A stretch of DNA of 64,000 nucleotides, from the NCBI GenBank assembly GCA_019059635.1, contig JAGVRJ010000005.1, forward strand, positions 2,108,001 through 2,172,000. The letters run 5' to 3'. This DNA is from Proales similis (lineage: Eukaryota > Rotifera > Eurotatoria > Ploima > Proalidae). The translations under genes were made by a program, and so were the position numbers. Positions 1 to 64,000 of this stretch are shown here, piece by piece (position 1 is the stretch's first letter; each line of letters begins with the position of its first letter). The notes beneath the pieces were generated by a model. That model was not told the origin of the DNA. It ran no database searches and saw only the letters and a list, made by a program, of their open reading frames with translations.

Positions 1-652
1 CAATGTTGACGATGTTCGGATAGTCGACAAACAGTCTTGTTTCATCGCAGTCCTCCGCATATTTGGTATCGATCACAATGTCGATTTTGTTTCCGACCAT
101 CAGCTCGACTTCAGCAGTTCCACTCTGGAAAACGATGGTTTACTCAAATGCATCAGAGCAATTGGTTCTCTTTGTCTACTCACGCCCTTGATCAGACCAG
201 TTCTAATTTCAGGTCCTTTGGTGTCGAGAGCAATCGCAATCGGACGGTAGCTGGGCGTCTCCTCTAGTCTCTTCATCGCCTCTCTGATGTTTTTAATCGT
301 CTCAGCATGGTACTGTTCACAGATTGAGAGAGAAAGAGAGCTTTAGCTGAGCCCATTTGACCTGGATGATATTAACGGCAAACCTCATGAGTTCCATGCG
401 AAAAATTGAGTCGAGCGATGTTCATGTCGTTCTTGATCATCTCAATAAGTTTTTCAACATCGCGGCAAGCCGGGCCTATCAGAGCCTAAAGCTCAGATTT
501 GCGAGTTTTGAGCTAAAATTTCAAGCAAAGAGGCTACCGATGGTGCAAACGATTCCGGTATGGCGGACCGCGTGCGGCTCAGAGTCAATGTCCAACAGAG
601 AGACATGCTCAGTGTATGATTTCACTTGGGCGGCTCGAGCGATCGGGTCCAT
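1..652 (-). CDS. PK: Pyruvate kinase, N-terminal part, cut by left edge
   Basis: Glycolytic enzyme converting phosphoenolpyruvate and ADP to pyruvate and ATP in the cytosol. Reading the minus strand, I place exons at 652-538, 475-384, 312-184 and 124-1, joined by GT-AG introns of 59-71 bp. The first exon starts [20 protein letters not shown]; an in-frame stop lies upstream, so the ATG at 652 is the first available. The later exons give the family hallmarks [46 protein letters not shown] and [18 protein letters not shown], in the usual order. The Arg and Asn of the NFSHGT loop and the TKGPEIRTG active-site segment are intact. About the first 150 residues are visible; the rest lies beyond position 1. 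Identification is secure; intron borders were placed by eye from reading frame and splice consensus. Confidence 0.95.
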
Positions 653-1509
653 GTTCTGTTGCTTAGCTTTTTGTTGACTGCTGTCGGGCTCGTGTTAGCT
701 AAAGTTTACAAATACACCAGATGTTGCTGAGTACTAATCAAAGTGAAATGGATTCAACAATGAGCTCTTTTTTTATGCATGGAAAGAGGCCATTTATGTA
801 GAGGGAAGAGAACTGTGAGGCCAGCATTCGCACTCGCTCAAATAGCACAGTCGAATGCAAAGCGTTCGCCTGAAAGCCGGCCGAGGAGGGGAGGCGTGAT
901 GTAAAATTCAGAAACGCTACAGATTAGCTATAATCTAAATTTGAATAATGCAATTCTTGAATAATTGAGCATAATTATAAACTATTTCTATCAACTTCCT
1001 ACTGGCAGCCGAATTCTCATCAAAAGAGAGTTGCGTTCTTCTTTTTGTGTTTTTATTTTAGGTATTTCAATCTTGAGAACGAAAGGATTGGAGAAGAGCT
1101 GGTTTGCATTCGCTAATTTGCGTTGTTCACTTGACTGATGCTGCTGTTGTTGTTGTTGTTGTTGAATTGACGACGCAACTTCAAATGAGTATATATTTAG
1201 CCTTCAACTTATGAATGAATAGCGTCAGTTGCGGACTCGGCCTGAAGGCATTGGGTTCGGAGAGAAATTTGAAAATAAGCGAATTCCTCGCTACTCAGAA
1301 GCTGTCGAACAAGTGGCTGCTGGTTTTTGAAATAAAAATAAATCTTGAACAAAGACAATTTGAGCGTCGCGATGAAACTGATCAAAGCGATCAGTTTTGA
1401 GCGGCAACTGATTTCGCCGGTGCACATTTTCCATCTATAAAACGGTTCACTTGCTTATAGCATTCACTTTACGTTGAGAGAGAGCTCGTAATCGCTAGAA
1501 CCGACCAAT
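653..1509. other. Intergenic: divergent upstream region of pyruvate kinase and RPS27
   Basis: No convincing gene. It separates two divergently transcribed housekeeping genes, so it should hold both promoters. A run of TTG/TGT triplets lies at about 1141-1164. Short open frames at 1209-1427 (minus) and 1215-1400 (plus) overlap each other and resemble no family I know. Confidence 0.6.
1436..1442 (+). promoter_or_regulatory. Candidate TATA box of RPS27
   Basis: TATAAAA lies 68 bp upstream of the RPS27 ATG in a short leader. The position suits a core promoter. No transcription start data are available, so this is inferred from motif and spacing only. Confidence 0.4.
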
Positions 1510-2108
<599 letters not shown>

Positions 2109-2285
2109 ATCAATCGATGGTTTAATGCTTTCTAAAAAGAATAAAAATAAACGAGAAAACAAAACAAACAAAAAAGATGTTTCTTTTTGCCTTCCCAACA
2201 CACAGATTCGTAACGATCGTTGATTACAAACCAGAATTTAAAAACGTTTATTGTACAAGAACAGAAAGCGGCAGAGTTTCTCTAA

Positions 2286-3596
2286 TCAGCGCGAAACGCT
2301 TCCATACATTTGGCCGGTATTTATAGAAAATGAAAGCGACCGGTGGCTGCCAGTCTCGCTGTCGAGCGCGTCGCTATTGTCGTCGTCGTCGTCGTCAGAG
2401 TCGTCGTATTTATTCGAGTCGATGAACACACTCTTTCTACTAAAGCTCGAGTGCTGGTCCGAGCGAATGAACGAAGCGGTTCCGTTCACTGCTTTCACTC
2501 TGAACAAGGTTATGATCACAAACGCGGGTATGAGCTCCCAGATCAACAGCACCAGCACGAACGTGATGAACTTGTTCGTTTCGGTCAGATTGACCAGGTC
2601 GGCCTGATCGCTCACATTTATCCAGTCGAAGCCGAAATCGGGCACTCTCGAGTCCTCGATGGTGATTGCCAACAGGTTGTAAATTGTTCGACTTATAAGC
2701 ATGAACGATGTGCACACAATCACCACCATGGCTTTGAATATTGATATTTTCTATTCTGTCTGGTTAGCAAAAAGTCTAAAATGAAGGCACAGCACCTCTT
2801 ACATAGTACTCTGGAATGGCGTAGCTGATTGATAGGTTCGCCAGCTTGAATATGTAGTAGCCGAGCAAAAAGCCGTAGACCACGAACAGGATGTCGTTGA
2901 TGCTCACTCGAACGAGTGTGATCTTGTACAAATCACACTTCTGCAGCTGCGCGTTCAGAATGCAGACCTGGCGCGTCAAATAGGCCGAGATCACGCTGCT
3001 GCATAGGAACATTCCGATGCTGATCAGAATCACAATCCGCAAGTAGAAGCTTAGACGAGGTCAATAGTTAGACTCTTGTTCGAGATTAAATTGCGGCAAA
3101 GAGTACAACTCACTTGTTCTTTTGCTGCCGATCTCTGGTGGCAACTTTGAAAAAGACCTTTCGTTGAGATTTGTTTAAATTCAGATTTAAGACGAGACCA
3201 AAAAGAGCAAATCAACAACAACAACAACAACAACAGTGCTCAATTTACCTGGCCATAGTACAAAACCAAAAGCGTAAGAGTGCAGAATTGCAAGACCACA
3301 GGCAGACAGTAGAGGACAAAGTAAGGAGCGAATGGCAGTTTGTTTGCGTCCTCCGCGTTTTGAAAATAAAACGAAAACAAGCTGATGCGTAGGCCGGACC
3401 AAATCAGACTCAGAAAGAGAAGGCCTGTCTGATAGCTCAGGCGTTTGTATTTGTAGTAGAGAATGAAAAACAATTGAACGTAAGCGTAGAGAAATATGAG
3501 CGAATAGAACGCACTGAAGCATATAGTCAGCGAGAGATAGACCTCCGCTGCTATGGCCGGCCTCTCCGTTGGGAAAGGCATTGTCGGAAAGGCCAT
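2286..3596 (-). CDS. GPR137: GPR137-family seven-transmembrane protein
   Basis: Integral membrane protein of the GPR137/GPR137B (TM7SF1) family, whose vertebrate members are lysosomal and have been linked to Rag GTPase/mTORC1 regulation. Exons 3596-3249, 3157-3114, 3049-2803 and 2750-2286 splice in frame to about 367 residues. Family-typical stretches are YVQLFFILYYKYKRLSYQTG, SLIWSGLRISLFSFYF, LQFCTLTLLVLYYGQVFFK, VRVSINDILFVVYG and FDWINVSDQADL followed by FVLVLLIWELIPAFVIITLF. I count seven hydrophobic segments. The tail is polar, with a run of about six Asp around EYDDSDDDDDDNSD-like sequence, then ends MYGSVSR. The 3' end is close to the RPS27 3' end (tail to tail). Paralogue assignment within GPR137A/B/C is not possible by eye. 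Confidence 0.88.
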
Positions 3597-4130
3597 GCTC
3601 TTAAACTGATCGTCTCAGGCTCGAATTGCGTCTTTTCAAAACTCTCAGTCCTCAGTGAGTTTAGTCATTTTCATCTATATTTTTGAGTTTATCAGCTGGC
3701 CGACTCCAACCCTAGAGCCCGTCGACGATGCTGCTCTATCTCTATCTGATTGAGTTTTTTGCTTTTTCTCTATTTCGAGTAGATAATTGGCTGCCAGCAT
3801 TTCAGCGTGATAATACACGTTTCTCTCTCTCTTTCTCCCAACTAAAGTGATAAACACGACATTAGATGAGTCGAGACACTGATTGCTACTCAGACCGTCA
3901 AATGACGTCTAATAGGGACTCGACAGATTGTTTATTTGGAATTGCAGTTCAATTTAAATGGGCCACGAATTTTGCCCGCATACTTGACAAATGCATACGA
4001 CGATTGAAATTTTCTTGGTCGAGCTGAGACACCGACAAGAGTGGATCTAACTTCTAGACAGCAGTCTGTTGAACAAACGCTTAAATTTGGCCATTTTCAG
4101 TTTGTCTCTAGACAGCATTGACCGGCAACG
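3597..4130. other. Intergenic: between GPR137 and SCFD1
   Basis: Upstream region of two divergent genes. Contains a pyrimidine-rich CTCTCTCT stretch near 3820-3835. No gene seen. Confidence 0.5.
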
Positions 4131-6857
4131 ATGAGCGCTTCGATCAGAGAAAAGCAAAGAGGTTTGCCAAACTTCACCACCACTCAAGTGACATTGAAGA
4201 AAAACTCGCTCACACAAAGGGCTTTTAAAATGCATGCTCAATTTTAACCAGCCGCCGGCTTCTGACACCACTCTCAACGAGCCATCGTGGAAAGTGTTGA
4301 TCTACGACGAGTTTGGACAAGACATAATCTCGCCGTTGCTCAGCGTCAAAGAGCTGCGGGATCTTGGCGTCACAGCTCACTTGTGAGTTTTGAATTCAGA
4401 TTTGCTCTTTGTCTGATCCAAATTGCAAACGCCAAAAGGCTCCTAAAGTCAGATCGTGATCCGATTCCGGATGCGCCTGCGATCTATTTCATCAGTCCGA
4501 CTCAGGAGAACGTAGCCCGGCTCTGCCAAGACCTGAAGGCTCAACTCTACGAGTCGTTCTATCTGAATTTCATATCACCTATTCCGCGAGCTCTGCTCGA
4601 AGATGTGGCCCAAGCGGCCATTTCTGCCAACTCAGTTCATTTAGTAAACAAAGTAGGGAAGCAGTTTTCGTCTGATTTAACAACTTTCGATCTTGATCGA
4701 GTCAATTCAAGGTTTTCGACCAATATTCCAACTTCATCAGTCTTGACGATGAAGTCTTCTGCCTCAGACATCGCAATCGCGAGCTAATCTCCTACTACGG
4801 TACCAGCACTCTTCCGCTCGCCTTTTTCTCTAAAACCTATTCTATTCGATGCAAATCAAAAGCGCTGAACAGAGGAGACGTAAACGACAATCAAATGAAC
4901 GAGATTGTCAACATAATCACCGACGGCCTCTTTTCCTTTCTCGTCACTCTAGGTTGGTTCAGACCGTTCACTTGTATCGATAGGCTGCAGTCAAGCTGAA
5001 TTTTGACTCCAAGGAGCTATACCGATTATTCGTTGCCCTCGTGGCAATGCGGCCGAAGTAGTTGCTGAGGTACGTCTTCAGTCTATCGTTTTCTAGCTCA
5101 AGTTAAAAAAAACTGCCGAGCAGAAATTGGACAAGAAAATTCGCGAGAATCTGCGAGATGCGCGCAACTCGCTGTTCTCGCACGACTCATTCGGCTCAAG
5201 TGGACAGCTTAATTTTCAACGGCCTCTGCTGATTTTACTCGACAGAAATTTCGATCTGGCAACACCCCTTCACCACACATGGACCTACCAGGCGTTGATT
5301 CACGACGTGTTCGATACAAAACTCAATCGAGTCGATTTGAGCAAAGTCGAAGGAGTGTCAGGACCAGTAAAGAGCTACGACTTGCTTGATAGTGACAAGC
5401 TGTGGCGAGCACAGAAAGGCAACCCATTCCCGGTGGTGGCCGAGTCTATCCAAGAGCAGCTTGAAAAGTACAAGCAATGCGACAACGAAATTAAAAGCCT
5501 CAAGGACTCGATTGTGAGCAATTTTGAATGCAAACAAACGTGCAGATTGCGATTATCTTAACTCAAGGGCCTGGACGGAGAAGGCGAAGGCGCCGAATTC
5601 ATGACCAACACAAGCAAACTGACTTCAGCCATCAGGTAGAGCAAGTTTTCTCTTCGAGCAAGCTCTGTTTCGTGCGTCTAAACTCTAATCTTAGCTCGCT
5701 TCCTGAATTAACCGAAATGAAACGTCTGATTGACATGCACACGAACATTGCGACTGCTCTGCTTGACCAGATTAAGGTTTCTGGCATTTTTTGCTTTCCT
5801 TGCCACTCTCTGTTTAAACAAGCGGTATTGTTCAAGAGGCGAAAACTTGACATATTCTTCGAAACGGAGGAAAAAGTGATGAGCAAATCAACACTGGTAA
5901 GAGGCTTGCGGACGCTGAGCTCCAATCGATAGATTGTAATTCGTTCAAAGGAAAAAACAATTATGGAATTTATAAACGATCCTGAATGTGAGTAGATGCC
6001 GACGCTTGTTGCAGCGAGCTGAAGATGAATTTTGCATTAAGTCGGCGACTGCGATGACAAACTTCGCTTGTTCATCATTTACTACTTGTGCAGCCAGAAC
6101 ATGTCTCAAGTGGAGCTGGATCAGTTCATGATTCAATTGAAAGAAGCCGGCTGTGATATAAACAGCATAAAGTACATAAAGCGATACAAGTCGATATTCA
6201 AAACCAACTACTCGAGTCAAGTGGAGGCAGCCAGCGCCAAGTAAGAAATCTCGCCATCTCGTTTACGCTTCAAACGTTTCTCGGCAAATCAATCATTCTC
6301 GAAAGTAAATTTTCCAATCTACTGCAAAAGAGCTCCAAGTTTGTGCTGGAAGGCGTGAAAAACTTGGTGGTCAAACAGACCGTAAGTGCTGGACTTGCTT
6401 GACCAACAGAACGACTTTGAATCGATATTGAACAGAAATTTCCGATCACTCGAATCGCGGAAAACTTGATGGACCAGAAGCAATCGCCAGACACCGACGA
6501 CTACAAATACTACGATCCCAAGCTGATCAAGAGCGACAGGTGAGCACAGCCAACAGACGAATTTGAGACCGATCGACTCATTTTCGCTTTTTAGCAATCG
6601 AATTCGCACTCCCATCAACGACGCGATTGTGTTTGTGATCGGCGGAGGCAACTACATTGAACACCAGAATCTCGTTGAAAGTGCCAAGGCCAAATCGGTC
6701 GGTGGAGTGACCAGAAGAATCATGTACGGCTGCACTGAACTCATGAATCCGTCGCAGCTTTTACAACAGGTACTTTTGATTTAAAATCTTCAATCGCGAA
6801 CTTTGTGGCTCATTTTGCCTGTCTTAGTTTTCAAAATTGGGCGAGGAAATGTCATAG
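4131..6857 (+). CDS. SCFD1: Sec1/Munc18-family protein SLY1 (SCFD1)
   Basis: SM protein that binds syntaxin-5-type SNAREs and supports ER-Golgi vesicle fusion. The start ATG at 4131 gives MSASIREKQRG, matching the ASIRERQ start of human SLY1 after its alanine run. The first exons are 4131-4161, 4220-4382, 4439-4652, 4712-4799, 4863-4952 and 5014-5069, and the next opens at 5124, all phase-consistent. Recognisable blocks are PSWKVLIYDEFGQDIISPLL, LKSDRDPIPDAPAIYFISPT, KKIRENLRDARNSLFSHDSF, RPLLILLDRNFDLATPLHHT, TDDYKYYDPKLI and DAIVFVIGGGNYIEHQNLVE. The protein ends FSKLGEEMS at the TAG at 6855-6857. At least 12 short introns interrupt the gene; the later borders were read less exactly than the first six. 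A compact but apparently complete orthologue. Confidence 0.93.
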
Positions 6858-7430
6858 CCTTGAAGTGTCTGCGTGTAAAAGTCTTTGGCAAGCGATGTTG
6901 GACTGCGCTTATTTTAGAGTGTGTGTGTGTGTTGATAGCACACATAGTTCCTTTATTCAATCTCTTCTAATTCAATCCCATGTCGCTCTATTTATTTATT
7001 AATAAAAATAAGAAAAAAAAGGGAGAAGCGGGCAATTTTTCGTTTTTTGAAAGCATTTACAAGCGATGGAAACAACAAGCGCGATAAAAGGTCAAGTCTC
7101 GTCGAGTGATAAATAGTGAAGCGCTCGGCAATCTACACCAGTCACCAGTTGCGTCGAGTGTTTAATGACAATAAATCATCTTGTGCTGCCGATTTCTCTC
7201 GACTTGAACGCTCAGAATGTGCAAATATTCATAATACAGTGGCGGCATTCACGTTTAGAGGCTGCATATTGTTGACGAACATTTAGATAAGCTTGTTGCT
7301 TGCATAAGAAAAGAGCCGAAATCGAATTAACATTTCGGCTTGATTTAAGCCAAATAGTGTGGCCAGCGATAATTTTCCGTTTCTGAAAATCAAAGAGTGC
7401 TTCACAATCGAACCGATTTAGATAAAGAAG
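6858..7430. other. Intergenic: SCFD1 3' region and GLOD4 promoter
   Basis: A (GT)n run lies near 6921-6933 and AATAAAAATAA, a likely polyadenylation signal, near 7000. No coding potential recognised. Confidence 0.5.
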
Positions 7431-8371
7431 ATGCCGTCGTCAATGCGAGCGCTGCACTTTGTCTACAAGATTTCGAATCGCGCCAAAACGATCGATTTCT
7501 ATACAAATGTGCTCAACATGAAGATCCTTCGACATGAAGAGTTTGAGGAGGGCTGCAATGCCGCCTGCAATGGACCCTACGATGGTTAGAATTTTTCACG
7601 ATCATCAGCTTGGTTTGATTCTCATCTGCTCTGGCTTGACTAGGCAAATGGAGCAAGACAATGGTGGGCTATGGGCCTGAGGACAACAACTTTGTGGTCG
7701 AACTCACCTACAATTACGGCGTCAGAGACTACCCCAAAGGCAACGATCTAAACTATCTTCGAATTGAGTCAAACAGAGCCATTGAGAGCATCAGACAAAA
7801 AAACTATCCCTCTGAGCAGACCAGCGAAGGAAACTACAAAATCGAAGACTCGAACGGTTACCGCTTTTTGGTCTGTCCGCGAGCCCAAGACAACCAAGAC
7901 CTGGTCACTGGCCTCTCGCTCAACGTCAGCAACATCAACCGAGCCGAGGAGTACTGGTCTCAACTTCTGAAGGGGCAGATTGAACAGCGTTCTGACGACT
8001 GTTTAGTGCTGCGCTTCGACTCGAGTCCGTTTCGATTGTGGCTCGAAAGATCAAAAGACGAGAAAATAGAGCATGCGAAAGCGTATGGCCGAACAGCGTT
8101 TTCTTGTCCCACCGAAGAGCTTCAGCCGCTTCAAGACGAGCTCGACAAGAGAGGAGAAACCATTTTAACGAGACGAGTTGAGCTCGAGACGCCCGGCAAG
8201 GCCAACGTGGTCGTGGTCATTCCGGCTGATCCGGACGGACACGAGATTTGCTTTGTTGGCGATGAGGGTTTCAGGGAGCTGTCTCAGGTCGATCCGAATG
8301 CCGAAAAACTGCTGCAGGATGCCATCAAAGCAGACAACAGCGACGCGTGGCACGAGAAAAGAAATAAATGA
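7431..8371 (+). CDS. GLOD4: Glyoxalase-domain protein GLOD4
   Basis: Member of the vicinal-oxygen-chelate (glyoxalase I/bleomycin resistance) fold, often mitochondrial; its in vivo substrate is not established. Two exons, 7431-7584 and 7644-8371, give 293 residues. The N-terminus MPSSMRALHFVYKISNRAKT and the blocks LRHEEFEEGCNAACNGPYDG, GKWSKTMVGYGPEDNNFVVE, LTYNYGVRDYPKGND and PADPDGHEICFVGDEGFREL are near-diagnostic for GLOD4. Two glyoxalase modules occupy roughly residues 1-130 and 135-285. The last exon ends with the DAIKADNSDAWHEKRNK tail comparable to human. AATAAA occurs at about 8434. Confidence 0.95.
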
Positions 8372-8493
8372 GTCAACGGTTGCTATGAACGAAGCGAAGC
8401 GAAGCAAACGATCCTTCTTCAATCCTGCCCTTTAATAAACTATTTTAGAATTTGAATTTAAAGAAGCTGTTTATTGCGAGCTCTGTGTAGATT

Positions 8494-9411
8494 TCAACCT
8501 GAATAGCCTTTATTTATGTAATTAAGCATGTCAGATTGGCTATTCCACATCAAAATGTTTCTGTTCTTCGAGTTGTAGCTTGATGTGTATTCAAACGTCA
8601 ATTTAAGTGCCAGCTGCTTGTTTTGATTCAGCACTTCAATCGGCCAACAACATTCGTCGCATTTCAATTCTCTTAAAGCAAGTTGTTCATGACACTTTTG
8701 AGACGTTAAAGTAGCAATCAAAAGTTCGGTTTACTTTTCTCGCATTGTCTCGAGTGTGGCCTTAAGCAATCGAGCCAGGCGGTTGGCGGCCAGAATTGAC
8801 ACCGATTTCTCCTCTCCTGCTTGATGAAGCACGCTCATCTCAAAATGGCGAAGACCTTCGAGCGAACTCTGAACTAACAGCGGCTTGTAGAACATGAAAC
8901 CGCCGTACTGGATGAGCAGGTTCAATGAAACTATGTGTCTGAGTGTTTCGTAGCTCTTAATGCGGTGGCCGTAATAGGTGCTGGCCACCTGAATGAAGCT
9001 GATCTTGATGCAGTTGAAAAAGTGAACTTTGAGCTCGTACAGTTCGTTCGCTTCGTTTTTGAGTCGATCTGAGACATGGATTAGAACCAGGTCGGGCTTT
9101 TGACTCAAGAACACAGACCGGACGCTTGAAAATAGATGAGCATTGATTTCAGCCTTGGTCAAGACGAGAAAATGAAAAGTGTTCGGAACGATCGGATCAA
9201 TGTCGCCTTGTGCGTTTTGAAAACCCTCAAAGTCAAGATACTTGTCCGAATAGGCCTGAGCTGTTTGTTTAACTCGTTCGATGTTTTGGCCAGACGCGTC
9301 GTAGTTGGTGTTGAAGTAGAGCAGCCAAATTATTGAGAGCAGTGCGGTCAGATCAATGAATGCTCGTGGTAGAGCCAAGCCGCTCACAGCGCGAGCCAAC
9401 TTTTCCATCAT
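8494..9411 (-). CDS. Glycosyltransferase-like type II membrane protein lacking DXD
   Basis: Exons 9411-8735 and 8671-8494 join in frame to about 284 residues. An N-terminal hydrophobic anchor (FIDLTALLSIIWLLYF) follows a short basic start, as in Golgi glycosyltransferases. The body resembles the A4GALT/GT32 sugar-binding-region fold: PNTFHFLVLTKAEIN near residue 76, then an LRHIVSLNLLIQYGGFMFYK block. In active members this block reads LR..LL...GGxYxDxD. Here the Gly-Gly is kept but the metal-binding DXD is replaced by FYKPL. The C-terminal exon has CDECCWPIEVLNQNK. Family placement is tentative and by pattern; if right, the protein is probably catalytically altered or inactive. Two consecutive Met codons open the frame. 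Confidence 0.55.
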
Positions 9412-9630
9412 TTGAATTCATTTGTTAAAAATTTGATCAACCTAAGGGACGAAATAGATTACGTTAGCGTTTCCATGACAACTTCTCCTCGATTAGATAA
9501 GATAAAACTGGCCTTTAGGAATTTAAAATTCAGCCAAACGGAATTTTACTCTCAAAGCTCGATCGTGTGCTTTATTTTTTTTAATTATTGATTGATTTGA
9601 GAAACTGGACAAAGAACGCAGTTGGTTTGT

Positions 9631-10512
9631 TCAATTTTTTTCGCCGATTTTGAATATTCGCCGCTCGCAGAGCTCCTTCATCTCTTTGAGAATGAGCGCT
9701 GTGTTGAATCTAATTGAATGAAATGCATCCAGACTCAGCTCGATGGTCACTGTTTGACCGTTGGACAACTTCATTTGCAAGTTGACCACTGGTTCAATGG
9801 TCCTGCTCAGTGAACTTGTCGATATGCTAACGTCTAGCCGCCAATTGAGCTCGTTAAGCTTGACCGCATGTGGATAGACTTTTGGCTCGGCCTTGGATCT
9901 TGAGATCAGATAGGAGATGAGAGAGGGACCGAAACAGGTCTTTGTTAGATGCCTTTACCTTTTCTTAAGCCAAGCTTGACAAATCAAGTCGGCCAATTGG
10001 GACGAAAGCCTGCAAATTGGCTTGATTAAGAAAAACAAAATGCCTTCTCGGGTCTTGGTCTGATTTACTTTAGACTTTCCACAAGTTCTTCTCTAATTTC
10101 CTTCAAATTATGTTAATTGCCTGTTAATCATAGAATGTTAAAAAAAAACAAGCAAGATTGTCTACTTCGGGCTTTAGAATTGCTTGTCGATTAATGACTC
10201 GATAGAGCCTGAGCAACGAAGAAAACGTATTGCTGAGCACGAACAAAAGGTCAAGCTGTCCGTCCGAAATGTCCAAAAGCAACCAGCGTGCTCTAGTGCC
10301 GTCCAGCTTCTCTATTTCCACATCCCTTACAGCTGCATTCTATAGATCAGCATTCTTCAACGAGACTGGCATCGAAGCGAATTGAAACCTTTTAAAAGCC
10401 GGGCCCAAATCTCGTCGCTTATCTTGCCGGACTGAGAAACATTCTGAATGTGCTTGAATTCGGGCGCTAATTTACTGCTGCCGAACGTTAGCCGGTTGGA
10501 GCGCAGTGCCAT
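9631..10512 (-). CDS. COMMD5: COMM domain-containing protein 5
   Basis: COMMD proteins form the Commander complex with CCDC22/CCDC93 for endosomal recycling. The start MALRSNRLTFGSSKLAPEFK is in exon 10512-10389. Later exons give RLLKAVRDVEIEKLDG, LLRLYRVINRQAILKPEVDN, EIREELVESLK, QLADLICQAWLKKR, and the final COMM domain NELNWRLDVSISTSSLSR, EPVVNLQMKLSNGQTVTIEL and RFNTALILKEMKELCERR. This last block matches the COMMD5 signature (WRVDVxISTS...QLKLSDG...LRYxVALVLKEM) better than other COMMDs. The stop TGA is at 9633-9631. Five exons are inferred; inner borders are approximate. Transcribed on the same strand as the glycosyltransferase-like gene beside it. Confidence 0.85.
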
Positions 10513-10963
10513 TATTCGACTTTCAGGCGCTTGTTAAAAGAGCTCTTGCTTTTAATTTTATATTTCTTCGTTTAACTCATTTAAATTGACACTGGATCAC
10601 GAGACTTTTGACGCTTTCGCATAATAAGCTTTCAAGAACCGGGCAATTCAAATTGTCCCGTTCTGCATGTGGCCAACAATTGTGTGAGATCGTCTTGGCT
10701 CTTGAACAAACGCAACAAGTTGGGGTGAAGAGAAATTTACACAAAAAATAAGAAACAAACAAACGAAATAAACACGAAATAAGAGTCTGCTTGGGTTTAA
10801 ATAAAATAATTCTTTTGGTTTTGTCTTTTTCTGTGTGTGAAAATAGAAGGTAGATAAACGGCCGTTGGCTTAGACAAGAACGACTAAATAGAAAATGTGA
10901 TTTGGATTTAAACTCTCTTTCGGTTTGCTATTTGATTTGAGGGACAAGGAATCCGGTCGGTTT
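10513..10963. other. Intergenic: NK2.1 gene 1 3' region
   Basis: AT-rich with AAATAAAA-type motifs at about 10770-10805 on the plus strand. No gene recognised. Confidence 0.5.
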
Positions 10964-12556
10964 CTAGTAGTAGCGAGTCTCACTTCGAATTCGCTCTTTC
11001 ATTGCCTTCTTAGTCTTGTAACGATGATTCTGAAACCAAATTTTCACTTGAGTCGGCGTGAGATGCAGAATGCTGGCCAACATTTCCCTCTCGGGCGCAC
11101 TTAAATATTTCGACTTTTTAAACCGCTTCTCGAGCTCGTTCACTTGAGCCTGAGAGAAGAGAATGCGTCGCTTGCGCTTTTGACTGTTGAAGCTAATTGA
11201 AAATCTGCCTCCGTAGTTGTCAATCTGAGCGCCGTTTAAATGATGATGATGATGCATTTGCGACGACGACGACGACGCAAAGCCGTTCGACGTGGCCGAA
11301 CTCGACGAATAGGCGTGCATTGACCCGTACGGAGTGCTCTCACTGCTTGAGCCCGATGATGTTGCACTGTTGGTTGCAGAAGACGAGCCAAAGAGCCTTG
11401 ACACTGAAAAGCAAAGCGTGTTAATGGACTAATGGTCCGATTGCATAATCTCATGTTGATAGTTTGTATTTCTTGGTCCTCTCAAGTGCTCTCCACAAGC
11501 AATTATTTACCTAAACTGGCTGGTCGGGCCTCTTGACATTTAAGTAAAATTACACTTTTAATTCCCCTAGAACTGTAATATATGCCCGTCGGGCCGCTCA
11601 CAGGCTTCAGTGCGCTCGGACAGATAATTGCGTAATCGCTAAACAAGCACTCGACGAGTGACCATCGCGCACCGTTTGACTGCAGAGCTCAATTACCAGA
11701 AAATTGAACCAAGAACTTAGATAACCAGAATCGGATAATTGGCGCATGTTTACGTCAAACATGTTTGTATCGAGATTGGCGAGAGGACCAGAAACCGTTT
11801 GAAAATTATTCCCACTTACTTTTGTTTTGAGCATCTTCACCATCCTGATACCAGTCGGGCTTGCCAGGCGCCGCTGTCTGAGCCAATGCCGATGGATAGA
11901 ACGATTCACTGCCTGCATGTGTTGACGAGGCGTAGAAATGACTGGGAGATATGGGCACGCTGCCAGGTGAGCATTGAGTGTTCAAACGAGCTGCGTCGCC
12001 CAGGCCGGTGCTCAGAGCATAGCTGCTCGAGTTGTATGAATTGAAATAGGCCGCAGCAGCGGCAGCCATTTCGCCCTGGTAGCCAGCGCCCAGGGCATAC
12101 GAAGAAGGTGAGCTGTAGGAAAACGAAGAGGCGTGCGATAGGTTAGGGCCTGACGTCGACTTGCCGAACGGCGGATAAAAAGACGCACAGCTCGATCCAA
12201 AGTAATCTGCAAATTTAAATTTAAAACTATTGAAGCAAATGAGAACGGCAGGCAGTTGACAAACCTGCGTTTGAGTTTACGCCGCTGTTCTGATTCGCAT
12301 TGTTCGACGAACTGCAATAAGAGGAGCTAGAAGCTCGAGCAGTTTGAATGCTGTTGGGACTGTATGCATCCTCAGTGGAGATTGAGTTGCTCGGAGCGCT
12401 CGCTGAATTGGTGGATGCGTCTGTTTTGCTCGACACAAAACCGTTAAATGCAGGATGGAGAATATCACTGACTGAGAATGGCATGGCTGCTGTGTAGGCA
12501 GCCTGCGTTTGGTAATTATTGTGAAGATGGTGATTCTTGAGTGGGCTCAACGCCAT
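10964..12556 (-). CDS. NK2.1-class homeobox transcription factor, gene 1
   Basis: Homeodomain activator/repressor of the Nkx2-1/scarecrow class, which patterns anterior neural and endodermal tissue in bilaterians. Exons 12556-12265, 12206-11820 and 11403-10964 give 372 residues. The start is the ATG at 12556 ([10 protein letters not shown]). A tinman-type motif [10 protein letters not shown] lies near residue 28. Alanine and serine runs fill the middle. The homeodomain (about 11164-10985) reads [20 protein letters not shown]...[13 protein letters not shown]...[20 protein letters not shown]; Tyr at homeodomain position 54 (HRYK) is the NK2 hallmark and SQAQV is typical of NK2.1. A histidine run precedes it. 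The protein stops soon after the homeodomain with SETRYY and has no visible NK2-specific domain. It is head to head with a second NK2.1 gene at 18239. Confidence 0.9.
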
Positions 12557-12825
12557 ACTTAAGGATCGAATACTTGACAACAAAACTACTACAGTGTGCT
12601 GCTCAATTCTGGCCGAGCTCTAGTCTATTGGCTCGATGGGCAATTAACAATTTTTTAAGGTAAATATTTGATCTAAAACATGAACGCGAGATAATCATCA
12701 GACTCGTTGAAAAAATACTTGAAATGTTGCTCTCAGGCTTTTTGATGGCTTTATTTCTACTAAATGTCAGCACTCAACCCTTATTCACTCTCGCTCTCTC
12801 TCTCTCACACTTACTAGCATACGCC

Positions 12826-12842
12826 ACACACACACACACACT
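12826..12842. repeat. (CA)n microsatellite
   Basis: CACACA run in the inter-homeobox interval, followed by a second CA-rich stretch at 12854-12866. Confidence 0.8.
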
Positions 12843-15657
12843 CTTCTTTAGCCTCACACACACACGAAAGCCGTTTAGGGCGCAAACTGTATTTTGCAGA
12901 AAAAGGGCGGAAGATGCGTTGGAGCGCTGCGGTCAATACAATAATAAAAACGAAGCAGCCGCAGAAGAATGAAAAAAAAAAGAAGAGAAGAAATCAATTA
13001 CTGAGCGAGAGTGGAAACGCACATAAAAGAATGCTGCGGCCGAGCGCGAGTTTGATTGCCAGCCAACTTCAACTACTCAAAGTTTATGGACAATAATAGA
13101 AATAAGAGCTCAATTTGAAGTTAAGTAGATGGCTTGTCTCATTTATTGTGCGTTCCAAATTTCGAGGCAAAATAAAGGAATTATTGTTATTTTAATTTAT
13201 TTGTATTATAGATTGCTGCCGCTGAGCCAATCGTAAAGGCGCAGGCCGCCTCGTCAACCAATCGGATCTTCCCTCGCCCTGAGCGATTTGCGCCAATCGC
13301 AAAATTTTTCTCATCAAACTCCCTCTCGCCCTTTCTCTCTCTCTGTGTCTCTTTAGCCTCCGAGCGTTTCAAGTCTGGTTCCTGTTCGCTTGTTGGCGAA
13401 AAGTCGCAGCGAGAAGCTTGTCTTGGCTTGGACGCCGCCTTTCAAAATTTACTTTATTTCAATCTGGCTCTAGTGGGCAAGCTAACTTGAACAACAACTG
13501 CTCTGGCCTAGAGCTCTTTCGAGCTTTCTCTTATTCTTGGGTTCAGAAATCGACTGCTCTAAGCGACTGAGTTGGTATTGTCGCACAATCATCTAGTCAT
13601 GTAGAAGCACAAAGGAGTGAGATGGATGTGCGCATCAAATTGGCTAGATTGTTGGTAGAAATCAATTTCCCTTAATCAACGGGTCTGCACAGAGACGCAT
13701 ACTTGTCGAGCTTCTTTAATTGTAGCGGAGCCCGGAAGTAGCGGCTGCAGATAAATCGGATGTTTCATTGTTTGAGCTTTGGTTGCATTCAGTGAATAAT
13801 TGACAGAACCGGGCGCGTTCCGCCCACCGTTCAATAGGTGTTCCGTTCGTCGTCTGTCGTTTATCGCCGCGCAATTAATGCGCTTTAAAAACAAACAGCA
13901 ATCTGGTTTGTCGATGACCGGCATCGGCTTACAAATTGCCGTATGAATTTTCGCAGGTGCTAGAAAAAAAACGGTCGAACAGTGCGGAGGCCAAAGCAAG
14001 CGGCGTTGACGTCTAACTCAAGTGTATATTTAGACAGCATTGGATGAACCCAGCCTAAATAAATTGCCTGCTCTCTCTCTAAGTAGGTTTTAGCGACAAA
14101 AATTTAAGGAACTCACACACACACAGGCTTGGCAAATAAAACAAACTGAATTATTTTTCTTTTCTGCCCGCTTCTCAAGTGGGTCCACTCTTGGAATCAT
14201 TAAAACTCAAGTGGAACGACGCACACAGACACACAGACACACACATCCAACTCATATATCGCCTTTCTTGTTAGCGTTGGATAAATAGTTATTAGTCCAA
14301 CATTTCTCTTCGTGCCGCCAAGCACAGTCAGACTCTCCGTTTCTCAATTCTCGCTCGTTTGATATCGGCCTGAGATACGTTAATCGCTTTCTTTCGCCAC
14401 TTGAGGCGAATTCCTTATGCCGCCCGCCCGTTCGTTCTGCTCCAAGCTGACGAGATGAACTCATTTAGCTTTTTTTATTTTCTTATTCAGCAACTTTGCC
14501 CAGGACTCGTCGGGTTGTAAAAATGAAACTTTGTGAAAGTCAATCAATTGATTTACAGCCAACTGTAGCGGCAGAGTGGTAGCACAGCAGTGGCTACAAA
14601 CAACTCAGTGATGTGGGGGCCAGTTTTTATTGAGCAATGTTATAAAACACAGAGTTTGAGTAAATGTCGCTGTTGATCGTTTATCGGCAGTAGCCCAGCG
14701 ATTCGGCTGTGCGAGCAATCTATCGCTCATGCCTCGCCACCCTCAGAGCACAATTGCTTAGAGAGGAAGAGCGCGGCTGCTTGCACAGTGACTGATAAAA
14801 GACGTTGATGAATTCTAGCTGATTGGCACTTGAAATTAATCTAGCCTAAGACCACTAGCACTCGACATCATTTGCATTGCTGTGTATGAAGCGATTGAAA
14901 TTGGCGTGCATTAGACTAGCCGCGCTCGTCGTGGTAATCATTTGTACTGCCAGCACTGATGACGATTAGCAAGGCGTTGAGTGTCCTATGAAACTCGTGC
15001 GCGGCATTGAAGATGAAGGGACGCGTGCTGACGCTAATTAAAATATCTACTATCCATGACATAACCTGATAGACAAATTTGTTGGCCTGTCCACTTGAAC
15101 TGACATGGCTCAAGTGGACAAGAGACACTTGAGGATGTTGGTCTCGGGAGAAAATTGAACTACTTGTAAGATTAATTAAATTGGCGCAGCAAGCAGCAGC
15201 AGTACACCTGCGATGCGTGCGCCCAGCTCCAGCCAGCCAGCCGACAGAGAGTGAGATGTCAGTCAGTACTAGTCCTACTTGATTGAATTCGTTCCAACTC
15301 GGATGAACGAACACTTAAATTAGTTAATTAAACTGCTCGCCAGGCAAGCATTCAATATCCTTCATTACATTTCCATCTCTAAGTATCCCGATCGAGCCCG
15401 TTCGATTAGCATCTCAAGCTCGCCACTGTAGCTATCTAACGCAAGAATCCAATTTAATTCGACGCAACTCTGCTCTTTTGTGCCAATACGCATCGTCTAT
15501 CTCATCCGGCCGCTCAGTCAGTAATGAAGCCATTTTTGAGGCAAGAAGCCGCTTTTGGCCTCTTTTCTCTGGCCTCACTTCAAGTGGCAACGTCTATTTG
15601 GCAAATGGTTTCTGAGTAAACGCTCTTGCTCGTTTTTCGCTTTATTTTATTTTTCCT

Positions 15658-15675
15658 TTCTCTCTCTCTCTCTCT
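15658..15675. repeat. (TC)n microsatellite
   Basis: CTCTCT run; similar tracts at 16289-16300 and 16819-16833. Confidence 0.8.
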
Positions 15676-16560
15676 TTGTCTCTTGTTTTATTTGCCTCTT
15701 TTAAAATTGTCAACCGGTCATTTGGGGGACCAAAGTTACCATTCTTCGTCAGCTTTTGTTAATGTTCGTCAAGAGCCTTTGTGGTCAGAATTCGTAGGGA
15801 AGTTGCCGCTGTCGCTGCCGCCGCCGGCTTAGGATTAGGACCGTGTCAGAGGAGCGTAACGTGCATGGTTTAAAACAGGGCGCTGTTAATTCCATCTCGA
15901 GTGTTCAGTGATTGTTATGTTGTTGGTCTGTTTGGTTTGATTTTGAAGTGCGTCGAAATAATCAACTAAAATAGGAAAGCCTTCTAATTTAATCGAGCGG
16001 ATCGGATCGCCTTTGGCAGAATGTCTATATCAAGCTTAGCACAACCAGCAGCAGCAGTAGTGGCCCAATCGCGTCCTCATCATCGGCCGGCGGTGTCCGT
16101 GCTCTCTCTCTATTTGCTCTATTGTCCGCTTAAATTAATCGATGTCGGATTAAACAGCAGCAGCAGAAGTGTTTTAATGTACTCAAGCTGCTCAGCCTGA
16201 TTATTAAATATCCGAATGTGCGGCTTTATGCTTCGTGTAAAACGCCCCATCCATTTTCTCCACTTTCTCTACATCCCTTTCCTGACTCTCTCTCTCTCTC
16301 GTAGACTTTTTCATTTCATTTTTCAGGTTTTAATTCCTGGTCGTCCATTACGCGCCTGGTACACCACTTCAATCTGATGCACACGTCTAGAGACCTTGTG
16401 CGCCAGTCTCTACCTGGCCTCCACATGAACACTTGATGTCTGGCCAACTCAACAGCAGGGCTAAAACAATGCAATTATTTCAGCGACGCAATGACGCAAT
16501 TAGGTTTAATTCGGCTCTCTGCTTGATGCCAAGGGTTTCTTAACCCCAGAAACCACTAGA

Positions 16561-16578
16561 GTGTGTGTGTGTGTGTGT
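16561..16578. repeat. (GT)n microsatellite
   Basis: GTGTGT run within the inter-homeobox interval. Confidence 0.8.
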
Positions 16579-17724
16579 ATGCGGGCTCCACATCGAGGCC
16601 AATTGGTCAATTCTATTGGCCTCTATCTTCTTTGAACAGCGTGAGTCAGATAAACTGTTCGTCTTAATCGAAAGTAGTCAATTTAGAACGTCAACAGACC
16701 ATGCAAACTCGTGAGCGCGAAAAACCTCGCTCGCAGAGCTAGCTCACAATGTTTATGACATTCGAACAAACGAGGAGGTCTCGTTTTGCCTATTTATAGC
16801 TTTAAATTGCTTTTCATCTCTCTCTCTCTCTCTCTGGGGCTTGCTTTTAAGCAGCGAACTTTGACAAACGAGGAGAGCAGGCAGGCATCGTTTAATTGAC
16901 TCGAGCTCTCAATCGCTTCTTACAAAAATCTTTTTATTTGCTCTCGCCGGTTCGACGAGAGCTCGAGCGTTATTTTGACACAATTTCAGCATTCAAGCCG
17001 GTCGTGCGTTTCGGCTTAAACAAACCCCACGTTGGCTGCGGTTTCTCTCGGGCGCTTAATCGACAGAACGAGAAAAAGAGAGCAAATCAAAACTGGCTAG
17101 CGGTCTAGCTGAGTAAACAGTCCACTCCGGTAGATGCTTATTGAATTAAACCAATTTCGTTTTTATTTTATTATTGTTCTATCTATTTGCCTCTTGAGGG
17201 CTGAATTTTTATGGCCAGGTTTACGAGCTCTTGGCTATTGGTCAGCCCCGTTCAGGCGTTGGACGAATGCAGAGAGAGAGAGACCGAGAGGCGACACATG
17301 GCCTCTCGAGCGCAGAACTTGACACAAACGCCACCACCGTCACTAGCAGTTTGTCATGCAACTCGATTTGTCGATTCGCGATTGGTGCCAAGCATGTTGG
17401 TCGCTGAAGCAGCATATGCGCACAAACATCGCGAAGCCAAAGTTATCTCAAGTGCCTCTTCTAAAAGTTTGGAGGTGTTGCGATTCAACTTCTTTATTTG
17501 GATTCGCTTACGTGCCTCTTTTTCTACCTTTTACCTCCAACACACACACACGGGCAAAGTTAATGAACGCTTGCGTTCCTAATCACTTCCATGTTTATTT
17601 GCACGCGCTTCTCGTTTTCTAGCCAGTTTGTTATTGTTTCGCAAAAAAATTTTAAAACGATTTAGAGCAACAAGCGCTAGAAAAGTTTTAGCCAGCGAAA
17701 TTGGCACGATTTTTATGAGCTTGT

Positions 17725-17845
17725 CGCCGCGGCTCGATTGGACGCGCATTTGCTCAAATTCTATTGGCGCACTTTGTCGCAGTGAGGGGCGGTACTAGAC
17801 GCGTTGAGCCAATGGGGCGTCGTCTGCTAGTAGACGCGCTCTAAC
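17725..17845 (+). promoter_or_regulatory. Promoter-like CCAAT/GC-box patch upstream of NK2.1 gene 2
   Basis: A GC-rich patch contains GATTGGACG, CTATTGGCG and CCAATGG (CCAAT boxes in both orientations), a GGGGCGG GC box and repeated AGACGCG words. It lies about 400-500 bp upstream of the ATG at 18239. Motif-based inference only. Confidence 0.35.
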
Positions 17846-18238
17846 TCTCCTCACCAATCCTACTCTACTCGTTCATTTTGACAAACCCAGCCACGATGCC
17901 TAAAATTGCTCGTCGCTTGCCTCATATTTACATAATTTGCCTCGCCTGCTTCATGCTCGCTTGCCAAACTCTCTTGGCCAGTCAGGCTGAGACGAGGCAA
18001 TATTTGAACAAGTCAGGCCATTATTATCACGACTTGATTTTGTTCTCTTTCGCTTAAATATTTGCCGCCAAAATCGACACACAAGACAATTGATTGGGCT
18101 CATGAGCTGCTCCAGCTTCGCAAGCGGCCTCATGTTTGTTGAGTTCCATATCAAATGTGTAATCAAGACTCGTTAATTTAGAGCTCTGAAAAGAAAAATC
18201 CGCATCCATTTGCTTGTGTTTATCGGGCAGCATCTAAA

Positions 18239-19427
18239 ATGCTTTATACAGAGTGCGAGCGCAACAGCGCTACGAACGCGCTTGGATCTGGACCAGCGAC
18301 CAACCCGGCACATTCGCATCTAAGTCTACTATCCAGTCATCTCAATAATGCTGACTACTTGGCCACGGCCGCAATGGCATTTAGTCCCAAGTACAACAGC
18401 GCGTTCACAGTGACCAACCTGCTGAATCCAGTTCTGGAAGAGTCGTACAAGAAGCAGCAGGCCGCAGCATCCCATTACCACCAAGATGGCTCCAACTTTA
18501 ATCCGCCGCATGGACCAAGTCGACTCAACCAGCATTCGGCCTCGTCGACTAACTCGGGCTCTAATAGCTCGTCAGTGTCGTCGAACACTTCGAGCTCAAG
18601 TATTTCAAAATCGTCGCCCTCGGGCCAAGATATGCCCCAAGTACCGTCTTTAGGCACCTATCATAACACAAGTCCGCCATTTAATCCACTTCACGCTTCG
18701 CCAAGCTGCGGATCGTCCACATCGCCTGGCAGCAGTAGTATACCGCCCTATTTCGCCTATCAGCCGGGTCAATTTCCCAACCCGATTCAGTCGGCTGTAG
18801 GCCACTCTCTTCCTTCATCGACTCCCAATTCATACGCTCTTCAATATGGCCCTGCATACTGCAACACGTCTGCTCAGCCCGAGTCTGACGCGTTCGGCTA
18901 TCCGCAAATCGGCTATCCGGCCAGCGCAGCCGCTTGGTACTCTAATGCCAACGATCCGCGCATTTCAAGTAAGTCCTCAGTCGATTGTCGTCGATTAAAC
19001 GGAAATTTATTTGAAACCAAAAGTGTCGCGTTTCTTGGCCAACAACTCAATGGACTTGAGTGACTATCAAACACACGCGAGTCAAATGATTCCTCCCAAG
19101 TCAGCGTCGTCCTCTTCATCGTCCGGCTCATCTGCATCACACGACATGGGCAAATCGTTTAATCAGAGCTACCCGCTCGCCTCCTATCAATACCATTCGA
19201 AGCGCAAGCGACGCGTTCTGTTCTCTCAGGCTCAAGTCTATGAGCTGGAGAAGCGCTTCAAAGTTCAAAAGTATTTGAGTGCTCAAGAGCGCGAGCATTT
19301 AGCCAACGGTCTCAATCTAACTCCCACACAAGTGAAAATATGGTTTCAGAATCATCGCTACAAGACAAAGAAAGCTTGCAAAGAGAAAGATCGTCCGTAC
19401 GGCGAGATGGGACTGCATCACGACTGA
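18239..19427 (+). CDS. NK2.1-class homeobox transcription factor, gene 2
   Basis: Exons 18239-18968 and 19024-19427 give 377 residues, almost the same length as gene 1. A tinman-like motif [17 protein letters not shown] lies near residue 56. Serine/proline-rich sequence follows, then [13 protein letters not shown] before the intron and [14 protein letters not shown] after it; the ANDPR...SRF segment matches vertebrate Nkx2-1 just upstream of its homeodomain. The homeodomain at about 19198-19380 reads [36 protein letters not shown] and [29 protein letters not shown] and HRYK place it in NK2.1, and it is closer to Nkx2-1 than gene 1 is. The intron before the homeodomain sits in the same phase (1) and makes the same Met codon before SR(L/F) as in gene 1. 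Confidence 0.92.
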
Positions 19428-20131
19428 GACGCAGCAGCCACCGCCGTAGCTCCGAGCATCAGCAAAATTTTCTCCAACTTCTCACCATGAATTTTCTTTT
19501 CCTCTTTATATTGCTCTTGATGAGCGGCGGGTCAAGTCGACTACAGTGACGAACCGACACCACACATTCTCATGTCGGCATCAAACCACAGCAAACGGCA
19601 CCAAATTTAATTCTCTAAATTATTGCCACGAGATCAGGCCCGAGCCAACAAACTGATCTTGCCAGCAGTCCATTCAAATAATTTACTTGGTAAATTGCCG
19701 CAGCTATGAGAGCACAGCTAGAATAAAGTAAATTTCAACTGAGCCGTGCGGAACCAGCAGCCAGACCCATCGTGTACATACATATCTCGCTAGAACAAGT
19801 CTCATCATTCTAAAATATTGAAAAACGCAGTTGGCGATCATAGTTTTCACTCGGCCGATTCAAATCGTTTCTTATTGCTCCAATTGCAATTCATTTCTAT
19901 TTTAACTCTTTTTTTTTTCAATTCGCTTTCTTTCTAATCATTTTTTATTCTCTTCTTTCTCGTTCTTCTCATTTGGATAGGAATAAAAGCAGTAAAGTGC
20001 ACGAGAACTTTTCCTTCTTCTTCTGCCTCTAAAGCGGTCAAATTGAATCGGACAATTAATTTATTCTAAAATTCGACTCATTGGAATGTGAAAAGAGGCG
20101 CGGGACACAGTTGGTAATAACCGGCGGCTCG
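19428..20131. other. 3' regions of NK2.1 gene 2 and RFT1
   Basis: Convergent gene ends. Pyrimidine-rich tracts lie at 19901-19975 and AATAAAG near 19722. No gene seen. Confidence 0.5.
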
Positions 20132-21727
20132 CTAAACAGGCTTGGACTTGCGAAAGAACTTTATCAAGTGGGCGACAAGTCGGGCCTCTCTAAGATAAAT
20201 TGCGATCAGAGTAAAAAGGAAACACGAAGCGCCCAGAAAGAAGTGAAGCCAGCGATTCACGAGCGCCTCGGTCAACTTGGTCAAAACAAGAGACGCGCCC
20301 AGAACTGAGAGGACGGCCACGTTCGGAACAATGCCCAGCAACAGGTTGTATTCTTGCTTGTCGAAAAGCTTTTCATCGTCGCCAAAGCGGTAGCCCTTGA
20401 AAAATCGTCTTATGTGCGAAGAACTGTGATAGATTCTGTAGGCCATGTTGACACAGTTGGCGGCTATGAAACCGTAGACGTGGAACATTTTCGCCAATAC
20501 GAAAGCCATCGCGAGGAAAACGGCCGAAAACTGAACAAGACGCAAGTTGTGCGCTTGGAGCTGCTTCTCTGACATTGTGGCGTTGAAGAACGACTCGGTT
20601 ATTCCGTTAACTGCCAACAGGAGAACGTAGAAGCAATGAAAGCGCAGCATGTTCACGCACATTGAATTTTGACCGAGTCTATCGCCGCCGTAGATTTGCA
20701 AGAGCAGCTGAGAATAAGTCTGGCCGAATACGCAAACTAACAGGCCGATCAGACTGACTCCTTTAAGCAAGAGTTCAAAGTAGGACTTGGCCGACGTGTT
20801 CTTTGCCTTGTACTGCTCGCCTCGTTCAACCGAATTGGTGAAAAATATGTAGGACGCGTCCTCGATCGGACAGAATATGAATCGAGCGATCAACGAGCCC
20901 AGGTTGTTGACTATGTCGTAAATGCCTGATTCGCTGAAGCTCAACAGACTGAACGCCGTTATAAGGTAGCGTTCGCCTTCGGTCAAAAGCTGCTTGAATA
21001 TCGATTGGGTGTAGTAGGCCCTCACGAGTGCGATATACTGCCAGTCGAGCGATTTAAAATCAGGCCTAAAACGGGCCAAGCTGTCAACAAGCCTTTCTCC
21101 ATCAGCTCGTGTCTGTTTGGCCATAAAGTAGTAATTGAGAACGAGCGACGCTGTTGACCCGATTAAACGTGCGTAAGAGTAAGAAAGCGAGCCAAGCGAA
21201 GGAAAGAAGATGGCCATGAGAACAAATGAAAAATTGAACAGAAACAAACTAGACGCGTCGATTAGAACCTTTTGCTTGGCTAGGAATTTCATTTGCGCAG
21301 TGGAATTGGCCGGCTCGGCTGAGAGCTCTATCAAGCAGGCGATAGAAAGCACCACGATTGAGGTGAGATAGTTTGGCACGAGAGTTTCATTGGGTCGAGC
21401 GAAAACAAAGGCCCACAAGATGCTGAAGAATGAGGAGACCAGAAGACCGTTTGGCAGGACTAGCCACAGGCTGTTGACAAACGAGCTCCAACTTGATTTG
21501 GCCTTGTCGAATGGAGGCAGTGCGCGCCGGAACGGCTCACGGGATAGGAAAAGGATTGTGGAGTCGAGAAGCGCAAGGCGAAAGTTACACGCGCCGATGA
21601 GCTCTGTGCTGGCATAACGAAACAGAATGGCGTTCATTAAAAAGCTCAATATTCGAAACGAGATCTGAAGTAGCATATTGTATGAGATTGACTTGAACAA
21701 GAAGTTTTCGAGTTTTTCACCGCTCAT
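20132..21727 (-). CDS. RFT1: RFT1 homologue (dolichol-oligosaccharide ER membrane protein)
   Basis: Multi-pass ER membrane protein required for N-glycosylation, linked to translocation of Man5GlcNAc2-PP-dolichol though a direct flippase role is disputed. One uninterrupted frame from the ATG at 21727 (MSGEKLENFLFKSISYNMLL) gives 531 residues, near the usual 540. Family signatures are LLQISFRILSFLMNAILFRY, FRLALLDSTILFLSREPFRR (the LFLSREAFRR motif), IELSAEPA and GIYDIVNNLGSLIARFIFCP followed by EDASYIFFTNSVERG. More than ten hydrophobic helices are visible. It ends FFRKSKPV. The lack of introns in such a long gene is notable here. An in-frame extension upstream begins only at a TTG, so the ATG is preferred. 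Confidence 0.92.
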   Translation of the reverse strand: MSGEKLENFLFKSISYNMLLQISFRILSFLMNAILFRYASTELIGACNFRLALLDSTILFLSREPFRRALPPFDKAKSSWSSFVNSLWLVLPNGLLVSSFFSILWAFVFARPNETLVPNYLTSIVVLSIACLIELSAEPANSTAQMKFLAKQKVLIDASSLFLFNFSFVLMAIFFPSLGSLSYSYARLIGSTASLVLNYYFMAKQTRADGERLVDSLARFRPDFKSLDWQYIALVRAYYTQSIFKQLLTEGERYLITAFSLLSFSESGIYDIVNNLGSLIARFIFCPIEDASYIFFTNSVERGEQYKAKNTSAKSYFELLLKGVSLIGLLVCVFGQTYSQLLLQIYGGDRLGQNSMCVNMLRFHCFYVLLLAVNGITESFFNATMSEKQLQAHNLRLVQFSAVFLAMAFVLAKMFHVYGFIAANCVNMAYRIYHSSSHIRRFFKGYRFGDDEKLFDKQEYNLLLGIVPNVAVLSVLGASLVLTKLTEALVNRWLHFFLGASCFLFTLIAIYLREARLVAHLIKFFRKSKPV

Positions 21728-21979
21728 TCTCGCTCTCCTCGTCTGGCAGCTTTTCAAAGGCCGGTAGAGATCTTTGTTCTTTTTTTTTTGGAGTTTGAGA
21801 GACAAAAATCAGCGAGCAAAATCAATCGGAGCGCAAAGATGAGCTTTTTAAGGCACATAGGCGAGAGTTGCGACTTTTAAATCAAAAGTGAGTTGAATTT
21901 ATTCATCAAAGTCCAGCTGTAAGAATGAGAATAAAAAGAGCGAAAACGAACGAAGGCGGCAAAGTTGCGAACAACATTC

Positions 21980-22507
21980 TCATCTGGGCAAAAGTTCTTT
22001 GAGTTTTTCGGCTTTTACCTTTTTCAGGTTGGCCTGCGTCCGAGCAGCCAAGAATTCTTTGGCGAACAAGTTAAGCTCTTCGTCTGTGTGAACTTGATTG
22101 ACGCTGACGAAAAACTCGTCCGCTCGCTGGTCTGTGTCTTCCTCTTCGCGCTGGGCGCTCATCTGAAGCGAAGAGTAGAGCGAGCTAAGCGGGGCGCCGC
22201 TTCCACTGCTCATTTGACCTTGAAACGTGTCTCTGGCCGACGTGTATTCCTCTTTGGCTTGCTCGAATTCGGCGATCGCTTGTCGCAGTTCTGACTTGCG
22301 AGCCTCCAGTACTGGTTGCTTTGCCAAATTCGACTCGGCTAGCTGCTTGTTGCCGAGCGCAAGCTGCTCTTTCTCGCGAATCAAGTCTTGATAAATTTCA
22401 AGCGATTTGACGAGCGTGTCGGTGTGCTCTTCATCGTTGAGATACTTGTTCAATTGATCTTTGTCGCATTGGTTCAATATTGGCAGCAGTTGTTCTTCCA
22501 AGCTCAT
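21980..22507 (-). CDS. VPS37: VPS37-family ESCRT-I subunit
   Basis: ESCRT-I component (with TSG101, VPS28 and MVB12/UBAP1) acting in multivesicular-body sorting. An intronless frame of 175 residues starts at the ATG at 22507. It carries a Mod(r) domain: LNKYLNDEEHTDTLVKSLEI near the start, then LALGNKQLAESNLAKQPVLE, which matches the VPS37 pattern LASNRxLAExNLxxxPxLE. The rest is heptad-rich coiled coil, and near the end DEELNLFAKEFLAARTQANL is followed by KKVKAEKLKELL. It corresponds to VPS37A-C; I cannot choose the paralogue. Confidence 0.85.
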   Translation of the reverse strand: MSLEEQLLPILNQCDKDQLNKYLNDEEHTDTLVKSLEIYQDLIREKEQLALGNKQLAESNLAKQPVLEARKSELRQAIAEFEQAKEEYTSARDTFQGQMSSGSGAPLSSLYSSLQMSAQREEEDTDQRADEFFVSVNQVHTDEELNLFAKEFLAARTQANLKKVKAEKLKELLPR

Positions 22508-22959
22508 TTTATCGCTAGACGTTTATTATTCATCGACCAGCACACGTCTTCATGAGCCAGATACTCCGGCGGCTTTGTCGTGCTTGCAAGGATACATATC
22601 TTTAAATTTATGTTTTAGTATGCCAATGCTGTTAAATTGTCTTAATCCGGCCCCAAGTCGATCGACTCTGCCAATCGTTCAACGCGGCTCAACTTGAGAA
22701 TTTTCTTTTTTTTTTCTCTTTCTCAGGCAAATCAAAACACCGCCCGGCCTCAACCTTCGAATTCCATAACTCACGTACAAGTCTCAATCAAGTTAGACCA
22801 AGTTGAGGTATCAGCCGCGTGCTGGACAAGCATTCACAAAATTGGCATCAGATTCGCCCGCCAGTTTGTATTCACAAATTAAATTTTATTTATTTTTTTA
22901 GTTGTTTACCGAGAATAGAGCACAAGTAGTGATGAACAAAACGCAACAAAAAGGAAGGA
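22508..22959. other. Intergenic: VPS37 upstream and CRIPT 3' region
   Basis: T-rich stretches at 22705-22725 and 22880-22900, with AAATTTTATTTATTT near 22881. No gene seen. Confidence 0.4.
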
Positions 22960-23262
22960 TTAGACGGCCGACTGTCGATAATTTTTGGTGTCCAAGATCT
23001 TGACGCCACACATGGAGCAGATGCCCTTTTTGTAAGAGCATCCCTGGCAGTAGTAGGAGCCAGCTTGGTGAATCACTTGTTTACATATTCGACACTTTTC
23101 GAATTTGCTGCTGTACGGAGTGAAACGGTTCTTTTTGGACGACAGCAGTTTGTTCTCGTTTATCTTGCGACCGCCGCCCTCGATTGTGTTGGTCGAGCCC
23201 TCCTTCCACGTCTCGGGCGTTATGACTTTGCTCAATTTCTTCTGGCACTTTTCGCAGACCAT
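22960..23262 (-). CDS. CRIPT: CRIPT homologue (PDZ-binding / spliceosome-associated zinc protein)
   Basis: Small conserved cysteine-rich protein that binds PSD-95 PDZ3 in neurons and is also found in the minor spliceosome. A single frame of 100 residues begins MVCEKCQKKLSKVITPETWK, includes GGGRKINENKLLSSKKNRF, then CRICKQVIHQAGSYYCQGCS and KKGICSMCGVKILDTKNY, ending RQSAV. Four CxxC pairs (CEKC, CRIC, CQGC, CSMC) are intact. The terminal Ser-Ala-Val keeps a class I-like PDZ ligand form (human ends QTSV). The frame is open upstream, but the ATG at 23262 matches the family start exactly. Confidence 0.95.
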   Translation of the reverse strand: MVCEKCQKKLSKVITPETWKEGSTNTIEGGGRKINENKLLSSKKNRFTPYSSKFEKCRICKQVIHQAGSYYCQGCSYKKGICSMCGVKILDTKNYRQSAV

Positions 23263-23433
23263 CGTCGTGCCGCTAGTTGACAGGCACGAAATTGAGAATC
23301 GCAATCTTAACAACAAAATGGTCGATTCAATTTCGGGCCTATTTATGCTCGCAATCTGCCCAGGGCGCTCACTGTGCAAAACAAGTATGACGTTTGTGTT
23401 CGGGGTTGATTTGAATGCAATTATTTATTTAGA

Positions 23434-25959
23434 TTAAGAATCAACACTAAAAAAACACTGCTCTCGGGGCTTTTGGATCCATTTTCCGAAATTGCTCCTG
23501 TCAAATGCTTCGTAGACCTGCAGTCGAGCGAATTTAAAATTGTGACGAGAGAGCAATAAGATTGAAACATTTACAATTGTCTTTGTAATCTGGTAGTCGC
23601 TGGCCAGTCTCTTTGCCTCTGCGTAAGTGAGCCGATTAATTTCCATTCGATTCCAGTCCAATCTACCAATGGAAGTCCCATTTGAAAGGGCCGATTTGTC
23701 TTCGAACAAAGCGGCCCACTCTTTGAATATCTCTTTCGAGCAGAGAGTCGACGGGGAGCCTTGGTTTTCGTAGTTTGGTTCCACCATGCTTTAGAAAGAA
23801 AGAGAGAGAGTTTGTTCATTTGCATACCGTTGATATTCTTTCCTTCTTTTGCTGAAATGATTTCTATCGTCGGCTCGCCGGCAAAGTTGAGCCAAATAAG
23901 AGCTTTATTGCTGCTTTTGATCAGCTGTCGAGTGAGCGGATTGGACACGGCACTGATTTTCACTGTGTTGAGGTAGAAGCCAGACGGAAGGTTGAAAAGC
24001 TTCTATGAATTCGTCAAGACCGCAATTAGACTTGGATTTAAAACGAGACAGAAAAGACACATACGGATTGGAGTCGAGCGTACAGGGCTCGCTGTAGATG
24101 CTCGTGGCGGTAATAAGCTCCGCCGACCACAATGCTTTGAAGATAAATGTTTTCAATCAGGGAGCTTAACAACGCTCCTTGGATGCCGACCACATTGTAG
24201 AGGCACAGCTTGTCCGAGCACTGTTTTTGAGGGCCGTTTGAGTTTGTGTGCAAATGGATCGACTATAAAGGAAGCTGAATTACCGACATGACCCGAAGGC
24301 TCTCGCCTTGAACAATGCTGTCCCAAGTCTGGAGAGGAAAGTATTTGCTGGTCGGTATGGTGCCTTCGCCACACTCAAGTTTGACTCGGAGCAGGCCCTG
24401 TAGTTTGGAGCCATCGACCGAAGAGGCGGTCGAGTCGCTCATTGAAAAGATTCGACCGTCTCCGCACGGCGCAGTCGAAATGAACAAATGAAATCCAATG
24501 CCAGGTTTTAGTCTGAGCATATTGCGACTGCTACTCAACTCAAATATGGCCGATTCACGATTGGCCAAAAAAAGCTTCAACTCTTTGACCAAATATTTGC
24601 GAACCGCTCTAATGGCCAGAATCTCCGCGTGGCTTAAATCTGGCGTGAGCGAAACAGTAGGCTGAAAGTTGAAGATGAGGCATTACCAGTCGATCAGAGC
24701 GGTGCCTTGTTGGCTCATGTGTTCACCGCTTAGACACTTGGTGCCCGAAGTGAGGCAAATAAACTTGCTCGATTTAAAATCGAAACCTTCGGCCAGAACA
24801 ACAGCGGCATACACTCCGCGACATTTTATGCCGGGAATGTCGTCGGCATCTTTACGCTCTGGGCCATACATTGATTGAGTTTGATTGACCAAACGCTCGT
24901 AATTAAGTCGGGCACTCTCAGCGAAACAGTCGGCAAACTCTTTCAACTCATCCGAGCCCGAATCCGATGCTACGAACGCTCGTTAATTACTAGCGCATTC
25001 TATTTTAGCGACGAGATCTTACTCTTCTCGCTCAGTTCAATGCCGAACAAGAATTGAAGCGACAGCCGGGCTGCGTTTGCTTTGGCGAGCTTTTTGCTCG
25101 CCCCAGTGCCGTAGAACGAAAACAGATCGTTCGATTCTGTGACTAACTTGGAGTTCGATTGACTGATTCGCTTTGAAATATTCATTTTGTACTCAGAAGG
25201 GCTGATGTTCAAACGCCAAGAGGCCACTCGCATGTTGAAAATGCACGTGGGTATTTGCAATTCAATTTTGAACTGCTTCATGTGATCACTGCCACTCTGG
25301 CCGAGCAGGAGAAAAGTGTGCTGAGCCGCAGGCAACAGATGGCTCACAATTGCGAGAGGATTGTTCGTTTCAATCAGCTCAAAAGTCTTGTCATTGAATT
25401 CAATCGCTTTTGTTTGGCCGCATGTTTGCCTGATTGTTCTTGTTTCACTGTTTTCGTCATGGCTGGTCGCTATTTCACTGTTTATTTGTCTGATCGACTC
25501 CCGGCTCAGGCCGTAAAAGTTCAATTCAGTTTCGGTCGCTAATCTCACCTCTTCTGACTTGATTGTGTCGAACACAAGTTGTGAGGCGCACAAATAGTAA
25601 AGCGCCTTCAAAGCGGCAATGCTCTTTGCCTGTTTCTTCGAGCTGGCCTCGGCACAAAATTCAAAGCGACTCTTGTTCAGCTCAAAGCTTATTTTGTAGA
25701 CAAACATGGGCTTGTGCGCCGGTCCACTGCTCGACTTGAGCTCGTAAGAAATTGGCTGAATCGACTTGATCTCGTGCAGAATTTGCACTCCATTCTTTTG
25801 AAATTGCGCTGACCAGCTCGTCTGCTCACTGGGGTCTACTCTGTCGTCGTATGCTCTTTTCGATGATCTTTGCCCAATATCTTGACTCTCACTGGCCACT
25901 CGTTTTATGCCACCGGAAACACTTGCAATAGTTGGCTCTGTTTTCACACTGTCTTGCAT
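23434..25959 (-). CDS. ADAR: ADAR: double-stranded RNA adenosine deaminase with two dsRBDs
   Basis: Deaminates adenosine to inosine in dsRNA, in the nucleus. Exon 1 (25959-25023) holds two dsRNA-binding domains; the first ends [20 protein letters not shown] and the second [20 protein letters not shown]. Short-intron exons then encode the deaminase: [20 protein letters not shown] joins [15 protein letters not shown] (catalytic HAE), then [17 protein letters not shown] (first Cys), GEGTIP and [18 protein letters not shown] (second Cys), [20 protein letters not shown] and [20 protein letters not shown]. The C-terminus includes [15 protein letters not shown] and [18 protein letters not shown]. 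The Zn ligands and catalytic Glu are present, so it should be active. Two dsRBDs and no Z-DNA domain resemble ADAR2/Drosophila Adar. I placed six introns by phase and motif. Confidence 0.92.
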
Positions 25960-26815
25960 GTCGCCTCTAACAAAGATTTCGATCGATTCGGGTGCGCATG
26001 AAAGAAATCAGCTTCGATCGAGTTGCACAGCTCAGCTAGTCGGCCTCTTTTTTTTTCTTCTTACACCACTGTCTAAACGCAATCGAGATGTTTACATTGG
26101 GCTCATAATAATGAGAAAATCAACAACCGTCTGGCGATGACCAGTCGTCGTCTACGTTCTCGGCCAAGTTCAATAAGGCCGTCCACTGTTGAATAAGCCG
26201 ATTGGTCAAGCAATGAGCGAGCGCTCCCCTCGCCAAGCAGTCGTGCTCATGGGCGAATAACGATTGCAATATTTTATGAATACACTGCCCCTGCGACAAG
26301 CATAATTATAAGACGGTAATAGATGCTCGATGTCAGCTGAGATTGACCCACATTTAGGTCCGCTATCCTTTCTTCATCGTGCAAGTGAATATGTTGAAAC
26401 AAGCGCAAGAAAGTCAATTGAATTCGTTTCTTTCACTCGAAATATTCGAAAACTATTCTCAATCGATTACTTGGAATTTTCTTTTGTGCTCGGCCAGGAA
26501 ACGGAAATGGCGCACATTTGAAAATATTTTCGTCAGATTTCAATTTCATTAAAAAAGTCCTTTGTGTGAGTTATTTTCGCCGTTTCTGGCCGGAGCTTGA
26601 GATTGAGCCGAATGGTCAAGATTTGCCGAAATCAGAGAGACAATAGAGTACAAGACAAAATTGGGCGCCACTCGTCGCTTTATGATGCTGTGATTAAGTA
26701 GGTAAAAAACGAATTTAATTAGAGTATGGAGCAGGCCATAGTCTAGCATCAGTTGACGTTTAACCGAGCGAGTATGACGTTTGGGTGTTGCTAAGTGCGA
26801 GCAAAGTTCAATAAT
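25960..26815. other. Intergenic: divergent upstream of ADAR and TDG
   Basis: No supported gene. Short frames at 26330-26521 (+) and 26549-26980 (-) are unconvincing; the latter overlaps TDG. CCAAT-like ATTGG words occur at 26094-26098 and 26200-26204. Confidence 0.5.
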
Positions 26816-28570
26816 ATGAGGAAGCAGTTCGACCGATACAACGGCGTGAAAGAAGAAGAGCTCTACGAACGAAAGCTCGATGATGTTATCGACTTGCAGC
26901 TCGACATTGTGTTTGTCAACATTAATCCAGGCCTCTACTCGGTCTACAAAGGCCATCACTATGCTGGACAAGGCAATCACTTCTGGCGCTGTCTCTACGA
27001 GTCAGGGCTCACTGATCGCGTGCTCAAGGCGAGCGAGGACCACGAGTTGCTCAACAGTCGAATCGGTCTGATAAACATGAACGAGCGGCCGAGTCCCAAG
27101 AGCTGCCAGGACTTGACCGGCGATGAAATTCGCGACGCGTCTCAGAATCTGGTCCGCAAGATTCAACACTACAGGCCAAAGATAGTCGCTTTCAACGGCA
27201 AGACAATATTCGAAATTTACATGCAGACAAGCGTCGAGCGAGAGTTTGACTTTGGCAAGCAGCCGACCCGATTCGGCTCGAGCGACCCGACCAGTCCGTT
27301 CATGTTCGTGCTTCCGTCTTCGTCGGCTCGGTGCGCTCAGTTGCCGAAAATAAGCGACAAAGTTCCATTCTACGCCGCGCTGAGGGATCTGCGCGACCAT
27401 TTGAACGGAAAGCTGCCTCAACTCAGCGACTTGGACATCACATTTCCTGATTTTAGAGTGGCTCTCGAGGTGACAGATAAAAGCGAATCGCCGAAAGAAG
27501 AGGGCGACTCGATTGACGAGTTGGACGACGCCGTTGTCGAAGGCCTGGACGATGGTCGCACTCTTTCGACCCCTTCGCGCGTCAAGTTCGTCAGACTGAA
27601 CAATCTTCCCTACTCAAAGCTGCCACCCGATCTGCTGGAAAAAGTAAAAGCCCAACGCTCGACCAAGAAAGGCGTCACCATCACAACCACTTCAGAGCTG
27701 TACACGGGCAAGAGTTCGGAGAATTTGCGTCCGAGTCGAGTTCAAAACGCGAATGGATTGAATTCATGTTCAGATGTTGACACCGCATCGACAAGCACAA
27801 ATGACTCGACCGAAACCGATTTGCTGCCCGAAGCCAACCACAACAACTGCTCGGCAGTTAGCTCTTTGATTCTGAACGTTTGTTCAACACAACGATCAAA
27901 CTGCAACTCACCCAAATCGATTGGCTCGTCCAGTGCGAGCGCGTCATCGGTTGAGACTCGGCCAATTCAGCCGGCACCAGTCTCATTGGCCCCCAGGCCA
28001 GTCTCTTCAATCCGAATCGAGCAATGCCCCAAAACCCCAAATTCAACACAATCAACGCCTTTAACCGCTCGGCTATCGCAGAGCATAACCAGGGCCCAAA
28101 CGCCGACTCAGCTCTCAAGCAGCAGCAGCGCCAATCCGCAGCCGATCGTTATTCAAGTCACGAATGACATGGTCCAGCAATCGACTGGTCCTACCTATTT
28201 GATTGGCCCCAATGGCAATCTGATCCTACTTGCTGCAAACACGCAGCCCAAAAGTGGCAGTTCAGCTCCAGTTGAACAGCAGATACAAGGACCGTTTGTT
28301 GAGTTTGAATGGGTCCGGAACGAGGAGAAGCCGCTAAACTTTTATAGATTTGACAAGTCGAGCCTACCGTGGCAGGACTATTTGACAAGCGAGTATTCGA
28401 GTGCGTTTGTTGACCAGATGAGCAGCAGGATAAAACTGTCTTATGCGAAAGGGAGCCAGACGAGACGAGACAATAAACGATGCTATTCGAGCATCGAGGA
28501 GGCATTGAGCAATTTATCCTACGACCCCAATCCTCAGCCAGAATGTCGAATCAAAATGAATCGTCTCTAG
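26816..28570 (+). CDS. TDG: G/T mismatch-specific thymine DNA glycosylase
   Basis: Base-excision enzyme removing T or U from G mismatches, and 5-formyl/carboxylcytosine in animals with TET. An intronless 584-residue frame starts at the ATG at 26816 (MRKQFDRYNGVKEEELYERK); an in-frame extension upstream has no ATG. The catalytic core occupies roughly residues 5-205: LDIVFVNINPGLYSVYKGHH with the catalytic Asn of xINPG, then GNHFWRCLYESGL, IGLINMNERPSPKS and FVLPSSSARCAQLPKISDKV, the second active-site motif. The N-terminal extension of vertebrate TDG is absent. By contrast a tail of about 370 residues is acidic, then Ser/Thr/Pro/Gln-rich, and closes with the ordered-looking FVEFEWVRNEEKPLNFYRFD. 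Confidence 0.92.
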   Translation: MRKQFDRYNGVKEEELYERKLDDVIDLQLDIVFVNINPGLYSVYKGHHYAGQGNHFWRCLYESGLTDRVLKASEDHELLNSRIGLINMNERPSPKSCQDLTGDEIRDASQNLVRKIQHYRPKIVAFNGKTIFEIYMQTSVEREFDFGKQPTRFGSSDPTSPFMFVLPSSSARCAQLPKISDKVPFYAALRDLRDHLNGKLPQLSDLDITFPDFRVALEVTDKSESPKEEGDSIDELDDAVVEGLDDGRTLSTPSRVKFVRLNNLPYSKLPPDLLEKVKAQRSTKKGVTITTTSELYTGKSSENLRPSRVQNANGLNSCSDVDTASTSTNDSTETDLLPEANHNNCSAVSSLILNVCSTQRSNCNSPKSIGSSSASASSVETRPIQPAPVSLAPRPVSSIRIEQCPKTPNSTQSTPLTARLSQSITRAQTPTQLSSSSSANPQPIVIQVTNDMVQQSTGPTYLIGPNGNLILLAANTQPKSGSSAPVEQQIQGPFVEFEWVRNEEKPLNFYRFDKSSLPWQDYLTSEYSSAFVDQMSSRIKLSYAKGSQTRRDNKRCYSSIEEALSNLSYDPNPQPECRIKMNRL

Positions 28571-29062
28571 AATCATTCCTCTGACCTTCCTCGTTGCTTG
28601 TTCTCTCATCTGATTTTGACTTGTGCTTTGTAATTATTTCAATCGTCTAGCTGTTGCCGGGCTACTCTCTTCTCGTTGTTTTTTTTATTTCATTCTTATA
28701 TTTTCCTTAAATTAGGCGTTTGACGTTTTTGCTTCTTCAATGTCTAGACTGAGATATTTTATTAATTTCAAGCTCTCATTCAGATTTCATCGACTAATAA
28801 TAAACTCAGCATATTTCTCTTTTTAAATTTGATTGCGTTTAGCAGTTCGGCAAAAGGCGTTCGTTCATTCAATTCGCGGTAGGCTTTTTTCCTACCAACC
28901 AGACGTGAGGCTGGCAAGAAAATTCTGAACGTCTGATGCTCACCAATGTACATTTAATAGGCGTCGTTTCTTTTGTAAGTTTGCATAAGTGCGACGACCC
29001 GCACTTTATCTTTGATTCAAATTTCAATTCTCAAGTTTTTCCATTCGAACCTGAAGATTAAA
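28571..29062. other. Intergenic: TDG 3' region and ferredoxin promoter
   Basis: T-rich sequence at 28675-28700 and AATAATAAACT at about 28796, compatible with polyadenylation of TDG. No gene seen. Confidence 0.4.
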
Positions 29063-29745
29063 ATGGCCTTGATCGCCTTTCGAAATCTGCTATCGCTTCA
29101 AACTCGCACGGGCACGGTCAATCGGCTGCTGTCTCATTCCGCTGCTTTACGACCGAAACAAAACTTGACCATCAAGCTAAACTCAACCTCTCAGTCGTTC
29201 AGCCGATGTTTCTCGTCCGACAAGAAAATGTAAGCTCGTCTCGCCAGACTTTTTACCAGACAGCCAGTTGGTTAAGCATTTTATGGGCCAGAATCACCGT
29301 TCGGTTTGTTGATCGAGATGGCGAGGAAAAAGCGGTCAAGGCCAAGGTAGGCACGAGTCTACTCGACGTAGCCATCGACAACCACATCGATCTTGAAGGT
29401 TTTGGTCCGATTTAAAAGTCACAATTTTAGGCGATCTCATGGCTCTGCTTTAACTCGATTCAATTTAGGCGCGTGCGAAGGAACGCTCTCGTGCTCAACA
29501 TGTCACTTGATTCTGGAGAAGAAAGACTACGATCAGTTGAAGCCGCCTTCTGACGAAGAGAACGATATGCTCGATCTCGCATTTGGCCTCACCGACACGT
29601 TAGCTAGCTTTCTTTGACCTTTATTCAACTTTCAAACGAACGCTTCACGCACAGATCTCGACTCGGCTGTCAAATAATTGTCACGGAGAATATGGACGGC
29701 TGGAAATTCGTTGTGCCCAGTGAAACTCGAGATGTTCGCGATTGA
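29063..29745 (+). CDS. FDX1: Mitochondrial [2Fe-2S] ferredoxin (adrenodoxin type)
   Basis: Electron carrier between ferredoxin reductase and mitochondrial P450s or lipoyl/Fe-S assembly partners. Exons 29063-29229, 29292-29398, 29469-29598 and 29655-29745 join to 164 residues. The N-terminus ([20 protein letters not shown] and on to RCFSSDKK) is basic, Ser-rich and lacks acids, as expected for a mitochondrial targeting peptide. The mature domain has [40 protein letters not shown] and [18 protein letters not shown], then [20 protein letters not shown] and [11 protein letters not shown]. The four cluster Cys ([11 protein letters not shown]...GCQI) are intact. [13 protein letters not shown] favours FDX1 over FDX2. 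The last exon ends ETRDVRD. Confidence 0.93.
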
Positions 29746-29819
29746 TTTAGAGGCAACCGGTCTACAATGTTTTTCTTTCCGAAATTTTATTGCTTTCGCC
29801 AATAAACCAGAGAAATGTT

Positions 29820-30282
29820 TCATGATTTGTATTGTTGCTTGAGCTTCTCCAAATGTTGCCTTAAAACCTCTTCCTCGTGATGGGCACTTAGGCCGGTCAT
29901 TGGGTCCACAATGCCCTGCACTTTGTAAATAATCTTCTCAATACCGTACAGCTTGTCCTGAGTGGGAGGATTCTCCAATCTTCGCACCTATTCCAATCAC
30001 TTTCTGAATCTAAATGTTCGCCTTGGACTTGACCAAAATAGTTACCAGCACAATGTCGCCTTTTCTTGTCTCTTTGTTCTCGTCGACAGTGTTGAATGTG
30101 AACGATTTGTTAAAGTACATTTTGAGATAGTCATTCATTTCCATCTTGAGCACCTTGACCTCACGCGTCTGCTCGTCCACGTTCCTCACAACTTGGCCGA
30201 TTGCAAGCGGAAACGGAATCGGATCTTGGGCCTTCTTGCTCACCACCCGTATGCCCTTCCTAAGATGATTTAGCACTCGCAT
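29820..30282 (-). CDS. MRPS17: Mitochondrial small ribosomal subunit protein uS17m
   Basis: S17-fold OB protein of the mitoribosome small subunit. Exons 30282-30046 and 29987-29820 splice to 134 residues. The core reads PFPLAIGQVVRNVDEQTREV, MNDYLKMYFNKSFTFNTVDE and TRKGDIVLVRRLENPPT after splicing, then GIEKIIYKVQGIVDPMTGLS, which matches animal MRPS17 (IVGKVI...YLLKYFNK...GDIVLL...VGKVIDPVTG). The basic N-terminus MRVLNHLRKGIRVVSKK suits a mitochondrial protein. It converges with the ferredoxin gene, leaving only about 75 bp between stop codons. Confidence 0.85.
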
Positions 30283-30523
30283 TTCGCCCCCAACAACAGC
30301 TGCTTTCTTTGAATCAGGACCTCCAGTTGAATTCGCTTGTGCTTCAATAAAGCAAGAGAAGCCGTTGCTTGAATAATTAAGCAGCGCGAAGCAAATGTTC
30401 TACTTTATTTGGCTTGCTAGTTGAAATGGCTACAAGATTTCGATGGGTCAAGTCTATTGTCTGAATGAATTTTTTTTTTCAATCAATCTCCATATGCCCG
30501 ATCCTAAAATCCTCCCTTAACCT
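30283..30523. other. Short gap, MRPS17 upstream
   Basis: Holds a T run at about 30470-30479. Nothing recognisable. Confidence 0.4.
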
Positions 30524-32734
30524 CTAAAGCTCGTCTCTTCGACTTGCCGAATGCCTCGCAGAACTCAAATCCGATTCGCTTTTTGCACCTCTTCCATTTG
30601 CTTTGAGTTTTCCGTGAACAAACTCGGCCTCGAGCTCCGCATCTTTTTCCATTTTTTCGTATTCAAAAGCAGCCCGACTTGGCTTCCAGATCTCTCGCTT
30701 TTTTATAAGATTGTCAAACTGCACTTGGCTTCCTTTAGCCCATTGCACCACTGATTCGTGTTGGTCCAGCTCGCCCTTCAGTGTTCTTATTACGATCTTT
30801 TGAATTGGTTAATCATTAAGTAGTAGTTTTGATCGAAACACTCAGATCTAGGAACCTTTTCGGGGGTCGGATTGAGTTTTAACAGGACGGGCGACGTGAA
30901 ATTTTTTGTGTACTCAAACAAGAGCGCTTGGTTGTCCTCTTCTGATCTATAGTCAATGTTATAGAATTTCTCTTTGGCATTATCTGTCTGTGTTTACAAA
31001 TCGGCCCAAAAAAAGTTGAAATCCTTTAGAACAAGGCTCTGAGTTAGATTGCAGTAGAATGAGATTAATGATTCGTATTTGTTGTCGCTTTGACTCATCA
31101 TCAGCACCAGACTGGGTCCATCCTCAAAGAGAGTCAAACGAGCTGGGTCCTGCCAGTCAGTCTTTGATTTTATTAAGCCTCTGGCTCGTCCATTTTAAGA
31201 ACAATATTCTCACCATTCTTTGCTGGCTCTGTTGGTTAATAACATCGACAAGTGCTTTGGAAGAGTCGGAATCAACTTGAATCGATTTGGTTGATCGGCA
31301 GTCGCTGTTAAATAGACGCTCTAGCTTTTCAACTTGTACTTCCAGCTTCGGCGAATCTCTCCTCAATACGCCTAGTTCGGCATTGTTGGCAAGCAGAGCG
31401 CTTCGAAGCTCCTTAGCATCCGGGTCTAGTTTGCTTCAAGAAAAAAAGTTGGATGAAATCAAACGGACAACGGTCAGCTCACCTTCTGGCTCAAAAAAGA
31501 TCAGAAATTTAGTTCGGCTTTTGTCGACCTTTTTTGTCAGCTTTCTCACGTCCAGTAGACTTGGGTCCAACCAAGTATCGTTGATTCCTTGATCGAATTG
31601 GAGATATTCATTGGCTTGCTCGATGTTGCTTAGCCGTCGAAATCGTGTTCTAGTTTGCCTTTCAGATTTTATCTTCTTTTTCAGACAACTTGGCACTATT
31701 CTTGAGGCAGTTTGGTCGTAATTTACTTGATAATGGCATCGATCAATTCGTATTGATCGACCGAATCGAACCATTCGTTCACTAGCTCTGTCTTGTGATA
31801 AAGAAGATAGGCGGGAAATGTCTTTAGATTCAATGAGTTCTGACAAAACTCCGAGTTGTCAAAGCAGTTGAGCTGGAAAAATGATGTCAGATTGCGTTTG
31901 AACTTGCATTCGTCTTTTAATTTCAGGAATTCGATCGCCTGCTCTAAACTCTCCTCTTGCCCTTGGGATTTCTTCGTTGGCTTTTTGTCCGAAATTTATC
32001 CATATATGAAACTTACATGGCAAATAGGCGAACACGATTGAAAAATAAGAAGCCTCTAATTGTGAGTCGAATTGCTCCGGGCTCATTTTGACCAGCTGGT
32101 TTCGCATCAAGTTTCGAATTTCTTGCATCTCCTTTCCGGACAAGAACGGCTCGTCCTTCCACTCACAGGCTGCTTGAGTTTCTGTCCAGCTTCGCAATTT
32201 GAATTCGAAGAACTCAAGCCAAGCAGCAAATACTCGGCAGATGTTTGGAATTTCGTCAGCCAGCCTTTGTTGATTGTAATCGTAGCCGACGATCAGTGGC
32301 TCAAACTATTGCTCCTTAGACTTGAACTCATTTTATTTGAATAAAAGTAAAACTTACCAAATAGTCTGATGAAACGAACAACAGATTTTGGAATTTCAAA
32401 TTGCTCGAAAGACTCGTGCTTCTTCACTCTGATAAGCAGTGCATCTAATTTGAAATGGCAGTCACTTGCTTTTCAATGGTGAGCTGAATTGGCCTTGACA
32501 GGTTGTGGCATGAAAGCTGCTTGAATGCGTTCTCAAGCTCACTTGAGTTGCCCTTCTGATGGAGCGAAATAACACCGCTTGGATATCAATGTCAAATAAT
32601 GGAAAGATTAAATTTGGCCACACTTTTGTTTAAAATTCATTCGTTTCTTACCCAGTTTTCAAGAGCTGACAATTCACAGCGCAAAGGACTGAGAGCCAAA
32701 CAAAATTTAGCCGGCCTATCCACAAGAGAAGCAT
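30524..32734 (-). CDS. Secretory, probably ER-luminal thioredoxin-like protein ending in RDEL
   Basis: Not assigned to a named family. The ATG at 32734 opens a clear signal peptide (MLLLWIGRLNFVWLSVLCAV, then NCQLLKTG) and the last codons are SRRDEL before the stop at 30524; RDEL fits the ER-retrieval consensus, so an ER-luminal protein is likely. Between them I can follow several exons: GVISLHQKGNS, FKLDALLIRVKKHESFEQFE, RLADEIPNICRVFAAWLEFF, FLKLKDECKFKRNL with FFQLNCFDNSEFCQNS, NLKTFPAYLLYHKTELVNEW, VDKSRTKFLIFFEPEG and LFEDGPSLVLMMSQSDNKYE. The CFDNSEFC...LKTFPAYLL stretch resembles a thioredoxin fold with its cis-Pro turn but no CxxC redox pair. At least nine exons; several borders are uncertain and one junction near 32350 did not resolve. 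Divergent from NPAT-like copy A. Confidence 0.6.
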
Positions 32735-32909
32735 ATTTTCGATTTATTGAATCGAACAAAAATGACTTTGATAAGAAATTGAGCAGAATAAATCAAGTTT
32801 GACTTTTACCTGCAAATATTTGTCAAATTAGTTTTGAGCTTACGGATCTAGTGCTCGATCTAGTGCGGAAATCGGCATCCGTCGTTAAAGAGCGGCAAAT
32901 GTAAACTAA

Positions 32910-34306
32910 ATGGCTCTTCTCTTATCTGAAGTGTGTCGCCTGATTCTAGGTAGCTGATACACTTTGCAAATCCTTAATCGGTTCATATTGCAATCCTTGG
33001 CCCGATGTGTTCAAGGGTTTCTGGAGGAAGAGAAGCTGTCAAAAACCTACCAGAGTCTGCTGGACGAATGCGAGTTGCTCGAAGAGTGTCGTCAATATGC
33101 AAAGCAAGGCTACAAAGTCCCGACCAAGATTCACGGCAAAAGCCTCAAAGAGCACCTTTCTTTAAATAGTAATTTGCCGCTCTTTTTCAGAGCTCCAGTT
33201 GCTATCTAATCGCAAATTGGAACAGCGTCGAAATGCTTCCGAACTTGTTCAACTCAGACTGAGGCCGAGCCATTTAACTCAAACGAGCCGGATCGTGAAA
33301 GCTTGAAATCGACATTAGGGAGACGCAAAAGGTAAAACTTAATCCAACCCTGACCGTCCACTTTGAAACTTAGTAAAATAGCTTTGGACGAAAGAGAAAA
33401 AGTGTCACGTTCCAGTCCGAAACCAAAAACCAAACAGACGAAGAGACTGAACGACTGCTGGCTGGTATCGACGATTTGGAAGACAATGCGATGCTCGATG
33501 TGAATGTAGGCCAATACCCAGACGCGAAATAGCTTCTGCTTGGCTATCACCAGAAAACAGTCTTTTATACAGAACCTATGCGAGAACGATTTCGCCGAGC
33601 GGCTTGCTCAGAGCATAAACCAGATGAGCTCCAAGAAAAGCGCCAATCGCTCTCTGGATAGCTCTCTGCTCAACTCAAGCATACCAGAAAGCAGTTTGTG
33701 CGAAAGCGTTATGCCTTCTTTGGTGGTTGAACCGGTGGCTGCGTCTACCACGACAAACTCCCAACCGTTCAATGGCGCCTCAACAGGAAGCATAGAACAA
33801 AGAATTGAACAGCCAGGAGAACAAATCGATCTCCTTCTACCCGACCAATTTGATGTTTGTAGATTTAAAATTGCGATTCACTTTGTCAATTAACCTTCAA
33901 TCAATCAAATTCAAGCGATTTTTACTGGATAATCAAGACATAAGCGAACTAGCCGACCATTTCAGTGAGCCAGCGTTTGTTACGCTGTCGAATAACGCGC
34001 TAGTCGGTAGGCAAAGAGACTTCTTCTCGTTTTATTTTCGGTCTATTAAGGAAAAGCAATTCGTAAGGAAAAGCAGCGTTAGAGGACGAAATTGACGACG
34101 AGTCATCAAGAAAGGCGTTGTTCAGGCAAATGGAAAAGGAGGCGCCAAAACTCAGATTGGCTAGAATTGCCGAACCCCCTTCAAAAGCAGTTTCGCGCAC
34201 AGAGCCCGCAATTACTGAACAAAAGTATTCAATTCTTAAAAATATTTTATCTGACGAGGCGTCTAAAGATGGAAGCTCTCGATCAATTGAATCGAAAAAG
34301 ACTTAG
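32910..34306 (+). CDS. NPAT: NPAT-like LisH protein, copy A (with start exon)
   Basis: Vertebrate NPAT and fly Mxc organise the histone locus body and activate histone genes. Exon 1 (32910-32949) encodes MALLLSEVCRLILG and is spliced to 33016, giving RLILGFLEEEKLSKTYQSLL and then QYAKQGYKVPTKIHGKSLKE. This aligns with the NPAT LisH region (SDVARLVLGYLQQENLISTC...GKNL). Two later conserved patches also fit: SFIQNLCENDFAERLAQSIN (NPAT ILSNKSLQEKLAENIN) and ISELADHFSEPAFVTL (IQDILEQTESDPAFQAL). A basic GRKRKSVTF patch lies between. The gene ends ...SRSIESKKT at 34306, far shorter than vertebrate NPAT (over 1,400 residues). Exon borders between 33170 and 33560 are uncertain. Only this copy has the start exon. 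Confidence 0.68.
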
Positions 34307-34662
34307 GGATATGAGCTCCTTAATCAATCCTTAATCAGCCGAAAAGCCAATCAAATGAAAATTTAAACTTGAAATTGCGAATAAAATCAATAAAATTAAT
34401 CTTAGCAGAAGAAGAATAATCAAGACACTGATTGGGACTCGCCCAAATAGTGGCGATTGAAGAGTAAGGGCACCCGTATCATCCTGGGCAGTTGTCTCGG
34501 CTCTGGCAATAAAAGGCACTGGAAGGCGGCTGAAAGGGTTGTAGAAAATACCCGACCTACATAATGACTTTAATTCTGCATGCAAGAACATGAATATGCT
34601 TGTCGTTGCATCTTTATGGAAGGCGCAGCTGAGAAATAGGGCATAATGCGTTGGCAATAACG

Positions 34663-36510
34663 ATGTTCCGAATTGCCAAGTCAAGAGTTGCGCAGGATGG
34701 CTCGCTGGAAAAAGCGAAGGCGCCCATATTCGCTGGTCTTCAAATATTCTTGTATGCAACCGGCGTTGGTCGCACTAGGCTAGAGCTCTTTCGAAGGGCT
34801 CTGGTAAAAAACGGTGCTCAGTTATTAGACGAGGGGCAAGAAATCGCTCTGCCTGATCCAAGACTGGAAAGTCAATTAAGGTGCTTGATCTTAGTCGATG
34901 AAATAGCCGTCGCCGATTGGGAGTGCTTTAGAAAATGCATGCGAAAAAAGAAACTTCTAGAATCAATCGAGAAGGCAATTGAACTCAATCAGACTGATTC
35001 AATTCGTCTTGTAAAACTCACTTGGCTTAGCGAATGCCTCAAACAGTCTACGCTGTTAGATACCAGCAATTACGAAATCAGCATATCTCCAAAGCAGGCC
35101 AAAATTGATTCAAGAATTGACCCGGAGACAGAAAACCTCAAACGTAAACGAGACGAAGAAGCCTTCTCGAAGCCAGCAGCTCGACCTCGATTAGAGCCAG
35201 AATTAGAAACCAGTGGTGAAAGTGATTGCGAGCCTGCTGAACCTCTCGGCCTTGACACTGTCTCGTGGACTTGTGCTCACTCATCAAAAGAACAAAGAGT
35301 GGGCTTGAATGAGAATCTTATCGGCCCATTGCAAGAGATTTCCGAAATATACGAGTCACTTAATGACAAGTACCGAGCGCTAGGCTATCAGAAAGCAATT
35401 ATGGCGATCAGAGGCCTCAAGTTCAAGCTTGAGACGCGCGAGCAAGCAAAAGCAGTCAAAGGTATAGGAACTCGACTCGCAGACAAAGTGATCGAGCTTA
35501 TCGAGAGCGGCGAAATCAGGAAGCTTGAGGAGCTCAAGTCACGCGATGACGTGCAGTCGATAAAACTTTTCAGTCAGGTGCATGGAATAGGCCCAAACAT
35601 CGCTCAGTTATTGGTGGGCCAGGTTGGAGATCTTTCATCTTTTTATTAGACAAAGGGGTGACCATTTAATCAAAGGGATTCCGAACTCTTGACGATCTTC
35701 GACTTAAAGCCAAATTAACTAATCAGCAGAGAATCGGCCTATTATATTTTGACGAGTTCCAGCAGCGTATTCCGCGTGAAGAATGTGCCCAAATCGAACA
35801 AGTGGTGAGTCAGGAAAATTCGACCGATGCGTTTCCTTTTTAAGAACTAACATGAACTTTTCAAGGTCAGAACTGCCGCCCATAACATCGATCCTCTTCT
35901 ACTTGTTGAAATATGCGGCTCATATAGACGGGGAAAGCCGAGTTGTGGTGACGTAGACATTCTAATAAGCAGCAAAGATCGAGACTCCCCAAAAGGCGTG
36001 ATATTCAAACTGCTATCCGCCTTACACGAACAAAGTAATAGTTCAAAATTGACATCTGCTATTTCATACTCTGATCGCAGTGATGAAAAAAAAGATTTCC
36101 TAACAGACGACCTGGCTCTTCCGGATGAGAGTTCAAGCGAATCTCAGCATAAATATTTGGGCGTTTGCCAACTTCCCGGTGGCCTGGTAGGTTTAAAATC
36201 AAATAATCCTGCCCTATTTGAAAAACTTATAAGATTTCAGCATCGACGAATCGACATAATTGAGGTGCCGTTCAATGAACTTGCTTGTGCGCTCATCTAT
36301 TTCACTGGCTCTGAGCATTTTATTCGCTCGATGCGACACTTGGCAAAGAAGAATGGCTATTCGTTAACAGAAAAATCCTTAAATCGAAACGTAATCAGAC
36401 ACGGTTGCCAAAAGCTGAACACGGGAGAACGCATTCGCACGCCGACCGAGCAAGAAGTCTTCCGGCTTCTCAATATTCCGTATCGTCCGCCAGAGGAACG
36501 CGATTTCTAA
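34663..36510 (+). CDS. POLL: DNA polymerase lambda, copy A
   Basis: Family X polymerase for gap filling in end joining and base excision repair. Exons 34663-35622, 35676-35804 and 35866-36510 give 577 residues, against 575 in human. An N-terminal BRCT domain (PIFAGLQIFLYATGVGRTRL to LTWLSECLKQSTLL) is followed by a Ser/Pro linker. The 8-kDa lyase domain has KYRALGYQKAIMAIRGLKFK and the helix-hairpin-helix VKGIGTRLADKVIELIESGE. The polymerase core has EICGSYRRGKPSCGDVDILI, with both catalytic Asp (GDVD), and RRIDIIEVPFNELACALIYF with the third; the thumb ends RPPEERDF. HKYLGVCQLPGG and FTGSEHFIRSMR also match. The lyase lysine (IRGLKFK region) appears present. The ATG at 34663 is used; upstream in-frame codons start only from TTG. 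Confidence 0.95.
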
Positions 36511-36693
36511 CCAAGTGTGCCAAAATACTATTGGCTCGACGTTCTTTCGAAAACTAACTGAAGCGATGAAACTGCGAATAAAATTTATTCGAGTCGAATA
36601 TTTGATTATCGAGACAGGCAAGTCAATTTGCCGACGACGTAAGGAAGCTAATAAAGCCTAAATAAATGGCCGAGTGAGATGAGGAAAGAAAGC

Positions 36694-38996
36694 TTACTCG
36701 TGCTCGAGCTTCTGATGGTCAATAAAAGGAGCGAAAATCATACTGGCGATAATGGCCCTTTGGTCTCTATCAGCCGCATGTTCGATCATTGGGTCCAGAT
36801 GTGCGTTTTTGGCGAGCTCCTCCAGGATTTTGGTCACGTTCGGCCTTTGCTCGTAGTCGGGCAATAGTGAGTGGCTTATACCGTGAGAGGCGATATACAG
36901 CTGCGGACCGGCTGAGGAGACAGAGGCCGAGAAGTTCTCTAAGGACTTGGAGGGCTGATGAAGGTCGAGCAGAACGCTGGCGAATGGAGTGGACTCGGGC
37001 AGATCTACAATGCCTGCTCCTTGTGGTAAAATCGACTCGGCGCCCAAATGAACGCTTCTTGATTGGTTCTTTACTTGAATGAGAATACAGCTCATCGACT
37101 GCAGATTATCGCAGCCAAACACGACCGGAATGATGAGGTCGACCTTTTTTTTGTTCGATTTGTTAAATATTGCACAGCCGCGCCTTAAAGCGTCTCTCAG
37201 GCATTCAGTGTCGAGAGGCCGATAGTTTTCGACAAAGTGAGTGAAGTAAACCCTGGCGGACTTGAGCTCGGAGATGGCGGGCGAGCTCCAGTCAACCTTG
37301 GAGTAAAACAGCTTGTTGAGAAACTGCTCTACCGAGACATGAGAGGCGCCTTCTGTGAGCAAAGAGCCCGACTCAGAGCATGCCTTGTCAAACGCCATGC
37401 ATAGAATGAGCTGGGCAAGAAGCTCGCCCTTGGCACCTTGGTCTATCACAATTGACCGCATCAGGCTGTTGTGAAACACTTGAAGAATCGTTTCCACATG
37501 TTTGTCATGGATGTGCATGAGTCGGATCGCTGCCTCAGCCAGCATTGGCTCCGACGGATAGAACACTTTCACAAGATTTATGTCGGGCTGAATGCCGACA
37601 CAAGTCGCCATGTTGGTGGCCAGCATATCAGTCGAGAATGGGGAAAAGGCATTGATTCGGAGCGGCAGTCTGGCCGCAATGATACTCAACTTGTCGCAGT
37701 CTGTCAGCTGATGAAAATCATTGCCTGACACGCCTCCCATCAGCTTGCCGGTCGCAAAGTTGAGTAATTCGGCTGGAGCTTTCCTGACCGAAGCAATTGC
37801 GGCCCAGAGGGGCCTTCCAAAGCGACACTTGTTGTAGACTGTGCAGGCATCATTCACATTCGCGATAGAAGCTCGCACATCTTTGGCAAACACATCGAAT
37901 GTGGGAAGCAAGAATATCGGCTCGTGCAAAAGATCCCCGCTAGTCAAACGTGACGAGGGATCGCGAATTCTCTTGGGCAGAAAGTTGGTTAGCCTTGAAA
38001 TGGTGTCAATGAACAAGGCCATGTAGACTATCGAGCGCGAGGCCTGCAGCGCCTTGCGCATGATGGCAAAAAGGGTTTCGGTCGGTTCAATTTTGTCCGG
38101 CGTTTGATCGAGCAGGTCGCGGGCTTCATCGAACACAAATACAATGCGGATAGACTTGTCCTTCTCGAGCGCGCTCTCTGCTTCGCTCACTGCTTTTCCC
38201 ACCAGCTTTGATCGCTCGCTCGGTGAAATGGTCGAGGCGAACTCTTCGAGCGTGTCCATAACTTTCATCTCAATTCGGCGAGCAAACATATTTTGGTGAA
38301 AAAAGGCTCGCATCGCTGAACCTTGTGCAGGATCCCACGCATTCTTAAACTCGACGATCTGTTTGGCGTATTCGGCCAGATACAGCCGGCACATGTCTTT
38401 GTACATTTGGGCCGAAGAGCCTTTCGTGAGGTACCGGGCGATGGGAGATCTGGGTGGATAGCCGAAGAAGCTCTTCTGCCTGAGGCAGCAGTAGACCACA
38501 AAAAAGCTGTCACTGAGCCAGTCTGCGCATCTCGTCTTGCCGTAGCCGCTCGACTGAACAATGCACGTGTATGGCGAGTAATATCTTCCGGTGTCGTGGG
38601 CCTTTGAGATATTCTCGATTGTGAGCGCCATGTAGCGCTTGACATCGATTTTGAACAGCGAGTGGTCCATTTTTTCGGACCTGAACATTTTTTCTAGATC
38701 GTCGTTTGCGTCAACATCAATTGTGGGCCTCTCGATCGGACCGTTCTCAAGGTCTCTGATCTCAATCATGCAGCTGTTTGCGAACATTAACTTGGGCATC
38801 AAGTTTGCAAACTGTTCCTTAGTTTCAAAGTTGTATCTCTTTTGGTCAATTGTGGCGCTTTTTGCATATTTCTCCCTTTTCGATGGTAAGTTTTTAAGTC
38901 TAGGGAAAATAATTTTTTTTCTTACCATTTGTTTCCAACGACCTTCTCTACTTCTGAAATAAGGACCCATCTGTCGGGTAAAATTTTCTCTGTCAT
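36694..38996 (-). CDS. Crinkler (CR)-type P-loop NTPase with REase-like C-terminus, copy A
   Basis: Exons 38996-38926 and 38875-36694, separated by a 50-bp intron, give 750 residues. I reject the unspliced start at 38970 because this spliced start (MTEKILPDRWVLISEVEKVV then GNKWEKYAKS) keeps frame in all three copies. Walker A is QSSGYGKTR (about 131-139), followed by the family-like FFVVYCCLRQKSFFGYPPRS; Walker B is IVFVFDEARDLL (about 268-279). Near 600-626, KKVDLIIPVVFGCDNLQ and SCILIQVKNQ resemble the D...QxK core of a PD-(D/E)xK nuclease. This NTPase-plus-nuclease layout is known from Crinkler/CR effector-like proteins of oomycetes and fungi and related transposon-derived proteins. No signal peptide. 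Function here is unknown; a defence, conflict or transposon-derived role is inference. Confidence 0.7.
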
Positions 38997-39669
38997 CTCA
39001 AGCGATTTGGCTACGAGCCTAAGCCGAAAAAAGCTCATCTTCGAGCTGCTAAGCTGTTGAACACTGAATTGTCGAGTGAGGAAATCACATTGCATTTATA
39101 ATAGCCTTATTTTCAAGGTCATCGCTGTGCTTTCAGATTCGCACATTGCATGAATGCACGAGGCATTTCAAATCTCGACTACTAATCGCTAGATTTAGCT
39201 CGATCAGGCCATTTGGATTGTTCCTTTGAACAGAATAGGGTTTGGGATTATGCATAGCTTATTTATATCCTCAAGGCTTGGTTTACATCCTTAAAGTTCG
39301 AGATTCTATTCTTGTCTAGATTGAAACTCACTACAATACCTTGAATTTGAATTTATCTTAAAATGAAAAACTGTGAAATCTCTGAATCTGATCGATCCGC
39401 CGCAGGCAAAAAAGGCTTTAATTTTGCAATTGTGCAAGAGCAAGAGCTTTTCTGATTGTAAATCACTGCTCGGAATAAAATATCAACGTTTGGGCATAAT
39501 GCAGCGACGAATCGGGTTAAAAACTTGTTGAAGAAACACGAGCATTCCTTTTACTTGAAAAGTTACCCTTTCTCTTATTAACTAGCTTGACAAGAGGTGA
39601 ATTTATAGTTAAGAGCAATCTGGCAATCACTTTTCAGCAACTCGACTTTGGTTGTCCATCCTCATCAGC
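38997..39669. promoter_or_regulatory. Divergent intergenic region between CR-type gene and EXD3 (unit A)
   Basis: About 670 bp between two divergent start codons, retained at near-identity in all three units. Includes TTTATAATAG near 39095 and TTATTTATAT near 39258, both TATA-like. It should hold both promoters. Confidence 0.4.
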
Positions 39670-40624
39670 ATGAACGAGCTGCTCACCGCTTACGTCGATT
39701 TGTGGCAGCGAGCGCTTCGTGAAGGAGCCAGTCTTAACTCAGCACAATGCGTACCGTTTCAGCGTCGAAGGCTCAGCATGGACACTGTAGAAGAGATTGA
39801 AACTTTGCTCATGGAGCACATGCTTCAGACCGACTCGAACATTTACGAGTACCATTTGGACCTGATCATCAGGTCAAAAGAACTGGACATGCCCAACCGC
39901 TATCTAGGCGTTCAATATCTCAACAAAGTGTTTGAGGGTCTTCTTAAACAGCATCTGAACCAACTGAATAGAGACGAGGCGAAAAAGGCAAGCGGCCCGA
40001 TTATTCTTCTCGAAGATTCGATCGTTCGCCGGGCCTTCGACCTGGCCGTGCCAGAAAACGTGCCATTGCTTCCGTCTTTTAGTCGAATATATGACTTCAA
40101 GTCTAAGCTTGATTTGTTTCCACTCGACGAGCTGATCCCTTCTCTGCCTCTTGTTGATCGAATCAGAGTCATCTCAGCGCTAGAATTGTATGAGCAGTAT
40201 GACGTTGATTTAGAAGCGGTAGCCCATATTGGTTAATTCTTTCACCGAAACGTATCAAAAGCAACCCGTTTAGGCGCTGGTACCTTTTTTCATCGAAGAC
40301 AAGTACGCGCTTGTGGATGACCTGCTGCGAAACGACGAATATTTCACATTGAAAACAGCAGAGTTATGTGACCGCCTCTGTGGTCCTGAAGTTTGCCTGC
40401 GCGACCTCGTCAGGTGAGCATTCATTTTGAGTTGGTTTTTACTTCCAAATCATTCAATATTTTCCAACACAAAAAGCCAGTACCCAGCTGCGAAACAAAA
40501 TTAATTATTTCAAGCCGCCGAAGATTTCTAAATACGGACGGAGTCTATTGAAAAAGCTAAACAAAACCTATCTCATTCCGAGCAACTACCCGAACTTGCA
40601 CACAAGTATGAAGCTCTCGTCGCT
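39670..40624 (+). pseudogene. EXD3: EXD3/mut-7 5' fragment, copy A (no nuclease domain)
   Basis: Homologous to the first three exons of the complete EXD3 gene in unit C. Exon 1 is intact from the ATG at 39670 (MNELLTAYVDLWQRALREGA) to the donor after YDVDLEA, and exon 2 (PFFIEDKYALVDDLLRND) is intact. Exon 3 has a 5-bp shortening relative to unit C (AAACAAAATTAA against AAAAGAGACAAAATT), which brings a TAA into frame shortly after SQYPAAKQN. The sequence is then cut in exon 3, before the DEDDy exonuclease, and runs into NPAT sequence of unit B. At most a truncated N-terminal protein could be made. Confidence 0.85.
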
Positions 40625-40699
40625 TGATTCTAGGTAGCTGATACACTTTGCAATTCATTAATCGGTTCATATTGCAATCCTTGGCCCGATGTGTTCAAG

Positions 40700-41990
40700 G
40701 GTTTCTGGAGGAAGAGAAGCTGTCAAAAACCTACCAGAGTCTGCTGGACGAATGCGAGTTGCTCGAAGAGTGTCGTCAATATGCAAAGCAAGGCTACAAA
40801 GTCCTGACCAAGATTCACGGCAAAAGCCTCAAAGAGCACCTTTCTTTAAATAGTAATTTGCCGCTCTTTTTCAGAGCTCAAGTTGCTATCTAATCGCAAA
40901 TTGAAACAGCGTCGAAATGCTTCCGAACTTGTTCAACTCAGACTGAGGCCGAGCCATTTAACTCAAACGAGCCGGATCGTGAAAGCTTGAAATCGACATT
41001 AGGGAGACGCAAAAGGTAAAACTTAATCCAACCCTGACCGTCCACTTTGAAACTTAGTAAAATAGCTTTGGACGAAAGAGAAAAAGTGTCACGTTCCAGT
41101 CCGAAACCAAAAACCAAACAGACGAAGAGACTGAACGACTGCTGGCTGGTATCGACGATTTGGAAGACAATGCGATGCTCGATGTGAATGTAGGCCAATA
41201 CCCAGACGCGAAATAGCTTCTGCTTGGCTATCACCAGAAAACAGTCTTTTATACAGAACCTATGCGAGAACGATTTCGCCGAGCGGCTTGCTCAGAGCAT
41301 AAACCAGATGAGCTCCAAGAAAAGCGCCAATCGCTCTCTGGATAGCTCTCTGCTCAACTCAAGCATACCAGAAAGCAGTTTGTGCGAAAGCGTTATGCCT
41401 TCTTTGGTGGTTGAACCGGTGGCTGCGTCTACCACGACAAACTCCCAACCGTTCAATGGCGCCTCAACAGGAAGCATAGAACAAAGAATTGAACAGCCAG
41501 GAGAACAAATCGATCTCCTTCTACCCGACCAATTTGATGTTTGTAGATTTAAAATTGCGATTCACTTTGTCAATTAACCTTCAATCAATCAAATTCAAGC
41601 GATTTTTACTGGATAATCAAGACATAAGCGAACTAGCCGACCATTTCAGTGAGCCAGCGTTTGTTACGCTGTCGAATAACGCGCTAGTCGGTAGGCAAAG
41701 AGACTTCTTCTCGTTTTATTTTCGGTCTATTAAGGAAAAGCAATTCGTAAGGAAAAGCAGCGTTAGAGGACGAAATTGACGACGAGTCATCAAGAAAGGC
41801 GTTGTTCAGGCAAATGGAAAAGGAGGCGCCAAAACTCAGATTGGCTAGAATTGCCGAACCCCCTTCAAAAGCAGTTTCGCGCACAGAGCCCGCAATTACT
41901 GAACAAAAGTATTCAATTCTTAAAAATATTTTATCTGACGAGGCGTCTAAAGATGGAAGCTCTCGATCAATTGAATCGAAAAAGACTTAG
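40700..41990 (+). pseudogene. NPAT: NPAT-like copy B, missing start exon
   Basis: Exon 2 onward is nearly identical to copy A (one visible change makes KVLTK from KVPTK). Exon 1 is absent except its last bases TGATTCTAG, which are fused to EXD3 exon 3 while keeping the GTAGCT splice donor. The first ATG in the fused exon (ATGAAGCTCTCG, 40609) is in phase 2 at that donor, whereas the NPAT acceptor needs phase 1, so splicing gives no in-frame LisH protein. Expression would need a new start. Confidence 0.7.
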
Positions 41991-42346
41991 GGATATGAGC
42001 TCCTTAATCAATCCTTAATCAGCCGAAAAGCCAATCAAATGAAAATTTAAACTTGAAATTGCGAATAAAATCAATAAAATTAATCTTAGCAGAAGAAGAA
42101 TAATCAAGACACTGATTGGGACTCGCCCAAATAGTGGCGATTGAAGAGTAAGGGCACCCGTATCATCCTGGGCAGTTGTCTCGGCTCTGGCAATAAAAGG
42201 CACTGGAAGGCGGCTGAAAGGGTTGTAGAAAATACCCGACCTACATAATGACTTTAATTCTGCATGCAAGAACATGAATATGCTTGTCGTTGCATCTTTA
42301 TGGAAGGCGCAGCTGAGAAATAGGGCATAATGCGTTGGCAATAACG

Positions 42347-44194
42347 ATGTTCCGAATTGCCAAGTCAAGAGTTGCGCAGGATGGCTCGCTGGAAAAAGCG
42401 AAGGCGCCCATATTCGCTGGTCTTCAAATATTCTTGTATGCAACCGGCGTTGGTCGCACTAGGCTAGAGCTCTTTCGAAGGGCTCTGGTAAAAAACGGTG
42501 CCCAGTTATTAGACGAGGGGCAAGAAATCGCTCTGCCTGATCCAAGACTGGAAAGTCAATTAAGGTGCTTGATCTTAGTCGATGAAATAGCCGTCGCCGA
42601 TTGGGAGTGCTTTAGAAAATGCATGCGAAAAAAGAAACTTCTAGAATCAATCGAGAAGGCAATTGAACTCAATCAGACTGATTCAATTCGTCTTGTAAAA
42701 CTCACTTGGCTTAGCGAATGCCTCAAACAGTCTACGCTGTTAGATACCAGCAATTACGAAATCAGCATATCTCCAAAGCAGGCCAAAATTGATTCAAGAA
42801 TTGACCCGGAGACAGAAAACCTCAAACGTAAACGAGACGAAGAAGCCTTCTCGAAGCCAGCAGCTCGACCTCGATTAGAGCCAGAATTAGAAACCAGTGG
42901 TGAAAGTGATTGCGAGCCTGCTGAACCTCTCGGCCTTGACACTGTCTCGTGGACTTGTGCTCACTCATCAAAAGAACAAAGAGTGGGCTTGAATGAGAAT
43001 CTTATCGGCCCATTGCAAGAGATTTCCGAAATATACGAGTCACTTAATGACAAGTACCGAGCGCTAGGCTATCAGAAAGCAATTATGGCGATCAGAGGCC
43101 TCAAGTTCAAGCTTGAGACGCGCGAGCAAGCAAAAGCAGTCAAAGGTATAGGAACTCGACTCGCAGACAAAGTGATCGAGCTTATCGAGAGCGGCGAAAT
43201 CAGGAAGCTTGAGGAGCTCAAGTCACGCGATGACGTGCAGTCGATAAAACTTTTCAGTCAGGTGCATGGAATAGGCCCAAACATCGCTCAGTTATTGGTG
43301 GGCCAGGTTGGAGATCTTTCATCTTTTTATTAGACAAAGGGGTGACCATTTAATCAAAGGGATTCCGAACTCTTGACGATCTTCGACTTAAAGCCAAATT
43401 AACTAATCAGCAGAGAATCGGCCTATTATATTTTGACGAGTTCCAGCAGCGTATTCCGCGTGAAGAATGTGCCCAAATCGAACAAGTGGTGAGTCAGGAA
43501 AATTCGACCGATGCGTTTCCTTTTTAAGGACTAACATGAACTTTTCAAGGTCAGAACTGCCGCCCATAACATCGATCCTCTTCTACTTGTTGAAATATGC
43601 GGCTCATATAGACGGGGAAAGCCGAGTTGTGGTGACGTAGACATTCTAATAAGCAGCAAAGATCGAGACTCCCCAAAAGGCGTGATATTCAAACTGCTAT
43701 CCGCCTTACACGAACAAAGTAATAGTTCAAAATTGACATCTGCTATTTCATACTCTGATCGCAGTGATGAAAAAAAAGATTTCCTAACAGACGACCTGGC
43801 TCTTCCGGATGAGAGTTCAAGCGAATCTCAGCATAAATATTTGGGCGTTTGCCAACTTCCCGGTGGCCTGGTAGGTTTAAAATCAAATAATCCTGCCCTA
43901 TTTGAAAAACTTATAAGATTTCAGCATCGACGAATCGACATAATTGAGGTGCCGTTCAATGAACTTGCTTGTGCGCTCATCTATTTCACTGGCTCTGAGC
44001 ATTTTATTCGCTCGATGCGACACTTGGCAAAGAAGAATGGCTATTCGTTAACAGAAAAATCCTTAAATCGAAACGTAATCAGACACGGTTGCCAAAAGCT
44101 GAACACGGGAGAACGCATTCGCACGCCGACCGAGCAAGAAGTCTTCCGGCTTCTCAATATTCCGTATCGTCCGCCAGAGGAACGCGATTTCTAA
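42347..44194 (+). CDS. POLL: DNA polymerase lambda, copy B
   Basis: Full-length copy, 7684 bp downstream of copy A. The three exons are at 42347-43306, 43360-43488 and 43550-44194. The protein reads the same as copy A: BRCT, HhH/lyase and polymerase domains with GDVD and RRIDIIEV intact. The scattered differences I saw are silent or intronic (for example GGTGCCCAG for GGTGCTCAG in exon 1). The upstream 350 bp between NPAT and POLL is included in the repeat, so the copy has the same proximal promoter. Nothing suggests decay. Confidence 0.93.
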
Positions 44195-44380
44195 CCAAGT
44201 GTGCAAACAAACTATTGGCTCGACGTTCTTTTTAAACACTCACTGAAGCGGTGAGACTATGCGAATAAAGTTTATTCGAGTCTACTATTTACTCATCAGG
44301 AGAGGCAAGTGAATTTTCCGAGGACAAAAGATTTCTAATAAAGCCTAAATAAATGGCCGAGTGAGATGAGGAAAGAAAGC

Positions 44381-46696
44381 TTACTCGTGCTCGAGCTTCT
44401 GATGGTCAATAAAAGGAGCGAAAATCATACTGGCGATAATGGCCCTTTGGTCTCTATCAGCCGCATGTTCGATCATTGGGTCCAGATGTGCGTTTTTGGC
44501 GAGCTCCTCCAGGATTTTGGTCACGTTCGGCCTTTGCTCGTAGTCGGGCAATAGTGAGTGGCTTATACCGTGAGAGGCGATATACAGCTGCGGACCGGCT
44601 GAGGAGACAGAGGCCGAGAAGTTCTCTAAGGACTTGGAGGGCTGATGAAGGTCGAGCAGAACGCTGGCGAATGGAGTGGACTCGGGCAGATCTACAATGC
44701 CTGCTCCTTGTGGTAAAATCGACTCGGCGCCCAAATGAACGCTTCTTGATTGGTTCTTTACTTGAATGAGAATACAGCTCATCGACTGCAGATTATCGCA
44801 GCCAAACACGACCGGAATGATGAGGTCGACCTTTTTTTTGTTCGATTTGTTAAATATTGCACAGCCGCGCCTTAAAGCGTCTCTCAGGCATTCAGTGTCG
44901 AGAGGCCGATAGTTTTCGACAAAGTGAGTGAAGTAAACCCTGGCGGACTTGAGCTCGGAGATGGCGGGCGAGCTCCAGTCAACCTTGGAGTAAAACAGCT
45001 TGTTGAGAAACTGCTCTACCGAGACATGAGAGGCGCCTTCTGTGAGCAAAGAGCCCGACTCAGAGCATGCCTTGTCAAACGCCATGCATAGAATGAGCTG
45101 GGCAAGAAGCTCGCCCTTGGCACCTTGGTCTATCACAATTGACCGCATCAGGCTGTTGTGAAACACTTGAAGAATCGTTTCCACATGTTTGTCATGGATG
45201 TGCATGAGTCGGATCGCTGCCTCAGCCAGCATTGGCTCCGACGGATAGAACACTTTCACAAGATTTATGTCGGGCTGAATGCCGACACAAGTCGCCATGT
45301 TGGTGGCCAGCATATCAGTCGAGAATGGGGAAAAGGCATTAATTCGGAGCGGCAGTCTGGCCGCAATGATGCTCAACTTGTCGCAGTCTGTCAGCTGATG
45401 AAACTCGTTGCCTGACATGCCTCCCATCAGCTTGCCGACCGCAAAGTTGAGTAACTCGGCTGGAGCTTTCCCGGTCGAAGCAACTGCGCCCCAGAGGGGC
45501 CTTCCAAAGCGACACTTGTTGTAGACTGTGCAGGCATCATTCACATTCGCGATAGAAGCTCGCACATCTTTGGCAAACACATCGAATGTGGGAAGCAAGA
45601 ATATCGGCTCGTGCAAAAGATTCCCGCTAGTCAAACGTGACGAGGGATCGCGAATTCTCTTGGGCAGAAAGTTGGTTAGCCTTGAAATGGTGTCAATGAA
45701 CAAGGCCATGTAGACTAACGGGCGTGAGGCCTGCAGCGCCTTGCGCATGATGGCAAAAAGGGTTTCGGTCGGTTCAATTTTGTCCGGCGTTTGATCGAGC
45801 AGGTCGCGGGCTTCATCGAACACAAATACAATGCGGATAGAGTTGTCCTTCTTGAGCGCGCTCTCTGCTTCGCTCACTGCGTTTCTCACCAGCTTTGATC
45901 GCTCGCTCGGTGAAATGGTCGAGGCGAACTCTTCGAGCGTGTCCATAACTTTCATCTCAATTCGGCGAGCAAACATATTTTGGTGAAAAAAGGCTCGCGT
46001 CGCTGAACCCTGTGCAGGATCCCACGCATTCTTAAACTCGACGATCTGTTTGGCGTATTCGGCCAGATACAGCCGGCACATGTCTTTGTACATTTGGGCC
46101 GAAGAGCCCGACTCAGAGCCTTTCGTGAGGTACCGAGCGATGGGAGATCTGGGTGGATAGCCGAAGAAGCTCTTCTGCCTGAGGCAGCAGTAGACTACAA
46201 AAAAGCTGTCACTGAGCCAGTCTGCGCATCTCGTCTTGCCGTAGCCGCTCGACTGAACAATGCACGTGTATGGCGAGTAATATCTTCCGGTGTCGTGGGC
46301 CTTTGAGATATTCTCGATTGTGAGCGCCATGTAGCGCTTGACATCGATTTTGAACAGCGAGTGGTCCATTTTTTCGGACCTGAACATTTTTTCTAGATCG
46401 TCGTTTGCGTCAACATCAATTGTGGGCCTCTCGATCGGACCGTTCTCAAGGTCTCTGATCTCAATCATGCAGCTGTTTGCGAACATTAACTTGGGCATCA
46501 AGTTTACAAACTGTTCTTTTGTTTCAAAGTTGTATCTCTTTTGGTCAATTGTGGCGCTTTTTGCATATTTCTGCCTTTTCGATGGTAAGGTTTTAAGTCT
46601 AGGGAAAATAATTTATTTTTCTTACCATTTGTTTTCCAAGACCTTCTCTACTTCTGAAATAAGAACTCCTCGGTCGGGTAAAATTTTTTCCGTCAT
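44381..46696 (-). CDS. CR-type P-loop NTPase/REase-like protein, copy B
   Basis: Start at 46696 (MTEKILPDRGVLISEVEKVL, then ENKW), 71-bp first exon, intron of 51 bp, then the long exon. The intron is one base longer than in A and C. That base would break an unspliced frame, which supports the splice model. Compared with copy A there is an in-frame insertion SESG after YLTKG (12 bp), plus substitutions such as ALKKDNSIRI for ALEKDKSIRI, SRPLVYM for SRSIVYM, GAVASTGKAPAELLNFAVGK for AAIASVRKAPAELLNFATGK, and GMSGNEFH for GVSGNDFH. Walker A, Walker B and the DLII...IQVKN block are unchanged. From about 45340 leftward it becomes identical to A. A functional copy is likely. Confidence 0.68.
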
Positions 46697-47390
46697 TTTT
46701 AGCGATGCTGCTACGAGCCTAAGCCGAAAAAAGCTCATCTTCAAGCTGCTAAGCTTTTGAACACTGAATTTTCGAGTGAGGAAATCACATTGCATTTATA
46801 ATAGCCTTATTTTCAAGGTCATCGCTGTGCTTTCAGATTCGCACATTGCATGAATGCACGAGGCATTTCAAATCTCGACTACTAATCGCTAGATTTAGCT
46901 CGATCAGGCCATTTGGATTGTTCCTTTGAACAGAATAGGGTTTGGGATTATGCATAGCTTATTTATATCCTCAAGGCTTGGTTTACATCCTTAAAGTTCG
47001 AAATTCTATTCTTGTCTAGATTGAAACTCACTACAATACCTTGAATTTGAATTTATCTTAAAATGAAAATTTGCGACATGTCTGAATCTGATCGATCCGC
47101 CGCAGGCAAAAAAGGCTTTAATTTTGCAATTGTGCAAGAGCAAGAGCTTTTCTGATTGTAAATCACTGCTCGGAATAAAATATCAACGTTTGGGCATAAT
47201 GCAGCAACGAATCGGGTTTAAAACTTGTTGAAGAAAGACGACCATTCCTTTTACTTTCTTTTACTTCTTACTTTTACATTAAGTTTCCCATTCTCTTATT
47301 AACTAGCTTTGCAAGAGGTGAATTTATAGTTAAGAGCAATCTGACAATCACTTTTGAGCAACTCGACTTTGGTTGTTCATCCTCATCAGC
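46697..47390. promoter_or_regulatory. Divergent intergenic region, unit B
   Basis: Counterpart of 38997-39669. Most of it matches unit A, but 47250-47295 is altered by a TTACTT-rich insertion and there are scattered substitutions nearby. Confidence 0.35.
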
Positions 47391-48244
47391 ATTAACGAGC
47401 TGCTTACCGCTTTCGCCGATTTGTGGCAGCGAGCACTTCGTGAAGGAGCCAGTCTAAACTCAGCACAATGCGTACCTTTTCAGCGTCGAAGGCTGAGCAT
47501 GGACACTGCAGAAGAGATTGAAACTTTGCTCATGGAGCACATGCTTCAGGCCGACTCGAACATTTAAACAGCATCTGAACCAACTGAATAGAGACGAGGC
47601 GAAAAAGGCAAGCGGCCCGATTATTCTTCTCGAAGATTCGATCGTTCGCCGGGCCTTCGACCTGGCCGTGCCAGAAAACGTGCCATTGCTTCCGTCTTTT
47701 AGTCGAATATATGACTTCAAGTCTAAGCTTGATTTGTTTCCACTCGACGAGCTGATCCCTTCTCTGCCTCTTGTTGATCGAATCAGAGTCATCTCAGCGC
47801 TAGAATTGTATGAGCAGTATGACGTTGATTTAGAAGCGGTAGCCCATATTGGTTAATTCTTTCACCGAAACGTATCAAAAGCAACCCGTTTAGGCGCTGG
47901 TACCTTTTTTCATCGAAGACAAGTACGCGCTTGTGGATGACCTGCTGCGAAACGACGAATATTTCACATTGAAAACAGCAGAGTTATGTGACCGCCTCTG
48001 TGGTCCTGAAGTTCGCCTGCGCGACCTCGTCAGGTGAGCATTCATTTTGAGTTGGTTTTTACTTCCAAATCATTCAATATTTTCCAACACAAAAAGCCAG
48101 TACCCAGCTGCGAAACAAAATTAATTATTTCAAGCCGCCGAAGATTTCTAAATACGGACGGAGTCTATTGAAAAAGCTAAACAAAACCTATCTCATTCCG
48201 AGCAACTACCCGAACTTGCACACAAGTATGAAGCTCTCGTCGCT
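47391..48244 (+). pseudogene. EXD3: EXD3/mut-7 5' fragment, copy B (start lost, 101-bp deletion)
   Basis: Counterpart of the EXD3 first exons but doubly broken. The start codon is ATT instead of ATG (47391-47393), and a 101-bp deletion joins GACTCGAACATTTA to AACAGCATCTG at about 47564-47567, with TTA at both breakpoints. The deletion removes YEYHLDLIIRSKELDMPNRY and following residues and shifts the frame. It shares the exon 3 5-bp shortening of copy A and the fusion to NPAT. Non-coding remnant. Confidence 0.9.
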
Positions 48245-48319
48245 TGATTCTAGGTAGCTGATACACTTTGCAATTCATTAATCGGTTCATATTGCAATCC
48301 TTGGCCCGATGTGTTCAAG

Positions 48320-49610
48320 GGTTTCTGGAGGAAGAGAAGCTGTCAAAAACCTACCAGAGTCTGCTGGACGAATGCGAGTTGCTCGAAGAGTGTCGTCAAT
48401 ATGCAAAGCAAGGCTACAAAGTCCCGACCAAGATTCACGGCAAAAGCCTCAAAGAGCACCTTTCTTTAAATAGTAATTTGCCGCTCTTTTTCAGAGCTCC
48501 AGTTGCTATCTAATCGCAAATTGGAACAGCGTCGAAATGCTTCCGAACTTGTTCAACTCAGACTGAGGCCGAGCCATTTAACTCAAACGAGCCGGATCGT
48601 GAAAGCTTGAAATCGACATTAGGGAGACGCAAAAGGTAAAACTTAATCCAACCCTGACCGTCCACTTTGAAACTTAGTAAAATAGCTTTGGACGAAAGAG
48701 AAAAAGTGTCACGTTCCAGTCCGAAACCAAAAACCAAACAGACGAAGAGACTGAACGACTGCTGGCTGGTATCGACGATTTGGAAGACAATGCGATGCTC
48801 GATGTGAATGTAGGCCAATACCCAGACGCGAAATAGCTTCTGCTTGGCTATCACCAGAAAACAGTCTTTTATACAGAACCTATGCGAGAACGATTTCGCC
48901 GAGCGGCTTGCTCAGAGCATAAACCAGATGAGCTCCAAGAAAAGCGCCAATCGCTCTCTGGATAGCTCTCTGCTCAACTCAAGCATACCAGAAAGCAGTT
49001 TGTGCGAAAGCGTTATGCCTTCTTTGGTGGTTGAACCGGTGGCTGCGTCTACCACGACAAACTCCCAACCGTTCAATGGCGCCTCAACAGGAAGCATAGA
49101 ACAAAGAATTGAACAGCCAGGAGAACAAATCGATCTCCTTCTACCCGACCAATTTGATGTTTGTAGATTTAAAATTGCGATTCACTTTGTCAATTAACCT
49201 TCAATCAATCAAATTCAAGCGATTTTTACTGGATAATCAAGACATAAGCGAACTAGCCGACCATTTCAGTGAGCCAGCGTTTGTTACGCTGTCGAATAAC
49301 GCGCTAGTCGGTAGGCAAAGAGACTTCTTCTCGTTTTATTTTCGGTCTATTAAGGAAAAGCAATTCGTAAGGAAAAGCAGCGTTAGAGGACGAAATTGAC
49401 GACGAGTCATCAAGAAAGGCGATGTTCAGGCAAATGGAAAAGGAGGCGCCAAAACTCAGATTGGCTAGAATTGCCGAACCCCCTTCAAAAGCAGTTTCGC
49501 GCACAGAGCCCGCAATTACTGAACAAAAGTATTCAATTCTTAAAAATATTTTATCTGACGAGGCGTCTAAAGATGGAAGCTCTCGATCAATTGAATCGAA
49601 AAAGACTTAG
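48320..49610 (+). pseudogene. NPAT: NPAT-like copy C, missing start exon
   Basis: As copy B: NPAT exon 2 to the last exon are kept, exon 1 is replaced by the EXD3-NPAT fusion exon, and the first usable ATG is out of frame. One coding difference from A is visible, SRKAMFRQ for SRKALFRQ. KVPTK as in copy A. Confidence 0.7.
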
Positions 49611-49956
49611 GGATATGAGCTCCTTAATCAATCCTAAATCAGCCGAAAAGCCAATCAAATGAAAATTTAAACTTGAAATTGCGAATAAAATCAATAAAAT
49701 TAATCTTAGCAGAAGAAGAATAATCAAGACACTGATTGGGACTCGCCCAAATAGTGGCGATTGAAGAGTAAGGGCACCCGTATCATCCTGGGCAGTTGTG
49801 TCGGCTCTGGCACAAAAAGGCGCCTGAAAGGGTTGTAGAAGATACCCGACCTATATAATGACTTTAATTCTGCATGCAAGAACATGAATATGCTTGTCGT
49901 TGCATCTTTATGGAAGGCGCAGCTGAGAAATAGGGCATAATGCGTTGGCAATAACG

Positions 49957-51804
49957 ATGTTCCGAATTGCCAAGTCAAGAGTTGCGCAGGATGGCTCGCT
50001 GGAAAAAGCGAAGGCGCCCATATTCGCTGGTCTTCAAATATTCTTGTATGCAACCGGCGTTGGTCGCACTAGGCTAGAGCTCTTTCGAAGGGCTCTGGTA
50101 AAAAACGGTGCCCAGTTATTAGACGAGGGGCAAGAAATCGCTCTGCCTGATCCAAGACTGGAAAGTCAATTAAGGTGCTTGATCTTAGTCGATGAAATAG
50201 CCGTCGCCGATTGGGAGTGCTTTAGAAAATGCATGCGAAAAAAGAAACTTCTAGAATCAATCGAGAAGGCAATTGAACTCAATCAGACTGATTCAATTCG
50301 TCTTGTAAAACTCACTTGGCTTAGCGAATGCCTCAAACAGTCTACGCTGTTAGATACCAGCAATTACGAAATCAGCATATCTCCAAAGCAGGCCAAAATT
50401 GATTCAAGAATTGACCCGGAGACAGAAAACCTCAAACGTAAACGAGACGAAGAAGCCTTCTCGAAGCCAGCAGCTCGACCTCGATTAGAGCCAGAATTAG
50501 AAACCAGTGGTGAAAGTGATTGCGAGCCTGCTGAACCTCTCGGCCTTGACACTGTCTCGTGGACTTGTGCTCACTCATCAAAAGAACAAAGAGTGGGCTT
50601 GAATGAGAATCTTATCGGCCCATTGCAAGAGATTTCCGAAATATACGAGTCACTTAATGACAAGTACCGAGCGCTAGGCTATCAGAAAGCAATTATGGCG
50701 ATCAGAGGCCTCAAGTTCAAGCTTGAGACGCGCGAGCAAGCAAAAGCAGTCAAAGGTATAGGAACTCGACTCGCAGACAAAGTGATCGAGCTTATCGAGA
50801 GCGGCGAAATCAGGAAGCTTGAGGAGCTCAAGTCACGCGATGACGTGCAGTCGATAAAACTTTTCAGTCAGGTGCATGGAATAGGCCCAAACATCGCTCA
50901 GTTATTGGTGGGCCAGGTTGGAGATCTTTCATCTTTTTATTAGACAAAGGGGTGACCATTTAATCAAAGGGATTCCGAACTCTTGACGATCTTCGACTTA
51001 AAGCCAAATTAACTAATCAGCAGAGAATCGGCCTATTATATTTTGACGAGTTCCAGCAGCGTATTCCGCGTGAAGAATGTGCCCAAATCGAACAAGTGGT
51101 GAGTCAGGAAAATTCGACCGATGCGTTTCCTTTTTAAGAACTAACATGAACTTTTCAAGGTCAGAACTGCCGCCCATAACATCGATCCTCTTCTACTTGT
51201 TGAAATATGCGGCTCATATAGACGGGGAAAGCCGAGTTGTGGTGACGTAGACATTCTAATAAGCAGCAAAGATCGAGACTCCCCAAAAGGCGTGATATTC
51301 AAACTGCTATCCGCCTTACACGAACAAAGTAATAGTTCAAAATTGACATCTGCTATTTCATACTCTGATCGCAGTGATGAAAAAAAAGATTTCCTAACAG
51401 ACGACCTGGCTCTTCCGGATGAGAGTTCAAGCGAATCTCAGCATAAATATTTGGGCGTTTGCCAACTTCCCGGTGGCCTGGTAGGTTTAAAATCAAATAA
51501 TCCTGCCCTATTTGAAAAACTTATAAGATTTCAGCATCGACGAATCGACATAATTGAGGTGCCGTTCAATGAACTTGCTTGTGCGCTCATCTATTTCACT
51601 GGCTCTGAGCATTTTATTCGCTCGATGCGACACTTGGCAAAGAAGAATGGCTATTCGTTAACAGAAAAATCTTTAAATCGAAACGTAATCAGACACGGTT
51701 GCCAAAAGCTGAACACGGGAGAACGCATTCGCACGCCGACCGAGCAAGAAGTCTTCCGGCTTCTCAATATTCCGTATCGTCCGCCAGAGGAACGCGATTT
51801 CTAA
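49957..51804 (+). CDS. POLL: DNA polymerase lambda, copy C
   Basis: Full-length, 15294 bp downstream of copy A. Exons are at 49957-50916, 50970-51098 and 51160-51804. Protein is unchanged from copies A and B, with all catalytic Asp present. The 5' flank differs slightly near 49800-49860, where a few bases are missing compared with A and B (GGCACAAAAAGGCGCCTG), so the promoter of this copy is not identical. Confidence 0.93.
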
Positions 51805-51987
51805 CCAAGTGTGCCAAAATACTATTGGCTCGACGTTCTTTCGAAAACTAACTGAAGCGATGAAACTGCGAATAAAATTTATTCGAGTCGAATATTTGAT
51901 TATCGAGACAGGCAAGTCAATTTGCCGACGACGTAAGGAAGCTAATAAAGCCTAAATAAATGGCCGAGTGAGATGAGGAAAGAAAGC

Positions 51988-54290
51988 TTACTCGTGCTCG
52001 AGCTTCTGATGGTCAATAAAAGGAGCGAAAATCATACTGGCGATAATGGCCCTTTGGTCTCTATCAGCCGCATGTTCGATCATTGGGTCCAGATGTGCGT
52101 TTTTGGCGAGCTCCTCCAGGATTTTGGTCACGTTCGGCCTTTGCTCGTAGTCGGGCAATAGTGAGTGGCTTATACCGTGAGAGGCGATATACAGCTGCGG
52201 ACCGGCTGAGGAGACAGAGGCCGAGAAGTTCTCTAAGGACTTGGAGGGCTGATGAAGGTCGAGCAGAACGCTGGCGAATGGAGTGGACTCGGGCAGATCT
52301 ACAATGCCTGCTCCTTGTGGTAAAATCGACTCGGCGCCCAAATGAACGCTTCTTGATTGGTTCTTTACTTGAATGAGAATACAGCTCATCGACTGCAGAT
52401 TATCGCAGCCAAACACGACCGGAATGATGAGGTCGACCTTTTTTTTGTTCGATTTGTTAAATATTGCACAGCCGCGCCTTAAAGCGTCTCTCAGGCATTC
52501 AGTGTCGAGAGGCCGATAGTTTTCGACAAAGTGAGTGAAGTAAACCCTGGCGGACTTGAGCTCGGAGATGGCGGGCGAGCTCCAGTCAACCTTGGAGTAA
52601 AACAGCTTGTTGAGAAACTGCTCTACCGAGACATGAGAGGCGCCTTCTGTGAGCAAAGAGCCCGACTCAGAGCATGCCTTGTCAAACGCCATGCATAGAA
52701 TGAGCTGGGCAAGAAGCTCGCCCTTGGCACCTTGGTCTATCACAATTGACCGCATCAGGCTGTTGTGAAACACTTGAAGAATCGTTTCCACATGTTTGTC
52801 ATGGATGTGCATGAGTCGGATCGCTGCCTCAGCCAGCATTGGCTCCGACGGATAGAACACTTTCACAAGATTTATGTCGGGCTGAATGCCGACACAAGTC
52901 GCCATGTTGGTGGCCAGCATATCAGTCGAGAATGGGGAAAAGGCATTGATTCGGAGCGGCAGTCTGGCCGCAATGATACTCAACTTGTCGCAGTCTGTCA
53001 GCTGATGAAAATCATTGCCTGACACGCCTCCCATCAGCTTGCCGGTCGCAAAGTTGAGTAATTCGGCTGGAGCTTTCCTGACCGAAGCAATTGCGGCCCA
53101 GAGGGGCCTTCCAAAGCGACACTTGTTGTAGACTGTGCAGGCATCATTCACATTCGCGATAGAAGCTCGCACATCTTTGGCAAACACATCGAATGTGGGA
53201 AGCAAGAATATCGGCTCGTGCAAAAGATCCCCGCTAGTCAAACGTGACGAGGGATCGCGAATTCTCTTGGGCAGAAAGTTGGTTAGCCTTGAAATGGTGT
53301 CAATGAACAAGGCCATGTAGACTATCGAGCGCGAGGCCTGCAGCGCCTTGCGCATGATGGCAAAAAGGGTTTCGGTCGGTTCAATTTTGTCCGGCGTTTG
53401 ATCGAGCAGGTCGCGGGCTTCATCGAACACAAATACAATGCGGATAGACTTGTCCTTCTCGAGCGCGCTCTCTGCTTCGCTCACTGCTTTTCCCACCAGC
53501 TTTGATCGCTCGCTCGGTGAAATGGTCGAGGCGAACTCTTCGAGCGTGTCCATAACTTTCATCTCAATTCGGCGAGCAAACATATTTTGGTGAAAAAAGG
53601 CTCGCATCGCTGAACCTTGTGCAGGATCCCACGCATTCTTAAACTCGACGATCTGTTTGGCGTATTCGGCCAGATACAGCCGGCACATGTCTTTGTACAT
53701 TTGGGCCGAAGAGCCTTTCGTGAGGTACCGGGCGATGGGAGATCTGGGTGGATAGCCGAAGAAGCTCTTCTGCCTGAGGCAGCAGTAGACCACAAAAAAG
53801 CTGTCACTGAGCCAGTCTGCGCATCTCGTCTTGCCGTAGCCGCTCGACTGAACAATGCACGTGTATGGCGAGTAATATCTTCCGGTGTCGTGGGCCTTTG
53901 AGATATTCTCGATTGTGAGCGCCATGTAGCGCTTGACATCGATTTTGAACAGCGAGTGGTCCATTTTTTCGAACCTGAACATTTTTTCTAGATCGTCGTT
54001 TGCGTCAACATCAATTGTGGGCCTCTCGATCGGACCATTCTCAAGGTCTCTGATCTCGATCATGCAGCTGTTTGCGAACATTAACTTGGGCATCAAGTTT
54101 GCAAACTGTTCCTTAGTTTCAAAGTTGTATCTCTTTTGGTCAATTGTGGCGCTTTTTGCATATTTCTCCCTTTTCGATGGTAAGTTTTTAAGTCTAGGGA
54201 AAATAATTTTTTTTCTTACCATTTGTTTCCCAACGCTTTTTCCATCTCAAACATTAGTGAATACTTGTTGTCGATAATTCTTTCTGTCAT
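51988..54290 (-). CDS. CR-type P-loop NTPase/REase-like protein, copy C
   Basis: Start at 54290. Exon 1 (71 bp) encodes MTERIIDNKYSLMFEMEKAL then GNKW: the same length, donor and final GNKW as copy A, but a very different middle. From exon 2 on, the protein is almost identical to copy A (one change seen, MFRFEKMD for MFRSEKMD). Walker A (SSGYGKTR), Walker B (FVFDEARDLL) and the IQVKN motif are intact. It converges with POLL copy C, the stop codons being about 180 bp apart, as in the other units. Confidence 0.7.
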
Positions 54291-54963
54291 CTCAAGCGAT
54301 TTGGCTACGAGCCTAAGCCGAAAAAAGCTCATCTTCGAGCTGCTAAGCTGTTGAACACTGAATTGTCGAGCGAGGAAATCACATTGCATTTATAATAGCC
54401 TTATTTTCAAGGTCATCACTGTGCTTTCAGATTCGCACATTGCATGAATGCACGAGGCATTTCAAATCTCGACTACTAATCGCTAGATTTAGCTCGATCA
54501 GGCCATTTGGATTGTTCCTTTGAACAGAATAGGGTTTGGGATTATGCATAGCTTATTTATATCCTCAAGGCTTGGTTTACATCCTTAAAGTTCGAGATTC
54601 TATTCTTGTCTAGATTGAAACTCACTACAATACCTTGAATTTGAATTTATCTTAAAATGAAAAACTGTGAAATCTCTGAATCTGATCGATCCGCCGCAGG
54701 CAAAAAAGGCTTTAATTTTGCAATTGTGCAAGAGCAAGAGCTTTTCTGATTGTAAATCACTGCTCGGAATAAAATATCAACGTTTGGGCATAATGCAGCG
54801 ACGAATCGGGTTAAAAACTTGTTGAAGAAACACGAGCATTCCTTTTACTTGAAAAGTTACCCTTTCTCTTATTAACTAGCTTGACAAGAGGTGAATTTAT
54901 AGTTAAGAGCAATCTGGCAATCACTTTTCAGCAACTCGACTTTGGTTGTCCATCCTCATCAGC
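54291..54963. promoter_or_regulatory. Divergent intergenic region, unit C
   Basis: Matches the unit A region nearly base for base, including the segment directly upstream of the CR-type start codon, so the divergence of exon 1 does not extend into the promoter. Confidence 0.35.
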
Positions 54964-57053
54964 ATGAACGAGCTGCTCACCGCTTACGTCGATTTGTGGC
55001 AGCGAGCGCTTCGTGAAGGAGCCAGTCTTAACTCAGCACAATGCGTACCGTTTCAGCGTCGAAGGCTCAGCATGGACACTGTAGAAGAGATTGAAACTTT
55101 GCTCATGGAGCACATGCTTCAGGCCGACTCGAACATTTACGAGTACCATTTGGACCTGATCATCAGGTCAAAAGAACTGGACATGCCCAACCGCTATCTA
55201 GGCGTTCAATATCTCAACAAAGTGTTTGAGGGTCTTCTTAAACAGCATCTGAACCAACTGAATAGAGACGAGGCGAAAAAGGCAAGCGGCCCGATTATTC
55301 TTCTCGAAGATTCGATCGTTCGCCGGGCCTTCGACCTGGCCGTGCCAGAAAACGTGCCATTGCTTCCGTCTTTTAGTCGAATATATGACTTCAAGTCTAA
55401 GCTTGATTTGTTTCCACTCGACGAGCTGATCCCTTCTCTGCCTCTTGTTGATCGAATCAGAGTCATCTCAGCGCTAGAATTGTATGAGCAGTATGACGTT
55501 GATTTAGAAGCGGTAGCCCATATTGGTTAATTCTTTCACCGAAACGTATCAAAAGCAACCCGTTTAGGCGCTGGTACCTTTTTTCATCGAAGACAAGTAC
55601 GCGCTTGTGGACGACCTGCTGCGAAACGACGAATATTTCACATTGAAAACAGCAGAGTTATGTGACCGCCTTTGTGGTCCTGAAGTTCGCCTGCGCGACC
55701 TCGTCAAGTAAGCATTCATTTTGATTTGGTTTTTACATACTTCCAAATCATCCAATCATCATCTTTTCTAACACAAAAAGCCAGTACCCAGCTGCCAAAA
55801 GAGACAAAATTCATTATTTCAAGCCGCCTAAGATTTCTAAATATGGATTGAGTCTATTGAAAAAGTTAAACAAAACCTATCTCATCCCGAGCAACTACCC
55901 GAACTTGCACACAAGCATGAAGCTCTCGTCACTTCGATTCTTAATTAGCAAACGTTACACCGAAGCGGACAGCATAAGCGAGGAGGCCTGGTACGAACTT
56001 GTCCTGGTAAGTGTAGAGATGTTAGAAAATGTTAGAAAATCGAGCTAAACGATCTGCTGAAAGGATCTGGTTGGCGATGACCGTTACATGGTGAGAAATC
56101 TGCTCAACGCTTTAGTCGGACAGCACAGAGACTTTGAAGCAGCCCGGGAGGTGTTGCGGGCTCTGGGCGAAGAGCACCTGTCCTCGCTGAATCCCGATCA
56201 GATGGAACAGATCTTGAGCACCGATCAAGCGTGTTCGAAAAGACGAAAACAAACAATGCCCAGCGAAATGTTCTATCAGCCGACCAATTTCAATGAGATG
56301 AAAATCACGTTCGTTGACACTCAAGAACGGTTTGACGAAATGATCGAGTTCTTTTGCGAATTAAAACCAGACGTGATTGGACTCGACTGTGAGTGGAAGC
56401 CGATATTTGGCGCCAATCCCGAAGAGCCTTGTGATGACACGGCTCCGGTGGACGTTAAAAAGAGCCGACCAGACACATTTCAAATAGCGGCCAGAAGTCG
56501 AGTGTTCATTCTGGACACCAAAGAGTTGGTCGACGAGTTGAATGAAAAGTCCCTCGACCAATTCGCCACTCATTTTCTATTCTCGGACGCAATCAAATTA
56601 GGCTTCAGTTTTGAACAGGACGCCGAAAAGCTGCGCAACTGCTTCCAGCGATTTTATAGACAATTCGACGAGTTCGCGCACAACGTCATAAACATGGAGA
56701 AGGTCTTGACGACGGTAAGGAACCAACAAAAACCAGTCAAATGCTTGAATAGTTCGGATAAATTGTGGCAACTTTAGATCGAAAAGAACCACAACATACC
56801 AGAGACGAAGGTAGAAGAAAAGCGCGAAAAAGGACACAAGGGACTCTCCAAGTTTGTGAGCCATTTTTATGGCAAGCCGCTGGACAAACGTGAGTGCATG
56901 TCGAATTGGGCCAATCGCCCGCTCCGTCCACAACAAATAAGCTACGCCGCTCTTGACGCCTATATCCTCATCGAGCTGTACGACTCGCTCAAAGATGAGT
57001 GCCAGCGAAAGGGGGTCGATTTCGAGCGCTACTTTAAACGAGACACTCTTTAG
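54964..57053 (+). CDS. EXD3: EXD3/mut-7-type 3'-5' exonuclease, complete copy
   Basis: Homologue of C. elegans MUT-7, fly Nibbler and vertebrate EXD3, which trim small RNA 3' ends. Exons 54964-55512, 55568-55707, 55781-56006, 56064-56714 and 56778-57053 give 613 residues with consistent phases. The helical N-terminal half (MNELLTAYVDLWQRALREGA to KRYTEADSISEEAWYELVL) resembles the NTD of this family. The DEDDy domain starts near residue 400: VIGLDCEWKPIFG supplies the D and E of motif I, IKLGFSFEQDAEKLRN the motif II Asp, and QISYAALDAYILIELYDSL the Tyr and Asp of motif III. GHKGLSKFVSHFYGKPLDKR precedes motif III as in MUT-7. All catalytic residues are present. This is the only array copy with the nuclease half. 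Confidence 0.88.
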
Positions 57054-57252
57054 GCAATAATCTCATCACGCAGACCAGAGGCAATCAGTCGAAGCTGACA
57101 AAGACTTGAACACGAATCAATAAAAACAAAATTTCTTAAATTAAAGCAAATTTCAAACCAGAAATTAGAGTTTATTGGAAACATTTTCGAACTGATGAGC
57201 TCACCCACAAGTGAGGCAGACAAGCAGAAAGAGGATACGCGGGTGGCCGCGG

Positions 57253-58635
57253 TCAGAGCTCTTCTCGGCCGTTCGGCTGATCGCGTCTTTCATGGTAGGT
57301 GGCGATCAAATTGAGAAAAGAGACAAAGCGTTCAAGCTGAGATTGATTGAGATGTTCGATGCGCTCAAAGTTCAAATAGTCTTCCAAATGAGTCCATCGG
57401 GTCCAGAGGTCACTGGCACTCACGGAGGCCAGCTCTTCTTGTCTGTAGCGTTCGTCTTGACGAATTTCGGCTGCTACTTCGTCAACGAAATGCTCAAAGC
57501 GTTCAAAATAGAGACTGTCTCTGTTGCCCAGCAAATAGAACAAAACCTGTTTGGCGTGTGCGATTTTCATCTCGCGCAAGTTTAGATGCCGCTCAGTGTG
57601 CGTATAGGTCCATAAAAAGTGCGACGCGAACTTGTCAAGCGAGTCGAACAGTGGCGCGTTCGCTTCACATTTGGCGAACAAGTCGGTCTTGAGCTGACCC
57701 AACAGCTCGCCACGGCTCGATGGAAATGTGCTGAAATAGATCGAAGTTGAAATGCTACGTCCATGAGAGCGTATTTGGTGGAGCTGGCCGGCCGGTATGT
57801 AGATACAGTCGCCAGTGCGCAGCGAAGCCCAGTCCCATTTTGTGTTGGCGAAAGCGTCGAATTTGTAGGCATTCACTTTGTCGACATCGATTTCCGAGTA
57901 CCATTCGTTTGAATTGTTATACGTCTGCGAAAGGCCGAGCTTGGGCTTCCAGTTTTTGTAGCGAGCGAACTGTTCGTGCGGAATGATTATGAGGTCTTGA
58001 CGGCCGTCAAGAACGCAATGTAGATTATGTTCTGGATGCGCTTGAAGGAGAGAGCTCGTCTCGCCAGCACTCAGCCAGAGATATGGCTCGGCCAGCTGCG
58101 CAATTCGAGGCTCATTACTTGCCTCGGCAAGAAATGGCCCACAACTGAGGAGACGAGGAATTGGCGCCTCGTGAAGCATTTCTTGCGGCATTATAACTTT
58201 CAAATACCAATCCTCGACTCGGTAGCCGCGCAGGAACTGATTCAGACTCATCTGCTCGCTTTGATGCGCCACGTTCTTGAACGTTTGACGTCTCTTGGTC
58301 ACGCGTACATCCAGACGCCCGTAGAGCCTGTTGAGGTGAATGTCAGTCCATTTGTCGACTGCCTCCGAGCCGAATATGAGACCGCGAATGACCACTGACT
58401 TGCCGGTCGCAATGTAACTGTTCCAGAAGCTTTCTGGCTCGATCATTGCGGTCTCCTCTGCGACAGGACCCTCGGCTCGCCTTTGCCATCCAAGTGGACG
58501 CAGATGTCCTGTTGGCATTCCATCTCGACGCTCAATTATGGGCGGAAAGACCACACTTGTGTCCAAGTCTTTTTGAAAGCCGGCCTCTATCAGGCCGAGT
58601 GATGACGCGACAAATAAGAAAATGAATTTCTCCAT
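57253..58635 (-). CDS. Secreted/ER JmjC (cupin-like) protein with KDEL-type tail
   Basis: Intronless frame of 460 residues. It starts MEKFIFLFVASSLGLIEAGF, a signal peptide, and ends GREEL; REEL fits the KDEL-like consensus [KRHQSA][DENQ]EL, so ER retention is likely. The middle resembles a JmjC/cupin_8 hydroxylase: SFWNSYIATGKSVVIRGLIF, LWLSAGETSSLLQAHPEHNL, CVLDGRQDLIIIP and GDCIYIPAGQLHQIRSHGRS. In active members the segment after the Gly reads as H-x-D; here the aligned positions are Q-A-H, while the distal His (LHQI) is kept. Fe(II)/2-oxoglutarate chemistry may therefore be altered or lost. A C-terminal helical region of about 150 residues follows. I do not recognise the exact orthologue. 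Confidence 0.65.
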   Translation of the reverse strand: MEKFIFLFVASSLGLIEAGFQKDLDTSVVFPPIIERRDGMPTGHLRPLGWQRRAEGPVAEETAMIEPESFWNSYIATGKSVVIRGLIFGSEAVDKWTDIHLNRLYGRLDVRVTKRRQTFKNVAHQSEQMSLNQFLRGYRVEDWYLKVIMPQEMLHEAPIPRLLSCGPFLAEASNEPRIAQLAEPYLWLSAGETSSLLQAHPEHNLHCVLDGRQDLIIIPHEQFARYKNWKPKLGLSQTYNNSNEWYSEIDVDKVNAYKFDAFANTKWDWASLRTGDCIYIPAGQLHQIRSHGRSISTSIYFSTFPSSRGELLGQLKTDLFAKCEANAPLFDSLDKFASHFLWTYTHTERHLNLREMKIAHAKQVLFYLLGNRDSLYFERFEHFVDEVAAEIRQDERYRQEELASVSASDLWTRWTHLEDYLNFERIEHLNQSQLERFVSFLNLIATYHERRDQPNGREEL

Positions 58636-59437
58636 TCTGACGAGTTTGTCTTTTCTTTTGCCGATTTACCAGTTTTTCATGCGCCGCGCGCTTTTAAACT
58701 CGAGCCGAAGAGCTGCAATATGCCGCCTCAAATTCATCCACGTATCACTCGAAGAATGAAGAAAATTTGGTGCACAACTGAAATTGATTCGAATCATCAA
58801 CTTATTAAGCGCTGAATACCGATTGGACGAGTTGTAGCAGAAAACAGTCGTCAAACAAATGACGAGGGCAGACTAAAAGCGCTGACTGCGTTCAAAAGAA
58901 AAGAGCCGCTTGCCCGATGTGCTCTCCCTCGCGCTTCTTCTCCTTATACGTGTGTTGGGGCATTGCTTCCAGACTGGGGCCCAGCCGTTTGGTCAAATGC
59001 TCTTAAAAACCGAAATTGGTGAGAATGCGGATAATTGGTTGATTTCCAGAAATATAACTCAGACGACATAAAGACAAAAAAAAAGAAAGCCGCTCGAACG
59101 AAAGCCCCAGGAAAACTGCAGCCATACAAAGCCTATTTCTGTTTACTATGCGATGATTTGACAGTGTTATGCCCTCGCCGTCGGTTTTTTACTCTTCAAA
59201 ACATGTTTCCTGTTTTTTTAAATACTTTGTTTTTCTCTGAGTTGATTAAATATTTGGTAATTTGGTAATTTAATTTCGAGGCATGTGTTGCGTATGGTAG
59301 GAGAGCACATAGCTGCAACAAGAGCCATGATCTAATCGACAGGACCAGCTTCCGAAACGTAAGTTGACCATATTTTCCAACCGATTCATTCAAATTCAAA
59401 AGCTAATGGAAACAAAAATGACCCGAAATGAAGAAAA
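58636..59437. other. Intergenic: upstream of JmjC-like gene and EXD3-like gene 2
   Basis: A lysine-rich open stretch at 59051-59135 (KYNSDDIKTKKKKAARTKAP) lies directly after an acceptor-like TTTCCAG and could be a small exon, but I could not connect it to a gene. Otherwise nothing recognised. Confidence 0.35.
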
Positions 59438-60708
59438 ATGAGAGCGAGCCGACCGGTGGAGTTATTGAGGCGAGCTCTGGTCGACAAGCAATTTATGACA
59501 AAGAGAAGATCACTGCTCAGACAATTAGTTCAACTGAATTGCAATGATCGAGGGGCTTTGTGTGGTCCGCATGTTGCGAGACGATGGTCAAGCGACCACG
59601 CACCAATCGATCGGATCTACAGCCCTGCGCTTCTGTCGCTGCGATTTCTGCTGCGCAAGCGCCTCAAAGAGTCGGAGAGCATCAGCGAGCCGGCTTGGAT
59701 GGAGCTTGTTGTTGTAAGCGATCTGTAAAACCGCTGCCTCTGCTTGCCAAGCGCTCTGCTAAATCCAGTTCTGGGCACTCTTATCCGTTCAAGGGCTTGG
59801 TGGATAAGAATCCTGAATTGATAAGACATCTCCTCACCGAGTTGATCAGATCGGACGAGGACACGGAATTTATCGACCGACTGCTCGATCAGCTCGGTCG
59901 TGAGCACTTGACTCTTCTCGAGGCCGAACATCTCGCCTTGTACCATTCGAACGGGAAAAATGAGAGAGCGAACAGCAGCAGAAAGCAGCAAATGTCTGCC
60001 GATGGTTTTCATCGACCTAGTAACTACTCGCACGAAATGGTTCGCTTTGTGGACAGTGATGAGAAATTTGCTGAAATGCTCGACTTCTTTAGTAAGCACA
60101 GGCCTGAGCTCATTGGTCTCGACTGTGAATGGAGGCCCCTGTTTGACCCACTCAAAGGCCGAAACGATCCGCCGGATATATTTCAACTCGCCACGCCCGA
60201 CAAAGTGTTTTTAATCGACGTCAGTCAGTTCGCAATCGGACTTGACCAGCGCTCAGTCGAACAGTTCGCCCAGCTTACACTCTACTCTGACTCGGTGAAA
60301 ATAGGTGAAAGTTCTCCTCTCTCTCTCTCGCCTGCCATGCGCTCCGGTTTTAAAACGAATGCCAAACAGGCTTCTCTTTCTCTCAGGACATGAAAAAGCT
60401 CTCACTCGCTTTCCCGTCTCTTTTCTCAGCACAGGCTCGTCGACTTGACATCTTGGACATTGAAGCCATGTTTCGCCAGGTGTGGCTCATTCGCTGCTTT
60501 TAGTTGCTCATCTCACTACTTTTTACGATTCAATTAGAATAAAAGGAACACGCCGAGTCTGAGCGGAATTGTGAAAGAAAAGTTCGGCAAGCCACTGGAT
60601 AAACGAGAGTGTTTATCAGACTGGGGCCGAAGGCCACTTCGATTCGCCCAAATGGAGTACGCTGCGATCGATGCGCTCGTGCTCATTGAAATATTCGCCA
60701 AATCTTGA
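59438..60708 (+). CDS. EXD3/mut-7-like exonuclease, short paralogue
   Basis: Exons 59438-59713, 59794-60304, 60370-60479 and 60538-60708 join to 355 residues. It parallels the EXD3 gene 2.4 kb upstream: ALLSLRFLLRKRLKESESIS with EPAWMELVV, a shared phase-0 intron, GLVDKNPELIRHLLTELI, then the DEDDy domain with ELIGLDCEWRPLF (motif I), KIGFSFSQDMKKL (motif II, across an intron absent in the other gene) and MEYAAIDALVLIEIF (motif III). FGKPLDKRECLSDWGRRPLR is nearly shared. All catalytic residues are present. The N-terminal 200 residues of the larger protein have no clear counterpart, so it is either a short form or has unseen 5' exons. Old local duplicate, far more diverged than the array copies. 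Confidence 0.8.
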
Positions 60709-60975
60709 GCTTCATTTGTTGATATTCGTCTTCATTTGCTTCAAATTCTCATCGTCCAGAGCAAGAATAAACTCCTAAAGAGACAAAGCCAACTGACTCC
60801 GATCATAGTTTTCTCCCTACAGCGACTCCCGGTCTCAATTCCCTTCCACTCTTTGCGCCTGTTTTTTCTCGTTATTTTATTTTTTTTCCGTAAACTAGCG
60901 CCGATCGTTTGCGACCCAGCTAAAGAACATTTAAGCGGCAAAGTAGAGTCGAACGCCAGCCGACCGGAAAGCGCT
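60709..60975. other. Short gap between convergent EXD3-like gene 2 and RPS5
   Basis: T-rich run near 60875-60890. No gene. Confidence 0.4.
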
Positions 60976-61787
60976 TTATCTGTTGGACACAGCAACTCTC
61001 TCCAATTCGTCTCGCTTCTTGAACGCGTACGAGTTGGGCGATTCCTTGGCGGCGTTGATGAGCTCATCGGCCAGGCACTCGGCGATGGTCTTGATGTTTC
61101 GGAAAGAGGACTCGCGTGCGCCTAAATGTGAATTTAGCTGTCAACCAGATAGGCCGTGCGTTCATGTGGCTTTTTTTTCTACATACCGGTGCAAAGGAGC
61201 CAGAGAGCAATGTTCACTCGTCTGAGTGGCGACACATCCACAGCCTGACGACGGACGGTACCGGCACGGCCGATTCTGGTCGAGTCTTCTCGAGGACCGC
61301 TGTTCTTGATCGCATCGACCAAAATTTTCAACGGATTCTATTCAAACAAGTCAAGTTTGTTAGACGGCGTTGTAATAGGCCCCGTTCGAAAGAGAGTTGA
61401 ATTTACTTCGCCGGTCAGCAGATGGATGATCTCGAACGCGTGCTTGACGATTCGAACGGCCATCAGCTTCTTGCCGTTGTTTCGGCCATGCTTCATGAGC
61501 TGGGCAACGAGTCGCTCAACAATGGGGCACAAGGCCTTGCGGAAGCGTTTGACTTGGTATCGGCCGGCTGTGTGCGGCAAGTACTTGGCCGACTTGCCTT
61601 TAATTGGGATGTAATCCTAATCGTTCGGTCAATTGCGTGAGTTGACGTGTGTGTGTGTGTGCGATTTTAAGCAGGAGCAAACACTTACGCTCAACGAGAT
61701 GTCCTCAACGTTGACCTCATCGCAGTTCCACTTGCCGAACAGTTTTACCTGGTTGGCGTAGACGTCGCCGCTCTCCACTGATTCCAT
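60976..61787 (-). CDS. RPS5: 40S ribosomal protein S5 (uS7)
   Basis: Small-subunit head protein. Exons 61787-61689, 61616-61407, 61337-61187 and 61121-60976 splice to 201 residues (human 204). Starts [20 protein letters not shown]; continues [100 protein letters not shown] and [20 protein letters not shown], ending [11 protein letters not shown]. Essentially complete agreement with the animal S5 family; SNR is the usual C-terminus. Confidence 0.97.
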
Positions 61788-62581
61788 TGCGATTTGCCTT
61801 CTAAAACAGCCGGCAGAGATGATTAGGCTCGGCGATTCAGCATCGCATCATGCGCGCATGCGGCGCGCATCAAAAAATTAGGCCCAGCGCGCTCGCTGCA
61901 TTACTATATGTGAACTGAGCGAGCTTTAGTCAGCCTTGACTCAACGAGCGCTTAAGTTTTTGCCCGCCGCCAAATGCAACACAGCGCATTGGAGCTCAGT
62001 CTCGGCCCGATCTCAGTCTCTTCGTTTTCGCGCGCTCTTCTCTCTGATCGCGTTCGCCTTTTATTTGTCTTCATCGGCCAGAGACACAGTTTGTCTTTGT
62101 CACGTCTTTTCTCCTCAACCATCAATGTGCCGCTTCTGCTCTCGTTCAGACAGTGTTCCATTTTTCGGCGTTTTATTTCTTTTTTTGTTGTTGATAATTT
62201 AAGCAGCGGCAACTCGCATATATATATATAAAGAGAACAGATTCACACATAGACGTGCAACAGGCAGACAGACACAGACAAACAAACAAAATAGAAAAAG
62301 AGGAGAAGAGCTCTGCAAAGTTGGATAGAAGAAACCGCGCTGCAAAATGTATGAGCACGACGACGGGTCGAACAGACAGCGATGGTCGAACATCTCTTAG
62401 GTTGAACAGTGCAAAGCAAAAGGAAGCAGCTGGTGCTGGAGAGAACCAAACAAAAGGTAGAAAGGGCGAATAACTTGCGAGAAAAGGTGATTGGCTTTTG
62501 GCGATTGTGAAATCATGTAACAAATTAAAAAGAAGAAGAGTCAGAGAGAGAGAGAGAGAGAAAAGGGGTGGGCAGAATGCG
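61788..62581. other. Intergenic: RPS5 promoter and UBE2H 3' region
   Basis: About 800 bp. An (AT)n run lies at 62217-62230 and a (GA)n run at 62541-62561. The GCGC-rich patch at 61852-61895, beside the RPS5 start, is a likely promoter element. Open frames here lie over low-complexity sequence and are not credible. Confidence 0.5.
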
Positions 62582-63268
62582 CTAGAGTTCCATTCCGGGC
62601 GCATCGTCTTCCTCAAACTCGCTCATTGAACTCTCGCTGCTTGAATCGTCGCCAGCGGCAGCAGCAGCAGCAGTGCCGCTCTTGCTCTTTGACGATTTGC
62701 CGTTGCTTTGCGGTGTAGAGCAGTCGGCATCGCCGTTGCATGCGCTCGAGGTCGAAGCGCCCGTGGTGGTCGCGGAGCTGCCTGCTTTGCCTTCGCCGCC
62801 CGATTTTATCGACTCCTCGCTCGCGTACTTTTTTACATACTCGCGCACTTTGGCCTTGTACTCCTCGGGCTTGTGTAGGTAAAGAGCGGCCGCGTCGCCG
62901 TTCAGCGGATCGACTGGATTCGGGTAGGTGAGCAGCTGCGGGAGAAACGACTCGAACACATTGACGAGGTCGTACATGGGGGTCCAGGTTTGATTGATCA
63001 CGTCCAAGCAGACAGTGCCGGACGCTTCGTCTATGTTCGGGTGAAATATTCGATTCATGAAGCCGATCGACGGCGACTTGAACGGATACTTGTCCGGAAG
63101 ATCGACGCGAACTTTCCAGACGCCGCCGTCGTACGGCGTGCCCTTGGGCCCGTGAAATCTAACGATGAACTCATTGAGGCCGCTGAGTATGGTGACCTCG
63201 TGCTGCGATTCGATCAGTTTTATGACATCGGTGTCCATACGACGCTTGCCCGGATTTGGCGACGACAT
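62582..63268 (-). CDS. UBE2H: Ubiquitin-conjugating enzyme E2 H
   Basis: E2 enzyme working with the CTLH/GID E3 complex. An intronless 228-residue frame starts [20 protein letters not shown], as in human UBE2H. The UBC fold contains [20 protein letters not shown] and [20 protein letters not shown] with the catalytic Cys of TVCLD, then [20 protein letters not shown]. The end, [20 protein letters not shown], matches the human acidic tail SSESSMSDFSEDEAQDMEL. Between the core and the tail there is an insertion of about 45 residues rich in Ser, Thr, Gly and Ala (including six consecutive Ala), absent from the 183-residue human protein. Confidence 0.96.
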
Positions 63269-63538
63269 TTCGCGCTTCTTCTATTGCCGTTCGCTTTCTT
63301 TCTCTTTACTCGCTTCGTCCTTGCGCTGAGGCTGGCTATTTAAATCTAAACGCTTGAGTCACACACAGTCAAAATCGAGACAGACAAAAGCTTTCAGTCA
63401 TGCACGGGCCGACAGCCGACGTCTCGCACTCATTCTGCAATTGCATTCGAAGTTTCATATTCGACCAGAAATCGGCCGACATGCAGTCTGAGCTGCATGT
63501 CCTCTCTTTGTCTCTCGTTTCTTTCTTTCTGTTTTTAT
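63269..63538. other. Short gap between UBE2H and LYAR
   Basis: Upstream of UBE2H; pyrimidine-rich. No gene recognised. Confidence 0.4.
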
Positions 63539-64000
63539 TTATTCGGCCAAATATTTGACTGTGAGCAGCTCGTCGCCGATCAACTCGAACATTTCACTGT
63601 TCTTCTTCAGCTTTTTGCCGAGCTTCTTTCTCACTTTCTCTTCGTCCAACGCTTTGCCTCCTCCGCTCTCCTCGTCTCTGGCCTCTTGTTCCCTTTGCTT
63701 TTTAATTATCTGAAAGCGAGCGAAATAAGAGCGCAAGCAAGCAAAGAACCAGTCGACGCAGTCACCTTTTTCAGCAGCTTCTCGAACGACACTTGTCTAC
63801 TCGGCTGCTTAAGGCATTGCTTTTTAATCACTTCGATCCAGTCGAATTTCTCGGCCGCCTCGCCACTGTTCGAACTGTCCTTGAGCACTTTAGGACTCGG
63901 TTCGCTGCTTTGGGCGTCGGGCTCAAGCTCTCGCTTTTGGCCGTTGTTCTTCTGCTGTGAGCTGTTTTGCTGAGCGGCCTTTTCTCGCTTGTCAATCGAC
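63539..64000 (-). CDS. LYAR: LYAR-like nucleolar protein, C-terminal part, cut by right edge
   Basis: Cell-growth-regulating nucleolar protein. Exons 64000-63766 (5' end beyond the window) and 63709-63539. The visible part is lysine-rich, then FDWIEVIKKQCLKQPSRQVS and FEKLLKK, spliced to IIKKQREQEARDE, EEKVRKKLGKKLKKNSEMFE and LIGDELLTVKYLAE. This matches the conserved LYAR C-terminal domain (KFNWxxTIKxxLKQAPxxEI...KKLRKKV...KKISKNPTFKxL). The N-terminal C2H2-type LYAR zinc fingers should lie to the right of the window. Confidence 0.75.

Follow-up and report, generated by a model that had tools for sequence, protein, structure and literature searches.

A three-unit tandem array carrying DNA polymerase lambda and a putative CR-type NTPase-nuclease gene in the rotifer Proales similis

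Introduction

The locus described here raises the question of what a tandem repeat is about when each of its units carries whole or partial copies of four genes. The window, that is, the whole stretch of DNA analysed, comprises 64,000 nucleotides of the monogonont rotifer Proales similis (GCA_019059635.1, contig JAGVRJ010000005.1, positions 2,108,001 to 2,172,000). A first-pass annotation had read in it three near-identical units joining NPAT, DNA polymerase lambda (POLL), a CR-type NTPase/nuclease and EXD3, and had taken the intact frames of POLL and the CR-type gene as a hint of useful dosage. We argue below that the reason for the repeats is better sought in the CR-type gene than in POLL.

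Architecture of the array

The assembled genome contains three head-to-tail units with a mutual identity of 97.6-98.8%, delimited by self-comparison as follows.

32935..40618, + strand, unit 1, 7684 bp
40619..48238, + strand, unit 2, 7620 bp
48239..55941, + strand, unit 3, 7703 bp
40600..40640, no strand, junction from EXD3 exon to NPAT-like exon 1/intron 1, recurring at 48238/48239

In a self-BLAST of the window (E 1e-10, matches >150 bp), this array and a single 177-bp match elsewhere are all that the window shows, and the pairs 32935-40631 and 48239-55941, 39944-47566 and 47564-55139, and 32935-39845 and 40619-47566 are 98.85%, 97.57% and 97.86% identical, respectively. The internal junctions 40618/40619 and 48238/48239 agree at 596 of 600 positions, and the native sides of the junction have 3-6 nt in common (GTC / GATTCT, by our own reading). 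With three units and the same junction found twice, the triplication in tandem is confirmed in the assembly. A search of the window against Rfam gave no match, and its right flank had one 73-bp match besides itself. Among homologues of RFT1 with a named organism, the nearest are those of Brachionus rotifers. No comparable animal locus stood among the open-licence papers listed, which is compatible with the earlier statement that none of this kind had been described.

The genes at the edges of the units are the following.

32910..32949, + strand, LisH/NPAT-like start exon, read from the sequence
39613..40618, + strand, EXD3 5' part, copy 1, truncated by the junction
47334..48238, + strand, copy 2 of the EXD3 5' part, with its start mapped from copy 1; a 101-bp deletion breaks the frame
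54907..57050, + strand, EXD3-like gene, copy 3 (5' ORF 54907-55530, exonuclease ORFs 56061-57050)
59548..60705, + strand, another EXD3-like gene, older, with 36% identity to the first

Since the ATG at 32910 lies outside the repeat, the start exon is present in copy 1 only and copies 2 and 3 are without it; at the other end, the exonuclease half is reached by the rightmost EXD3 only. The edges are therefore as the first-pass annotation had described them, and the tandem duplication that it proposed, broken within the LisH/NPAT-like gene and within EXD3, is supported, now with three units. The name NPAT has one basis, a LisH-like N-terminus: the hand-joined peptide of exons 1 and 2 matches LisH_TPL (1.5e-06) at 28.2 bits, below the Pfam cut-off of 30.7. 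The EXD3 copies had been said to decay, and this is true of copy 2 with its 101-bp deletion; the 5' ORF of copy 1, however, is open, and over 39125-40317 a single site distinguishes copies 1 and 3. A 3'-5' exonuclease gene does adjoin the array, as had been noted of a small-RNA exonuclease. This EXD3-like gene has the DNA_pol_A_exo1 domain (1.4e-13) in common with EXD3/MUT-7-type enzymes; it differs from them in that Mut7-C was seen only in a paralogue on contig C7, as a weak match (0.0034), and in none of the window ORFs scanned.

Divergent tracts and exchange between the copies

The near-identity holds for the units as a whole, but it is not uniform because the differences are clustered: long identical stretches are interrupted by sharply divergent tracts. 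Between copies 1 and 3 the longest identical run is 2299 bp (at most 1278 in 1000 shuffles) and the variance/mean of the differences is 12.0 (at most 2.2 in 1000 shuffles), and the clustering exceeds all shuffles for the remaining two copy pairs too. Such tracts are the pattern that exchange between copies would be expected to leave. Two of them were located by comparison of the copies, the first also with the C7 locus.

44205..44334, no strand, copy-2 tract between the POLL and CR 3' ends
54231..54285, - strand, copy-3 tract within the CR header exon

On the CR side of the first tract, the C7 locus agrees over 100 positions with copy 2 at 97 and with copies 1 and 3 at 82, and at 16 of the 17 differing sites of this 3' tract copy 2 agrees with C7. 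As the single donor of every divergent tract, C7 was rejected: it accounts for this 3' tract and fails at 37654-37802 (4/13) and at the header tract. In the latter, 12 of 37 amino acids of the header exon differ between copies 3 and 1, and no donor was found in the genome: the one exact match was the window itself, and C7 matched no more than the exon's other half.

These features also bear on an assembly artefact or false haplotype duplication. The assembly was made from PacBio Sequel reads, many of which a 23-kb array may exceed; two haplotypes, however, cannot yield three distinguishable copies, and the repeated junction, the match of the copy-2 tract to another locus and the divergence that remains at the array edges likewise make an artefact very unlikely.

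The POLL copies

POLL is encoded by three exons giving 577 aa, and the protein is identical in all three copies.

34663..36510, + strand, POLL copy 1 (exons 34663-35622, 35676-35804, 35866-36510)
42347..44194, + strand, POLL copy 2, same protein as copy 1
49957..51804, + strand, POLL copy 3, same protein as copy 1

The Pfam domains HHH_8, lambda fingers, palm and thumb lie above the cut-off and BRCT below it, and the motifs GDVDIL and RRIDII, which we take to be catalytic, are present. The top PDB matches are polymerase lambda (9g9l_F, 3.7e-95), so that by these matches and the lambda fingers the gene resembles known DNA polymerase lambda; what differs is its presence here in three identical copies. 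A search of the genome with POLL as the query (E 0.001) gave no further polymerase of family X.

The frames are thus intact, as the first-pass annotation had stated, and three identical genes for the only detected family-X polymerase would suit selection for POLL dosage in DNA repair, with the CR-type gene as passenger. Introns, spacers and headless NPAT copies, however, show about the same identity as POLL. Recent homogenisation would therefore suffice as an explanation, and the hint of dosage taken from the open frames is unsupported. As the other arrays in the genome (see below) share CR and not POLL, we consider selection for POLL dosage distinctly improbable.

The CR-type gene

The CR-type frames are open in all three units as well, each in two inferred exons.

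36694..39038, - strand, CR-type gene copy 1, 764 aa (header exon 39038-38926, inferred 50-nt intron, main exon 38875-36694)
44381..46738, - strand, CR-type gene copy 2, 768 aa
51988..54332, - strand, CR-type gene copy 3, 764 aa

A translation start at MPKL was dropped once the upstream header exon appeared. This exon is joined in the three copies by an inferred intron of 50-51 nt (GTAAGA...AG), one among several possible joins, and candidate header exons resembling it occur on C1, C4, C6, C7 and C13. Pfam includes a Crinkler header model; the header of the present proteins gave no header match in Pfam, where a DUF was matched weakly (E up to 5) and nothing else, and no LxLFLAK was found in it by eye.

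The genome gave 23 CR matches, from which 13 ORFs of at least 725 aa (stop to stop) were aligned and placed in a tree, leaving out two broken C10 copies (ORFs of 586 and 508 aa), fragments and the relic of 459 aa on C7. All 13 contain the Walker motifs QSSG[YF]GK[ST] and FVFDEAR, and related motifs occur in many of 18 database relatives and are missing from some shorter ones. D620 and V642-K643-N644 are invariant across seven aligned rotifer CR proteins; when fungal relatives are added, D620 is still at least 90% conserved and K643 falls below 90%. Pfam matches are weak, namely AAA_16 in 3/21 proteins, AAA_22 in 2/21 and 1/7, and Mrr_cat (0.019) in 1/21. From motifs and literature, the protein would begin with a header that is short and variable, continue with a P-loop NTPase (QSSGYGKT, FVFDEAR) and end in a part resembling restriction endonucleases (D620, QVK643), and it is probably an NTP-dependent nuclease of the genome-conflict or defence type.

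The 13 ORFs form one clade in the tree. The relatives included (P0001-P0018; P0139 was left out) are named fungal proteins in 16 of 18 cases and two without organism. The relatives came from a search that scored the 8000 candidates with the most words in common; its two lists of 18 (19 different proteins, of which P0007, P0010 and P0139 are without organism) contain no named animal, and none was confirmed in viral contigs or in bacterial or archaeal genomes. A review describes CR (Crinkler-RHS-type) proteins as combining P-loop NTPase and restriction-endonuclease-like domains (PMC5289972). The rotifer proteins resemble this class in the predicted order of NTPase and nuclease-like parts, in a short candidate N-terminal header exon and in forming a duplicated family; they differ in having neither a Pfam header match nor LxLFLAK and in their host, a free-living animal. 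The class is assigned tentatively, by motifs and described domains, and the database relatives carry no CR name.

CR loci elsewhere in the genome

The CR-type gene is the element common to the present array (C5) and four other duplicated or rearranged places. On C4, a gluconokinase-CR unit occurs four times, copy 1 diverging on the left and copy 4 on the right with a switch zone within the CR coding sequence, and all four gluconokinase matches of the genome fall in this array. On C1, four CR copies of 92-98% identity lie in both orientations, adjoining Ataxin-2 plus a stray Ataxin-2 piece. C10 has a CR palindrome whose inverted arms of 1357 nt are 100% identical, and C7 has a CR relic adjoining another EXD3-like gene. 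Single CR genes are found on C13 and C6.

Purifying selection acts on the C4 and C1 copies, whose pN/pS is 0.21-0.27 and 0.00-0.28, respectively (six pairs each). Copies 1 and 2 of the C5 array, counted from MPKL onward, gave about 0.61 (17 vs 8 changes). The neighbours, too, are open in the units, namely POLL on C5 and, on C4, a gluconokinase ORF that is constrained relative to copy 1 (pN/pS 0.30-0.32), so dosage of a neighbour could still play a part.

The scattered places and the common block of about 2.8-3.2 kb in the C1 copies would be expected if the CR gene were the cargo of a mobile element, and the same review discusses a connection between CRN genes and helitrons in Phytophthora infestans (PMC5289972). 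The C1 loci examined, however, have no terminal inverted repeats beyond self-palindromes of 16-20 nt and the C5 units end inside neighbouring genes, which makes transposition a highly improbable source of the copies.

Are CR genes enriched in local duplications?

A neighbour of near-equal score (within 3%) lies within 20 kb for 10 of 15 CR matches and for 4 of 34 kinase matches (p 2e-4), a rough control in which score similarity stands in for identity. The CR rows include the C10 pair and leave out C7 and short fragments, and the kinase rows are those of at least 200 bits out of 142. Over six settings p ranges from 0.02 to 2e-4, and a tally by locus gives CR 4/7 and kinase 3/31 (p 0.013, or 0.063 with the C10 palindrome uncounted). 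The enrichment of CR genes in local duplications is therefore modest. Furthermore, kinase matches are paired on C10 with equal scores and on C12 with near-equal scores, and P450 matches follow one another closely on C11 and C8, although P450 was unused as a second control because its genes match exon by exon. Such clusters in further families leave the CR link suggestive and its cause unproven.

They also suit a neutral tandem duplication, in which a chance event at a short common stretch was followed by unequal crossing-over, no gene was beneficial and identity came from gene conversion. The decay of EXD3 copy 2 and the identity of non-coding and headless NPAT sequence, about that of POLL, point the same way. 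Against this stand the constraint on CR at C4 and C1 and the several separate CR-centred rearrangements, and we regard neutrality as unlikely, though as a reading of some weight.

Origin and meaning of the array

Since CR genes occur elsewhere in local duplications with other neighbours, CR and not POLL is the common element. We put at about even the chance that this is a real tandem array of P. similis, made by duplication and unequal crossing-over, in which CR was kept or is promoting and POLL, NPAT and EXD3 are passengers. The first duplication would have occurred at the short stretch common to EXD3 and the NPAT-like gene; unequal crossing-over would have given three units, and exchange among them and with the C7 locus would have followed. 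The extra CR copies may have been retained for their own sake or may promote recombination locally; POLL and the pieces of NPAT and EXD3 would have been carried along. In Phytophthora sojae, the CRN family grew through recombination and through duplications of the tandem, segmental and singleton types (PMC3726527). In both cases CR-type genes were duplicated locally and in segments; here the repeats take neighbouring genes with them, and the genome is that of an animal.

A bolder and distinctly improbable possibility is that CR genes are self-amplifying loci, whose own nuclease activity, or recombination within CR, repeatedly duplicates their surroundings in tandem, inverted or palindromic form, with ectopic exchange swapping short stretches, the header exon among them. 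If so, the copies would have nearly one catalytic body and different headers, and a fungal-like conflict nuclease would be both a duplication driver and a diversifying system in a rotifer.

The array cautions against taking the triplication of POLL for repair-gene dosage. By these results, a free-living animal whose 33-Mb genome is compact has a putative family of CR-type (Crinkler-like) NTPase-nucleases, and at several rearranged loci the copies of this family are constrained. Should CR and local duplication prove to be linked, the small and tractable genome of P. similis would make it possible to ask whether these genes serve in defence or in their own copying.

Extent and formation of the array

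Self-comparison of the 64-kb window gave three head-to-tail units, which constitute the single large repeat in it and are 97.6-98.8% identical to one another in the three pairwise alignments:
32935-40618, unit 1 (copy 1)
40619-48238, unit 2 (copy 2)
48239-55941, unit 3 (copy 3)

In a genome search with the leftmost 2 kb of the unit, matches were obtained at the three array places only (the window being positions 2108001-2172000 of contig C5 in the Proales similis assembly, G000). This assembly has 15 contigs and a total of 32,716,893, and a 2025 paper lists for the species 15 scaffolds, a total of 32,722,929, a largest scaffold of 3,837,811, an N50 of 2,428,301 and a GC content of 45.51%, from PacBio Sequel reads (PMC11954553).

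Each unit carries, in order, a LisH/NPAT-like gene, the DNA polymerase lambda gene (POLL), a minus-strand Crinkler-RHS-type NTPase/nuclease-like gene (CR) and the 5' portion of an EXD3-like 3'-5' exonuclease gene. The first-pass annotation proposed three near-identical copies with breakpoints in NPAT and EXD3, and this is borne out: at both internal junctions, which agree at 596 of 600 positions, EXD3 is fused to exon 1 of the NPAT-like gene, and the two native sides have a few letters in common. The edges are also as it described them, that is, the NPAT-like start exon is found at the left edge only and the exonuclease part of EXD3 is reached in copy 3 only. Furthermore, copy 1 is the odd one out at three sites within 40 bp at the left edge, and copy 3 at the right edge (40318-40607), by substitutions and small indels, a pattern expected if two older copies crossed over unequally. 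Between the array edges the differences are clustered beyond 1000 of 1000 shuffles in every pair of copies, and a copy-2 tract just 3' of CR matches a locus on contig C7 at 97 of 100 positions, where copies 1 and 3 match it at 82. The array most likely arose by ordinary tandem duplication and exchange. Given the clustered differences and the divergent tracts, the identity of the copies is of little use as a guide to selection on any single gene.

Genes of the array and the window

Pfam and PDB matches identify POLL as DNA polymerase lambda; it has introns of 53 and 61 nt and gives an identical 577-amino-acid product from copies 1, 2 and 3. CR gives products of 764, 768 and 764 amino acids. The frames of both genes are open in all three copies, as had been claimed. 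With POLL as query, no second family-X polymerase, DNA polymerase beta included, was found in the assembly at an E value of 0.001, and by this search POLL may be the sole family-X polymerase of Proales similis. The supposed decay of EXD3 holds for copy 2, where the 5' reading frame is shifted, but not for copy 1, where it is open. A second EXD3-like gene begins at 59548 and is 36% identical to the first; elsewhere in the genome just one more match was obtained, on C7.

The CR lengths given here assume a header exon (a short upstream exon) joined to the main exon through a GTAAGA donor and an intron of 50-51 nt, one of several possible joins. In the header exon 12 of 37 amino acids differ between copies 3 and 1 (pS 0.43, pN 0.19), the diverged patch being about 50 bp (54231-54285, copy 3), and from the residues MPKL onward there are 3 changes between these two genes. 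A genome search found no donor for the copy-3 header tract.

Elsewhere in the window, two related homeobox genes lie in opposite orientation (10964-11428 and 19100-19500; 79% identity over 177 bp of DNA), and a protein of the uracil-DNA glycosylase superfamily, considerably extended at its C terminus, is encoded in a single open frame at 26795-28570. The RFT1 protein has its closest homologue from a named organism in Brachionus calyciflorus (54%), with other records reaching 60%.

The CR family in the genome

A search of the assembly with the CR protein gave 23 matches. Thirteen reading frames of at least 725 amino acids (three in the window and ten elsewhere), aligned over the NTPase and C-terminal regions, form a single clade (100/100) separate from 18 database relatives, of which 16 are named fungal proteins and two are without organism (best 8000 candidates scored). 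A profile search, likewise scoring the best 8000 candidates, gave 17 of these 18 and one further protein. The rotifer family has clear P-loop and Walker B motifs, and D620, Q-V-K643 and weak Pfam hits point to a putative C-terminal nuclease part; the conservation of K643 is below 90% once fungal matches are included. In the header exon no LxLFLAK was seen, and a Pfam scan of it gave no header match. Judged by sequence, the rotifer genes are likely to belong to the CR family. Among the open-licence papers listed on crinkler genes in arthropod gene transfer, in rotifers and in metazoans, on Proales similis, and on monogonont horizontal gene transfer and tandem duplication, titles and opening lines of abstracts report neither the array locus nor CR genes in rotifers.

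Contig C4 has four units of 4279 bp, in each of which a gluconokinase reading frame (1knq match, 4.2e-13, without an established first exon) faces a CR gene, in the same arrangement that POLL and CR have in the window. Divergence along the array, compared without its left edge, puts the probable exchange points inside CR. Both genes are constrained there, with pN/pS of 0.21-0.27 for CR (six pairs) and 0.30-0.32 for gluconokinase against copy 1, its other three pairs being without synonymous change. C1 has four CR copies of 92-98% identity in both orientations, likewise constrained (pN/pS 0.00-0.28, six pairs), adjoining Ataxin-2 and a stray Ataxin-2 piece. On C10 (689613-694532), broken CR copies lie in a palindrome with 1357-nt inverted arms of 100% identity, which is either very recent or else an assembly hairpin. 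The C7 locus (1985799-1990099) carries a CR reading frame from which an in-frame deletion has removed the NTPase core, leaving the C-terminal part (pN/pS 0.39 for this block); on its flanks are the EXD3-like gene, which matches Mut7-C weakly, and a fragment of EXD3 exon 1. C13 and C6 have one CR gene each. The C13 gene (1489323-1491377) and a CR fragment on C8 (1771606-1771754) are each a few kb at most from a contig end and are perhaps subtelomeric.

CR and local duplication

As a control, neighbours of near-equal score within 20 kb were counted for CR and for kinases (34 matches of at least 200 bits, of 142). Such a neighbour was present for 10 of 15 CR matches as against 4 of 34 kinase matches (3% tolerance, p 2e-4), and p ranged from 0.02 to 2e-4 across the six settings tried. 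Tallied manually by locus, the figures were 4/7 and 3/31 (p 0.013), and CR fell to 3/7 (p 0.063) when the palindrome was left out. Tandem clusters are not exclusive to CR, since P450 matches too follow one another closely on C11 and C8. CR is the common factor of the duplicated loci, and the evidence for its link to local duplication is suggestive. The earlier hint, drawn from the intact frames, that POLL dosage is useful is not upheld, and in reading the array the emphasis moves to CR, away from the dosage of POLL.
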